Origin: Austropuccinia psidii
Taxonomy: Eukaryota > Basidiomycota > Pucciniomycetes > Pucciniales > Sphaerophragmiaceae
NCBI GenBank assembly: GCA_023105745.1
Contig: JALGQZ010000013.1
Span: forward strand, 2,267,501-2,331,500
DNA: 64,000 bases
Direction of reading: 5' to 3'
The position numbers and the translations under genes are program-made. The notes under the pieces are model-generated. The model saw only the letters and a program-made list of their open reading frames with translations, ran no database searches and was not told where the DNA came from. Each line of letters opens with the position of its first letter. The stretch's first letter is position 1. Below are positions 1 through 64,000 of this stretch, piece by piece.

Positions 1-524
1 GTAATTTTCTTTATTTTTATTGTAAATACAATTTGAAAAGGTTGTATTTATATTTTTTGGCGTAAAATACTTCAAAATTATTATATTAAGTGTTAAAAGT
101 AGGTTATTTTCTCTTATTATAATAATTTCTCTATTATTACTCTATTAATAATTCTTTAATTAATATAAATAGTATTTATATTAATTCATAACTTTAATAT
201 TAGTAATATTATTGTTATTAATTGTTTTTTATTAATAAAAAACAATTTTTTACGCCTTTATTATTTGTTGGTAACAATAATAAAGAGCTTTATAATATAT
301 TAATTATTTTATATTAATATATTATTTATAATATTATAATTTCATATAATATTAATTATATTATTATATTTATTTAATAATATAATATTTTTACGCCATA
401 ATAATAATATTTCTTTATTATTATTATTATTTTAATCTTATTTATTTCAATTATAAGGACATTCAGAGTACAATAAGTAATAAATTAGTAATTTTTACTT
501 ATTGTTTCATAGTCAAACCTTACA
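1..524 (+). mobile_element. End of an LTR of the Gypsy-1 family (solo LTR or 3' LTR), cut by the window edge
   Basis: These bases are the reverse complement of the first ~515 bases of the LTRs at 18211 and 26617, ending in the same CCTTACA terminus at 524. What follows is not the primer-binding site seen next to the 5' LTR at 26601, but Gypsy-2 pol sequence (AATTC...). It is therefore a solo LTR or the 3' LTR of a plus-strand copy inserted into Gypsy-2. The target duplication cannot be checked because the other end lies outside the window. Confidence 0.85.
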
Positions 525-1000
525 AATTCTTTGCCGCTACTTCAGGGTCATAAGATGGGTTGCTTTTGACATTATCCAGTGGCCATCTGCTGAAGCCATC
601 TTCATTGGTGTGGCAGTTTCCCTCCTTGTATATGATGTTCATATTTCCTGTATACTCCTGGATGGATATTTTCCATGTCAACATGTGTCTATTGGTAGTC
701 TACATGTACAAGGAAGACTTCAAGGCTGTTCAGTCTGTGTAGACTTCAAAGACTGCACCTTAGATGTAGGATATTACTCCCTCTCTTGGTTCACCATCTA
801 CAATTTGTCCTGGTGAAGGCTTGCCCCTAAGCCTTGGCTACAGGCTGCATCTATATATAACTTGAATGTTAGTTCAAAGTCAGGTCAGATGATCACAGGT
901 GCATTAGTGAGTTCACGTTTTATCATCTCATACAAATCCCTCCTTTCTTTGATAATTTCAAAAACTAAATCTTTCGAACATAACTTGTAAAGACTATTAC
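525..1000 (-). pseudogene. Gypsy-2 pol fragment: RT/RNase H connection and start of RNase H
   Basis: Read on the minus strand this encodes LYKLCSKDLVFEIIKERR, then LTNAP, then FKLYIDA and a later piece like GNMNIIY...GFSRWPL. These align with the end of RT and with RNase H of Gypsy-1 ([31 protein letters not shown]). Several stops and frame changes are present. It continues the RT fragment at 53239-54275; the two halves are separated by E_out. The RNase H reading starts at the transposon boundary and ends at the LTR at 524. Confidence 0.8.
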
Positions 1001-1003
1001 TTA

Positions 1004-1047
1004 CACCAGAGAAAATCTTGCGTCAATCGTTGGCGATTGACTTCACG
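1004..1047 (+). repeat. Left terminal inverted repeat of E_out
   Basis: A 44-bp TIR. It begins CACCAGAGAAAATC and contains an internal perfect 8-bp hairpin (GTCAATCG, TTGG loop, CGATTGAC, 1022-1041), then CTTCACG. The partner is 53192-53235. The hairpin lies inside all four TIRs of the two elements, with one or two mismatches in some. Confidence 0.9.
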
Positions 1048-1379
1048 TTGCACCACAGTCAGTATAAAATCTTGCTTCAGTTGCGTTAGTGTCACTTTAT
1101 AGTCACTAGATTTTGTGGGTCACGTCACGTCAGCATCAAGACAACGTCAATCGTCACATGTGTCACATGAGAATGTCACTCAAAGCCCAAACCCATTCCA
1201 ACACTATTTGCAATGTTTGGGTAATTTCACCTCATTGGCTTCCGCATCCCCACCTAATCCACCCCAACGCTTCACATGCTTACGCGCCTGCACCGCTCTC
1301 CAGATGAGACTCCAACAATGCCCCCCCATCTCCGTCCTCACCACTCCTTACGCTTTCACACCCCCACCCTTACCATCTT
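1048..1379. repeat. Subterminal region of E_out with TGACG/CGTCA motifs
   Basis: Several CGTCA or GTCAC words occur close together (about 1123-1175), some as tight direct repeats. The same block lies at 45000-45275 in E_in. In CACTA-like elements subterminal short repeats bind the transposase; that role is inferred here. No gene is seen. Confidence 0.5.
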
Positions 1380-1945
1380 TATGATCACGTGGTGCCCTCC
1401 CGACATGCCCCCGACACCGCTAGCCATCCTTACACTTGTGTAGTGCCCTCCTGACACTTCTTACCATCCTTATGCTTGCGGAGTGCCCTCCCGGCACCAC
1501 TTACCATCCTTACGCTTGCGGAGTGCACTCCCGACACTGCTTACCATCCTTACGTTCACGGAGTTCCCTCCTGACATGCTCCTGACACCACTTACCCTTA
1601 CGCTTGGGGAGTGCCCTCCTGACATGCTCCCGACACCACTCATCCTTACGCTTGTGTAGTGCCCTCCCAACATGCTCCCTACACTGCTTACCATCCTTAC
1701 GCTCGCCGAGTGCCCTCCTGACATGCTCCCAAAACTGCTTACCATCCTTATGCTAGGAGTGCCCTCCCGACATGCTCCCAACACCACTTATCCTTATGCT
1801 TGTGTAGTGCCCTCCCAACACTGCTTACCATCCTTACGCTCGCAGAGTGCACTCCCAACATGCTCCCGACACTGCTGCCCATCCTTACGCTTGCCGAGTG
1901 CCCTCCCAACATGCTCCCAACACCACTTATCCTTACGCTTCATTA
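1380..1945. repeat. 51-bp-type tandem array, E_out copy
   Basis: About ten degenerate units carry a CATCCTTACGCTTGTGTAG-like core, then TGCCCTCCCGACATGCTCCC-like sequence. The E_in counterpart (44521-44985) is more regular with a 51-bp period. Open frames here are products of the repeat. Confidence 0.85.
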
Positions 1946-1956
1946 CTACATCCATA

Positions 1957-1982
1957 GTGTATGGTGGCTTGTTGGCATACAC
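1957..1982. repeat. Intergenic palindrome P1 (E_out)
   Basis: Arms GTGTATG...CATACAC flank a TGGC-containing centre. It lies between the 51-bp array and gene A, with counterpart 44477-44507 in E_in. It is the least perfect member of a palindrome family found in most gaps of the element. Confidence 0.6.
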
Positions 1983-2168
1983 GATGAACGCAATCGCCAA
2001 AATATGCTGAGTGGCCTTCTCTGCCAACAGGACCTAAGGGGAAATTGGTCAGTATATTCACAATGTTGTAGTTAGGGTTTAAATCATGAGACTCACAAAT
2101 TAAAACCTAATAAGTGGACTATTTAAGACAAGAATTGTGTCTCCTGTTTTGCCAAAAAAACCATTTTG

Positions 2169-2312
2169 TTTCATATCATTCAAATGGAAAACTTTGCTTA
2201 GTCCTTACCTCATGAGGGTTGAATAGTTCAAAAGTTGACTTTAGTAGGTTTCTCACTAGTCAAATTTATTCAATGTCTCACAGGGAAGTGATTTCATTTG
2301 AATGATATGAAA
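2169..2312. repeat. Long stem-loop upstream of gene A (E_out)
   Basis: A perfect 18-bp inverted repeat, TTTCATATCATTCAAATG (2169-2186) and its complement (2295-2312), spans 108 bp. The spacer has its own small inverted repeat (TTGACT...AGTCAA). The E_in copy keeps it at 44148-44290 with few mismatches. It may be an upstream control structure or a relic of a small inverted-repeat insertion. Confidence 0.75.
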
Positions 2313-2667
2313 TAATTTGCAACACATCACCTGCTTGAATTTCCCGACAAATCATATTTTCCAAATGCAATACAATTTCAATAGAAGGTACCAAGTCTGT
2401 TGATGCGCAGGTTTATTTTGGTCAGCTTGTGGTTCTAAAATATATTCTTTCTAGAATATTCAATAACTCCTAAACTGCTTTAAATTGATATTTAACTTCT
2501 TTCAAACTTTCCAAAATTCTCCAATATTACCTCAAAAAGAATCAATTATTTTAAACTTATTTTACTTCCCCCTTTTTTCTTCAATTTGCATCTTTTTATT
2601 CTACAATCTTCAATTGGGTTATCAATCAACTAGTCACCATCTATTTGCCTAATAAGCCACCTCTGCT

Positions 2668-4881
2668 ATGGCCCTAACCCCGGGAAATTTAAATGCATTC
2701 AATGAACAACAAACTTCAGCCCAGAGAGTGGAAGTGAAATCTCTGATATGGCCAGTAGTCGTGAATTAGGCATTGAAGTAGAGAGCCAATCACATGAAGA
2801 TAATCAAGAGCCACCAGTTCTTCCAGAATGTGAGTATTCATCCATCTTGAATATTTCTAATCTCTCAAAACCTGATATTGTGCCATAGCCTTTATGTCAG
2901 GTCAGCCTCCAAGCTCTCAGAAACAAAATTTTAAAAGTTATGAGAAGGAAAAGATTGTTGAACCTTGGGCACCAACAGAAGATGATGGGCAAGATGATGT
3001 AATTTTCAGTGGGGAGGTGGAAATTAAATTCAAGGAACAATTTGTCTCCAACATTGCTCAAACTATCCCAAGGCTCGAAAAAATTCAAAATGATAGTAAA
3101 ATTCCTGATTATGTGCTTCAAAATATTGCTCAAGCCATGAGCCTGCTCAAAATGGATTTGAACCGTAAGTCAATTACTAATTCAAAACAAAATTGATAAA
3201 AATAGCTGCTTACAATATATGGGCAGGTGTGGAGGTGGGAGAATCTCTACCTGAAGGATCTCGAGTTTTAATTGGATTTCCAGGCAAAGGATTAGGAAAA
3301 AGACCAAATATACATGAAACCAAAAAAACAAACAAAAGACGCCGTACCTTTGAAGCCACAAAGGATTCTTGGGATCAAGGTGATGAAATGATCAATGTTG
3401 AAGGGGACCATATTGATAATAAACCTCCGCATACTGAAACACTCCATGATGAAGCTCCACATACTGAAAGCCCCCGATACCCAATGAAACAATCCATGAT
3501 GAAACCCCTCCTGCCTCTCCTTGGAATATTCAAGCCTTTCAAGAAAGGGAGACAATCAAACATGATACAATGGGACGAGATATGACTGATAAAATCCCTG
3601 ACCCTGAGCTCGAAGTGTCATCGTCTGGTACTTTTCAAGGAATATTTGTATCCCGCATGGAAGAGTTTGCAGGAATTGTGAATTATCATTCCAATAATAC
3701 TCAACAATCATGGAAAAGGGGGCTTGATAATATCAATAGTATTTACAAAAATCGATGGGTCAATTTACCAACAAAGGATGCTTATACATTCCTGCCCATT
3801 GGTATTGAGGTGATCAGTAACCGAGAGCTTAAAATGTTGGCTTGGCTGGAGGACCTTGAGATGGCAGGTGAGTTTTATCTTTGTGCATGATACTTGATTA
3901 TTGGCTGTTGACTGGTGATATAAATTGCAATATAAAGGGTTAGATTTTTTTAAGCCAACAGAAACAGAAGCTTTTTTTAATAACAACATTTGGAATCTCA
4001 AATTGATTAAGGAATCAGCTAAACCTCCAGATAATCTCCCAAAATATGAACACTCCTGCTTCAAAATGGTTCAGAGCCTTCTTTACCCCGCCAATCCAGT
4101 TAAACATTTTTGGGCAAATGTTATGTTTGAATCCATTAGTTTAGTCTCATACGATGTGATTGCACCCAAACCATATGTTGCACCAACAGCAAATTCGACC
4201 GATCCTCTTGGACTCGAACGGGGAGCAGTTGAATACCTTGCCTCCTGCTTGAGTAAATTGAAGCAACGTGCAACCCAACTCAGCATTGAAGGTGGCGGGG
4301 CTGACAATGAGATATCCACAAAGCCGCACAAGAACCTGGAGGATCTAATGGATACAGTTATCCATTTGATGATTGCGTACAACATGGTACGTGCACATAC
4401 AAAGGTCGAAGTTAATGGCATCAAAGGAAAACTCACAAACTCAAAAAAAAATGAGGCCATCAAAGATCTTTTGACGTGTCACAAGAATCTCGGAATAAAT
4501 CAAATTTGCTATGGTATATTAGCGGCATTCTGTGCGGCGGGGATTCGTGGTTTGATGGTATGCTCAGATGACTGGAGAACAAGCTCAGTTAAAGGGGCTT
4601 TATCACTAATTGACATTTCCGAAAAACTTTCAGAGGGTAAAAATCTAGTGAAGCCAGTGTGGCTACGTACTAATAAGTATATATGTAATTTACTGAATAA
4701 AGGTTTCTTCTCATCAGAGTCTTTTAACCCCACTTTACCTCTTAGATTTGAATTTGCACGATGCTTAGCATTAGACTTTGGTGATGCCTGGGTGGCAAAG
4801 CGCGGTCTTGGTTCAAGTGATGAGGTCACCTTGACTGTACCCAGGTCAGCTAAACTCACAACCGGGATTGACCCGTTCTAG
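2668..4881 (+). pseudogene. Gene A, E_out copy: unknown cargo protein with frameshifts
   Basis: Family not recognised. Four exons are supported by comparison with the E_in copy. Exon 1 starts at ATG 2668 (MALTPGN) and ends before GTGAGT near 2830. Exon 2 runs from about 2900 to GTAAGT near 3162, and exon 3 from after gggcag (3229). The last intron is GTGAGT near 3869 to about 3960, after which a long open frame runs to the stop at 4881 (DFGDAWVAKRGLG, ending GIDPF). Compared with E_in, one C is lost near 2720 and one base near 3475 in a C-run; both shift the frame. The last exon (about 300 aa) is open. The middle is charged and low-complexity with a Lys/Arg-rich patch (KKTNKRRR) that could be a nuclear signal. 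It is followed by gene B on the same strand. Confidence 0.75.
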
Positions 4882-5459
4882 ATTAGCTTTGTATTAGATA
4901 TATTGTAATTGAATTTTGCAAATTTATTTATGAATTTAATAATCATGAGTTCCTATCCTACTATTGCCCGGATGCCACAGTCTGAATACCAATAGTAATT
5001 GTACTGCAGCATGCCTCAATACATCATTGAAGAGACTCCGACAAGATGCAAGCTGAGTCAGGCAGTTGTGCGCGCAATAAGCACACGCGGGGGCATTGCG
5101 GGAGGTCGCGTTTATCACTTCCTGCCAGCCCATAATAGGACAGATGTTCCTGTGTCTTTCAAGAGTACTAGGATAACTAGGGATCCGCAGCAGGATGCAT
5201 ATTGCATTTGCGTGTGCTTGTGATATTCCAAATGGTTGTATTGGAAAGTGATTGCATGGGAACATCAATATGTCAAATTGAATAATGCACTATCCACTGC
5301 AATTTTCAGGTTCAGGTATTTGAGATTGCGAATTGGCGAAGGTCAGGTGTGATCTTTCTTTTTAGCCGCAATTAAAAAAGATTCATCGACCGCAATTCAA
5401 TTCAGGTGATATTAATAAATCAGTAATCATTTGGTTTCATTTCATTTTCTGCTGCAAGC
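4882..5459. other. Gap between genes A and B, with palindrome P2 (E_out)
   Basis: No coding signal. The degraded palindrome at about 5000-5023 (TGTACTGCAGC, ATGCCTCAATACA) is the counterpart of a better one at 41600-41623. The rest presumably holds the end of A and the promoter of B; no clear TATA box is seen. Confidence 0.5.
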
Positions 5460-6855
5460 ATGCCATTCACGAAAAAGGAAAAGAGCATAAAAGGGAACTT
5501 GCGAGGAAGCGTCAGGCTGAGGAAGGAAAGTGTGAGTTGCTCGCTTAATCTCAGTGTATATATATAGATATATATGTATGCTTGCACATTTATGTGGCAC
5601 CCTCATTGGGCCCCACGGAAAAACATTGGCTTTAGTTGGTTCAGATTGTGCCAATGTCATGTGGGCTCCAACAGGGAAGTAAAAGGATGTGTGCCAAAGA
5701 AAGCTCCTTGGGCATTGGGCACCATTCTGTAATCAAAACTCCTTAGCTTCAAATGGCAGGAAGCAGTATCTGATATCTTGTCTGCTTCAACACATATTTA
5801 TCCCTCAACCACTCGGGAATAGTGGGAGATCCCAAAAGCCAAATGAGTGCAAAACAACCCAAATGAATAGGTTGTTTTCCTCCTCTCACCCAACAGCACA
5901 AATATCAATGCCAGTATCAGCAAATATCACCCCAAGTGAAATTCGGAGGGTTGTGGATGTCAATCCGATCAAACGTATTCACTTTGGCCATGTGGCAATT
6001 TTCTCTTCAACCAGATTACTCATTGCCCTTGTAAAATTCCAACCATTCACAACAATGAGTGAAGTCGAGGTCAATCAATGGGATGAATTATCACAATTCT
6101 TATTTTGCGAAAAGAGATTCACCGACCCGATTGCAACAAATGGAGCATTACTGGAGGGATTTATGTTTGCGATTGGGTGGTGCAAATGCAGCACGAAGAA
6201 TGAACAATTTGGTCTGTATGGAAGTGTCGGGAAAATTGAAAACGCAAAAGATGAATGGCGGAACCGAGGTGCCAATCTTAGCTTGGTGGGTTGCATTCTA
6301 GGTCAATCCTCACAATATGTTGGGGATAATTTATTTGAGAAGATTCAAAATTGCTACAACTCATTGGGGATTCCGTCTTTTGATCAAGTCAACTATGAAG
6401 GCAATATTCCTGCAAATCAGGGTGCATGCAAGTTTGCTTCCGCACTCACTTTCACCATGAATGGATTCAAAAACTTGCCTCATCTTGATAGGGATGCATT
6501 TCTGTATGATTCAGGATGGGGGTTTCAAGCTGATAAGCAGACCAGCCAAATTCAAAGAGATGCGTCAAAGCAGTTTACAGGGGGAAAATTGATTTTCCCA
6601 AATGAGCATTTTTGGATTGATCTATCCGCATGTCATGGGCTCATTCAGGTAGTGTGGGCCAGTAGTACATTTGTTGATCATACTGATCCAGCACAGGACA
6701 ACAAAAGCACGACACTAGTGGCTATGTCCGCACAATGTTCAAGAAGGTTAGCAAAAACAATGTGGCAAAAAAGCCATGGCTATTATGAGATTGGCAAGAG
6801 AGCGGGCTATCGAATCAGGGATGGTAATACAATCTCATGCCAATTCAAAGAATGA
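5460..6855 (+). CDS. Gene B, E_out copy: TET/JBP-like 2OG-Fe(II) dioxygenase, probably inactive
   Basis: The protein resembles the Tet-like 2OG-Fe(II) oxygenases numerous in rust fungi; TET/JBP enzymes oxidise 5-methylcytosine or thymine using 2-oxoglutarate, oxygen and iron. Exon 1 (ATG 5460, MPFTKKEK) lacks one base relative to E_in, shifting its frame. An intron follows (GTGAGT near 5530). The second part is open from about 5689 to TGA 6855 and includes the first iron-binding motif PHLDRD and GGKLIFPNEHFWIDLSACHG. At the presumed distal His, E_in and the family have VHYT, but here the codons read VDHT, so the His position is Asp with a His one residue later. A 51-bp stretch with an in-frame stop in one frame (about 5711-5761) is absent from E_in. 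Family identity is fairly secure; loss of activity is inferred. Confidence 0.75.
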
Positions 6856-6980
6856 GGAGATTTCCATGTGTGTTGGGTAAATAATGGTGGGGTAAGGCAG
6901 AGGACAATATACACCAGGATTGGATGGTTTCAAGTGCAGGAGATGGGGTGTCTCACATGAAAAAGGGGTGAAGTGGATTA

Positions 6981-7004
6981 TGTACGGTGGCATGCCATCG
7001 TACA
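6981..7004. repeat. Intergenic palindrome P3 (E_out)
   Basis: A 24-bp palindrome with half-sites TGTACGGTGGCA and TGCCATCGTACA, paired throughout with one G-T wobble. It lies just past gene B and before the 40-bp array. The E_in counterpart is 39671-39694. Confidence 0.85.
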
Positions 7005-7020
7005 TATGTCCTGGTTTGTT

Positions 7021-7710
7021 GCTCTTGTCCAGGATGCCAATGCTTCACACGCAAATCCTTATGCTTGTGCAGGTTCCGACAATGCTAAAAGTTCCTTATG
7101 CCTATGCGGGCTGCCGATGCTTCACATGCCAATCCTTACGCCTGTGGGGGTTCCCAAAAACTCACACGCCAATCCTTACGCATGTGCAGGCTCCCAAAAA
7201 TTCACACGCCAATTTTTACGCTTGTGAAGGTTCCCAAAAATGCTAAAAATTCCTTACGCCTGTACAGGCTTCCAATGATTCACACGCCAATCCTTACGCT
7301 TGTGAAGGTTCCCCACAATGCTAAAAATTTCTTACACCTGTGCAGGATCCCAACAATTCACACGCCAATTCTTACGCCTGTTCAGGCTCCCAACAATTCA
7401 CACGCCCATCCTTACGCCTGTGCAGGCTCCTGACAATTCACATGCCAATCCTTACACTTGTGAAGGCTGCCAAAAATGTTACAAGTTCCTTAAGCCTGTA
7501 CAGGCTTCCAATGATTCACACGCCAATCCTTACGCTTGTGAAGGTTGCCAACAATGCTGAAAATTTCTTATGCCGGTGCAGGCTCCCAAAAGTTCACACG
7601 CAAATACTTACGCCTGTGCAGGCTCCCAACAATTCACACGCCAATCCTTACGCCTGTGCAGGCTCCCAACAACTCACACACCAATCCTTACGCTTGTGAA
7701 GGTTCCTGAC
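7021..7710. repeat. 40-bp-type tandem array, E_out copy
   Basis: About 17 units near 40 bp long contain CACACGCCAATCCTTACGCC then TGTGCAGG and CTCCCAACAATT. The core ATCCTTACGCYTGTG is shared with the 51-bp array at the element end. The E_in counterpart is 39080-39650. No spacers of unique sequence, so not CRISPR-like. Confidence 0.9.
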
Positions 7711-8132
7711 AATTTAAACAATTCAATACGTGACTAAGATTAATAGCGTGTGACCATAGGAAAGGCAATTCCTCACGAATCTTGAGTGGCTTGCTCACAT
7801 GCGGGAACCTCCTGCTTTGTTACAGTTAAGAATTGATATGGCTCTATACCATGGAAGAAGAATATATAGGAGACGGTAACAGTGACTATTGGCACATTTT
7901 TGGCAAAAGAGGGTCACACAAACAAATACTCACTCAAACTTTTGGTGGGGCACTTATAAAGTTTTTTCTCACACAATAGGATATTTGAACCATTCAGCAA
8001 AATATAATTTCACGTGAGCAAAAAATGTAATAGAAATGGAAAATAACAATCATTGGATACAAATACTTTATTTGAAAGAAAGTATTACAAATAATAAAAA
8101 GAGGAAATAATGAGATTCTTTTTTAAAAAAAA
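7711..8132. other. Gap between the 40-bp array and gene C (E_out)
   Basis: AT-rich, matching 38659-39079 in E_in. It holds the 3' end of gene C, on the minus strand. No further feature is seen. Confidence 0.4.
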
Positions 8133-9506
8133 TTATTTTTCTAAGTATTTTGAGACTATCCCAGTGATGTCCTCCTTTGGATAAGCCTCCAGTGCCTGGG
8201 CAAGGAGGGAGTTTAGTTCCTCCCAGAATTCCTGGTGCATCTCATTTAAATGAGTTGCATCCACAAAAGGAATCATGTGGAGCAAGGGGCAATGCTCCAA
8301 CAAGATTCAGTTGATTGATTACTGGACGATGGCTTGAGGAATCATCAAAGTTGGTCGTAAGTCAGTGAATTCCTGGCAAGGGTCATCATGGGAATGAGAG
8401 GGGCTTTGCACCGGGGGGAGGAGGCATTGGGGTTCTTGGGGGCACTAGAAGGGATCTCTGGGGAAGGAGCCAGGTTTGGAGTGGAGGGGGGGAACAGAAT
8501 GGGAAGGTGGGCAAGTCAGGGAAGAAGAAGGGGGAGGGGGAGGGGGGGATCCACCGGGCGTATCGTTGATGAAAATTATGGAGCGGGGAGTGGCAGGACG
8601 AGCTGGAGATGGTCAAAGGAGGCGTGAGGAAAAGTTGAGTAGAGTTTTCAAAGTGAAATTGGGACTTACCAAAAGTTTCCTCTGTGGATTGTGTAGGAGC
8701 CACCTCAGGTTCTAGCTCACGAGTTGTATTGTCCTCAGGTGATTGGGAGGATGGACTCGGGCCAGGAATAGGTGGCTCTTTGGTTTGGGAGGGTTCTAAA
8801 AAAGGAGTAAGAGTCAGTTAACTTGACTCGAAAGTGAAAGTGAAAATGAAATGAAACTTTGGCTTCTTACCGCGGAATAATTCCTCTGACCATTGGGTGC
8901 CACTTGGGCCTGGAGTGGGTTGCCGCAGGGTTTGCTTGCAAGGCAAACTAGGAACAGGAGAGTCTTGTTGGGGGGGATTCGGGGGGTTTTAATCTATGAG
9001 TAATGGAAAAAAGTCAGTCTTATTGCGTGAAGATAAATGATATAAGGAGGAGAAAGAAAACTTACTTTGGCATTTGAATCCCATTGGTGACAAGACATGG
9101 TGACGATTGGCCCAATTTTGAATGTCCTCTCGCCATCGCCATCCTTCATCGGCCGGATAATCACTTCGCTCAGGTTGAGGAGTGAAGTGACCATTGGATG
9201 GTGGCCTAGGAGGGGGGTGGAAAAATCAATACTTGAGAGGACAGGGCTAATTGTCCAGAATCGTTTCCTTCGGCCTGCTTGAGGTCCCGATGTCCATTCG
9301 CGCTCGGATATGGTTTCATCATTGTCGACCACAAAGGAGTCCTCGCAAGGGTTTCTTGGGCAAGAACTCCTCTGGCCTTTTGGTTGAAAGGGGCAGACAA
9401 CGAACAAACATTTCTTGTGTGCTTGTCGGCAAGCATCACAAGCGTCGGTCGTCATTGAGGAACAAATGCAGGGGATACCCCGCTTGGTGCATAAAGTGCA
9501 CAACAT
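8133..9506 (-). pseudogene. Gene C, E_out copy: Cys-rich, Pro-rich cargo protein, broken
   Basis: The start at 9506 gives CTLCTKRGIPC and, after a short gap, DACDACRQAHKKC. This CxxC...C...CxxC...H...C pattern should bind zinc and recalls small fungal DNA-binding clusters; no exact family is recognised. Downstream exons encode a region matching the E_in reading EGWRWREDI and a long proline/serine-rich part. They end with a conserved C-terminus (ILLEHRRLLHM, ALEAYPKEDITGIVSK in E_in) with stop at 8133-8135. Introns show GTAAGT donors. The frame joining the Cys cluster to the middle exon is shifted here, and a further insertion-like difference lies near 9225. It is transcribed toward the 40-bp array, away from D. 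Confidence 0.65.
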
Positions 9507-9923
9507 CTAAAAACAAAACAATTGAGGTTAGTAACTGAATAGAAAATAAAAAATCAAGAAAGAAAATGAAGAGGTATGATGAATTAGATAAATTTAAAAC
9601 AGAAACAAAATAAAAACGCTCTAGTCCGAAGTTTTTAAAAGTCTGGAAGAGGAGAAAAAAAAGTATTAAGTTTGGAACATGAGGACAACAAAAGTTTCAA
9701 ATGGAGGTAATTCACAAGGTGGATAGAAGTGGGGGTCTGAAAGGATCAGCAGGAAAAACAAACAGGCAAAAGGAAGGGGAGTGGGTTCAGTGGATTGTGA
9801 AAGAAAAGAATGGAAATGCAGGAAGATCAAGGGGAATATGCAAAAGAAGGAAAACAGCGGGTGAGCTGGAACAAAGTGGAGTGGGTGAGAAAGAAAGTGA
9901 AGGGCTTGTCGTGTGAAGATGGT

Positions 9924-9931
9924 CTTTTATA
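9924..9931 (-). promoter_or_regulatory. TATA box of gene C (E_out)
   Basis: TATAAAAG on the minus strand, about 420 bp upstream of the Cys-cluster ATG, within GAAGCTGAG/CTCAGCTTC repeats. It is conserved at 36870-36877 in E_in. The transcript side is CT-rich in E_in, as in many fungal promoters. Confidence 0.6.
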
Positions 9932-11657
9932 CCATGGTGAAGCTGAGAAGATCTCAGCAGTTGCAGCACCTGCAAAAGTCTCAGCTTCAAGGCATGTGGG
10001 CGAAATTGAAGCTCAGTCGCTGCAAATGCTGCAACTGAGAAGGGAAATGCTGGTGTGAGGCAGAAGAACAATGGGGTTCTGGCTGAGTATTGCTATTAAT
10101 TGAATTGTAAAGCTCAGTCAAATCACCTTTGTTTCCTTAAATAGCCACCCAATCACCCAGGAGGGTGGTCGTGAGGCCCTCATTGAATGTGCATGGTGGG
10201 TGCAATTCCCAAATGCCCCATGCAGAAAAGAATGTGGTGCATTTGGTCACAAGTGACCGCAGCGAGATTACCGGCTGTATGGCCTGGTAATAGTGTTTGA
10301 ACAAAGGGGGGGCTGTAAGACAAGTGAATATAGCGTGAGCTTGCCTCAACCCATTGCTCAGGTTTGCTTTTGGGTCATAATTGAAATTCTCAGTGGCTGA
10401 AAATTTTAATTTCACAGTAATTGAACTATTGATATAACAATATAAAATGCACCATGCTGATCCATTGCTTGGTTGTTTTTGTATGCACACAATCTGAGCA
10501 TTTGGCACCGCATTGGATGAAATTTCAGCCAGGTGCAGCATTTCACACGCTTTGGTGAAGTGCTCCAAACTGAGCCTTCCAATGAGCTTTTGCGAAAATT
10601 GTCCGGACCATGGCTTTACTGAGCACTTCCACACAGTGCTTTTGACCATGACATGCTCAGCTTGCGTGTGCAAATCGGGTGAAACACAATTCTGAGCATG
10701 TGGAACATGGGCTACGTATATGCAAACAATTGGAAGGTGGATACCCATTGGCTATATGCATGCAGGCTGAAGTAGTATTACAGCATCCTAGTCTGTACAG
10801 CCTACACTGTAGTACGCAGTACATCTTTGTAAATGTATGCTGTGGGGCAGAGCAAAAGCTGTAAAACAATGTAACATGCAATCATGCCAAGCCATCAAGT
10901 TAAATTTCTCAACTGCATCCCTTTATGCACCTTGTTGGAGAGCTCTGCCTAACTACGGCACAGATGCGCGTGTAATCCAAGTGAATGTAAGTGGGTCATA
11001 ATGGGATGACTTATTATTTGGGTCATACACAAACAGTGGATTCACTCCGGTGCCATTTCTGGGCAAACTTTGACTGGCTGCGCTTGTTCATCGCGCGTGC
11101 TCATTGGTGGGCAGGCAAAAGCTTTAATACGCACCCCCGGCGGGTCATAAACAGGCAACTTTCACAGGCCTGGAAGACATTTTACTGCCAGTCTTCCAAC
11201 CAGCTATTTTCTTGGTCGGGTGGTCAGCTTGACTGCAGATGCTCACCTGCTCGCGTGTGGAAACCTGAGGCCAATCAGTGTGGATTTGCTTCAGCCTCAT
11301 CCACATTAGAATAATCCCAACCTATGATTGTTGAGGCTGGTTATTTTGTCGTGAGGATTGCCTACCGCAGGTCATTTTCTGAACGTTCTCACGCGCCCTG
11401 CGCATGTTGTGGCCCCTGGCTTGCAGCCAAAACCTCCCTTGGGTGGGTGGCCTCTTTCGCCAGAGTTTGGTACACACGTGAGGCAAAGACCCTGATGCCA
11501 ATCTCAGTGGATTTGTACCCGCCTCAAACGCAATAGGGGTGACTGTATATGTGGATCACGGTTCACAGCCCGCACCCCCTTTGATTATGCCACACATTCC
11601 TCCCTGGACGCCCAGTAGGCATCAGTCAGAAAAAAACTTCAGGCAAAACCAAGCTCA

Positions 11658-11681
11658 TGTTTGGTGGCACGCCACCAAATA
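11658..11681. repeat. Intergenic palindrome P4 (E_out)
   Basis: Half-sites TGTTTGGTGGCA and CGCCACCAAATA. The counterpart 34814-34837 is more perfect. Confidence 0.85.
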
Positions 11682-11792
11682 TATCTCACCCGCCCACACA
11701 CAAACATCCCCACAGTGAGATTTCCCTTTGAAACCGCCAACATTGCCCAGGAAGTCCCTGTGCAACAATTAACCTGGGGAAGATATGCTCAT

Positions 11793-11816
11793 TGTTTGCT
11801 GTCACACCAGCGAACA
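11793..11816. repeat. Intergenic palindrome P5 (E_out)
   Basis: Half-sites TGTTTGCTGTCA and CACCAGCGAACA. The counterpart is 34674-34697. It lies about 370 bp upstream of gene D. Confidence 0.8.
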
Positions 11817-12183
11817 TGGCTGCATGCCTCTAATATGCCCCTCCACAATAAGTTGCTACAACCCACCCAATTTTGAATATGCTAATGCAACCTTGATCCA
11901 CCAAAGGTTTTTTAACTTTCTGCAGATACAGCAGTCATATTGGTGCACCCACATTTTTGCCACCTTGCCTTGATATATGCCCCAAATCGGATATGAAAAT
12001 TATGAGCCCAAGAGGCCCACCTCCATCAAGACCATTCCCGTAACCACAGGCCATCCCCCCTTGAGCCCATTGCTGCCTCTCATATAAGTTCCCCACCTGC
12101 GCTTATTTGTCTTCATTGCCTTTAACTAACCCTTCCCAATCATCTAATTTCCAACTGCACCCAAATAATTTAAAATACCCATC

Positions 12184-14027
12184 ATGTCAACCCCTTCACA
12201 ACCACTTTGCATTGGGATGATTAATATTCATATTCAAATAAATAGTGATATGACCTTAAATCCTGAGAACTCCCACTTAGCTTCTTGGATTATCATATGG
12301 CACAATCAACACAACATATTAGTATATCTCCCCAATCACCAGCGTGCTATTGGCTCTCTCCCTGGAACCCTTTCCCAAACCTTGATACCATTCCTTGGGG
12401 AAGCAAAAACCTTCATGCACTGTGGTCCTGGTGGGGCATGGATTGAAAATTGCCAATCCAATCCTACTCAAATATTATTTGTTGAGGGAGTATTTATGAC
12501 TGATGCAAATGATCCCTCCTCATCTCAGAAACCCAATCTAGCATTGATGTTCTTCACATGGTATCCAAACATTCTATTTATAATGGAAAGCTTTTGGACA
12601 CAAGATTTCAAGCTTAAAATTCCCAAAAAATATGACTTTAATACTCATAGTCAATGTCAACTCTTTACTCCCACATTTCCCGCTTCAAACTCGACGCCAG
12701 CTTCATATCCTGCTATTTCATCATTGATTTCCAAACAAAAACTGATACAATTACCCAGTGGATCAGACCTCCCCATGATGACCCCGCCCCATGCCATTAT
12801 TCAAACCCCCTCCTCCCTCATCAAAATACCAGACTAGCTTTTCTCTGGGATCAAGGAATCCCCAATGGCCAATCAGCCCATAACCTTTGGGCCACCTCAC
12901 CCCCAGGATCCACTTTTAATGCCAGGCACATCATTACAAACAAGGTCGTTAGCTCATTTGAATCCCTTTCCACCATTACCCCTCTTGGAGGACTGCTTGC
13001 GGATGATATGGGATTAGGTAAAACCATTCAGGCCATTGCTCTAGTTGGTACCTCCAAGGAGCAGATTATTTCAAACCCCCATTGCTCCACGCCCACCATG
13101 ATCATCTGCCCCCCTCGCTTAATTACCAACTGGCAATCAGAAATATCCAAGCATGCTCAGGCTGGAGCGCTGCATGCCAAAATCTACCATGGTCCCTCTT
13201 GTCACTCATTATCTGTGGCCGACATCTTAAAATATGATATCATCATCACTTCTCACAATACTATCACCCAAGAATTTAAGCAAACCAATACCTCTACATC
13301 ATTCATTTTTCAAATCAATTGGCATCATATAATTTTGGATGAAGCACAGTGAGTGGCTGAGCTTAAATGATTCAAATTACCTTTTATATCCAAAACCCTT
13401 GCCCCATCTTACAGCTATATTCGCTCTCAATACACTGCCATTAATAACCTCCTTTCATCCTGTTGAATATGTTTAACAGGCACACCTATTCACAACACCA
13501 TTTATGACCTTTTGGGCATAATATCATTCATCACTCAACCCCAGAGCGCCAATCAAGATAACTGGTCACCATTCATCCTGAGTAGTCTTTCCAAAGGTTG
13601 CAATGATATTTTGCATTTGGCATTGCGGCATTTAAGTTTGTGCCACACCAAAACCACACATCTCAAATATCTCCCCACTATTAGCCATCATTATGAGCTG
13701 CTCCCACTCAACCTGACCATGCAGCAAGAATATTCCACACTATATGAAGAATTCCTATCACCCAAAAGCAAAGGACCAGGAGAATTTTTCAGAAATATTA
13801 ATAAGCTGCAAATATGTTGTAACCATCACATCATGCTTAACACAATTGCGGAGGTGGATTTGGAAGACCCCAAGGGCAGGAGCATTCAGGATAACTCCCC
13901 AACAATCACACAAACTATTGTGGATGTGGAAACATGCATTATGAGTAGTAAAATTGCATACCTCCTACAAATCTTAATGAAGAACAAACACACAAGGTGT
14001 GGTCCAACCAAATTGGTGGTTTATACC
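12184..14027 (+). pseudogene. Gene D, E_out copy, 5' part: SNF2-family ATPase split by E_in
   Basis: Start at ATG 12184 (MSTPSQPLCIGMIN). About 200 residues of unrecognised N-terminal domain lead to a PHQ...W segment, then motif I DDMGLGKTIQAIAL, motif Ia CPPRLITNWQSEI, and motif II DEAQ just before an intron (GTGAGT near 13351 to cttacag near 13414). Motif III follows as LTGTPIHNTIYDLLG. The motif spacing is that of RAD5/ULS1-like SNF2 translocases; no RING domain is seen. Breaks: one base lost in a C-run near 12806-12810 and TGA at 13464-13466 where E_in reads CGC. At 14027 the gene is cut by E_in after VVYT; it resumes at 45323. Confidence 0.85.
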
Positions 14028-14071
14028 CACTGGGGCGAATCTTGTGTCAATCGTCGGCGATTGACTTCACG
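14028..14071 (+). repeat. TIR of E_in next to the transposase gene
   Basis: 44 bp: CACTGGGGCGAATCTTGTG, then a hairpin GTCAATCG-TCGG-CGATTGAC, then TTCACG. The partner is 45276-45319. It differs from the partner at only a few positions, including CACT against CACC at the tip. Confidence 0.9.
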
Positions 14072-14946
14072 TCAAGCAAACGTCAAGCAGGATAAAAGTC
14101 GAGCTCACATCAAGCAAAAATCAAGCGAACGTCAAGCACACGTCACACTCTGGTCTTACACCAAATCCTGTGACATCCAATAATATTGGATCCCCCGTGC
14201 CTTCAACTCAGATTCCTCACCACCTGATCATCCCGCAACCATCCAATGGTTGGTAAAAATTACACAAGACCTGCCTGTTTGCAAAAACACACATCAAAGA
14301 GGTCCTTCAGCCAGTCTTGATGTAGGCGGGGGGTTTGACTTCACCAGGTCATCCATAAAAGGACTCCGCCTGAGCGGGATTGTCGTTTTGCAGGTGACAC
14401 TGGTAGGGCCCGCCGCACAATACCGCGTGTGCGTGTGCAGGTGCGCATGCGTGTGCATTGGCGTGTGCGGGTGCGCTTGCGTGTGCAGGTGCGCAAGGGT
14501 CGCTTCCCCTTCCTACATGATGATGGCGCCGTTAGAAATTTTGGCGGGGGGTTTGCCTTCACCAGCTCGTCCATGAAAGGACTCCGCCTGAGCGGGATTG
14601 TCGTTTTGCAGGTGACACTGGTAGAGCCCACCGCACAATACCGCGTGTGTGGGTGCGGGTGCGCTTGCGTGTGCATTGGCGTGTGCGCAAGGGCCGCTTC
14701 CCCTTCCAACATGATGATGGCGCAGTTAGAAATTTTGGATGCTGTGAAAGGTGAGTGTGTGGGTCATTTGATCATTGAACTTGGCTTATTCACATTGTAC
14801 CCAATGTCAAAATAGTAAGTTCTTTGTGGCAATGTGAAATAATGGGCTTTGCTTGTCACAATGGCATGTCTCTGTCACTAAATTTTGAGGCAGTTATTTC
14901 ACTAGCAAAATTGCTAATGAATCTGAGAGATTTGCATTTCTGTATA
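14072..14946. repeat. Subterminal repeats of E_in: CGTCAAGC words, GT/GC-rich tract, duplicated block
   Basis: ACGTCAAGC or ATCAAGC words recur about five times between 14066 and 14150. A block with GGACTCCGCCTGAGCGGG and GTCGTTTTGCAGGTGACACT occurs twice (about 14325-14440 and 14560-14650). Each is followed by a GTGTGCGGGTGCGC-type tract. The E_out counterpart is 52264-53191, where the block occurs once clearly. Such subterminal repeats are typical transposase targets; that role is inferred. No gene is seen. Confidence 0.65.
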
Positions 14947-17900
14947 CTAAATTTCATGAAATAACGGCTTTATCATTACAAGCAGTCCACATGACAGAAC
15001 TTTGTTATCATACAATCCACAGTTACCTTCTATTTCTTCTTCAGATATAATCAAGTGTCCATTATCAAAACCAACAGCTTTATAAATATTCAGATGCGGC
15101 AAATCTGGTAAGAAATTCACATCAATCTTCAAAGTTTTTAAGATCAGAAAGTTATTGTTCAGTATGCTAGATGGCTCAGAGACTTTAAAAATGCTATTAA
15201 TAATACCAAAGCGTCGTGAGTTGCCCCTCAGAAAACATATCACACTGTTTCTGACATTTTTGGATTCAGTTGAAAATATTTTGTTCCCAATATTAATGTT
15301 TGAAACTGGAAAATACCAAGGTGAGACAATCCTTGAAGTGAGATGACTTGTGGATTGCACGGTAGTGTCTAAGCTGATCCAATCAACTATTTCCCTTGTT
15401 GCATGAAAATTCTGTAAGTACTCAACTAGGCAATAATAATTTTCTTGGTCATGGCGGGATGGTTTGTTATATTTATGGTCATTGAACAGGGCAGGTGGCT
15501 GTGATTCGAAAAGCTGTTTTATTTCACATGGCACAGATGGGGATTTCAGGAGAACGGAAACGTTGGAACATCGACAGATATGTTGAAGTAAGGTTTTATC
15601 TATATCATCTATTTAGAGTTGCAAGAAGTTAATCTTATTCAGTTCAGGTGTTTAATCAATGTGAATATATTGATCTTATTTATTGACGTACATATTTTGT
15701 TATTTGTTGGCATTTTTGCAAATACTCCAATCAAGCGCTCATAACCCCATGTGGCTGAGGCTTGTGCTGGGCCCCAACGTTGGAAGAGTTCGGGAATATG
15801 GTCAGCAAAATGATGATTTGGTTTACTTTCCTGTTTTGGGAACAGGAGTTGATTGGAAAGGCGGAATTTTTTCCAATGTTCAGCAAATGCAGTCGCATCT
15901 CCTATTGAAACAGTCCAACTTGTGGCAATGTTGATAGCACTACTCAAATGGAATGTATTCTTGGTTAGTTCATTTCCAAGTTCTTCTGACTGACCCATTT
16001 GCCTTTGAATGTTGGCCGATTGGTGTTCATCTAATGACATCTGTTGACTGAGCATTAAAAATGGAATATAGACCTTATATAAGAGAGCCCATTCAGCGGC
16101 TTTTAAGCTACCATGAGAGGGGGAACCCATGTTGCGAGGTACTCTTGTCCATGATGAGGGAATTATTGTCTCAGATATGATTTTTCGGAGATGCTCCAGA
16201 GCCTCACCCTTGATCTGGTGATCACTCAGTGCAGTGATATCCAATTCAGAGGGGATTTCAGAAGTGGGGATGTAATCGGCATCAAATGAAGGAATCTCCG
16301 CAGAACCACTAGATGATTGTTCTGTGTTAGGGGTGGGCATTGGGAAGTAGTTTTTTTGGGTGGAAGTAGTGGGGAGTGGCTCATTTATTATTTTTGCTGC
16401 GTCTCTTCTCAGGGAGCGGGCCTCTCTCAATGTGATTTTATCAAGAGAGCTGTTGGAGGTCATGCAATCTGAGTCTGAACTGTTGGTTTCATTGGATTTC
16501 CTGCGGGACCTGAGGTAAATTTTTGATTTGGACTCTGGAATGCACAATTTGAAAGTTGCATGATCCTTCAAAATTCCAAGTATTAAATTATGCATTATGT
16601 CAAGATTAACCATTCTGCTGGCATCCCAATACGGAAGGTCTTCTAAAATTGAATATCACACTCCATACTCAGAGAAAATTGCTTGTCTTTGTTGTGGGGT
16701 TGCCCGAAGCCATTTGGCAATGGTTGATTTATGATTTTGATATGAGCGTGTGTAGTGAAATTGAGGACCAATTTCATCAATTTGAGCTTTGTGAATGGTG
16801 CAAAAATTACAAAAGTGGTTGCCTGAATGGGAAATAAATCCAGTAAGCTTGCGCATGGCAACCACATCCGCAATGGCTTTGAGAATGGCAACACAGATAA
16901 AGGATCCTGAAGGACCTGTTGAGGTGGGTGAAAAATGGTAACCTTGCCTTAGCTCTTTGAGCTCCTTGATGAGTGGAATTAATAAATGATTCAATTGAAG
17001 GGAAGTTGGCTCCTTCGGACCAGGGATTATTCCTGCAACATAGACATTCTCTGGCTTCAATCTTTCACTTGGGGGGAGATTAAGACAAATAAGCATGATA
17101 GGTACAATGCTGGCCAAACGGGTGGACTTTCCATGTGCATTAAACCAGTCCACATAAATGGAGAAGGCCAATGCACCAGGAATGGACATGAATGGGGGGT
17201 CATGGATATTTCTAGTGCCAGTGAAGCGTCTCCAGACCAATCCATCCCAGACGTCACATTTTGGGGAATCTTTGGGAGTTTGGGATTGTTGATGTTGATG
17301 CAGAATTTCCATAATTCCAGCCCGCTGGAGAAATCTGGCAAGCCAATTTTTGAATGGTTGATAAATGAAATGTTTTGTTGGTATAAACTTTTGCTTCATG
17401 TTGGTGGTGTTTTGGGTGTGGGCTTCAAATGAATAGATGAATTTGCCTAATGATTGTGTGCAAGGGGGATCATGATCATTTGGGTCATTATGGTGTTGAC
17501 AGTGGGGTTGGTCAGTTGTGACTGATTCAGTAAGGCCATTAAGAGAGAAACATTGAGGACAACATATATAGTTTTGAATCACTGGCTCCAATTGGAGATG
17601 TTCAAATATGGTACTCAGATCTTGAGGTATATGGAATGCAGGAATGGGGGGACCACCGGAGCTTGAGATGCTGGACTTGATCAGCAGGTTTAGGGCGGGG
17701 TGGAGAATGCGTGAAGCCCTGCGGGGTATATTATACCTTAGTGATAGAATGGCAGATATTATCATTCCAAGGTCTTGTGGAGGAAGGGTTTGACTGCTGC
17801 TGTATGGTTTCTGTGCAATTGAATTGAGCCCCGGTGCTGTGGAGAAGATGCTTTGGGCCCATGGTGGTGAATAATCAGCTGGGAATGTTTGATCCAATAG

Positions 17901-18110
17901 AAGTTGTGGGCACTCAGATCCTGATGCAGAAGTAGGGATGTTTGGAAGAGATTTGGGTGCAATGGTTGATTTGAGCTTTTTAATGTGCTGTTTATATTGG
18001 AAAGGTGTGAAGGCAACTCCAGGCCTATCACCCTCAGGGGAAGAGTGTGTTTGAGTTGAGCAGTGTTGACACATGCATATACGCATTGAGGAATAGCGGC
18101 GGGTTGTCAT
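14947..18110 (-). pseudogene. Gene T, E_in copy: Plavaka-like DDE transposase, one core stop
   Basis: It would cut and rejoin the element ends. Start MTTRRYSSMRICMCQHC at 18110. Cys-rich clusters lie at residues 12-17, 183-187 and 434-440 (NHFCNFCTIH). The RNase H-type core shows the first acidic residue in YVDWFNAHG (D321), then CLNLPPSERLKPENVYVAG and IPGPKEP. The second is in VNLDIMHNLILGILKDH and the third in WGYERLIG. This order is the hallmark of fungal Plavaka transposases. A TGA at 16656-16658 interrupts GV-YSILEDLPYWD; E_out has CAA there. An intron starts at GTACGT near 15682 and ends at ctaaatag near 15612. The last exon, about 215 aa, ends at 14947. T is divergent from gene E; Gypsy-1 sits in the shared promoter gap. 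Confidence 0.85.
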
Positions 18111-18143
18111 TGTTGCAGGAATTGGGAGTATGGTTGGTTTGTG

Positions 18144-18151
18144 TATAAATA
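18144..18151 (-). promoter_or_regulatory. TATA-like box of transposase gene (E_in)
   Basis: TATTTATA on the minus strand about 34 bp before the ATG at 18110, conserved at 49062-49069 in E_out. Gypsy-1 inserted only about 60 bp further upstream. Confidence 0.45.
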
Positions 18152-18210
18152 TCTATGGCTGATGTGAAAGTGTTTAGGAGTGTTACTAATTGGAAAAAAA
18201 ATTGCGTGAT

Positions 18211-20235
18211 TGTAAGGTTTGACTATGAAACAATAAGTAAAAATTACTAATTTATTACTTATTGTACTCTGAATGTCCTTATAATTGAAATAAATAAGAT
18301 TAAAATAATAATAATAATAAAGAAATATTATTATTATGGCGTAAAAATATTATATTATTAAATAAATATAATAATATAATTAATATTATATGAAATTATA
18401 ATATTATAAATAATATATTAATATAAAATAATTAATATATTATAAAGCTCTTTATTATTGTTACCAACAAATAATAAAGGCGTAAAAAATTGTTTTTTAT
18501 TAATAAAAAACAATTAATAACAATAATATTACTAATATTAAAGTTATGAATTAATATAAATACTATTTATATTAATTAAAGAATTATTAATAGAGTAATA
18601 ATAGAGAAATTATTATAATAAGAGAAAATAACCTACTTTTAACACTTAATATAATAATTTTGAAGTATTTTACGCCAAAAAATATAAATACAACCTTTTC
18701 AAATTGTATTTACAATAAAACTAAAGAAAATTACAAATTATTCAGTATTTTTACGTGGAAATGAGTTTTAGAGAGATTTTTAACAAAAACAATTAAATAA
18801 ATGATTTAATCACGTCAAAATAGATGATTATAGCAAGGTGGTCTTTGGTCTTTAATAATATAACAGTTTTATATATAAAGAATAAAGAAAATTACCTTTG
18901 ATTTGATTGATTTAATGTTTTTGATGCGTCTGAGGGGAAAACAGAGTAAAAAGAGCTCTATTTATAGTAAATACCTCCCTCCTAGAGTCCAACAGGCTTC
19001 TAGTAGACGTGTACTGATCATATCCACTGGAATTGATCAATATTTTAAGGTTTGAGGGTGATTACATCACGATCAAACCATATTACATCATTATTGCACC
19101 ATTATTTAGAGTTATCACTATAACTCTAAGTGTGATGACATCAGAGGCTTGGCAGAACCCCAAATTTCGTGGATTTTATTAGTTTTAATCATAAACTAAT
19201 AGTATTCACCAATTTTATCACTATTAAGACTGTTAAACTTAATTTAAGGTTACAGTGTGTGATCATAACAGCTCAATTTAAGCTCAAACTTTGATCCTCA
19301 ATAACTTTTAAGGTTTTCACGCTACAGCAATTCAGAGAGTGAATTCTGATAGCCTGACCTAACCTTATTATGCTGCCAAGAGCTTTTCATTACATCATCA
19401 AAACTCTAATTTTGATGATTTTTCTTGTAACTCATCTTTTCTGTCGAAATTCAATATTTTAAACTTCAAACCTTGATTTCAGGGGGTTATACCCTGAATT
19501 TAATAATAAAAATTACATCATTCTTCACGAATGAACTAGTAGAATCCAACTGTGTACTTTTTTTAAGTTTGGAGCACTTTCACAACAAAGTGGTCAACAG
19601 CTCTGTTGATTTTTATCAATATTTCATCATAGGTTTTAACCTTGTTTATAACTTGTAAAATAAAGTTCATATCTGTGTTCTTTCAGTAATTACGTGGTGA
19701 CTTTATTTTTGGTTCATCATTCTATCATGTATATTTTAGAAGATATTAGCTATGATCACTGAATATATGCGTTGACCAAAAAAGTGCATATATTCAGGAT
19801 AATTCCTTAAGTATTGATTTTGGGAGTTAGCTTATTAATTGTTTTATATGTGGTTTTTTGTGGGGAATACACTGGTACAATTTATTTCACATGTTGTTTC
19901 ATTAGTTTCTGAGATAAATAAGGTTTTATGATTTTTATAAGGTATCATACCTTATAATTCCTTAAATATTGACTTTACAGATATGCCATAAAAGTGGTAT
20001 ATGTGTATTTCTCCATGGGGAATCCAATGGTATAATTTATTTCACATGTTCATTCATTGGTTTTTAAGTTAAACCAATTTTAGTACCAATTTATGGTATT
20101 TTTTGTATATTTGAGTAATTATTTTTAGTGTATAATTATTCTAATTAATTTTAATATAATTATATTAAAGGTATAATTATTATTAATCTTTTTTGTGACC
20201 TTATTGGATATGTGGTCATATCTCAAAGGCTCACA
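18211..20235 (-). repeat. 3' LTR of Gypsy-1
   Basis: TGTAAGG...CTCACA on the plus strand, 2025 bp. The first ~500 bp is extremely AT-rich, with a perfect 26-bp palindrome at about 18488-18513 (ATTGTTTTTTATT and its complement) and GGCGTAAAA three times (about 18339, 18479 and, inverted, 18669). Confidence 0.95.
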
Positions 20236-20247
20236 TTCCCTACCACC
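20236..20247 (-). other. Polypurine tract of Gypsy-1
   Basis: On the minus strand GGTGGTAGGGAA abuts the 3' LTR, as expected for the plus-strand primer of reverse transcription. Confidence 0.7.
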
Positions 20248-20352
20248 AAAAAAGATTGTACCACAATCTGATATATGTGATTAGGGTATCATCCACTGTC
20301 CTACCTCTTCAATAGACTTTGTTAGTCTTGAAGCTCAATAATGCTTAACTTT

Positions 20353-21273
20353 TTATTTTTCAGGTTTTCTCTCATGTCTGAACCTTCTTAGTAACTTATC
20401 AGCATTTGTTATATCTTTCTCAAGTAGCCATTCATCTTCTTGAGTAGAATTTCTATACCTCACAAGGTATTCCCTTTCTTTTTTGTTTCTTGTCCTTCTT
20501 TCTTTAAGGACTTTTACTATTTTCTTTTCCTCTCCTTCTTCCAAGGGGGGAATTTCAAGTGGGGGTTTATTTCTTAGTGGAAATAACTCTTTGTCACTTG
20601 AACTGTAAGGTTTTATTAGACTTACAGGGAAAGTTGGGTGTTTGTTCATTAGTTCACCTGTGAGTTCTAATTGCACAGCATTGGGTCCATGAAGTGCTTT
20701 TATCATAAATGGTCCTGCAAAGGAATCTTTCAATTTCTTTGGGCCTTTTATGTTATTGAAATTAAGGGTTGATACTAAAACCAAGTCCCCTATTTTGAAG
20801 TCAGGTGGTTTATGACTTTTATCCCATCTTTCTTTTGCATATTTAAAAGAATCTTGCATGCATCTGTTTGCATGGTGTCTTGCTTTGTCAAGCATTATCT
20901 TGAAACTGCTTGCTGTTGGATGTATATCCACTAAGTCCTTTTTGAGGGTATCATAAGGAAGTCTTGGATTCCAACCTTTCTCTAGCATTGCTGGTGTTTT
21001 GCCAGTAGAAGAATGGATTGATGTCTTATATGCCAGTTCAAGTGCTGGTATTAGTGTACACCAATCATGGGTAAAACCATCAGAATCTTTGAATTCTAGC
21101 CCATGAGCACAGAATCTTCTGATCATATCCTCTAGGGTTTGTATCATTCTTTCTGCTAGACCATCAGGGCTATTACCCAATCCATATGAACTATTTCCCA
21201 TGGGGATTTTGGTTCTTGGATTTGGATCATCATTCCAAATTTCTTTCCTGTGGCTCTGTTGGCTTTTTGACAT
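20353..21273 (-). pseudogene. Gypsy-1 integrase C-terminal half with chromodomain-like tail
   Basis: It begins at [19 protein letters not shown], the region after the second catalytic Asp of Gypsy integrases. A GPF/Y-like segment (KLKDSFAGPFMI) and a tail (KKIVKVLKERR...EYLVRYRNSTQEDEWL) that looks like a chromodomain follow, ending at 20353. It lies in another frame from the main pol frame. The join at about 21155-21180 shows that the integrase core between HMDWV and DGLAER is gone. Confidence 0.85.
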
Positions 21274-23963
21274 CTGTCACAGGTTTGGCAGTACTCTGCA
21301 ACATCTTTCTTCCAATTTGGCCACCAAGAGCAGGTTTTCACCCTCTCTAGTGTCCTATCTTCTGAGAGGTGTCCAGATGCAACACTATCATGACACTCAT
21401 GTAAAATAGTGTTTATTAGTGTTCTATCTGTTAAGGCCATAACACATGTGTGTTTTGTTCTATGGTAAAGGATTCCATCAAGGAGGTGAAATCTTCCTTC
21501 ATCATATGCCTTTTTCCATATTTCATCTAGTTTTGATGAAAGTGATGGATCTTTGCAGTCTTTCATTAGAAGTTGGCTTAAGATATGGCAATTTTTGTCT
21601 GTCTTATAGCTTTCTTTAACTTGGTTAAAGAATTCTGTGCCAATGTCTGTAACACATATTCCTTCTATATGGTGCTCTTCTTGTGGTACCCATGCTGGAT
21701 TGTCAGGGGTATTTGCTAGAGCCCATCTGCTAAGACCATCTGCATTTTTATGAATATTTCCAGATTTATGAACAATAGTCATATTTCCTCTATATTCTTG
21801 TATAGCAATTTGCCATCTCAGCATATGTCTATTTGGAGACTTCATATTTAATAGTGATTTCACAGCATTACAGTCTGTGATTACATCAAATACTGTGCCA
21901 TCCAAATAATAGTGCAGTTTTTCTAAAGCCCATACTAGGCATAAGCATTCCATTTGGCTTGCTCCATACCTTGCTTCTGTTGGCTTTATCTGCCTTGAAA
22001 TGAAACAAATTGGTCCTTCCACTGGTTTATCATTGATAATTTGTGTTTGGTGAAGTGCAGAACCTAGTCCTTCTCCACAAGCATCAATGTACAGTTTGAA
22101 GGGTAGTTTCCAATCTGGCATCAGAAGAAATGGGGCATTTGTTAAGGAATTTTTCAATTCTTCATATGCCTTGACTCTTTCTTCTGTCATCTCATAGACT
22201 GTTTGTTGGTCACATAGCTTATACAAGGATTTAGCAATCTTTGCAAAGTCCTTTATATGCTGTCTATAGTAACCAGCAAATCCTAGAAATGATTGCATTT
22301 CTTTTTTGGTTTGAGGCATTGGCTTAAGTAGTACTGCTGCTACTTTATTTTTGTCTATGCCTAGACTAAGGCCAGATACTACATGTCCTAGGGCTTTTAA
22401 TTCACTATATGCAAAATGACATTTTTTCAATGAAATTTTGATATTTACTTGGACTATTTTCTGTAGTACCCTTTCTAGTCTTGTCAGGTGATTTTCCCAA
22501 GTTTCTGAGCAAACTATGATATCATCAATGTAGATTATTAACCATCCTTCTGATAATTCTTCAGGAAATATGGTATTCATCATTCTTTGATAATGGGAAG
22601 GTGCATTTTTTATCCCAAATGGCATTCTTAAGTATTCAAAAATTCCACAATGGACTATTATTCTTAGTAGTTTCTTGGCATTGTCTGTTAAGACATTTTG
22701 ATGAAAACCCTTAAGAGCATCCATAGCTGTGATGAACTTAGCTTGTGACAATTGGGTCAATGTCTCATGGATTCTGGGTATTGGATATCTGTCTGGAATG
22801 GTATAGGTATTCAGGGCTCTGAAGTCTCCTACCATCCTTGATTTTCCATTATGCCAAGTTATAATGACAGGTGTAGTAACTTCTACTTGTTCATTATGTC
22901 CAACCTTTCTTAATACTCCAAGGTCCATTAATTCTTTAATGTGCACCTCTAGGGCTTCTCTCGCTCTTGGACTGGCTGGATAAGCAGGTCTTCTTAATAA
23001 AGGTGGGTAAGGTTTTTCTACATTAAGAATTATATCCACTTCATGTCCAATTATGGCACCTAGTGGCTCTTTGTCAGTTGCAAAGGCATTTTTATACTTA
23101 AATAAGAGGTCAATCAATTTTTCTTTCATTTTTTCTGTTAACTCTTGATTGAATTCTGCCTCTCTGAGTTGTTCAGATATAAAAAGTTCTTTTTCTGGAA
23201 TTTTTTCCTCATTCTTAACAACTGTGATTTGTTTTTTGTTATTTAAGAATCCAAACTTTTGTCTTTTATTATCTCCTATGGTAAAATATCTATCCTTTTG
23301 GTTGGAGATATCTATACCATAGATTGATAAGTAGTCATTTCCAAGTATGAAATGATTACTAGTACAGTTGTCCATTACTACAAACTCTACTTTGATTCTG
23401 ACACATTGTGAGGGATGAGGAAAAATTAGTGTTAAATCAATTATTCCAAGGGGCTTCATGCTCTCACTTGCACTACTAAATTTGACACCTTGTATTGGCA
23501 TAAGTTTTTCTTGCCAGTCTGGGACAATGGTTTTTAAATAACTTTTGCCAACACAAGTGCAATATGCTCCTGTATCCAAGTTAACCTTTCCTTCTTGGTT
23601 ATCAACCATAACAATACTAATACTTGATTTTCCAGCTGTATATCCCATTCCTCTTGCAGGTTTGGTTCTATACATTTTGGCATCTTGTATGTTTGTCAGA
23701 TTTGTGTCAGATGTTCCAACTTGTGGCAAGTTTGAGTTAACATCCAGTACTTCATAAATTATATCAATATTATTAATTTGTGCATTAATTATATTGATTT
23801 CATCACTTTCAGAGCTCTCTGACTCTTCTGTCTCTTTTTCAGAGTCAGATTCCTCTTCTTTGTCATTGTGGTTTTCTGTTTCCACAATTTCATTAATTTT
23901 TGCTTTTTTAAGGCAATTATTGGCTAAGTGTCCAATACCTCCACATTTATGGCATTTTCTTTG
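21156..23963 (-). CDS. Gypsy-1 pol: zinc knuckle, protease, RT, RNase H, integrase N-terminus
   Basis: In frame with gag after a TAG at 23964-23966. Order: zinc knuckle [14 protein letters not shown]; acidic linker; retropepsin with [10 protein letters not shown] with YIDDIIV; RNase H with [11 protein letters not shown] and [10 protein letters not shown]; integrase zinc domain with [13 protein letters not shown] and CQTCDRCQK. It runs into [10 protein letters not shown] and stops at 21156. The normal integrase core (second Asp and Glu) is absent because of an internal deletion. RT and RNase H motifs look intact, so enzyme activity could persist even though integration would need help in trans. 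Confidence 0.9.
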
Positions 23964-25190
23964 CTAATTATTGTTGGATGTATTGGGTTTAAAGGATTCT
24001 TTTGATTTATCTTTCTTGATAAATGGTTTATTTGGGCTTTTAATGTCCAATTTTTTCCAAGTCCTGCCAATTTTTGTCCTTGTCACTATATCTTCTAGTG
24101 CATTTATATACTCTTCTGTGGAGCATGGTTCTATACACCTGCTTCTTAGGGCATGTTCTAGTTCCCCTCCACATTTTTTAAGTATTTTCATATGCACCAT
24201 CTTTTGTGACATTTCTGGGTACAATGCATTAAGTCTTTCAACTTGTTTTAGGAACCAAGTTAAAGGTTTATCTTTCTCAGGGTCAAAGAAAGAGTTTTCA
24301 AATGCATTTTCTATCTTATACCTCCAGGCATCATTTGCCCACTTGGTGATTATTTCTTGTTTCCACCAAGACCAGGTATTTTTACCATTTGTTTGTCTTA
24401 TGCCATAATACCATCTTTTTGCAGATTTCTCAAACAATGAATGTAATCTTGCAGTGATTAATTCATCTGGTATGGCATAGTCTTCTTGTACCATGTCAAT
24501 TGTTTTAATAAATGACATGTGGTCATATTCACCTTCTCCTGTGAATGTTGGCCATTCCTTCAATTGAGGTGCTTCCTTCATTAAGACTTGGTTATTGTCT
24601 TGGTGACTCAAGTCTGTTATGAAAGGATTTGACAATTCCTCTTTTGTTTTAATAGGGCTTCTTATATGGGAAAATGGTGTTGATAACTTTGGCATATTTA
24701 AATTAGCCTCATTAATTTTATCCATTTTTTCAGTAATAAGCCTTATTTCACTTTGAATATCATCTTTCAGATGCATTCTTGCTTCATCACTTTTTTCCAC
24801 ATGGTCCAAAAGTAATTTTTGGTGTGATGAAGTCTTTTCTTCAAATTTTTCTACAGAAATACTTAATTTATTTAATTTTTCTGTAAGATTGTCAATACTC
24901 ACATCATAATTGATTGTCAAAGTCTTGTCTTTGATATCTTTTATGTATTTATACAATTCTTGTTGTCCTTGTATTAATTTTTGAGTATTGTCAATTAAAT
25001 TCTTTGGTTTATTATTTTCAACAATAAACTTAATGTTGTCAATTTCTTTCTTGTTTTGTACAACAATTTTTGTTAAAGAAGATAAATTGTTATTTATTTC
25101 TTGTAGTGATGATAAACTGTCTTTAATTTCTTTTAGAGGTAATATACTATTTTTAATTTCTGTTAAAGTATTTACAACATCTTTGGACAA
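23964..25190 (-). CDS. Gypsy-1 gag main segment, ending at an in-frame TAG
   Basis: About 408 aa. The N-terminal half is a coiled-coil-like region rich in Asn, Lys, Glu and Ile. The capsid-like half carries EWPTFTGEGEYDHMSF and CGGELEHALRSRC, typical of Retrotrans_gag proteins. It stops at TAG (23964-23966) immediately before QRKCHKCGG; both sides share one frame. The TAG is followed by CAA, a known leaky context. This could be regulated readthrough making Gag-Pol, or a CAG to TAG mutation. Confidence 0.85.
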   Translation of the reverse strand: MSKDVVNTLTEIKNSILPLKEIKDSLSSLQEINNNLSSLTKIVVQNKKEIDNIKFIVENNKPKNLIDNTQKLIQGQQELYKYIKDIKDKTLTINYDVSIDNLTEKLNKLSISVEKFEEKTSSHQKLLLDHVEKSDEARMHLKDDIQSEIRLITEKMDKINEANLNMPKLSTPFSHIRSPIKTKEELSNPFITDLSHQDNNQVLMKEAPQLKEWPTFTGEGEYDHMSFIKTIDMVQEDYAIPDELITARLHSLFEKSAKRWYYGIRQTNGKNTWSWWKQEIITKWANDAWRYKIENAFENSFFDPEKDKPLTWFLKQVERLNALYPEMSQKMVHMKILKKCGGELEHALRSRCIEPCSTEEYINALEDIVTRTKIGRTWKKLDIKSPNKPFIKKDKSKESFKPNTSNNN

Positions 25191-25192
25191 GG

Positions 25193-25886
25193 TTATTTCT
25201 TTGGGAAATGAGGTTGTCTCATTCTTTGCTCTTCCTTGTCCTTGAATTCCATCAAGGTTCTGGCCATGTTGAAGACATTGTCCATGGCATCATTTTGGAT
25301 TCTTGGGATTCTGTAGCTTGGGGAATATGGTTTCCTCCAATGCTTTTTCTTGTTCTTCTTCTCTTCTTGGGGAAGTGGGTTGACTTGAGGCTTGCTGGTA
25401 GAAGCTACTGGGGCTTCTTCCTTGGTTGCCTCCCTCTTTTTGGCATGATAATCCTTGATTTTTTTGATTTGAGGTTTGGATGACAGTGGATTCCATCCAT
25501 TGGAGTATCTCACTATCTCCTCCTCTTTGAGGAACTTTTTCAGGATGTGCCAGGAGTTCATCACTCCTTGGTGTATTTGAGGCAGCATTTCCCAGTCTTT
25601 GTCCTTGTATACTGTGTAATACTGCTTGTACTGGCTCATGTAGATGTCTATCTGAGCCCTCTGAATGTGATTTGTACCTGTTTGAGTTACTCATACTTAG
25701 TTCCAATTCAGGCTCAGATATCATGGGAATTTCTGGGACTTGCCTTTGGGATAAGGCACTTCCTTGTGTGGATTCTGTTCCACTGGGGATATTGCCCTTT
25801 CTTTTCCCTTTTGAGGGATCAATTCTACTTCTGAGTCCAGCTCCATCTGATTGGATGGAGTATTGGGAACCTCTTCTGGTAGTCAT
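25193..25886 (-). pseudogene. Gypsy-1 gag N-terminal region in two overlapping frames
   Basis: One frame starts at 25886 (MTTRRGSQYSIQSDGAG) and carries a Ser/Pro-rich segment. The conserved-looking continuation is in another frame (25193-25639: MSQYKQYYTVYKDKDWEML, then a Lys-rich tail). A second frame change near 25195 separates this from the main gag. Either mutations or unrecognised introns explain it. An analogous segment is seen in Gypsy-2 around 59.8 kb. Confidence 0.6.
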
Positions 25887-26600
25887 AATTAAAGAATAAG
25901 AAAAAATAAAAGTATTTTAGAATAAAATTCTTTTATGGCAATTTAAAAAGAGGTGCTCACCTTCAGAGTCTTGAATGGTGGGCCCTGGAAAGTCTAATTT
26001 CTTAGCTTTCTTTCTTTTGGTGATAACTGGTGTAGGAGAACTTTGACAAGTTTCTTCCACCAATCTCTCAACAGTAGTTTGGTTGTCTTCTGTTGGGTTA
26101 TCTTCAAACACTAAAAAAGACGCATAAATATAAGTCTTTTTATAAGAAGTGTTATTTTTGGCAAGATATGGCAATTTTCCACGTAGAAATTGCTTTTATA
26201 TCTTAAAAAAATGAAATAAATAAAGAAATGAATAAAAAATGAATAAAAATAACTTTTTTTTATTGGTTTTTAATATTTTTTAATATTTTTTATGTATATT
26301 TTTATTTTTAAAGAATAAAATAAAAAATAAATATGATTCTTATAAAATTAAATTATAATAAAAATTATTTTTAATTTATAAATTATCTTTTTTAATCACT
26401 AGAGTCACTCAAAGAAAGTTCTTGCAAGTCTAAGGATGTGAAAAACCACGTGTAAGACAGTACAATTGCTTTCCAAATGCCTCAATAGCTTTTAAAATCA
26501 ATAAAATATAAAATTATTATATAATTTTATGATTATAAATATAATTTATTATGGATAAACCCAAATAGAATCTTTTTAAAGGTCTTTTAAGTAAATATCA
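25887..26600 (-). other. Gypsy-1 5' leader
   Basis: AT-rich leader between the primer-binding site and gag. A short open stretch (25917-26174) with a basic segment (VITKRKKAKKLDF) may be an upstream exon; evidence is weak. Confidence 0.5.
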
Positions 26601-26614
26601 CGGCCCGGCCCCCA
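26601..26614 (-). other. Primer-binding site of Gypsy-1
   Basis: TGGGGGCCGGGCCG on the minus strand, two bases inside the 5' LTR. The primer tRNA would end in CGGCCCGGCCCCCA. Gypsy-2 has nearly the same site at 61102-61115. I do not recognise which tRNA this is. Confidence 0.7.
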
Positions 26615-26616
26615 AA

Positions 26617-28642
26617 TGTAAGGTTTGACTATGAAACAATAAGTAAAAATTACTAATTTATTACTTATTGTACTCTGAATGTCCTTATAATTGAAATAAA
26701 TAAGATTAAAATAATAATAATAATAAAGAAATATTATTATTATGGCGTAAAAATATTATATTATTAAATAAATATAATAATATAATTAATATTATATGAA
26801 ATTATAATATTATAAATAATATATTAATATAAAATAATTAATATATTATAAAGCTCTTTATTATTGTTACCAACAAATAATAAAGGCGTAAAAAATTGTT
26901 TTTTATTAATAAAAAACAATTAATAACAATAATATTACTAATATTAAAGTTATGAATTAATATAAATACTATTTATATTAATTAAAGAATTATTAATAGA
27001 GTAATAATAGAGAAATTATTATAATAAGAGAAAATAACCTACTTTTAACACTGAATATAATAATTTTGAAGTATTTTACGCCAAAAAATATAAATACAAC
27101 CTTTTCAAATTGTATTTACAATAAAAATAAAGAAAATTACAAATTATTCAGTATTTTTACGTGGAAATGAGTTTTAGAGAGATTTTTAACAAAAACAATT
27201 AAATAAATGATTTAATCACGTCAAAATAGATGATTATAGCAAGGTGGTCTTTGGTCTTTAATAATATAACAGTTTTATATATAAAGAATAAAGAAAATTA
27301 CCTTTGATTTGATTGATTTAATGTTTTTGATGCGTCTGAGGGGAAAACAGAGTAAAAAGAGCTCTATTTATAGTAAATACCTCCCTCCTAGAGTCCAACA
27401 GGCTTCTAGTAGACGTGTACTGATCATATCCACTGGAATTGATCAATATTTTAAGGTTTGAGGGTGATTACATCACGATCAAACCATATTACATCATTAT
27501 TGCACCATTATTTAGAGTTATCACTATAACTCTAAGTGTGATGACATCAGAGGCTTGGCAGAACCCCAAATTTCGTGGATTTTATTAGTTTTAATCATAA
27601 ACTAATAGTATTCACCAATTTTATCACTATTAAGACTGTTAAACTTAATTTAAGGTTACAGTGTGTGATCATAACAGCTCAATTTAAGCTCAAACTTTGA
27701 TCCTCAATAACTTTTAAGGTTTTCACGCTACAGCAATTCAGAGAGTGAATTCTGATAGCCTGACATAACCTTATTATGCTTCCAAGAGCTTTTCATTACA
27801 TCATCAAAACTCTAATTTTGATGATTTTTCTTGTAACTCATCTTTTCTGTCGAAATTCAATATTTTAAACTTCAAACCTTGATTTCAGGGGGTTATACCC
27901 TGAATTTAATAATAAAAATTACATCATTCTTCACGAATGAACTAGTAGAATCCAACTGTGTACTTTTTTTTAAGTTTGGAGCACTTTCACAACAAAGTGG
28001 TCAACAGCTCTGTTGATTTTTATCAATATTTCATCATAGGTTTTAACCTTGTTTATAACTTGTAAAATAAAGTTCATATCTGTGTTCTTGCAGTAATTAC
28101 GTGGTGACTTTATTTTTGGTTCATCATTCTATCATGTATATTTTAGAAGATATTAGCTATGATCACTGAATATATGCGTTGACCAAAAAAGTGCATATAT
28201 TCAGGATAATTCCTTAAGTATTGATTTTGGGAGTTAGCTTATTAATTGTTTTATATGTGGATTTTTGTGGGGAATCCACTGGTACAATCTATTTCACATG
28301 TTGCTTCATTAGTTTCTGAGATAAATAAGGTTTTATGATTTTTATAAGGTATCATACCTTATAATTCCTTAAATATTGACTTTACAGATATGCCATAAAA
28401 GTGGTATATGTGTATTTTTCCATGGGGAATCCAATGGTATAATTTATTTCACATGTTCATTCATTGGTTTTTAAGTTAAACCAATTTTAGTACCAATTTA
28501 TGGTATTTTTTGTATATTTGAGTAATTATTTTTAGTGTATAATTATTCTAATTAATTTTAATATAATTATATTAAAGGTATAATTATTATTAATCTTTTT
28601 TGTGACCTTATTGGATATGTGGTCATATCTCAAAGGCTCACA
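26617..28642 (-). repeat. 5' LTR of Gypsy-1
   Basis: 2026 bp, TGTAAGG...CTCACA on the plus strand. Near-identical to 18211-20235. Retrotransposon transcription would start here toward lower coordinates. Confidence 0.95.
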
Positions 28643-29508
28643 GTGATTATTTATGAAGTGGGAGATGATTTGAGCCATCTGAGAGTTTTATCCCATTTGT
28701 AATGTTGCGTGAGCTGCAGCTGATGGAGTGTAACATGTCTCATCTGGATGGCGGAATTGGTTAGGAGTTTAATTGGGTAAAATGCCATGCTGCTCAATGC
28801 TCATACATATACTATTTTATTTACACATGGCGATACTGCGGTTTTGACCCTTGAGGGGTGTTCCAATAGGGATGTGCCAACATTGATTTGAGGGGATTGA
28901 CATTCAAACCATGTACCCTGGCACGCCATTGTACATGGCTTAAACCTTATTACAGACATGACGATATAACTCTATTACATAAAAGGTTGGAGTGCACCTA
29001 AAGTCTTGGTATTTGGTTTGAGTGCAGCAGGCTTTTAATCGGTTGGAGTGTGATTTGGATTGTTTTGCCTTTCTTGTAAAGGTGATGTCTCTTTTGTGGG
29101 TAAATCCTGCATGAATATACCCCTTTACAGATGTACAATGCTGTGGAATTTCAATGCATATATTGGCAGTTTGGATAATTCACAAAATGTGACAATGGGG
29201 AGGCAGAAATGTTACCAAATATGATTACTTATGGATGATGGGTCCCCTTTGAGATCAAGGAAATATTACATTATATGGTGGTAGGCCGTGCCAGGTGGTT
29301 TCCGATAAAAGCGGAGGAGCTCAAGAGGAGGCAGGGAGGATTCTCCTAAAAAGAGGCTTATTGTACTTTCACGCAACACTTAGTTCCAACTATTCATAGA
29401 ATTTCTCTATTCTAAATTTGAAAAGATTTCATCTCATATCACTCTATTTTATCATAATACTGAGGTGTTTTATCTAGTTAAAAATATTAGTGTACTTTTT
29501 CGGCCCTT
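28643..29508. promoter_or_regulatory. Gene E side of the divergent E/T promoter gap (E_in), with P6
   Basis: Matches 48142-49010 in E_out. It contains palindrome P6 (28912-28935) and the approach to gene E. No gene is seen. Confidence 0.5.
28912..28935. repeat. Intergenic palindrome P6 (E_in)
   Basis: Half-sites TGTACCCTGGCA and CGCCATTGTACA. The E_out counterpart is 48715-48738. Confidence 0.8.
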
Positions 29509-31570
29509 ATGTCATCTTTCAAGTCACATAAATCCCGTTCAGGTTCTGTTCATGACTCAAATAGTGAATCTAGCAAAGAATATGTTCAAACACAGTCACC
29601 ATTGAGCCCCAACATTCCTCTCACAACCCCTATCGCATCCTCAATGAATGTATCAGGTCTTAACATTGATGTGGGCAATCCAAAGGCTCCAACTTCAAGC
29701 ACTTGGTCGATACCAAATATTTCCGTCACTCCAATTCCCCCGAATCCCACTAATACACAAACGCATGTGTCTCAGGGGCCAGAAGGCACACCTCAAATCT
29801 CATCACACGCTAATCCCCAATCAAGATTTCCGCGTGAGTTCCTCCTTAATCCCGGTCGGAATCCAGTCGCATCCCAGGATCCCTTTGGCCAAAGTAAACA
29901 GCCAACCCTCAATATTCCATCAGGATCTCAGGTTCATGTGGGTGATGAAAGGCGCGTGGATGGGGGGCGACGAAAAAGACCATTGGAGAATGTAACTTGG
30001 AGTGGTCTGTCGGAGGGAAATCCAGGATTGACGCTTCATCAAAGTAAGTCATTTTAATTTCGGAGTATAACCTTTTTCACAATTTGATATGTTTGTTTCA
30101 TGGGTTAGATATGGCACCTAAAGGCAAGTCAGTCCAATCTCAGGAGCCAATTGAAGATTGTGAGTATGACTAGTCTTCATTCATTTTTTGATGTGTTAAC
30201 TGATGATGTGCATGGCAGGTGATGAACTTTATGCATCTTCACCTCTGGTCCATAAAGAGAAAGTCACTGGACGTCATCATCCATATTCCTCCAAACCAAG
30301 AACAGCTCATGCCAGTTCATCAAGAGAAAAAATGGTGGATGATGAGGATGAGAACATGTCTCCGAATCAAATGGAAAAAAATGATGAAGCAAGGAGTGAC
30401 AATTTCACAGCGCATGATCATGGCACTCAGTCAAATAATGAGCTCACCCATCCTCAAATGGGCCTTGCCCAGAGTATGCTTGAACAATCCGAGGTCAGAC
30501 AGCAAAGGAACCAGGCTGGTAAAGCTCACAATGTGGCGAAACGTGCAAGCCAGAAGGAGCAACAAAAATGGCTGAAAGCAGAACTTCCAGAGAATGTCCA
30601 TGGAATGAGATCAGCAGTACATGCACATTGCCTGTTCCTACTCAAAGTTAGGGATAAGGATTTTTCCTCACTACCAGCACCACCAAGCACAGAAGAGCGT
30701 GAAATTGCAATTCAAGTGGCTGGTCATCTCGGATATGTCCCCAAGGATGTTTTCAATGAGCCATCAACACAGGTTCAGTCTCAGGGTTTCCAAAGCTACT
30801 GCGAAAATGAGCTCCACAAGCTAGGACTAAAGCGATTCACTTGGGACTGGGAGAGCTCATGGCAACATCCGTTCAATGAGCTGATGTCTATGGTGGTTTA
30901 CCATACATTCCGTCTTGCACTGGTCAGCACCGAGTATCATCATTACTGTTGGAACAAGGATCATAATAACTATGGGGTCGTGGCGGCTTTAATGGAGTGA
31001 TATTTCACTTATTTGAAAAGAGAATGGAAGTCTATTCAAAAGGATGCGGAGTATTTGGTTAAAAAGAAGGAGAATCAAAAGCTCGCGAAGATTCGTCAAA
31101 GAGTTAGTTACTGTATCTCTTCTTCATTGTGGACCAAGTCTGATGATGATCTACTTCATTATGTGCAGACCTGTGAGCACCGTCGTGAATGGTGTGATAC
31201 GGCTAAATTTCCCATTCTAGCATCACAATACAATGACCCTCGAGTATGTTCAGATACTGAGGAGGTACTGGAAAATGGCTGTCAAGTTTACCGCAAAGTG
31301 GGATTACGCTGGCGCTCCCAGTTATTTAATGAATTGGTATTAAAAATGGATCGAGACATAGAGTTTTGTAATCGCATTAAAAAAAAGGGTAAAAAAACTA
31401 TTGATAGATTGCCAGAATTACGATCGACAGATGATGGTGATATTCCGGAAGGCTTATCATTTCAGGTATTTGATCAAGATTGGCTCAAAGGCTGTAGTAA
31501 GATGCAGACTAGCGCCCTCAAGATACTTGACATGCCAGTTATTAGGCCGAATGGTGATGCTCTGCAATAA
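29509..31570 (+). pseudogene. Gene E, E_in copy: conserved basidiomycete-type protein of unknown role, one stop
   Basis: Start MSSFKSHKSRSG. Exon 1 is Ser/Pro/Thr-rich and disordered. Introns follow at GTAAGT (30043, acceptor gggttag near 30107) and at GTGAGT (about 30160, acceptor atggcag near 30220). The third exon has an acidic/basic patch, an Arg/Gln-rich helix, then a folded region (FTWDWESSWQHPFNELMSM, YRKVGLRWRSQLFNELVL, GLSFQVFDQDWLKG). A TGA at 30998-31000 (probable CGA to TGA) interrupts ALMERYFTYLKREW; otherwise the reading runs to 31570. The C-terminal W-R-S...L pattern recalls hypothetical proteins repeated in Agaricomycetes and rusts, from memory only. It is divergent from T and convergent with D, and its function is unknown. 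Confidence 0.7.
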
Positions 31571-31905
31571 CTTAGTAATATAAATGTATAGCACCGTTAC
31601 AAATTAACATTTTGTGAATTATTTGTGCAGGTGTAATACAATCTGAGTATTAATCCTTAAAGATGCAACTTGCTAAATATGTCAGAATATAGACAATATT
31701 AGTTGGACTGTATCACCGTCTCCCTTAGAAATAATACTATATTGCTCATTTTCATTGAGAAAATATTGAAGGAGTTCAATCCAACTCATGGTGTTCATAA
31801 TTGTGGACCTATGCCAGGGTAAACAAGAGTTATCAACTTGGTCAAACACAAATTATATAATATCAGTAAGGCTCACGCAGTTAATGATTTTTTCTTTTCT
31901 TGGAC
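31571..31905. other. Gap between convergent genes E and D (E_in)
   Basis: Matches 45847-46186 in E_out. AT-rich 3' flanks of two convergent genes; no terminator motif stands out. Confidence 0.4.
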
Positions 31906-34306
31906 CTATTGGTGTTTGGAAAATGGCATTTCCATAAGGAAGGATTTTAGAATAGCAATACAATTAGGGTCAAAGATGATCTTGAAAGGTACCTTCCGCA
32001 TGTTGACCTCAACTGAATGAGGAGTGATATAGTGGATGACCTTTACCGGTTGTTGTTGGCCAATACGATGAAGTCGATCAACAGCCTGAGCCTCAATGGC
32101 TGGGTTCCAATTGGGCTCCTGGAAATGTGGATGTCAGGAGCCGCAAATCAGGGAAGAATTTTGGGGGTCCTCTCACCATTAAATAGACCGTATTAGCACA
32201 AGTTATATTGAGGCCAGTTCCAGCTGCGGCAATGGATGCAATCAGTACTTCACATTCAGGATTATTGAAGAAATTCTCCAGTGCCTTCTCCTGTGCTCGT
32301 GCTGTAATTGTTCCATCAATTTGTGCTGAAAGGATAGAGTGATGGGCAAGGGCAATACCAATTCTACAATATGAAAAAGTCAGATGGATTCAATTGGTAA
32401 TGGATGCATATTAGAATTAACGCACAAATCTAGAAATTGGGTCCATTGGGAGTAAACCACCGATTTGGTTGGACCACACCTTGTTTGTTTGTTCTTCATT
32501 AAGCTTTGTAGGAGGTGTGAAATTTTACTACTCATCATGCATGTTTTGACATCCACAATAGTTTGTGTGATTGTTGGCGAGTTATCCTGAGTGCTCCTGC
32601 CCTCGGGGTCTTCCAAATCCGCCTCCGCAATTGTGTTAAGCATGATGTGATGGTTACAACATATTCGCAGCTTATTAATATTTCTGAAAAATTCTCCTGG
32701 TCCTTTGCTTTTGGATGATAGGAATTCTTCATATAATATGGAATATTCTTGCTGCATGGTCGGGTTGAGTGGGAGCAGCTCATAATGATGGCTAATAGTG
32801 GGGAGGGATTCGAGATGTGTGGTTTCGGTGCGGCGCAAACTTAAATGCCGCAATGCCAAATGCAAGATATCATTGCAACCTTTGGAAAGACTACTCAGGA
32901 TGAATGGTGACCAGTTATCTTGATCGGCGCTCTGGGTTTGAGTGATGAATGATATTATGCCCAAAAGGTCATAAATGGTGTTGTGAATAGGTGTGCCCGT
33001 TAAACATATTTGGCGGGATGAAAGGAGGCTATTGATGGCACGGTGAGTGGCAGTGTATTGAGAGCGAATATAGCTATAAGATGGGGCAAGGGTTATTGGA
33101 TATAAAAGGTAATTTGAATCATTTAAGGTCAGACACTCACTGTGCTTCATCCAAAATTACACAATGCCAATTGATTTGAAAAAAGAATGATGTAGAGGTA
33201 TTGGATTGCTTAAATTCTTGGGTGACAGTATTGTAAGAAGTGATGATGATATCATATTTTAAGATGTCGTCTTTGGATAATGAGTGACGAGTGGGACCAT
33301 GGTAGATTTTGGAATGCAGCGCTCCAGCCTGAGCATGCTTGGATATTTCTGATTGCCAGTTGGTAATTAAGCGAGGGGGGCAGATGATCATGGTGGGCGT
33401 GGAGCGATGGGGGTTTGCAATCATCCGCTCCTTGGAGGTACCAATTAGAGCAATGGCCTGAATGGTTTTACCTAATCCCATATCATCCGCGAGCAGTCCT
33501 CCAAGAGGGGTATTGGTCGAAAGGGATTCAAATGAGCTAACGACCTTGTTTGTAATGATGTGCCTGGCATTGAAAGTGGATCCTGGGGGTGAGGTGGCCC
33601 AAAGGTTATGGGCTGATTGTCCATTGGGGATTTCTCGATCCCAGAGAAAAGCTAGTCTGGTCTATTGATGAGGGAGGAGGGGGGTTTGAATAATGGCATG
33701 GGGAGGGGTCATCATGGGGAGGTCTGATCCACTGGGTAATTGTATCAGTTTTTGCTTGGAAATCAATGATGAAACAGCAGGATATGAAGCTTGCATTGAG
33801 CTTGAAGCGGTAAATGATGGAGTAAAAAGTTGACATTGACTATGAGCATTACAGTCATATTCTTTGGGCATTTCAAGCTTGAAATCTTGTGTTCGAAAGC
33901 TTTCCATTATGAATAAAAGGTTTGGATACCATTTGAAGAACATCAATGCTAGATTGGGTTTCTGAGATGAGGAGGGATCATTTGCATCAGTCATAAATAC
34001 TCCCTCAACAAATAATATTTGAGTAGGATTGGATTGGCAATTTTCAATCCATGCCCCACCAGGACCACAGTGCATGAAAGTTTTTGGTGCCCCAAGGAAT
34101 GGTATCAACGTTTTGGAAAGGGTTGAAGGTAGAGAGCCAATAGCACGCTGGTGATTGGGGAGATAAACAAATATGTTGTGTTGATTGTGCCATATGATAA
34201 TCCAAGAAGCTAAGTGGGAATTCTCAGGATTTAAGGCTATATCACTATTTATTGGAATACGAATATTAATCATCCCAATGCAAAGTGGTTGTGAAGGGGT
34301 TGACAT
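31906..34306 (-). pseudogene. Gene D, E_in copy: SNF2-family ATPase with one clear stop
   Basis: Complete in extent, with start at 34306 (MSTPSQPLCIGMIN) and stop TAG at 31906-31908. It shows an unrecognised N-terminal domain, motif I DDMGLGKT, motif II DEAQ, motif III LTGTPI, then FLDLIGIALAHH joined across an intron (donor GTGCGT near 32436). Motif V is IASIAAAGTGLNIT, and motif VI is AVDRLHRIGQQQPV across another intron (GTGAGA near 32184 to ttccag). A TAG at 33662-33664 breaks PHQ-TRLAFLWD; E_out has AAT there. SNF2 ATPases translocate on DNA to remodel nucleosomes or displace proteins. Within this element it could open chromatin for transposition or for gene B; that is inference. Confidence 0.85.
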
Positions 34307-34673
34307 GATGGCTATTTTAAATTATTTGGGGATAGTCAGAAATTATATGATCGGGAAGGGTTAGCTAAACGGAATGAAGACAAATAGGCGCAGATGGGGA
34401 ACTTATATGAGAGGCAGCAATGGGGTCAAGGGGGGATGGCCTGTGGTTACGTGCATGGTCTTCATGGGGGTGGGCCTCTTGGGCTCATAATTTTCATATC
34501 CGATTTGGGGCATATATCAAGGCAAGGTGGCCAAAATGTGGGTGCACCGATATGACTGCTGGATCTGCAGCAAGGTACAAAACCCTTGGTGGAACAAGGT
34601 TGACATTAGCATATCCCAAATTGGGTGGGTTGTAGAAACTTATTGTGGAGGGCATATCAGAGGCATGCAGTCA

Positions 34674-34697
34674 TGTTCGCTGGTGTGACAGCGAACA
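34674..34697. repeat. Intergenic palindrome P5 (E_in)
   Basis: Half-sites TGTTCGCTGGTG and TGACAGCGAACA; ten of twelve pairs are complementary. Confidence 0.85.
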
Positions 34698-34813
34698 TGG
34701 ATGCATATATATCTTCCCCAGGTTAATTGTAGCACAGGGACCTACTGGGCAATGTTGGCCGTTTCAGAGGGCAATCTCACTGTGAGGATGTTTGTGTGTG
34801 AGCGGGTGAGATA

Positions 34814-34837
34814 TGTTTGGTGGCGTGCCACCAAACA
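34814..34837. repeat. Intergenic palindrome P4 (E_in)
   Basis: Half-sites TGTTTGGTGGCG and TGCCACCAAACA; complementary except at the very centre. Confidence 0.9.
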
Positions 34838-36014
34838 TGACTTTGGTTTTGCGTGAAGGTTTTTGATGACTGATTCCAACTAGGCTTCAGGGGGGGAAGT
34901 GTGGCATGATGCACATCTACATTCACCCCTATTGCGTTTGAGGAGGCTACTATTCCCCAGAGATTGGGATCATGGTCTTTGCCTCACGTGTGTACAAAAC
35001 TCTGGAGAAAGAGGCCACACGCCCAAGGGAATTTTTGGCTGCCAGCCAGGCCCCACAGCTTGTGCGGGGCGCGTGAGAATGTGCACAAAATGACCTGCGG
35101 TGGGAGATACCCACGCAAACATGACCAGCCTCAGCAATCATAGGCTGGGATTATTCTAATGTGGATGAGGCTGAATCAAATCCACACTGATTGGCCTCAG
35201 GTTTCCACGCGCAAGCGGGTGAGCGTCTGCAGTCAAGCTGACAAACCGACCAAGACAATAGGCAGTTGGAAGACTGGCAGTCAAATGTCTTCCAGGTGTG
35301 TGAAAGTTGCCTGTGTATGACCCGTTGGGGGGTGCGTATGAAAGCGTGTGGCTGCCCGACAATGAGCACGTGCAATGAACAAGCAGGGCCAGTCATTGTT
35401 GGCCCCGACAATGGCACCGGAGTGAATCCACTGTTTGTGTATTACCCAAATAATAAGTCATCCCATTATGACCCACTTTCATTAACTCGGATTACACCCG
35501 CGTCTATGCCATTGTTAGGCAGAGCTCTGCAAAAAGGTGCACCAAAGGGATGCAGTTGAGATATATGACTCAATGGCTTGACGTGATTTTCATGTTACAT
35601 TGCTGAACAGCTTTTGCTCTGCCCCACAGCATACATTTACACAGTTGTACTGCGTACTAAAGTGTTGGCTGTACAGATAAGGAAGGTGTTATACTACTTG
35701 AGCCTGCATGCATATAGCGAATGTGCATGCACCTTCCGATCGTTTGCATATACGTAGCTCATGTGCCACATGCTCAGGATTGCGTTTCACCCGATTTGCA
35801 CACGCAAGCTGAGCATATCATGGTCAAAAGCACCGTGTGAAAGTGCTCAGTAAAGCCATGGAATGAACTATTTTTGCAATAGTTCATTGGAAGGCTCAGT
35901 TTGGAGCACTTCACCAAAGCGTGTGAAATGCTGCACCTGGCTGAAATGTCACCCGATGCTGTGCCAAATGCTCAGATTGTGGGCATACAAAAACGACTGA
36001 GCAATGGCTCAGCA

Positions 36015-36719
36015 TGGTGCATTTGATATTTTTATATCAATAGTTCAATCACTGTGCCATTAAGATGTTCAGCCACTGAGCATTTCAATTATGACCCGAA
36101 AGCAAACCTGAGCAATGGGTTGAGGCAAGCTCACGCTGTATTCACTTGTGCTACAGCCCCCCCTTTGTTCACATACTATTACCAGGCCATACGGCTGGTA
36201 ATATTGCCGCGGTCACTTGTGACCAAATGCACCGGGTGCATTTCTGCATGGGTCACTTGTGCATTCCACCCACAATGCACATTCAACAAGGGCCTCACGA
36301 CCACCCTCCCGGGTGATTGGGTGGCTATTTAAGGAAAGAAAGGGGATTTGACTCAGCTTGACAATTTAATAAATTGCAATACTCAGCGGTGCATTTGATA
36401 TTGTTATATCAATTGTTCAATTACTGTGCAATTAAAATGTTCAGCCACTGAGCATTTCAATTATGACCCGAAAGCAAACCTGAGCAATGGGTCGAGGCAA
36501 GCTCACGCTGTATTCACTTGTCTTACAGCCCCCCCTTTATTCAAATACTATCACCAGGCCATAAGGCCGGTGATCTTGCCGCGGTCACTTGTGCATTGCA
36601 ACCACAATGCACAATCAATAAGGGCCTCACGACCACCCTCCTGGGTGATCGGGTGGCTATTTAAGGAAACAAAGGGGATTTGACTCAGCTTGACAATTCA
36701 ATAAATTGCAATACTCAGC
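36015..36719. repeat. Tandem duplication of a ~350-bp control segment, E_in only
   Basis: Copy 1 (about 36015-36385) and copy 2 (about 36386-36719) share GGTGCATTTGATAT, TTCAGCCACTGAGCATTTCA, CTGAGCAATGGG and CTATTTAAGGAAA. E_out has the segment once (about 10080-10450). Confidence 0.85.
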
Positions 36720-36869
36720 CAGACCCCCATTGTTCTTCTGCCTCACGTGAGCATTTCACTTCTCAGTTGCAGCATTCGCTGAGACTCAGCTTCAATTTTG
36801 CCCACACGCCTTGAAGCTGAGACTTTTGCGGGTGCTGTAACTGCTGAGATCGTCTCAGCTTCACCATGG

Positions 36870-36877
36870 TATAAAAG
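36870..36877 (+). promoter_or_regulatory. TATA box of gene C (E_in)
   Basis: TATAAAAG preceded by three GCTGAGA/TCTCAGC elements in direct and inverted orientation (36776-36862) and followed by a CT-rich stretch. ATG at 37301. Confidence 0.65.
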
Positions 36878-37300
36878 ACCATCTTCACACGACACGCACT
36901 TCACTTTCTTTCTCACCCGCTCCACTTCGTTCAACCTCACCCGCGTTTGTCCTTCTTGTGCATATTCCCCTTCGTCTTCCTGCCTTTCTATTTTTGTCTT
37001 TCGCACTCCACTAAACCCACTTCCCTTCCTTTTGCCTGTTTGTTTATTCTTCTGATCCGTTCAGAACCTCCCTTCTATCCACCTTGTGCGTTACCTCTTT
37101 TTTTAACTTTTGTCAACATTATGTACCGATATTAATATTTTCTTTCTTCACGACTTCCTTCCACACTTTGAAAAACTTCCGACTAGAGCGTTTTTAATTT
37201 GATTCCATTTTAAATTTATATAATTCATCGTATGTCTTCATTTTCTTTCATGATTGCTTACTTTCTATTCAGTTACAAACCCCAATTTTTTTGTTTTTAG

Positions 37301-38658
37301 ATGTCGTGCACTTTATGCACCAAGCGGGGTATCCCCTGCATTCGTTCCTCGATGACGAACGACGCTTGTGATGCTTGCCGACAAGCACACAAGAAATGTT
37401 CGTTCGTTGTCCGCCCCTTCTGACCACGAGGCCAGAGGAGTTCTCGCCCAAGACGCCCTCGCGAGGACTCCTTTGTGGTCAACGATGATGAAACCATTTC
37501 CAAGCGTGAATGGACGCCGGGCCCCCAAACAGGCCAACGGGAACGATTCCGGACGATTAGCCCTGTCCCCTCCCCCTCCTAGGCCACCATCCGATGGTCA
37601 CTTCACTCCTCAACCGGAGCGAAGTGATTATCCGGCCGATGAAGGATGGCGATGGCGAGAGGACATTCGAGCTTGGGCTGATCGTCACCATGTCTTGTCA
37701 CCAATGGGATTCAAACGCCAAAGTAAGTTTTCTTTCTCCTCCTTATCTCATTTCTCTTCACGCAATAATACTGACTTTTTTCCATTTCTCATAGAACAAA
37801 ACCCCCCGAATCCCCCCCGACAAGACTCTCCTGTTCCTAGTTGGCCTCGCGAGCAAACCCCCCGGCAACCCACTCCAGGCCCGAGTGGCACCCGATGGTC
37901 TGAGGAATTATTCCGCGGTAAGCAGCCAAATTTTCATTTCATTTTCACTATCACTTTCGAGTCGAGTGAACTGACTCTTCCTCCTTTTTTAGAACCCTCC
38001 CGAACCGAAGTGCCACCTATTCCTGGCCCAAGTCCAACGTCCCAACAACCTGAAGACGATATGACTCGTGAGCCAGAACCTGAGGTGGCTCCTACGCAAT
38101 CCATGGAGGAAGCTTATGGTAAGTCACCCCTCCTTTCTCTTCAATCCACATCCACTTTTTCTCATTTTTTCTTCGACCGTCTCCAGATCGTCCCACCACT
38201 CCTCGCTCGATAATCATCATCAACGATACGCCCGTGGGATCCCCAATTCCCCATCCCCCTTCTTCTTACCCGACTCGCCCACCTTCCCCTTCCATTCCCC
38301 CCCCCTCCACTCCAACCCCGGTTCCCTCCCCAGAGATCCCTTCCAGTGCCCCCAAGAACCCCAACGCCTCCTCCCCCCGGTGCCAAGCTCCTCTCATTCC
38401 CACGATGACGCTCGCCAGGAATTCACCGACCTGCGACCGACCCTAATGATTCCTCGAGCCATCGTCCACGATTCGATCAACCGAATATTGTTGGAGCATC
38501 GTCGCTTGCTCCACATGATTCCTTTCGTGGATGCAACTCATCGAAATGAGATGCACCGGGAATTCCGGGACGAACTAAACTGCCTCCTTGCCCAGGCACT
38601 GGAGGCTTATCCAAAGGAGGACATAACCGGGATAGTCTCCAAATTCCTTGAAAAATAA
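37301..38658 (+). pseudogene. Gene C, E_in copy: Cys-rich, Pro-rich cargo protein, broken
   Basis: Start MSCTLCTKRGIPC, then DACDACRQAHKKC. A TGA after VVRPF replaces the Gln of E_out, and a frame change is needed near 37570 to reach PADEGWRWREDIRAWADRH. Introns: GTAAGT near 37722 to tcatag near 37794, GTAAGC near 37919 to ttttag near 37991, GTAAGT near 38120 to ctccag near 38187. The last exon is Pro/Ser-rich and ends with SINRILLEHRRLLHMIPFVD and AYPKEDITGIVSKFLEK. A zinc-binding, perhaps DNA-binding, protein is plausible from the Cys pattern; no exact family is known to me. Confidence 0.65.
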
Positions 38659-39079
38659 AAATTTAAAAAAAAATCCCATTATTTCCACTTTTTATCATTT
38701 GTAATACTTTCTTTTAAATAAATTATCATTTGTAATCAATTATTATTATGTTCAAATTCTATTACATTCTTTGTTCACGTAAAAATTACTTATTTCCTCC
38801 TTAGAGAAAAACCCTGATTGCGTGAGAATTATTTTTGTAAGTGCCCCACCAAGAGTTTGAGTGAGTATTTGTTTTCGTGAACCTCTTTTTCTCAAAATGC
38901 GCCAATAGTTGCCGTTATCCTCTCCTATATTTTCTTCTTCCATGGTTTAGAGCCATACCCATTCTTAACTGTAAAAAAGCGGGAGGTTCCCGTATGTGAG
39001 CAATCCAGTCCAGATTCGTGAAACATGGCCTTTCCTATGGTCACACGCCATTAATCTTACTCATGTATTGAATTGTTTA
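38659..39079. other. Gap between gene C and the 40-bp array (E_in)
   Basis: AT-rich 3' flank matching 7711-8132. Nothing else is seen. Confidence 0.4.
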
Positions 39080-39650
39080 AATTGTCTGGAACCTTCACAA
39101 GCGTAAGGATTGGTGTGTGACTTGTTGGGAGGCTGCACAGGCATAAGGATTGGCGTGTGAATTGTTGGGAGCCTGCACAGGCATAAGGATTGGCGTGTGA
39201 ATTGTTGGGAGCCTGCACAGGCGCAAGAATTTGTCAGAATTGTTGGCAACCCTCCCATGCGTAAGGATTGGTGTGTGAATTGTCGGAAGGCTGTACAGGC
39301 GTAAGGAATTTTAGCACTTTTGGGACCCTTCACAAGCATAAGGATTGGCGTGTGAATTGTTGGGAGCCTGCACAGGCGTAAGAATTGGCGTGTGAATTCT
39401 TGGGATTCCTGCACAGGCCAAGAAAATTTCAGCATTGTGGGGAAGCTTCACAAGCGTAAGAATTGGCGTGTGAATCGTCGAAAGCCTGTAAAGGCGTAAG
39501 GATTGGCGTGTAAATTTTCGGGAGCCTGCACAGGCCCAAGGATTGGCGTGTGTAGCGTTGGCACCCCGCATAGGCGTAAGGAACTTTTAGCATTGTCAGA
39601 ACCTGCACAAGCATGAGGATTCGCGTGTGAAGCATTGGCATCCTGGACAA
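39080..39650. repeat. 40-bp-type tandem array, E_in copy
   Basis: About 14 units with GGCGTAAGGATTGGCGTGTG, AATTGTTGGGAGCC and TGCACA, the complement of the E_out array. Unit number differs between the copies. Confidence 0.9.
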
Positions 39651-39670
39651 TAGCAACAAATCAGGACAGA

Positions 39671-39694
39671 TGTACGATGGCATGCCACCGTACA
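39671..39694. repeat. Intergenic palindrome P3 (E_in)
   Basis: Half-sites TGTACGATGGCA and TGCCACCGTACA; eleven standard pairs and one A-C mismatch. Confidence 0.85.
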
Positions 39695-39831
39695 TAATCC
39701 ACTTCACCCCTTTTTCATGTCAGACACCCCATCTCCCGCACTAGAATCCATCCAATCCTCGTGTATATTGTCCTCTGCCTTACCCCACCATTACTTACCC
39801 AACACACATGCAAATCTCCTCATTCTTTGAA

Positions 39832-41164
39832 TCAGCATGAGATTGTATTACCATCCCTGATTTGATAGCCCGCTCTCTCGGCAATCTCATAATAGCCATG
39901 GCTTTTTTGCCACATTGTTTTTGCTAACCTGCTTGAGCATTGTGCGGACATACCCACTAGTGTCGTGCTTTCGTTGTCCTGTGCTGGATCAGTATAATGA
40001 ACAAATGTACTACTGGCCCACACTACCTGAATGAGCCCATGACATGCGGATAGATCAATCCAAAAATGCTCATTTGGGAAAATCAATTTTCCCCCTGTAC
40101 ACCGCTTTGACGCATCTCTTTGAATTTGGACGGTCCGCTTATCAGCTTGAAACCACCATCCCGAAGCATACAGCGATGCATCCTTATCAACATGAGGTGC
40201 GTTCTTGAACCCATTCATGGTGAAAGTGAGTGCGGAAGCAAACTTGAATGCACCCTGATTTTCCGGAATATTGCTTTCATAGTTGACTTGATCAAAAGAC
40301 GGAACCCCCAATGAATTGTAGCAATTTTGAATCCTCTCAAATAAATTATCCCCAACATATCGTAAGGATTGACCTAGAATGCAACCCACCGAGCTAAAAT
40401 TGGGACCTCGGTTCTGCCATTCATCTTTTGCGTTTTCAATTTTCCCGACACTTCCATACAGACCAAATTGTTCATTCTTCGTGCTGCATTTGCACCACCC
40501 AATCGCAAACATAAATCCCTCCAGTAATGCTCCATTGGTTGCAATCGGGTTGGTGAATCTCTTTTCGCGAAATAGGAATTGTGATAATTCATCCCATTGA
40601 TTGACCTCGACTTCACTCATTGTTGTGAATGGTCGGAATTCAACAAGGGCAATGAGTAATCCGGTTGAAGAGAAAATTGCCACACGCCCAAAGTGAATGC
40701 GTTTGATCTGATTGACATCCACAACCCTCCGAATTTCACTTGGGGTGATATTTGCTGATACTGGCATTGATATTTGTGCTGTTGGGCGAGAGGAGGAAAA
40801 CAACCTATTCATTCGGGTCGTTTTGCGCTCATTTGTCTTTTGGGATCTGCTACTATTCCCGAGTGGTTGAGGGATCACTATGTGTTGAAGCACACAAGAT
40901 ATCAGATACTGCCAAGGAGGTTTCTTCGGCACACATCCTTTGACTTCCCTGTTGGAGCCCACATGACATTGGCACAATATGAACCGACTAAAGCCAATGT
41001 TCTTCAATGGGGCCCAATGAGGGTGCCACATAAATGTGGAAGCATATATATATATCTATATATATACACTGAGATTAAGCGAGTAACTCACACTTTCCTT
41101 CCTCAGCCCGATGCTTTCTTGCGAGTTCCCTTTTACGCTCTTTTCCTTCTTTCGTGAATGGCAT
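39832..41164 (-). CDS. Gene B, E_in copy: TET/JBP-like 2OG-Fe(II) dioxygenase, apparently intact
   Basis: Predicted to oxidise a methylated base in DNA, as TET and JBP enzymes do with 2-oxoglutarate, oxygen and Fe(II). Exon 1 (ATG 41164) encodes MPFTKEGKERKRELARKHRA, a very basic helix. After an intron (GTGAGT near 41091, ending near the TATATATAG runs) the frame is open to 39832; counted from the Met at 41031 that part is 399 residues. The double-stranded beta-helix shows HxD at 280-282 (PHVDKD), GGKLIFPNEHFWIDLSACHG at 313-332, and the presumed distal His345 in VHYT. Upstream, WDELSQFLF and GFMFAIGWCKC match the pattern I know from rust Tet-like proteins. It ends NTISC, four residues shorter than E_out (CAA to TGA). 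It is the only cargo gene here without a detected break; substrate is inferred. Confidence 0.85.
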
Positions 41165-41741
41165 GCTTTCAGCAGAAAATGAAATGAAACCAAATGATTA
41201 CTGATTTCTTAATATCACCTAAATTGGATTGTGGTGGATGAATCTTTTTTGATTGCGGCTAAAAAGAAAGCTCATGCCTGACCTTGGCAAATTCACGATC
41301 TCAAATACCTGAACCTGAAAATTGCAGTGGATAGTGCATTATTCAATTTTACACATTGATGTTCCCATGCAATCACTTTCCAATCCAACCATTTGGAATA
41401 TTGCAAGCACACGCAAATGCAATATGCATCCTGCTGCGGATCCCTAGCTATCCTAGTCCTCTTGAAAGACACAGGAACATTTGGCCTATTATGGGCTGGC
41501 GGGAAGTGATAAACGCGACTTCCTGCAATGCACCCACGTGTGCTACTCGCGGGCACATTGCCTGACTCAGCTTGCGTCTTGTCGGAGTCTTTGCAATGAT
41601 GTACGGAGGCATTCCGCCGTACAATTACTATTGGTACTCAGACTGTGGCATCCGGGCAGTAGTAGGATAGGAAGTCATGATTATTAAATTCATAAATAAC
41701 TCTGCAAAATTCAATTACAATCTATCTAGTACAAAGCTAAT
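41165..41741. other. Gap between genes B and A (E_in), with palindrome P2
   Basis: Contains P2 at 41600-41623 with half-sites TGTACGGAGGCA and TTCCGCCGTACA. No gene is seen; the promoter of B should lie here. Confidence 0.5.
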
Positions 41742-43978
41742 CTAAAACAGGTCAATCCTGGTTGTGAGTTTAGCTGACCTGGGTACAGTCAAGGTGACCT
41801 CATCACTTGAACCAAGCCCGCGTTTCGCCACCCAGGCATCACCAAAGTCTAATACTAAGCATCGTGCAAATTCAAATCTAAGAGGTACAGCGGGGTTAAA
41901 AGACTCTGATGAGAAGAAACTTTTATTCATTAAATCACATATATACTTATTAGTACGTAGCCACACTGGCTCCACTAGACTTTTACCCTCTGAAGGTTTT
42001 TCCGAAATGTCAATTAGTGATAAAGCCCCTTTAACTGAGCTTGTTCTCCAGTCATCTGAGCATACCATCAAACCACGAATCCCCGCCGCACAGAATGCCG
42101 CTAATATACCATAGCAAATTCGATTTATTCCGAGATTATTGTGACACGTCAAAAGATCTTTGATGGCCTCATTTTTTTTTGAGTTTGTGAGTTTTCCTTT
42201 GATGCCATTAACTTCGACCTTTGTATGTGCACGTACCATGTTGTACGCAATCATCAAATGGATAACTGTATCCATTAGATCCTCCAGGTTCTTGTGCGGC
42301 TTTGTGGATATCTCATTGTCAGCCCCGCCACCTTCAATGCTGAGTTGGGTTGCACGTTGCTTCAATTTACTCAAGCAGGAGGCAAGGTATTCAACTGCTC
42401 CCCGTTCGAGTCCAAGAGGATCGGTCGAATTTGCTGTTGGTGCAACATATGGTTTGGGTGCAATCACATCGTATGAGACTAAACTAATGGATTCAAACAT
42501 AACATTTGCCCAAAAATGTTTAACTGGATTGGCGGGGTAAAGAAGGCTCTGAACCATTTTGAAGAAGGAGTGTTCAGATTTTGGGAGATTATCTGGAGGT
42601 TTAGCTGATTCCTTCATCAATTTGAGATTCCAAATGTTGTGATCAAAAAACGCTTCTGCTTCGGTTGGCTTAGAAAAATCTAACCCTGTATATTGCAATT
42701 TATATCACCAGTCAACAGCCAATAATCATGTATCATGCACAAAGATAAAACTCACCTGCCATCTCAAGGTCCTCCAGCCAGGCCGACATGTTAAGCTCTT
42801 GGTTACTGATCACCTTAATACCAACAGGAAGGAATGTATGAGCATCCTTTGTTGGTAAATTGTCCCATCTATTTTTTTAAATCCTATTGATATTATCAAG
42901 CCCCCTTTTCCATGATTGTTGAGAAATATTGGAATGATAATTCAAAATGCCTGCAAACTCTTCCATGCGGGATAAAAATATTCCTTGAAAATTCGCAGCG
43001 GATGACACTTCGGGCTCAGCGTCGGGAATTATATCAGTCATATCTCGTCCCATTGTATCATGTTTAATTGTTTCCCTTTCTTGAAAGGCTTGAATATTCT
43101 GAGGAGAGGCGGGAGGGGTTGCATCATGCATTGTTTCATTGGGTATTGGGGGGCTTTCAGTATGTGGAGCTTCATCATGGATTGTTTCATTGAGTATTGG
43201 GCGGGGTTCAGTATGCAGAGGTTGATTATCAATATGGTCCCCTTCAACATTGATAATTTCATGACCTTGATCGCGAGAATCGTTTGCGGCTTCAAAGGTA
43301 CGGCGTTTTTTGTTTGTTTTTTTGGTTGCATGTATATTTGGTCTTTTTCCTAATCCTTTGCCTGGAAATCCAATTACGACTCGAGATCCTTCAGGTAGAG
43401 ATTCTCCCACCTCCACACCTGCCCATATATTGTAAGCAGCTATTGATATCAATTTTGTTTTGAATTAGTAATGGACTTACGGTTCAAAACCATTTTGAGC
43501 AGGCTCATGGCTTCAGCAATCTTTTGACGCACATAATCAGGAATTTTACTATCATTTTGGATTTTTTCGAGCCTTGGGATTGTTTGAGCAATGTTGGAGA
43601 CAAATTGTTCCTTGGATATAATTTCCACCTCCCCACTGAAAATTACATCATCTTTCCCATCATCTTCTGTCGGTGCACAAGGTTCAACAGTCTTTTCCTT
43701 CTCATAACTTTTAAAATTCGGTTTCTGAGAGCTTGGAGGCTGCCCTGAAATAAAGGCTATGACACAATATCAGGTTTTGAGAGATTTGAAATATTCAAGA
43801 TGGATGCATACTCACATTCCGGGAGAACTGGTGGATCTTGATTATCTTCATGTGACTGGCTCTCTACTTCAATGCCTAATTCATGACTACTGGCGATATC
43901 AGAGATTTCACTTCCACTCTCTGGGGCTGAAGCTGGTCGTTCATTGAATTCAGTTGAATTTCCCGGGGTTCGAGCCAT
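41742..43978 (-). pseudogene. Gene A, E_in copy: unknown cargo protein, one stop
   Basis: Start ATG 43978 (MARTPGNSTEFNERPAS). The first exon is acidic and Ser-rich. The exon boundaries match the E_out copy; the last intron has a clean atacag acceptor near 42690. A TAA at 42877-42879 replaces the Tyr codon seen in E_out (INSIYKNRW), cutting the protein about two-fifths along. The long final exon (41742-42698) is open and highly similar to E_out, with motifs such as ICYGILAAFCAAGIRGLMVC and FEFARCLVLDFGDAWVAKRG. No known domain is recognised; conservation between copies and position beside the TET-like gene suggest a role in the element. Confidence 0.75.
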
Positions 43979-44147
43979 AGCGGAGGTAGTTTATTAAGCA
44001 AATAGATGGTGACGAGTTTATTGATAACTTGTTTGAAAATTTTTGAATAAAAAGATCCAAATTCAAGAAAAAAGGTGCAAGTAAAATAATCACATTTGCA
44101 AAATGTGATTTGTCCGGAAATTGAAGGAGGCGATGTTTTGCAAATTA

Positions 44148-44290
44148 TTTCATATCATGCAAATGAAATCACTTCCCTGTGAGACATTGAATAAAGTTGA
44201 CTAGTGAGAAACCTACTAAAGTCAACTTTTGAACTATTCAACGCTCATGAGGTAAGGACTGAGCAAAGTGTTCATTTGATTGATATGAAA
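44148..44290. repeat. Long stem-loop upstream of gene A (E_in)
   Basis: Arms TTTCATATCATGCAAATG (44148-44165) and CATTTGATTGATATGAAA (44273-44290), two mismatches. It is the same structure as 2169-2312. Confidence 0.75.
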
Positions 44291-44476
44291 TAAAATGGTT
44301 TTGTCGGCAAAACAGGAGACACAATTCTTGTCTTAAATAGTCCACTTATTAGGTTTTAATTTGTGAGTCTCATCATTTAAACCCTAACCACAACATGGTG
44401 AATATACTGACCAATATCCCCTTAGGTCCTGTTGGCAGAGAAGGCCACTCAGCGTATTTTGGCAATTGCGTTCATC

Positions 44477-44507
44477 GTGTACGCCAACAAGCCACCGTAC
44501 TGTACAC
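44477..44507. repeat. Intergenic palindrome P1 (E_in)
   Basis: GTGTACG...CGTAC with a short extra repeat (TGTACAC) at the right end; counterpart of 1957-1982. Confidence 0.55.
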
Positions 44508-44520
44508 TATGGATGTAATA

Positions 44521-44985
44521 CGGAAGCGTGAGGAGGGTAAGCGTTGTCGGAGGCATGTCGGGAGGGCACTACATGAGCGTAAGGATGGTAAGCAGTGTCG
44601 GGAGAATGTCGGGAGGGAGGGTAACTGTTGTCGGAGGCATGTCGGGAGGGCACTACATGAGCGTAAGGATGGTAAGCAGTGTCGGGATAATGTCGGGAGG
44701 GAGGGTAAGCATTGTCGGGGGCCTGTCGGGAGGGCACTACATGAGCGTAAGGATAATAAGCGTTGTCGGAGGCATGTCGGGAGGGCACTACACAAGCGTA
44801 AGGATGGTAAGCTGTGTCGGAGGCATGTCGGGAGGGCACTACACAAGCGTAAGGATGGTAAGCTGTGTCGGAGGCATGTCGGGAGGGCACTACACAAGCG
44901 TAAGGATGGTAAGCATTGTCGGAGGCATGTCGGGAGGGTACTACACAAGCGTAAGGATGGTAGGGGCGGGGGTGTGAAAGCGTAA
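44521..44985. repeat. 51-bp tandem array, E_in copy
   Basis: About nine units, the last four near-identical with a 51-bp period. They contain GTCGGAGGCATGTCGGGAGG, GCACTACACAAGCGTAAGG and ATGGTAAG. Because 51 is a multiple of three, one frame reads the 17-residue repeat CRRHVGRALHKRKDGKL; the frame is open but has no start context or introns like the real genes. Confidence 0.9.
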
Positions 44986-45275
44986 GGAGTGGTGAGGACG
45001 GAGAGGGGCAGGCAGTGTCAGAGTCTCATCCGGATGGAGGGCGGTGCGGGTGCGTAAGCATGCTAAGCGTCGGGGAGGCGGAAGCCAATGAGGTGAAATT
45101 ACATGAACGTTGCGCATAGTGTTCAAATGGGTTTGGGCTTTGAGTGACATTCTCATGTGACACATGTGACGATTGACGTTGTCTTGACGCTGACGTGACG
45201 TGACCCACTAAATCCAGTGGCTATAAAGTGACACTAACGCGACTGAAGCAAGATTTTATACTGACCGCGGTGCGA

Positions 45276-45319
45276 CGTGAAGTCAATCGCCAACGATTGA
45301 CGCGAGATTCGCCCTGGTG
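45276..45319 (-). repeat. TIR of E_in next to the 51-bp array
   Basis: On the minus strand CACCAGGGCGAATCTCGC, then the hairpin GTCAATCG-TTGG-CGATTGAC, then TTCACG. 44 bp, partner 14028-14071. Confidence 0.9.
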
Positions 45320-45322
45320 ACC

Positions 45323-45846
45323 CAATGGACCCAATTTCTAGATTTGTGCGTTAATTCTAATATGCATCCATTACCAATTAAATCCATCTGACTTTTTTAT
45401 ATTGTAGAATTGGTATTGCACTTTCCCATCACTCTATCCTTTCAGCACAAATTGATGGAACAATTACAGCAGTAGTGCAGGAGAAGGCACTGGACAATTA
45501 CTTCAATAATCCTGACTGTTAAGTACTGATTGCATCCATTGCCGCAGCTGGAACTGGCCTCAATATAACTTTTGCTAATCTTGTCTATCTAATGGTGAGG
45601 GGACCCCCAAAATTGTACCCTGATTTTTGGCCTTTGACATCCACATTTCCAGGAGCCAAATTGGAACCCAGCCATTGAGGCTCAGGCTGTTGATCGACTC
45701 CATCGTACTGGCCAACAACAACCTGTAAAGGTCATTCAGTTGAGGTCAACATGCGGAGGGTACCTTTCAAGCTCATCTTTGACCCTGATTGTATTGCTAT
45801 TCTAAAATCCTTCCTTATGGAAATGCCATTTTCCAAACACCAATAG
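45323..45846 (+). pseudogene. Gene D, E_out copy, 3' part: SNF2 helicase C-terminal lobe
   Basis: It resumes exactly where 14027 stopped (QWTQFLDL) and carries SAQIDGTITA, IASIAAAGTGLNIT and AVDRLHRTGQQQPVKVI, with stop TAG 45844-45846. It differs from E_in by TAA at 45520-45522 (CDC...VLIA region) and a 19-bp deletion after GTCAT near 45735, between CAT repeats. The split shows that E_in inserted into an already expressed-like gene of its own family. Confidence 0.85.
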
Positions 45847-46186
45847 GTCCAAGAAAAGAAAAAATCATTAACTGCGTGAGCCTTACTGATATTATATAAT
45901 TTGGGTTTGACCAAGTTGATCACACCTGCGCACCCTGGCACAGGTCCACAATTATGAACACCACGAGCTGGATCGAACTCCTTCAATATTTCCTCAATGA
46001 AAATGAGCAATAGAGTATTATTTCTAAGGGAGACGGTGATACAGTCCAACTCATATTTTCTATATTCTGACATATTTAGCAAGTTGTTGCATCTTTAAGA
46101 AATAATAATACAATTGAATTACACCTGCACAAATAATACACAAAATGTTAATTTATAACGGTGCTATACATTTATATTACTAAGTT
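45847..46186. other. Gap between convergent genes D and E (E_out)
   Basis: 3' flanks of two convergent genes, matching 31571-31905. Nothing else is seen. Confidence 0.4.
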
Positions 46187-48141
46187 ATTGCAGAGCATCA
46201 CCATTCGGCCTAATAACTGGCATGTCAAGTATTTTGAGGGCGCTAGTCTGCATCTTACTACAGCTTTTGAGCCAATCTTGATCAAATACCTGAAATGATA
46301 AGCCTTCCAGAATATCACCATCATCTGTCGATTGTAATTCTGGAAATCTATCAATAGTTTTTTTACCCTTTTTTTTAATGCAATTACAAAACTCTATGTC
46401 TCAATCCATTTTTAATACCAATTCATTAAATAACTGGGAGCGCCAGCGTAAGCCCACTTTGCGGTAAACTTGATGGCCATTTTCCAGTACCTCCTCAGTA
46501 TCTGAGCATACTCGAGGGTCATTGAATTGTGATGCTAGAATGAGAAATTTAGCCATATCACACCATTCACGACCGCGCTCACAGGTCTGCACATAATCAA
46601 GTAGATCATCATCAGTCTTTGCTCACAATGAAGAAGAGATACATTAACTAACCCTTTGACAAATCTTTGAGAGCTAGCCGCCACGACCCCATAAATATTA
46701 TGATCCTTATTCCAACAGTAATAATGATACTCAGTGCTGACAAGTGCGAGACGGAAGGTATGGTAAAACGCCATAGACATCAGCTCATTCAACAGGTGTT
46801 GCCATGAGCTCTCCCAGTCCCAAGTGAATTTCTTTAGTCCTAGATTGTGGAGCTCATTTTTGCAGTAGATTTGGAAACCCTGAGACTGAACCTGTGTTGA
46901 TGGCTCATTGAAAACATCCTTGGGGACATATCCGAGATGACCAGCCACTTGAATTGCAATTTCACACTCTTCTGTGCTTGGTGGTGCTGGTAGTGAGGAA
47001 AAATCCTTATCCCTAACTTTGAGTAGGAACAGGCAATGGGCATGCACTGCTGATCCCATTCCATTGACATTCTCTGGAAGTTCTGCTTTCAGCCATTTTC
47101 GTTGCTCCCTCTGGCTTTCACGCTTTACCACATTGTGAGCTTTACAAGACTGGTTCCTTTGCTGTCTGACCTCAGATTGTTCAAGCATACTCTGGGAAAA
47201 GGGTATTTGAGGATGGGTGAACTCACTATTTGACTGAGTTCCATGCTCATGCGCTGTGAAATTGTCCCTCCTTGGTTCATCATTTGTTTCCATTTGAGTC
47301 AGAGACATGTTCTCATCCTCATCATCCACCATTTTTTCTCTTGATGAACTGGCATGAGCTGTTCTTGGTTTGGAGGCATATGGATGATGACGTCCAGTGA
47401 CTTTCTCTTTATGGACCAGAGGTGAAGATGCATAAAGTTCATCACCTGCGATGCACATCATCAGTTAACACATCAAAAAATTAATGAAGACTAGTCATAC
47501 TCACAATCTTAAATTGGCTCCTGAGATTGGACTGACTTGCCTTTAGGTGCCATATCTAACCCATGAAACAAAAATATCAAATTGTGAAAAAGGTTATACT
47601 CTGAAGTTCAAATGACTTACTTTGATGAACCGTCAATCCTGGATTTCCCTCCGACAGACCACTCCAATGGTCTTTTTTGTCGCCCCCCATCAACGTGCCT
47701 TTCATCGCCCACATGAACCTGAGATCCTGATGGAATATTGAGGGTTGGCTGTTTACTTTGGCCAAAGGGATCCTGGGATGCGACTGGATTCTGACCGGGA
47801 TTTAGGAGGAGCTCACATGGAAATTTTGATTGGGGATTAGCGTTTGATGATATTTGAGGTGTGCCTTCTGGCCCCTGAGACACATGCATTTGTGTATTAG
47901 TGGGATTTGGGGGAATTGGTGTGACGGAAATATTTGGGATCAACCAAGTGCTTGAAGTTGGAGCCTTTGGATTTCCCACATCAATGTTAAGACCTGATAC
48001 ATTCATTGAGGATGTGATAGGGGTTGTGAGAGGAATGTTGAGACTCAATGGTGACTGTGTTCAAACATATTCTATGCTAGATTCACTATCTGATTCATGA
48101 ACAGAACCTTAACGGGATTTATGTGGCTTGGAAGATGACAT
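46187..48141 (-). pseudogene. Gene E, E_out copy: unknown protein, several breaks
   Basis: Start at 48141 (MSSSKPHKSR, then a TAA where E_in has TCA). The third exon (46535-47461) is open through FTWDWESSWQHLLNELMSM. It then loses a segment relative to E_in, between the position of ALMERYF and QRVSY: the E_in stretch of about 130 bp is missing near 46675, and the frame changes. The distal part (QVYRKVGLRWRSQLFNELVL and beyond) is still recognisable down to TAA 46187. Confidence 0.75.
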
Positions 48142-49102
48142 AAGGGCGGAAAAAGTACAGTAATCTTTTTAACTAGATAAAACACCTCAGTATTATCATA
48201 AAATAGAGTGATATGAGATGAAATCTTTTCAAATTTAGAATAGAGAAATTCTATGAATAGTTGGAACCAAGTGTTGTGTGGAAGTCCAATAAGACTCTTT
48301 TTAGGAGAATCCTCCCTGCCTCCTCTTGAGATCCTCCGCTTTTGTTGGAAACCACCCTGCATGGCCTACCACCATATAATATAATATTCCCTTGATCTCA
48401 AAGGGGACCCATCATCCATAAGTAATCATATTCAGTAACAATTCCACCTCCCCATTGTCACATTTTGTGAATTATCCAAGCTGCCAATATATGCATGGAA
48501 ATTCCACCGCATTGTACATCCGTAAAGGAGTATATTCATGAAGGATTTACCCACAAAAGAGACTTAACCTTTTCAAGAAAGGCGAGACAATCCAAATCAC
48601 ATTCCAACCAATTAAAGGCCTGCTGCACTCAAACCAAATACCAAGAATTTAGCTGCACTCCAACCCCTTATGTAATAGAGTTATATCGTAATGTCTTTTA
48701 TAAGGTTTAAGCCATGTACGATGGCGTGCCAGCATACATGGTTTGAATGTCAATCCCCTCAATTCAATGTTGACACATCCCTATTGGAACACCGCTCAAG
48801 GGTCAAAACCGCAGTATCACCATGTGTAAATAAAGTAGAATATGTATGAGCATTGAGAAGCACGGCATTTTACCCAATTAAACTCCTAACCAATTCTGCC
48901 ATCCAGATGAGACATGTTACACTTTATCAGCTGCAGCTCACGCAACATTACAAATGGGATAAAACTCTCAGATGGCTCAAATCATCTCCCACTTCATAAA
49001 TAATCACTCAATTTTTTTTCCAATTAGTAACACTCCTAAACACTTTCACATCAGCCATAGATATTTATACACAAACCAACCATACTCCCAATTCCTGCAA
49101 CA
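48142..49102. promoter_or_regulatory. Divergent promoter gap between genes E and T (E_out), uninterrupted
   Basis: About 960 bp. It holds P6 (48715-48738) and a TATA-like TATTTATA (49062-49069) before the transposase ATG at 49103. The Gypsy-1 empty site AATAATCACTCAATTTT lies near 49006-49022. Confidence 0.6.
48715..48738. repeat. Intergenic palindrome P6 (E_out)
   Basis: Half-sites TGTACGATGGCG and TGCCAGCATACA. Confidence 0.8.
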
Positions 49103-52100
49103 ATGACAACCCGCCGCTATTCCTCAATGCGTATATGCATGTGTCAACACTGCTCAACTCAAACACACTCTTCCCCTGAGGGTGATAGGCACAGAGTTGC
49201 CTTCACACCTTTCCAATATAAACAGCACATTAAAAAGCTCAAATCAACCATTGCACCCAAATCTCTTCCAAACATCCCTACTTCTGCATTAGGATCTGAG
49301 TGCCCACAACTTCTATTGGATCAAATATTCCCAGCTGATTATTCACCATTGACCCAAAGCACCTTCTCCACAGCACCAGGTCTCAATTCAACTGCCCAGA
49401 AACCATACAGCAGCAGTCAAAACCTTCCCCCACAAGACCTTGGAATGATAATATCTCCCATTCTATCATTAAGGTATAATATACCCTGCAGGGCTTCACC
49501 CATTCTCAACCCCTCCCTAAACCTGCTGATCAAGTCCAGCATCTCAAGCTCCGGTGTTCCCCCCACTCCTGCATTCCATACACCTCAAGATCTGAGTACC
49601 ATATTTGAACATCTCCAATTGGAACCAGTGATTCAAAACTATATATGTTCTACTCAATGTTTCTCTCTTAATGGCCTTACTAAATCGGTCACAACTGACC
49701 AACCCCACTGTCAACGCCATAATGACCCAAATGATCATGATCCCCCTTGCACATAATCATTAGGCAAATTTGTCTATTCATTTGAACCCTGCACCCAAAA
49801 CACAACCAACATGAAGCAAAAGCTTATACCAACAAAACATTTCATTTATCAACCATTCAAAAATTGGCTTGCCAGATTTCTTCCGCATGCTGGAATTATG
49901 GAAATTCTGCATCAACATCATTAATCCCAAACTCCCAAACGTTCCCCGAATTGTGACGTCTGGGATGGATTGGTCTGGAGATGCTTCACTGGCACATCAA
50001 ATATCAATGACCCCCTATTCATGTCCATTCCCAGTGCATTGGCTTTCTCCATTTATGTGGACTGGTTTAATGCACATCAAAAGTCAACCCAGTTGGCCAG
50101 CATTGGACCTATCATGCTTATTTGTCTTAATCCCCCCCCAAGTGAAAGATTGAAGCCAGAGAATGTCTATGTTGCAGGAATCATCCCTGGTCTGAAGGAG
50201 CCAACTTACCTTCAATTGAATTACCTATTAATGCCACTCATCAAGGAGCTCAAAGAGCTATGGAAAGGTTACCATTTTTCACCCACCTCAACAGGTCCTT
50301 CAGGATCCTTTATCCGTGTTGCCATTCTCACAGCCATTGCAGATGTGGTTGCCATGCGCAAGCTTTCTGGATATATTTCCCATTCAGGAAACCACTTTTG
50401 TAATTTTTGCACCATTCACAATGTTCAAATTGAAGAAATTGGTCCTCAATTTCACTACACACGCTCATATCAAAATCATAAATCAACCATTGCCAAATGG
50501 CTTCGGGAAACCCAACAACAAAGACAAGCAATTTTCTCTGAGTAAGGAGTGCAATATTCAATTTTAGAAGACCTTCCGTATTAGGATGAAACCACAATGG
50601 TTAATCTTGACATAATGCATAATTTAAGACTGGGAATTTTGAAGGATCATGCAACTTTCAAATTGTGCATTCCAGAGTCCAAATCAAAAATTTACCTCAG
50701 GTCCCGCAGGAAATCCAATGATACCAACAGTTCAGACTCAGATTCCATGACCTCCAACAGCTCTCTTGATAAAATCACATTGAGAGAGGCCCGCTCCCTG
50801 AGAAGAGACGCAGCAAAAATAATAAATGAGCCACTCCCCACTACTTCAACCGGAAAAAACTACTTCCCAATGCCCACCCCTCACACAGAACATCCATCTA
50901 GTGGTTCTGCGGAGATTCCTTCATTTGATGCAAATTACATCCCCACTTCTAAAATCCCCTCTGAATTGGATATCACTGCACTGAGTGATCACCAGATCAA
51001 GGGTGAGGCTCTGGAGCATCTCCAAAAAATCATATCTGAGACGATAATTCCCTCATCATGGACAATAGTACCTTGCAACATGGGTTCCCCCTCTCATGGT
51101 AGCTTACAAGCCGCTGAATGGGCTCTCTTATATAAGATCTATATTCCATTTTTAATGCTCAGTCAATAGATGTCATTAGATGTACACCAATTGGCCAACA
51201 TTCAAAGAAAAATGGGTCAGTCAGAAAAACTTGCAAATTAACTAACCAAGAATACATTCCATTTGAGTAGTGCTATCAACATTGCCACAAGTTGGACTGT
51301 TTCAATAGATGATGCAACTGCATTTGCTGAACATTGGAAAAAATTCCGCCTTTCCAATCAACACCTGTTCCCAAAACAGAAAAGTAAACCAAATCATCAT
51401 TTTGCTGATCATATTCCCAAACTCTTCCAACGTTGGGGCCCCGCACAAGCCTCAGCCACATGGGGTTATGAGCGCTTGATTGGAGTATTTGCAAAAATGC
51501 CAACAAATGACAAAATATGTATGTCAATTAATAAGATCAATATATTCATATTTATTAAACACCTGAACTGAATAAGACTAACTTCTTGAAGCTCTGAATA
51601 GATGATATAGATAAAACCTTACTTCAACATATCTGTTGATGTTCCAACCTTTCCATTCTCCTGAAACCCCCATCTTTGCCATGTGAAAGAAAACAGCTTT
51701 TCGAATCACAGCCACCTGCCCTGTTCAATCACCATAGATATAACAAACCATCCCGCCATGACCAAGAAAATTATGATTGCCTGGCTGAGTACTGACATAA
51801 TTTTCATTCAACAAGGGAAATAGTTGATTGGATCAGCTTAGACACTACCATGCAATCCACAAGTCCTCTCACTTCAAGGATTGTCTAACCTTGGTATTTT
51901 CCAGTTTCAAACATTAATATTGGGAACAATATATTTTCAACTGAATCCAAAATTGTCAGCAACAGTGTGATATGTTTTCTGAGGGGAAACTCACGACGAT
52001 TTGGTATTATTAATAGTATTCTCAAAGTCTCTGAGCCATCTAGCATACTGAACAATAGCTTTCTGATCTTAAAAACTTTGAAGATTGATGTGAATTTCTT

Positions 52101-52263
52101 ACCAGATTTGCCGCATCTGAATATTTATAAAGCTGTTGGTTTTGATAATGAACACTTGATTATATCTGAAGAAGAAATAGAAGGTAACTTTGGATTGTAT
52201 GATAACAAAGTTCTGTCATGTGGACTGCTTGTAATGATAAAGCTGTTATTTCATGATATTTAG
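49103..52263 (+). pseudogene. Gene T, E_out copy: Plavaka-like DDE transposase, several stops
   Basis: Same protein as 14947-18110: MTTRRYSSMRICMCQHC, YVDWFNAH, IPGLKEP, GNHFCNFCTIH, VNLDIMHNLRLGILKDH, WGYERLIG, and a C-terminal exon ending HDI at 52263. Stops: TAA at 49754-49756 (CAA in E_in), TAA 50543-50545, TAG 50582-50584 (TGG in E_in), and TAG near 51168 (CAG in E_in). It does have CAA where E_in has TGA. Most changes are of the C:G to T:A type. Confidence 0.85.
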
Positions 52264-53191
52264 TCTACAAAAATGCAAATCTCTCAGATTCATTAGAAAT
52301 TTTGCTAGTGAAATAACTTCCTCAAAATTTAGTGACAGAGACATGCCATTGTGACAAGAAAAGCCCATTATTTCACATTGCCACAAAGAACTTACTATTT
52401 TTACATTGGGTAAAGTGTGAATAAGCCAAGTTCAATGATCAAATGACTCGCACACTCCCCTTTCACAGCATCCAAAGTTTCTAACTGCGCCATCATCATG
52501 TTGGAAGGGGAATCGTCCCTTGCGCACCCGCACCTTCCAATGCACACGCCAGTGCAAGCACACCTGCACCCGCACCCGCCAATGCACACCCAAGAGCAAG
52601 CGCACCCGCCAAGAGTGGCTTCATGTGTCACCCACAAATGGTCAATGCCACCTGACATTAGGCCTTCACATGTATTGCCTTTGTGTGCATGTGTCACCCA
52701 TACACCCACTGTATTGTGCAGTGGGCTCTAACCATGTCACCCCCTCCTGCTGAGCTAGCTGATTCATGGCTACACAAAATTAGGACAACACATCATTTGG
52801 CCATGGTGTGCCCATCACGCACACACACCGGCACGCGCGGTATTGTGCGATGGGCTCTACCAGTGTCATCTGCAAAACAGCAATCCTGCTCAGGCGGAGT
52901 ACTTTCATGGACGCCCTGGTGAAGTAAAACCCCCTGCCTACATCAAGACTGGCTGAAGGACCTCTTTGATGTGTGTTTGTGCAAACAGGCAGGTCTTGTG
53001 TAATTTTTAACAACCATCGGACAGTTGCGGGATAATCAGGTGGTGAGGAATCTGAGGTGAAGGCACAGGGGAACCAATATTGGTGGATGTCACAGGATTT
53101 GGTGTAAGACAAGAGTGGGACGCGTGCTTGACGTTCGCTTGATTTTTGCTTGACGTGAGCTCAACTTTTATCCTGCTTGACGTTTACTTGA
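52264..53191. repeat. Subterminal repeats of E_out: GT-rich tract and CGTCAAGC words
   Basis: Mirrors 14072-14946. A CACCCGCACC/CCAATGCACACGCC-type tract lies at 52515-52615, the CCGCCTGAGCAGGATTG block (complement) near 52870, and GCTTGACGT words at 53120-53190. No gene. Confidence 0.65.
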
Positions 53192-53235
53192 CGTGAAGTC
53201 AATCGCCAATGATTGACACGAGATTTTCCCTGGTG
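53192..53235 (-). repeat. Right terminal inverted repeat of E_out
   Basis: On the minus strand CACCAGGGAAAATCTCGT, hairpin GTCAATCA-TTGG-CGATTGAC, TTCACG. 44 bp. TTA follows at 53236-53238. Confidence 0.9.
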
Positions 53236-53238
53236 TTA

Positions 53239-54275
53239 TGTGGGAAAGGTTTTTGATGTGGTTGCTGTAGTAGCTAGCAAGCCCAAGGAAATATTTCATC
53301 TCTTTGATGTTCTTTGGTACTGGTTTTTGAAGTACTTCTGCTACTTTATTCTGGTCTGAGGCCAGAGTAAGACCTGAGACTTTATGTCCTAGTGCCAGTA
53401 ATTCTTGTTGGCCAAAATTTCAGTTCTTAAGTGAAATTTTCAAATTGATGGGTGTGCATTTACGTATTACTCTGTCAATGTACTGCACATGATTTTCCCA
53501 TGTCTCTGAGTATATGATGATGTCATCAATATTTACTACAATCAAGCCTTCCAATATTTCTTTGTGAAATATAGTATCCGTCATCCTTTAGAAGTGGGTT
53601 GGTGCATTTTTGATGCCAAATGGCATCCTAGTGTACTCATATATACCCATATGGCATATAATTCTGAGTAACTTCATGGAGTTTGGTTTACCTCTATTCT
53701 GGTGGAAGCCTTTCATACAATCTATCTTTCTTATATATTTGGCTTTTGCCAGTTTATCTAGGGCATGAGGTATCCTTGGTATAGGGTACCTGTCAGCTTT
53801 TGTGTAGTTATCCAAAGCTCTGAAATCCTCACACAACCTGGATTTTCCATCATTCCAGGTGATACGGACAGGAGTGGTGATTTCCACTAATTCATTGTGT
53901 CCTATCTTCCTGATGGCGTCCATGTCTAGGAGCTCATTAATGTGTTTCTCAATTTCCTTCCTAGTTTCCAGAATATCTGGGTATGAAGGTCTTGTTGGCA
54001 TGGGTGGATAGGGTCTTTCAACATCTAGATATAATTGTATATCATGGCCTCTTATTTTTCCCAAAGGTTCTTCACCAATGGCAAATGCTGGTCTATTTTT
54101 CCTCAGCATTTTCAGTAAACTAAGTTTTTGTTTACTGGTGAGGCTGGTGCTGAATTGGCCCTCTCTGAATTCATTCAGTAGTTCTTCCTGAAGGTAATGG
54201 GTAGATATTTGGTATATATTGTGGTATACCATGAAAGTTCAGCTGAATAAATTTTTGTTTTTTATGGTAATTATT
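53239..54275 (-). pseudogene. Gypsy-2 pol fragment: reverse transcriptase
   Basis: The 215-aa open part (53588-54232) has GHDIQLYLDVERPYPP, ITTPVRITWNDGKSRL and [12 protein letters not shown], then a TAA. The catalytic box reads NIDDIIIYSETWENH, i.e. the Tyr of YIDD is Asn. It ends at YYSNHIKNLSHIT, where E_out cuts in; the continuation is at 525-1000. Confidence 0.88.
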
Positions 54276-55027
54276 CATATAAAAGAGGATATCAATAGTA
54301 GGAAATCACCTTTGAGAGAAAGTAACAGTAAAATAAATATGGAATAACACAAATGATATATTCACCAAGGAAAATTGACCACAGATTTTCTCTTCCAGTG
54401 TCACCCCACTGCACTATCCAACACAAAATTGTGATGGACAGTACCCAAATAAAAGATATTTTTCAATTTTCTCTGTAAATAATTTTTTCATATATTTTTT
54501 TTAATATGCTTAAATAGAAGCAATTGGGTGATTGATATAATCAGAGTCACAATTAGGATGCCAATAATAAAGGGAAGAGTTGTAGGCATCATAGGGGACA
54601 TAGAAGGTTCAAGGTGTGGAACAAAACACTTTTGAGGTATCAATTTTGGGAAATTTCATGTATCTTTTGCTGTTATGAACCACCCAAGAAGGGGATAAGC
54701 ATAATTTAGTTCCTCTAAATAATTAAATGATTAATTTTTGAATACTGAAATAATTTATTGTGGAATTGGAAAGTCCATATTACATCAACCTTTCTGTTAA
54801 TGTAACCCCCAAATTTCTCATTGAAGCTGCAGAAATAGAGAGTGGGACTGGATGTTGGGAGGGATATGGTATGTATTAGTTTGTGTATTTTTTTTTATCT
54901 ATTATTCTTGCATAGTCCTCCTCTTTTAAGGAAATTATGCAAGTATAGTAAGCTTGAAAAAATATTTTTGAAGAGAAAAGGAATGGGAAATGTGAATGTG
55001 GTCACTATTTTGGAAGTCTCAGGAAAG

Positions 55028-55102
55028 GCCAACTGGCAGAGTTGGTAAGGAGGATCTCTGAAGCTGAGATCTGGAAAGGTCAAGGGCCCAAGCCACAGTG
55101 GC
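55028..55102 (+). other. tRNA-like sequence, degenerate
   Basis: A-box-like TGGCAGAGTTGG, a 6-bp stem GATCTC/GAGATC around a 7-nt loop, B-box-like GGGCCCAAGCC, and ends GCCA...TGGC. The acceptor stem is imperfect. A pseudo-tRNA or the head of a SINE is possible. Confidence 0.35.
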
Positions 55103-55678
55103 AACATTCTAAAAAATTGAAAATTTTGGGAAAATGAAATTTCTGGAAGTTTTAGGAAGATTTGGGAATATTTAGGGAGTTTTGGGAAGATTTATGAAGA
55201 ATTCGGCATTTTTAGGAAGAAGACAGGTAATACAGGCCAACAAGGAATACAGGTAATCAGTCCTATGTGAATTTTCATACAACGGTGAAACCTAACCCAC
55301 AAGTCAGCCCTCAAAGGCCCAAAAACTATAATCCCGTAAAATCAGTTGACAGATTAGTAATCAATTGAGTAATACATGGAGATAAGGGTTCCAAGGCCAG
55401 AAATTAAGGTTTGACTGTATTTCACAGCCACATGTCACAAACACGTCATGTGAATAGGTGAGAGAAGAATGAATTGATGTGATTGGTGAGAAACATGCCA
55501 CGTTATTATGAAAAGTGAAGTGAAGCAATCTGATTGGTCAGAAATCCATACTTGTGTCTTGTCACAACACGATGCCCTTAAAATGCACAATTAAAGTTTG
55601 CACAGCTTTGCACAGCCACCAGAGGCTGAAAATTTCTAAGTCCCCTCTTTTTTTCACGCCTTTCAAGGGCCCCACAGC

Positions 55679-55686
55679 TATAAATA
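55679..55686 (+). promoter_or_regulatory. Candidate TATA box inside the insertion
   Basis: TATAAATA followed within 40 bp by a CT-rich run (CTCTCTCCC, TTTCCCTTTCCCCC), as in fungal LTR promoters. No downstream gene is seen. Confidence 0.4.
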
Positions 55687-56854
55687 GAGGACCTCTCTCC
55701 CAATTTTTCCCTTTCCCCCATCTAGAAATTGTAAATTGAATTTGTTTTTTCTGATCCCTCTTCTAGGAGGTACACTAGAAATCTATTTGATAAATTAAGC
55801 CTAGTAACTGAGGTTCATTGTTGACATAGAACAAGAGAACCAATAGGGTGAATCGACTTTAATTTATCCCTTACTAGCAGGTAAACTAGTGCCTTATTTA
55901 ATTAGGATCTTAAAGCTAGAAGCTCATGAGCAAGGCGTCTCTGGAGTTTAGTGTTTAAATCCTTAAAAGTCATTTTTAGAGAGTATTAAAAGAAAACCAT
56001 AAAAAAAGTAATTTTGTTGGCTTTAAAATAAAACCTAACCATTTTAATTCAATTTGGGCTAGTTTTTGTCGTAAACTTCCTCAAAGAGGGTCATTTTGCT
56101 TGTTTTAAAAGCAAACCTGCACAACCAAATTAATTTTACTACTTTTAAAATAAAAGTGGACTTTTATTTATTGGGTAATACCTAATAAATTATCATCAAG
56201 GAACAAAATAAAATTAGATACTTTAGTGTTTAGTTGAAACTAATATTGAACCTATAGCAACTAGCTAGTATTATTATCGACAGCCCAGAAGAGATTATAT
56301 AGTTTATTTTTAAAACACATCACCAAACATAACATTAAACTACCTATATTATACTATATCATTAACAATTATTAGAGTATTAGCCTATCCATCAAATCAA
56401 AAGGGCTTGAAATATATTTTTATCCTTTTCAATTTTATTATTTCAGAGAATTTAATATTGCTGTCATCCTAGCTATTAGCTTCTATATTTATTCAAGAAT
56501 TATCAAGAAAAGAATATTTTGTGGTTTTGTATTATAAAATAGTGTTTACTGTTATTTATCATTTTTTTTATTATAGTTTTTTGCATATTTTTGTACAATC
56601 ATCTGCTGGAATTCACTTCGCCTTCCGCAAGTTTTAAAAACAACTTATTTGTAAAGTTATTAAATAACCATTGTTTTGAGTAGAGCAAAGTCTGATTAGT
56701 TATTGTTGAGTACAATATTTTTTTGATCAAGCCACCATCAATAATAAAAATTCATTTGGTGAACTTAGTTAAGATACCTTAGCATATTAGAAAGGGCAGT
56801 CTAGATTATTCTAGCAAACGAGCAGAGCAAGGGTTACAAGTCTCAAACAGCAAT

Positions 56855-57716
56855 TCAAAAGTGTTTTCTTGTGATTTCCCCTTCCAGGTACTGCCTTGTT
56901 TTCTCCCACATTCCAAGTAGTTCCCACAATATCAAGAGAAAATTTCTTTTCCTTGTGTGTACCAATGGTAATATGGATGTTTTTACTATTTTAAATATCA
57001 ATGCCATAAATCCTCTGGTATTATGTCCCAAGTAAAAACCCTTGGATGTGGGCATCTTCAAGCACAACAAGCTCTTGGTTGAGTCTGATATCACCTGTTC
57101 TATGGGGTATAATTAACTCTTTGATAATTGTCCCCATGGATTTCATCTTCCCTGATATAATTTTGAAGTTCTTTGCCTTGGTTGGAAAGAGTTGTTTTTC
57201 CAAATTTGGGAAGTGATGATCCAGATAATCTCTGGCGACTATTGAGAAGTTTGAACCACTTTCAATGATCAAATGGTGTTGAGCATTCTCAATACAAAAA
57301 GTCATATTTGTGGCTGTCACATATATATACACCATTCCTTTAGTCGGTGTGACTAGGAATGTTTGTGCATATTGTGTGTGTTTACACAAGTTTTTATTTG
57401 AAGTATCTTGTGGCATTCCTGCCTCTAACTGTATTTCCTGAATTTCTATTTGTGTTTCCTCTTGGTACTCCACTATAAATTCTTCTCTTGGGTCTTGGTC
57501 ATCATCAGATTTTTCTCTGATGGCATTACCCACCGAGTCTGATGCAGAATCCTCTGTTGGGTATTCCTCCTCTGGGACTTGCTCAATGGCATATAATTTC
57601 TTCTTTTCCTTTGGACAGTTATTGGCATAGTGGTCTGTTGAACCAAAGTTGTGACAAGTATTCTTCTTCTGGGTCTTTTCAGTCATTTCTTCTTTGTGTT
57701 TCTCTTTGAAATCCAC
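56855..57716 (-). pseudogene. Gypsy-2 zinc knuckle and protease
   Basis: CHNFGSTDHYANNC is a knuckle with the second Cys changed to Phe. The retropepsin-like part reads HHLIIESGSNFSIV, with Glu in place of the catalytic Asp, and ends GFLLG near 57021; a frame change then leads to KRNFLLI. Both substitutions mark decay. Confidence 0.8.
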
Positions 57717-58251
57717 CCTGAAAGGTTGTTTCTCTTTGAAGTCTACCCTGAAAGGTTATTTCTCTTTGAAACTACTGCTTCTAAATTGGGAATATTTGCC
57801 TATATTTGTTGTTTTTCTTACATCTTGTAAGGTGTTTGCAATTTCATCTAGAGTGAAACTTTGGTTGTATCTGCATTTTACTGCATGCTCTAGTTCTCCT
57901 GGCACTTTTTTCAGGATTTTGTGGTTCCTCATTTGAATTTTCATATGAGGATTGATGGCTTTAAGTCTTTTGGACTGTCTAATACACCACTCATATGGAT
58001 CTTTGTCCACAGAGTACTTGTCATTTTCAAATTGAATGGTCTTTTGCCATATCCAAGTACCATTGTTGAAATTTTGGATAATCTGACTCTCCCACCATGG
58101 CCAGTTTCTTCTGCTGTGGATTGCCATCATCTCTGTGTACCATCTACTAGAATGAACTTTGAATGCTGTATTGAGTCTAGAAGTAATCCAGTAATCTCAT
58201 ATGCTTGGTAAATCAATGAAGAGTCCATCAATATAATCACGGAGCTCCCTA

Positions 58252-58486
58252 TGACAGAGTTAGTTTCGGTCTCTCAACCTTAATCCATGAATACCAAGCA
58301 CTGAGGGACTCAAACCCTCATTTTTGACATTCATGAGCGATGCTCTTACCAATTGAGCTAAGTGCTCATTGCAGATGAGAGGTGAGTGAAGAAGCCATGC
58401 CTGCTTTTACTATGTCTTAGCCCTGCCTAATCATAACGCAGCAGGTGTGCAAGCATGCTTAAGAGCAGCTATAACATGCTCCAACA
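58252..58486 (-). repeat. 3' LTR of the TRIM
   Basis: 235 bp, plus-strand TGACAGAGTTAG...GCTCCAACA. It differs from its partner at about 19 positions, so the TRIM is older than Gypsy-1. Confidence 0.92.
58296..58367 (-). other. tRNA-like gene in 3' LTR of the TRIM
   Basis: 72 nt on the minus strand: acceptor GAGCACT pairs with AGTGCTT; A box TAGCTCAATTGG; D stem GCTC/GAGC; T arm GAGGG-TTTGAGT-CCCTC. The anticodon arm is irregular (GCTCATGAATG), so it is tRNA-like rather than a sure tRNA. Confidence 0.8.
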
Positions 58487-58495
58487 CTCCCCTTT
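58487..58495 (-). other. Polypurine tract of the TRIM
   Basis: AAAGGGGAG on the minus strand, adjoining the 3' LTR. Confidence 0.85.
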
Positions 58496-58606
58496 GCTCT
58501 GTGCAGTGTTTCAATGTCATTTTTGATGGATTCTGAATATTTTGGGAGATTTTCCAATTTGGAAAATGGACTACTTCCACTCACTAGAGTGTTTATTGAA
58601 GCAACT

Positions 58607-58620
58607 GACTCTTGCTACCA
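58607..58620 (-). other. Primer-binding site of the TRIM, Met-tRNA type
   Basis: TGGTAGCAAGAGTC on the minus strand, directly after the 5' LTR. The start resembles the initiator-Met binding site used by many LTR elements. Confidence 0.75.
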
Positions 58621-58855
58621 TGACAGAGTTAGTTTTGGTCTCTCAACCTTAATCCATGAATACCAAGCACTGAGGGACTTGAACCCTCATCATCGGCATT
58701 CATGAGCAATGCTCTTACTAATTGAGCTAAGTGCTTATTGCAGATGAGCGGCGAGTGAAGAATCCATGCCTGCTTTGACTATGTATTAGCCCTGCCTAAG
58801 CATGGTGCAGCAGGTGTGCAAGCATGCGTAAGAGAAGCTATAACATGCTCCAACA
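58621..58855 (-). repeat. 5' LTR of the TRIM
   Basis: 235 bp, aligned over its whole length with 58252-58486. Confidence 0.92.
58665..58736 (-). other. tRNA-like gene in 5' LTR of the TRIM
   Basis: Perfect acceptor stem AAGCACT/AGTGCTT, A box TAGCTCAATTAGT, T arm GAGGG-TTCAAGT-CCCTC with a consensus B box GGTTCAAGTCC. A GCATT/AATGC stem with loop GCTCATG competes with the D stem, so the anticodon is ambiguous. Confidence 0.82.
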
Positions 58856-60170
58856 CCCTATGATCATATTCTCCTGTTCCAGAGGGTTCTGGCCAGCTTG
58901 AGGCCTATGGAAGCTGTTTCAAGGCTTCCTTCTCAGAATAAGACATATTATCTCCATCTTTGTATTGAGATGGAGATCCTTCCTTATTCCTCCATAAGGC
59001 ATCTGGTTTGATGTCTTCTTGATGGTAAGGATCATCCAAAGCATGGCCTTGTGGTTGGGGCTTCATCTTTTGGTAGACATTAAACAATGTGTTTATGTCC
59101 TGATCCAGCCAATCCCTGTCCCTTTTGCAGTGGTGTTGCTCTTCAAAGACATGATTCGGTCTTTTGTTGGTTTCTCCAGATGCTTTTCTCATTTGAGCAC
59201 AGCTCTCTTGGATGGCTTTATTTGTAGCCTCCTGTAAGATTGCATTTCTTTGCAATTTTTCATTCAGTCTCTTGAAATCATCAAGTTGCTCTTGATTTTG
59301 CACTGCAAATTGGGACATTTGTAACCACAGTGCATCACTGTTTAGGTCATTCCCATGTGTAACACCATTATGTTCTGTCTGAGTGGGGGTAATATTTCTA
59401 TTAGTGGGGCTACTTATTCTAGAAGTATTTACAGCTATTTCTGGCTCTTGTGTACTTCTTTCACCAAGTCCAACAGCTTCTGGCTGATTGTTTCTGACTC
59501 TCTCTTCCTATGGTTGAAAGAGGCCTTCTTTTTCCCTTATATCTTTGTCTTCTCCTGATAACTACCTAGGATTGTGAACAATGGTGACTCTTGGCCACTG
59601 ATCTGTTGGTTCCTGAATTGTGTGAAGCCACTGGAGAGCTGTTTTGTTCTACTCCTTGTGAGCCTTAAGGAATCAGAGTAGGCCCTGTCTGTTTCAGCTG
59701 TTCTTCTATAGCTTGTAAAGTTTCTTGAATCTCCCTTATCCTGGTTTCCCTCTCGTCAAGGATTCTGAATTTCCTGGTGGGGTTTCAACCTTTTGTTATT
59801 TCCATAAGTTCTTTGAAGGGTATCTCTTTGAGACTTATATTCTGGCAACTTTCTTCAAGTTCTGCCCAGTGGGATGCTACGTTGACCCTCTTTTTGTCCA
59901 TGCTCCATTGGGAAAGATCTTTGAGGAGTTGGTGGAGCTTAAGAACTTGATCCATATCCTTCCAGTCCTCTGGTTTGAGGTTTCAGCTGAATTGGAAAGT
60001 GAATGGCAGAGTGGGTATGATTTCCCTCAATGTCTTTCCATCCACCACTGTGTCCAAGGTGTCCTCCTCCAGGTATTCTGGTTCTGGACAAGCCCTCTCT
60101 GTCCTTTGGCTGGTCCCTTGGGATTCCAAGGTTCCTGAGTTGTACGGGTCACATATCAGTGTTTTCAAGC

Positions 60171-61101
60171 AGTCAACAACTTAATGTTCTTAGGGTATTT
60201 ACCTCTGACTCTGCCTTGTACAAACTTATTGTGTACTGGTTTGGGAAATTTACCTTTAGAGGTTACAGCTGGGTTAATTACTGGGATCTTACCTGTACAA
60301 GTGATTAAGGATGGTTTACCTTTTACTCATTCAGAGTTTTGTGGTTTTCTCCTCCTCTGGGTGGCAGTTTATTTCCACTCCTTTGCTGTGATGAGGCCTT
60401 CACTGTGCCTCTTTCCTTTGCCCTTGTTTCCCTCTAGTTCTGAGGGTGTCACTGGTGTGTTGGCCTATGACTGGGGTACAAGTGGTATGAAGTTTTATTC
60501 CACTGAATTAATGGAGAAGAGGGCTTATGTCATTTAATACTTCTTAAAATGTGATTTGCCTGTATAAGAATGGCCTCTGGGCAAATTATTTCTATATTAT
60601 ACCCTTGTATCATGATGGTTTGATTGAAATTATCAATTACACATAAAAAATGCAGCTTATGAACTTCTCATTCACTGTTTGTGTACCAGTATCTCACAGA
60701 TCAACTTGTAACTAACAAGTGAAATCTCAGAAGTGGTTATGTAATGGGCAATTGAAACTATAGATATGCCCAACCATGCCCCTAATACTGTTGGTTTACA
60801 GTAAGAGAGGTGTTCTTTTTGATTGAAAAAGAACAATATTAATGGCTTTAAGTCTTTTAATATGAAAAACATGCCAAAAATATGTATTGTCATGATTATA
60901 CTATACTCAACTATGTGAAAAGCAAAAAAAACAGTGGTATATGATGGTATACCACTCAAAAAAATAATAAAAAAAATATATTATTATTATTATTTTAAAA
61001 ATTTTGAAGCCTAAAAGTGGAAGCTATAATTTCATTAAATAAGAATATAAGAGAGAAAACTCACTTTTACATGAAATAAAGTCCAAAAAGTTAAAAAAAC
61101 G
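60171..61101 (-). other. Gypsy-2 leader and 5' gag flank
   Basis: Between the primer-binding site and gag. AT-rich and degenerate; open frames on the plus strand here are shadows. No clear gene. Confidence 0.4.
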
Positions 61102-61115
61102 CGGCCAGGCCCCCA
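61102..61115 (-). other. Primer-binding site of Gypsy-2
   Basis: TGGGGGCCTGGCCG on the minus strand, three bases from the LTR edge at 61119. One base different from that of Gypsy-1. Confidence 0.7.
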
Positions 61116-61118
61116 AAA

Positions 61119-64000
61119 TGTCAGGCTGAGTATATGATAAAGTCTTAATAAAGGTATATACAGCTTTAACTAAGACTGTTAAACGGATTAAAAGTATTTA
61201 AAAAGGTTTGGGTTAAGGATATTAAGGGCTTTTCGAATAAAATTAATGTTGGTGAAGCTACTGAAAGTCCTGGATGCAATTTTACCTGTTGGGTTACAAT
61301 AATAAAGACGACAATACTTAAGTTTTAAAGTATACCTGACTTGTTTTCCAATATTATAGTTGTTTTGGACAGTTTTACTATGTAGGAAATTATGAACAGG
61401 ATGAGGAAACCTTTTCTGGTGGAGAAAAGTCCTCTTTTTATCCTAAAATGGGGTTGAGTGGCCCTCTAGGTCATCCATTTAGAGGGAGTGAAGAGTTTTT
61501 TGTTTCTTGGTACTTGCTTGTGGTTTCCACAAAGCCTGTATACAATGTATTAGGCTCATATGTGGCTTTAAAACCCCATCTGGGTAGTTTTCACCAATAC
61601 AGGGTGAAAGTTTTCATCTGGGGACCAAACAGCCCTCTTCTGACATGTATGACATGTAGAATGCTGTACAGAACCTGTATAGGACCCCGGTATTGAGTGA
61701 AAAATGAGGTATTGAAGTATAAAAATGCTTATTTGTATGTTTTACACCTCATAATCATTGTTGTGGGATATTATCCCACAGTAAAGGTGTATTGGCCCAA
61801 TTGTGGGAGTTTAACCTTAAAACTGCTATAACTTTGGTAGTTTGTGAGATATTGAGCTCAAATTTGGTTCATTTTGTATCCCTTGATGGGATTCAAACAA
61901 TGATACCTCATTTGATATGGGTAACATTAAATATGGAAAAGTTATGCCATGTACAAGTTTTTTTATTCATACATATGATTTTCTCAATATATGTATGGAG
62001 CTTATTTCCTCCATAATGTTTGTTCTAGATGAGATATGAAGGAATTAAAGGCACATTCAGATAGTGCTTCTTGTGCTCCTTCCAAAAAGACCCCACTTCA
62101 AGTATCTCACACTAAAATTGTAGAAGTTAGATGAGAGGTGAATATTTTGTTCACCCTTATTTGACCTTCTTTTGGCCATAACTTCTGTAATTTTGGTGTT
62201 AGCTCAATTTGGCTAGTACCATTGGATAGCTGTGACTTGAAGCTTTAAGTTGAATATGCATTTGCTGGGGTTAAACCTCTATCTCTGGATTTCAGATGGG
62301 AGGTGAAAATTAAGGTTTATGCTCAGCAGAAACTTTGAACAGGAATAACTTTGTTATTCTTTGTCCTATGATAATGGGACTTGTATATTTGGAAAGAGGT
62401 GAGTTTCCTCTTTCTTTTGCTATGTTTTTATCTGATTTGTCTCAGCTCTATGTTTTAGTGGTATCTTTTCTTTAACATTGGTTTATGATATTTGGCTGTC
62501 ATGCTTGTGCTCTGGCTTTGAGTCACAGGCTGACAGTAATTTGCCAGAGATCTGGAGTTGCAGTAAGTCCCCCACTTGACCTCTTGATTTTTAGTTCGCA
62601 ACCCCACAAGAGGTTCAGAGTTGCAAGAATTCTGCCCCCTGAACGTCTGGCACTGCAGGAATTACTCCTAGCTGGGGTTGGGAGCTGAAGTGAATACCCC
62701 CACTTTGAGCCTGCAGCTAAAGTTAGTACCCCACTTGGGGTCCGAAACTGAAGTGATTACCCTAACTTGTGGTCTGGAGCTTAAACTAGTACCCCTACCT
62801 GAGGTCTGGCACTGCAGTACATATCTCCACTTGAAATCTGGAACTGCAGTAAGTACCCCTGATTAAGGTTCAAAGATTCAGAAAGTACCCCTGTTGGAGG
62901 GCAGGAGCTGCAGTAAGTACCTCTGCTTGAGGTGTGGCACTGAAATGAAATATTTACTGTACTCAGTGCCACTTCTTGAACAGTGATTTTCCCTGGTTAT
63001 TAATTACTCATGAGAAGGGAGTGAAACTCTCTTGAATTCTGCTTGAAGCCTGAATTCCTTTCTGGTGTGTGATGGCAGCATGACTCCAAGTCAATAGACT
63101 GCACTTGAATTCTGATTTTCCCTGCTGCCTCATTTTAATTATTTAAGGATCCTGCAGTTAGTATAAGATCTGGAAGCTAGTATTTGGTATTTTGATAATT
63201 AGAAGAAGTTGGAGTTGAAAGACTATTCAAATTTCAAATGTCTTTTTGGAAATGTTAACTCGTTATAGCAAGCTACTAGTTAGTTTTGGGTTATCTGTGC
63301 TCAATTTATTGCTGAATAATTACTCCTATTGGTACAGGATCCAAGGAAGATATCCCATCACAGAAAATAAATTAGCACAATTTTCCATGCAGCTCTCTGA
63401 TTGTGTCACAAGTAGTGAAATATTTATAAAAAAGTTTCAAAATTCTTTTAAATATAGCTTGAATACCTCCCAAATCTAACTATATCTATATCATTGACTG
63501 ATGATTTGTGAATTTGGAGATTTCTAAGTCATTCATTAATTAATCTTTCATATTTCCAATTCTTCACAAAAAAAATCAGAGGAAAAGCCAAGAGCTATTT
63601 TTAAACAGCTTTGCACTTCCTGAAATTGAATTTCATTTCTTAAGAAAACATCCCTTTGAGTAAAGCTTCCAAAGAAGAAAGTATTTGTTTAAGAGTCTTA
63701 ATAGAGCTTGGATCTTCACAAATTTATCTAAATATATGTTTTTTTGCAAAATTATTAAAAATTTATTCATAATTTATTTCAATCAAATTGCCTCAAGGGA
63801 TAATATATAAAGTCTGTTACATAATTGGAGTCATAATATTTAGGTATGGAGCACCTCAGTTTGTGAAATTCTCTGAACATTTAGTGTAATAAGATGATAG
63901 TTGATCTGGCTCAAATACAATTATCAAAAATTAATTTCTTGATATTTCTTCTAAATGATTTTATCTACATAAACCTACTTGGAATTGCACAATTTTGTGT
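61119..64000 (-). mobile_element. 5' LTR of Gypsy-2 (right end not determined) and downstream flank
   Basis: The LTR edge TGTCAGG at 61119 is inferred from the adjacent primer-binding site. Its outer end cannot be fixed because no second LTR is in the window; by analogy with Gypsy-1 it may reach about 63.1 kb. I see no gene in 61119-64000. Short frames have no domain-like features. Confidence 0.5.
62545..62950. repeat. Degenerate ~38-bp tandem array
   Basis: About ten units with CTGGARCTGCAGTAAGTACC then CCACTTGAGGT. Probably inside the Gypsy-2 LTR or just outside it. Function unknown. Confidence 0.7.

What the first reader, a model, noticed from the sequence alone, without database searches (positions are those of the whole stretch)
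1004..53235. A ~20.9-kb DNA transposon carrying a TET/JBP-like dioxygenase, a SNF2 ATPase and three unknown genes with its own Plavaka-type transposase
The two copies define the unit exactly: 44-bp TIRs, 3-bp target duplications, six collinear genes, two tandem arrays. Association of TET/JBP genes with KDZ-type transposons in basidiomycetes is published in general terms (Iyer and colleagues, from memory). A single bounded element uniting a Plavaka-like transposase, TET/JBP, SNF2, a Cys-cluster protein and conserved intergenic palindromes is to my knowledge not described as a system. It could erase or set base modification and remodel chromatin over itself to control transposition.
Basis: partly seen in the sequence, partly recalled or inferred. 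Interest (0 to 1): 0.95.

Follow-up and report, generated by a model that had tools for sequence, protein, structure and literature searches.

The report
Transposon carrying its own demethylation kit
A 20.9-kb jumping DNA element, in what is likely a rust fungus, whose ends occur over 5,000 times in that genome, carries beside its transposase gene a DNA-oxidising (TET-type) enzyme gene, a chromatin-type motor gene and a gene for a six-cysteine, likely DNA-binding protein, which would let it strip silencing marks from its own copies; TET genes in rust transposons were already published, but this full set was not found in the papers searched.

Summary
The window has two copies of one unit (20,937 and 20,855 bp), one nested in the other, with 45-bp inverted ends (CAC..GTG), matching 3-bp duplications (TTA; ACC), six collinear genes, two tandem arrays and five palindromes per copy. 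The host assembly (1.015 Gb; by homologues Austropuccinia psidii) holds 5,160 matching ends (control 0); six further units read whole are 20.4-21.2 kb, 6 of 6 with matching duplications, 95-99% alike. Where TET, B and transposase hits appear together in the hit lists, their spacing is fixed (48 of 49, 17 of 21, 25 of 28). B, TET, SNF2, Y and transposase are under purifying selection. The transposase is tnp2/EnSpm-like rather than Plavaka. TET-bearing EnSpm elements in rusts are published (Kojima 2025), so the kind is known; apparently new is the six-gene set with SNF2 and a six-cysteine protein, plus a 26-bp CGG-N10-CCG palindrome repeated 5' of TET, SNF2 and transposase. Likely mechanism: self-directed anti-silencing. 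Against a simple shield: the older copy lost 45% of its CpGs with TCG bias, so copies are still attacked. Function is inferred throughout.

The parts
1004..53235 (+). Outer (older) copy of the element, interrupted by the inner copy; TSD TTA
14028..45319 (-). Inner copy nested in the SNF2 gene of the outer copy; TSD ACC
1004..1048 (+). Outer copy: TIR of the B end
53191..53235 (-). Outer copy: TIR of the transposase end
14028..14072 (+). Inner copy: TIR of the transposase end
45275..45319 (-). Inner copy: TIR of the B end
1410..1940 (.). Tandem array 1, outer copy (40-51 bp units)
   Evidence: the CCTTACGC motif was counted at this place in six other copies
44532..44962 (.). Tandem array 1, inner copy
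7026..7713 (.). Tandem array 2, outer copy (about 40-bp units)
39080..39582 (.). Tandem array 2, inner copy
3919..4881 (+). Gene B, frame of the last exon, outer copy
41742..42704 (-). Gene B, frame of the last exon, inner copy
   Evidence: 93 homologues, all A. psidii
5683..6855 (+). Gene D, TET-like 2OG-Fe(II) oxygenase, outer copy (VDHT where other copies read VHYT)
   Evidence: PF20515 E 4.8e-35
39832..41055 (-). Gene D, TET-like oxygenase, inner copy (HVDKD and VHYT kept)
8322..9506 (-). Gene C region, outer copy; six-cysteine cluster at its start
37301..38655 (+). Gene C region, inner copy
12184..14027 (+). SNF2 ATPase gene, 5' part, outer copy (split by the inner element)
45323..45802 (+). 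SNF2 gene, 3' part, outer copy
31909..34306 (-). SNF2 gene, inner copy
46188..48060 (-). Gene Y, outer copy
29491..31570 (+). Gene Y, inner copy
49061..52263 (+). Transposase gene, outer copy
14947..18152 (-). Transposase gene, inner copy (tnp2)
   Evidence: Transposase_21 E 1.3e-12
4999..5024 (.). Palindrome 1, outer copy (5' of TET)
6980..7005 (.). Palindrome 2, outer copy (3' of TET)
11657..11682 (.). Palindrome 3, outer copy (5' of SNF2)
11792..11817 (.). Palindrome 4, outer copy (5' of SNF2)
48714..48739 (.). Palindrome 5, outer copy (between Y and transposase)
28911..28936 (.). Palindrome 5, inner copy
34673..34698 (.). Palindrome 4, inner copy
34813..34838 (.). Palindrome 3, inner copy
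39670..39695 (.). Palindrome 2, inner copy
41599..41624 (.). Palindrome 1, inner copy
18211..28642 (-). Ty3-type LTR retrotransposon inserted in the inner copy (not part of the unit); LTRs 18211-20235 and 26617-28642

Best explanation
A 20.9-kb DNA transposon with CAC..GTG ends and 3-bp target duplications carries genes for a tnp2-type transposase, a TET/JBP-type dioxygenase, an SNF2 ATPase, a six-cysteine protein and two unknown proteins, and likely uses the dioxygenase and the ATPase to clear silencing cytosine methylation from its own copies. Shown: the bounded unit, the same gene set in eight copies read, 5,160 ends in the host assembly, many open frames, purifying selection on five genes, and five related palindromes per copy. 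Inferred: the six-cysteine protein would bind the CGG-N10-CCG palindromes and/or the short-motif arrays beside the genes; SNF2 would open silent chromatin; TET would oxidise 5mC at the CpG-rich ends and promoters; the transposase would then be expressed and move the whole unit. Copies that fall silent would decay by the host's CpG/TCG mutation process.
For: Unit: TSDs match in 8 of 8 copies examined. Copy number. TET: PF20515 156.6 bits; HxD and VHYT both found in 4 of 6 fetched copies (E3-E6; E1 and E2 showed one each). Of 7,843 first-look TET candidates 101 were scored, 101 of 101 with an open 411-aa frame; B 124 of 125 scored without a stop (of 6,524); transposase 51 of 54 scored without a stop (of 10,314). 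pN/pS 0.26-0.51 for B, D, SNF2, Y, T, Fisher p 0.037 to 9e-11. SNF2 complete when spliced from E4: PF00176 177.4 bits, Helicase_C 60.4 bits. Palindromes: five per copy in 8 of 8 copies (up to 6 mismatches in E1-E6, up to 7 in the window), 0 in 20 block shuffles of E4 at up to 6; 7,473 places in the assembly at up to 3 mismatches, control 0; 26 of 29 listed perfect ones on C1 below 49 Mb lie 9.9-10.9 kb from a listed TIR, random expectation 0.2%. CpG o/e at 30 perfect termini: median 0.83 inside, 0.12 outside. A. psidii is reported to methylate CpG in TEs, young TEs most (PMC12774611, passages). Analogy: VANC proteins bind noncoding tandem arrays with short motifs and remove silencing; Spm TnpA activation goes with demethylation (PMC10398659, passages).
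Against: The older copy has lost 295 of 652 consensus CpGs and the younger 127 of 654, TCG hit hardest (outer 42% of TCG against 18% of other NCG): possession of TET does not shield inserted copies. Arrays lost CpG no more slowly in the outer copy (p 0.91) and only marginally in the inner (p 0.04). Palindromes are no better kept than their flanks in the two window copies (p 1.0 and 0.38). C: Pfam Zn_clus 18.2 bits, below its cut-off 21, and selection not significant (p 0.23). Several fetched copies have broken genes. No structure model was usable. No methylation, expression or binding data were available to me.
Confidence: 0.55

Rival explanations
1. TET and SNF2 act globally, not on the element: they oxidise and remodel silent DNA anywhere, and the element profits only as one of many.
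For: In Coprinopsis oxidised methylcytosine is reported on many transposon types, retrotransposons included, as told in PMC12730594. No targeting function has been shown here.
Against: A neighbouring young LTR element is CpG-poor (o/e 0.14) while the unit has 0.35-0.65 in the window and 0.61-0.66 in six copies; one LTR element only. Arrays and palindromes inside the unit look like targeting sites.
Confidence: 0.3
2. The cargo is passenger DNA: the transposase alone moves the unit, and TET, SNF2, B, C and Y have no role.
For: Passive capture and exchange of TET genes among rust transposons is published (PMC12730594).
Against: Purifying selection on B, D, SNF2 and Y about as strong as on the transposase; fixed gene spacing where hits co-occur; 0 of 36 TIR pairs shorter than 20.0 kb.
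Confidence: 0.07
3. The unit is CpG-rich because it arrived or burst recently, not because TET protects it.
For: Copies are 95-99% identical and older ones lose CpG; younger TEs having more CpG is reported for A. psidii (PMC12774611, passages). The 30 ends compared were perfect matches, which favours young copies.
Against: The inserted LTR element is also young (LTRs 99.5% identical) yet CpG-poor; a single comparison.
Confidence: 0.4

Closest known systems
TET+ EnSpm (CACTA) transposons of rust fungi, Kojima 2025 (PMC12730594)
   Same: Transposase with weak similarity to both Plavaka and EnSpm, 5'-CAC..GTG-3' ends, 3-bp duplications, TET/JBP gene, rust host; related EnSpm families reported from A. 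psidii
   Different: The main text holds no 'SNF2' and no 'cysteine' (0 hits each); whether this very family is in its Table S1 or Data S1 could not be checked (supplements not available here)
KDZ transposons with TET/JBP and CxC cysteine-cluster genes (Iyer and colleagues; recalled, paper not held)
   Same: TET gene beside a transposase and a cysteine-cluster protein (recalled)
   Different: Other transposase; Kyakuja, Dileera and Zisupton make 7-8 bp duplications (PMC12730594)
Plavaka
   Same: Distant similarity of the transposase (25.3 bits)
   Different: Ends TGT..ACA or CATCA..TGATG (PMC12730594); score below the Pfam cut-off
VANDAL elements with VANC anti-silencing proteins (PMC10398659, passages)
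   Same: Noncoding tandem arrays with a short repeated motif inside the element; an accessory gene that counters silencing (here only inferred)
   Different: VANC is not known to me as a TET or SNF2; no homology tested
En/Spm TnpA (PMC10398659, passages)
   Same: CACTA-type element whose own protein is tied to demethylation; subterminal repeats (recalled for Spm)
   Different: Spm encodes no enzyme that modifies 5mC (recalled)
AcademH, helicase-bearing Academ transposons (title seen in a reference list)
   Same: DNA transposon that took up a helicase-type gene
   Different: Other superfamily; its helicase type is not stated in what I saw

Membership tests
EnSpm/CACTA (CMCT clade), fungal lineage | 5'-CAC..GTG-3' inverted ends | tested here: met
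   8 of 8 copies
EnSpm/CACTA (CMCT clade), fungal lineage | 3-bp target site duplication | tested here: met
   8 of 8 copies
EnSpm/CACTA (CMCT clade), fungal lineage | tnp2 transposase | tested here: met
   PF02992 57.0 bits, cut-off 28.6
[quoted passage not shown]
   CNFC and ATWGYER are present in E1, E3, E4, E6; the H motif and the catalytic triad were not aligned to references
EnSpm/CACTA (CMCT clade), fungal lineage | Subterminal repeats at both ends | tested here: met
   ACGTCA 3-4 times within 150 bp of each end, in 6 of 6 copies
EnSpm/CACTA (CMCT clade), fungal lineage | Place in a transposase tree | not tested
   Nearest named hits outside A. psidii: Phakopsora pachyrhizi 46%, P. graminis 41% identity
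Plavaka | Ends TGT..ACA or CATCA..TGATG | tested here: not met
   All 8 copies end CAC..GTG
Plavaka | Pfam Plavaka above cut-off | tested here: not met
   25.3 bits, cut-off 26.3
TET/JBP dioxygenase | Tet-like 2OG-Fe(II) oxygenase domain | tested here: met
   PF20515 156.6 bits, cut-off 27
TET/JBP dioxygenase | HxD and a downstream His | tested here: met
   HVDKD or HLDKD and VHYT in the open frame of E3, E4, E5, E6; E1 and E2 showed one motif each; the outer window copy reads VDHT. That the H of VHYT is the metal ligand is my assignment
TET/JBP dioxygenase | Oxidation of 5mC | not testable with these tools
   No assay data
TET/JBP dioxygenase, PU type | Place in the PU tree | not tested
   No TET tree was built
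SNF2 ATPase | SNF2 and helicase C domains with motifs I, II, III, VI | tested here: met
   PF00176 177.4 and PF00271 60.4 bits on the spliced E4 model; motifs by eye; motif I, III and VI frames all found in E1, E3, E4, E6; E5 lacked the motif I hit and E2 the motif VI hit
Fungal Zn2Cys6 cluster | CX2CX6CX5-12CX2CX6-8C spacing (rule recalled) | tested here: met
   CX2CX6CX9CX2CX6C in E1, E2, E4, E5, E6; E3 stops before the sixth Cys
Fungal Zn2Cys6 cluster | Pfam Zn_clus above cut-off | tested here: not met
   18.2 bits, cut-off 21; residues 22-35 match profile positions 2-15, so the halves look swapped

The most novel reading that the evidence does not exclude
The element is a self-contained anti-silencing circuit: its six-cysteine protein reads five CGG-N10-CCG palindromes and the arrays, brings an SNF2 motor and a TET enzyme to its own promoters, and so turns on transposase, TET and SNF2 together, a methylation-sensitive feed-forward loop carried by one mobile unit.
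Probability: 0.25. Interest if true: 0.88.

Novelty: new variant of a known kind. Interest (0 to 1): 0.66.

Why it matters
That the function of transposon-borne TET genes in fungi has not been validated by experiment is stated in PMC12730594. Here thousands of ends, many nearly identical open copies and nested older ones in one CpG-depleting genome make the question testable from reads that are reported to exist: compare 5mC and TCG decay on intact copies, dead copies and LTR elements of the same age. The SNF2 partner and the shared palindrome give a concrete idea of targeting.

Tried and rejected
Plavaka label: below the Pfam cut-off and other ends. TET search by PF12851 in the genome: nothing, and its controls rang nowhere, so uninformative; the family that matches is PF20515. 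Structure prediction of B (mean pLDDT 42) and D (30): unusable, so no fold search was made. PDB by sequence for D: one chance-level hit. B: no clear family; Pfam CDC24 at 20.9 bits stays under its cut-off 21.3. SNF2 as a Rad5 copy or a DNMT5-ATPase mimic: by PDB sequence the best hit is Rad5 (187 bits; 60 of 81 hits shown), but a 34-sequence tree of chosen hits joins it to ascomycete SNF2 proteins (support 0.94) on a long branch; no sequence known to me as DNMT5 was in the tree, so that idea is untested. Protection of arrays or palindromes from mutation: not found. One search scanned a motif that I made up before reading the ends; it means nothing. The SNF2 exon 2 rows were read in a wrong frame and are replaced. 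A genome-wide search for SNF2 copies did not complete and Y and C were not searched, so their linkage rests on the eight copies read. In print: searches listed no paper on a TET-SNF2 transposon by title or abstract; most subscription papers are not held and only the best rows were seen.


Full report
What is there. A self-comparison of the window and the sequences at the ends give a nested pair. The outer copy runs 1004-53235 and is flanked by TTA on both sides. Into its SNF2 gene a second copy, 14028-45319, has inserted in the opposite orientation and duplicated ACC. That inner copy was then hit by a Ty3-type LTR retrotransposon, 18211-28642, with GTGAT duplications and LTRs 99.5% identical. 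Without the inserts the copies measure 20,937 and 20,855 bp, and their ends agree at 41 of 45 and 40 of 45 positions.

Genes. In outer-copy order: B (+), D (+), C (-), SNF2 (+), Y (-), transposase T (+). D is a Tet-like 2OG-Fe(II) oxygenase (PF20515, 156.6 bits in the well-kept copy E4). The SNF2 model, spliced by me from E4, has both halves of the motor (PF00176 177.4 bits, PF00271 60.4 bits). T is a tnp2 transposase (57.0 bits). C begins with six cysteines spaced CX2CX6CX9CX2CX6C, the spacing of fungal Zn2Cys6 clusters (rule recalled), but its Pfam score is below the cut-off and the two halves look swapped, so DNA binding is only predicted. B and Y have no Pfam family above a cut-off. Some frames in the window copies carry stops or shifts; I described them and mended none.

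Host and copies. All 93 homologues found for B are Austropuccinia psidii proteins, and the assembly size, 1.015 Gb, is close to the 1.018 Gb reported (PMC8063080, passages); the host name is my inference. The TIR pattern occurs 2595 + 2565 times with up to 3 mismatches, control 0; if every pair were a full unit that would be about 2,600 units and 5% of the assembly (inference). Among the 100 listed ends, all perfect and on C1, 36 consecutive +/- pairs were formed: 21 are 20.0-21.5 kb, 11 are 23-90 kb, 4 are over 400 kb, none is below 20.0 kb. Six units were read whole (E1-E6): 20,407-21,210 bp, 6 of 6 with matching duplications, collinear with the window copies, pairwise 95.1-99.2% identical. 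They are not all intact: E2 has broken TET and transposase frames, E5 a shortened transposase frame, E3 a stop in C and a shortened Y frame, E1 a gap in TET and a shortened SNF2 exon 2, E6 a TET frame four residues shorter; E4 showed no such break in the frames looked at.

Linkage. TET: 7,843 first-look candidates, 101 scored, all with an open 411-aa frame and at least 98% identity. B: 6,524 candidates, 125 scored, 124 without a stop. T: 10,314 candidates, 54 scored, 51 without a stop. Scored sets are the best hits only, so they say nothing about the fate of most copies. Where a TET and a B hit of the two lists lie on the same strand within 20 kb, 48 of 49 pairs have the same spacing to within 1 bp; no pair lies on opposite strands. 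Of 21 T-TET pairs within 40 kb, 17 lie 12.49-12.57 kb apart; of 28 T-B pairs, 25 lie 13.7-14.3 kb apart; 18 of 54 T hits had neither in the capped lists. On C1 below 49 Mb, 6 of 6 TET and 7 of 7 B hits sit at the expected distance from a listed TIR. SNF2 could not be searched genome-wide; its sequence is present in all eight copies read, though the motif I frame was not found in E5 and the motif VI frame not in E2.

Selection. Comparing E4 with E5 and E2 over coding stretches, pN/pS is 0.38/0.47 (B), 0.37/0.36 (D), 0.26/0.51 (SNF2), 0.28/0.30 (Y), 0.36/0.32 (T), all with Fisher p below 0.04; C is 0.41/0.42 with p 0.23. Codons with stops or gaps were dropped.

Noncoding parts. GCGTAAGGA (on the other strand TCCTTACGC) is the commonest 9-mer of E4 and of E5, the two copies counted (11 each); its core CCTTACGC occurs 7-12 times per copy in E1-E6, in one orientation, in two clusters at the places of the arrays; in E4 the 9-mer is found 11 times against a shuffled mean of 0.15. 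A 26-bp palindrome, consensus ATGTWCGGTGGCATGCCACCGWACAT, occurs five times in each of eight copies: once 460 bp 5' of the TET start, once just 3' of TET, twice 5' of SNF2, once between Y and T (positions for E4); 0 hits in 20 shuffles of E4 and none in the window outside the two copies. In the assembly it has 7,473 places, control 0; 26 of 29 listed perfect copies on C1 below 49 Mb lie 9.9-10.9 kb from a listed TIR (random 0.2%). The same palindrome in otherwise different intergenic places suggests a shared binding site; descent from a small hopping palindrome is not excluded, and in the two window copies it is no better kept than its flanks. That CGG-N10-CCG is a Zn2Cys6-type site is recalled, not tested.

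Methylation traces. C-to-T differences between the window copies concentrate in CpG, above all TCG: 117 of 291 TCG of the inner copy read TTG in the outer, against 13-21% for other NCG and 2-5% elsewhere. Against a majority of six copies the outer copy has lost 45% and the inner 19% of CpGs. TCG-site hypermutation in Pucciniomycotina is described in PMC12730594. So these copies decay at CpG in spite of the TET gene they carry. Yet the intact lineage keeps CpG: o/e 0.61-0.66 in six copies; the first 1.5 kb inside 30 ends has median 0.83 and the 1.5 kb outside 0.12, range 0.03-0.65 (the 30 ends were perfect matches, which favours young copies). The young LTR element has 0.14 (one element). This fits protection of active copies, but a recent burst explains it as well.

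Known or new. PMC12730594 (parts 1-5 of 7 read, plus passages) describes TET genes in eleven transposon lineages, among them EnSpm with CAC..GTG ends and 3-bp duplications in Puccinia striiformis, and related EnSpm families in A. psidii; escape from methylation is its proposal too. Its main text has no 'SNF2' and no 'cysteine'. In the two A. psidii genome papers, searched for terms only, 'TET', 'CACTA' and 'helicase' (PMC8063080) and 'dioxygenase' and 'SNF2' (PMC12774611) do not occur; 'CACTA' occurs once in the latter and I did not see that passage. Hence: a new variant of a known kind, unless Kojima's supplement, not available here, already holds it.

How it most likely works. By analogy with VANC and Spm TnpA (PMC10398659, passages), element proteins would recognise the element's own noncoding repeats; here the means to change 5mC (TET) and to open chromatin (SNF2) travel with it. 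Every functional step is inferred.

Noticed in passing
window 58251-58487 and 58620-58856: Two tRNA genes on the minus strand (58295-58367, 58664-58736; Rfam) lie in a 237-bp direct repeat at 91% identity.
   Followed up: no
window 583-755 and 53265-53911: Both flanks of the outer element resemble the retrotransposon inside the inner copy (68% to 21723-21895 and 22264-22910): the outer element seems to have landed in an older Ty3-type element, a four-layer nest.
   Followed up: partly
window 1-525: A piece of the same 2-kb LTR, 99.8% identical, at the window edge.
   Followed up: no
G000:C1 about 32.22-32.36 Mb and 32.42-32.56 Mb: Four TIR positions and one palindrome repeat with a shift of about 200 kb: a segmental duplication or an assembly duplicate.
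   Followed up: no
G000:C1, 36 TIR pairs: No pair of perfect ends shorter than 20.0 kb: deletion derivatives, usual in CACTA families (recalled), were not seen here, which could mean that the cargo is needed in cis.
   Followed up: partly
Ends of E1-E6 (L031-L048): The two TIRs differ steadily: the B end mostly reads ..CTCGCGTC..ACGTCGC, the transposase end ..CTYGTGTC..ACGTCAA.
   Followed up: no
A. psidii protein records P0024, P0063, P0065, P0075, P0083, P0088: 6 of 93 B homologues are gene models that also hold the TET domain, as expected if the two genes lie side by side.
   Followed up: partly
window 18211-28642: Young LTR element with long open frames but CpG o/e 0.14 and GC 0.31: a lineage that seems to live with very few CpG.
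   Followed up: no
Tandem array 1 (E4, about 600-700): Units hold CCGACACTGCTTA, close to the En/Spm TnpA motif as I recall it; possibly chance.
   Followed up: no
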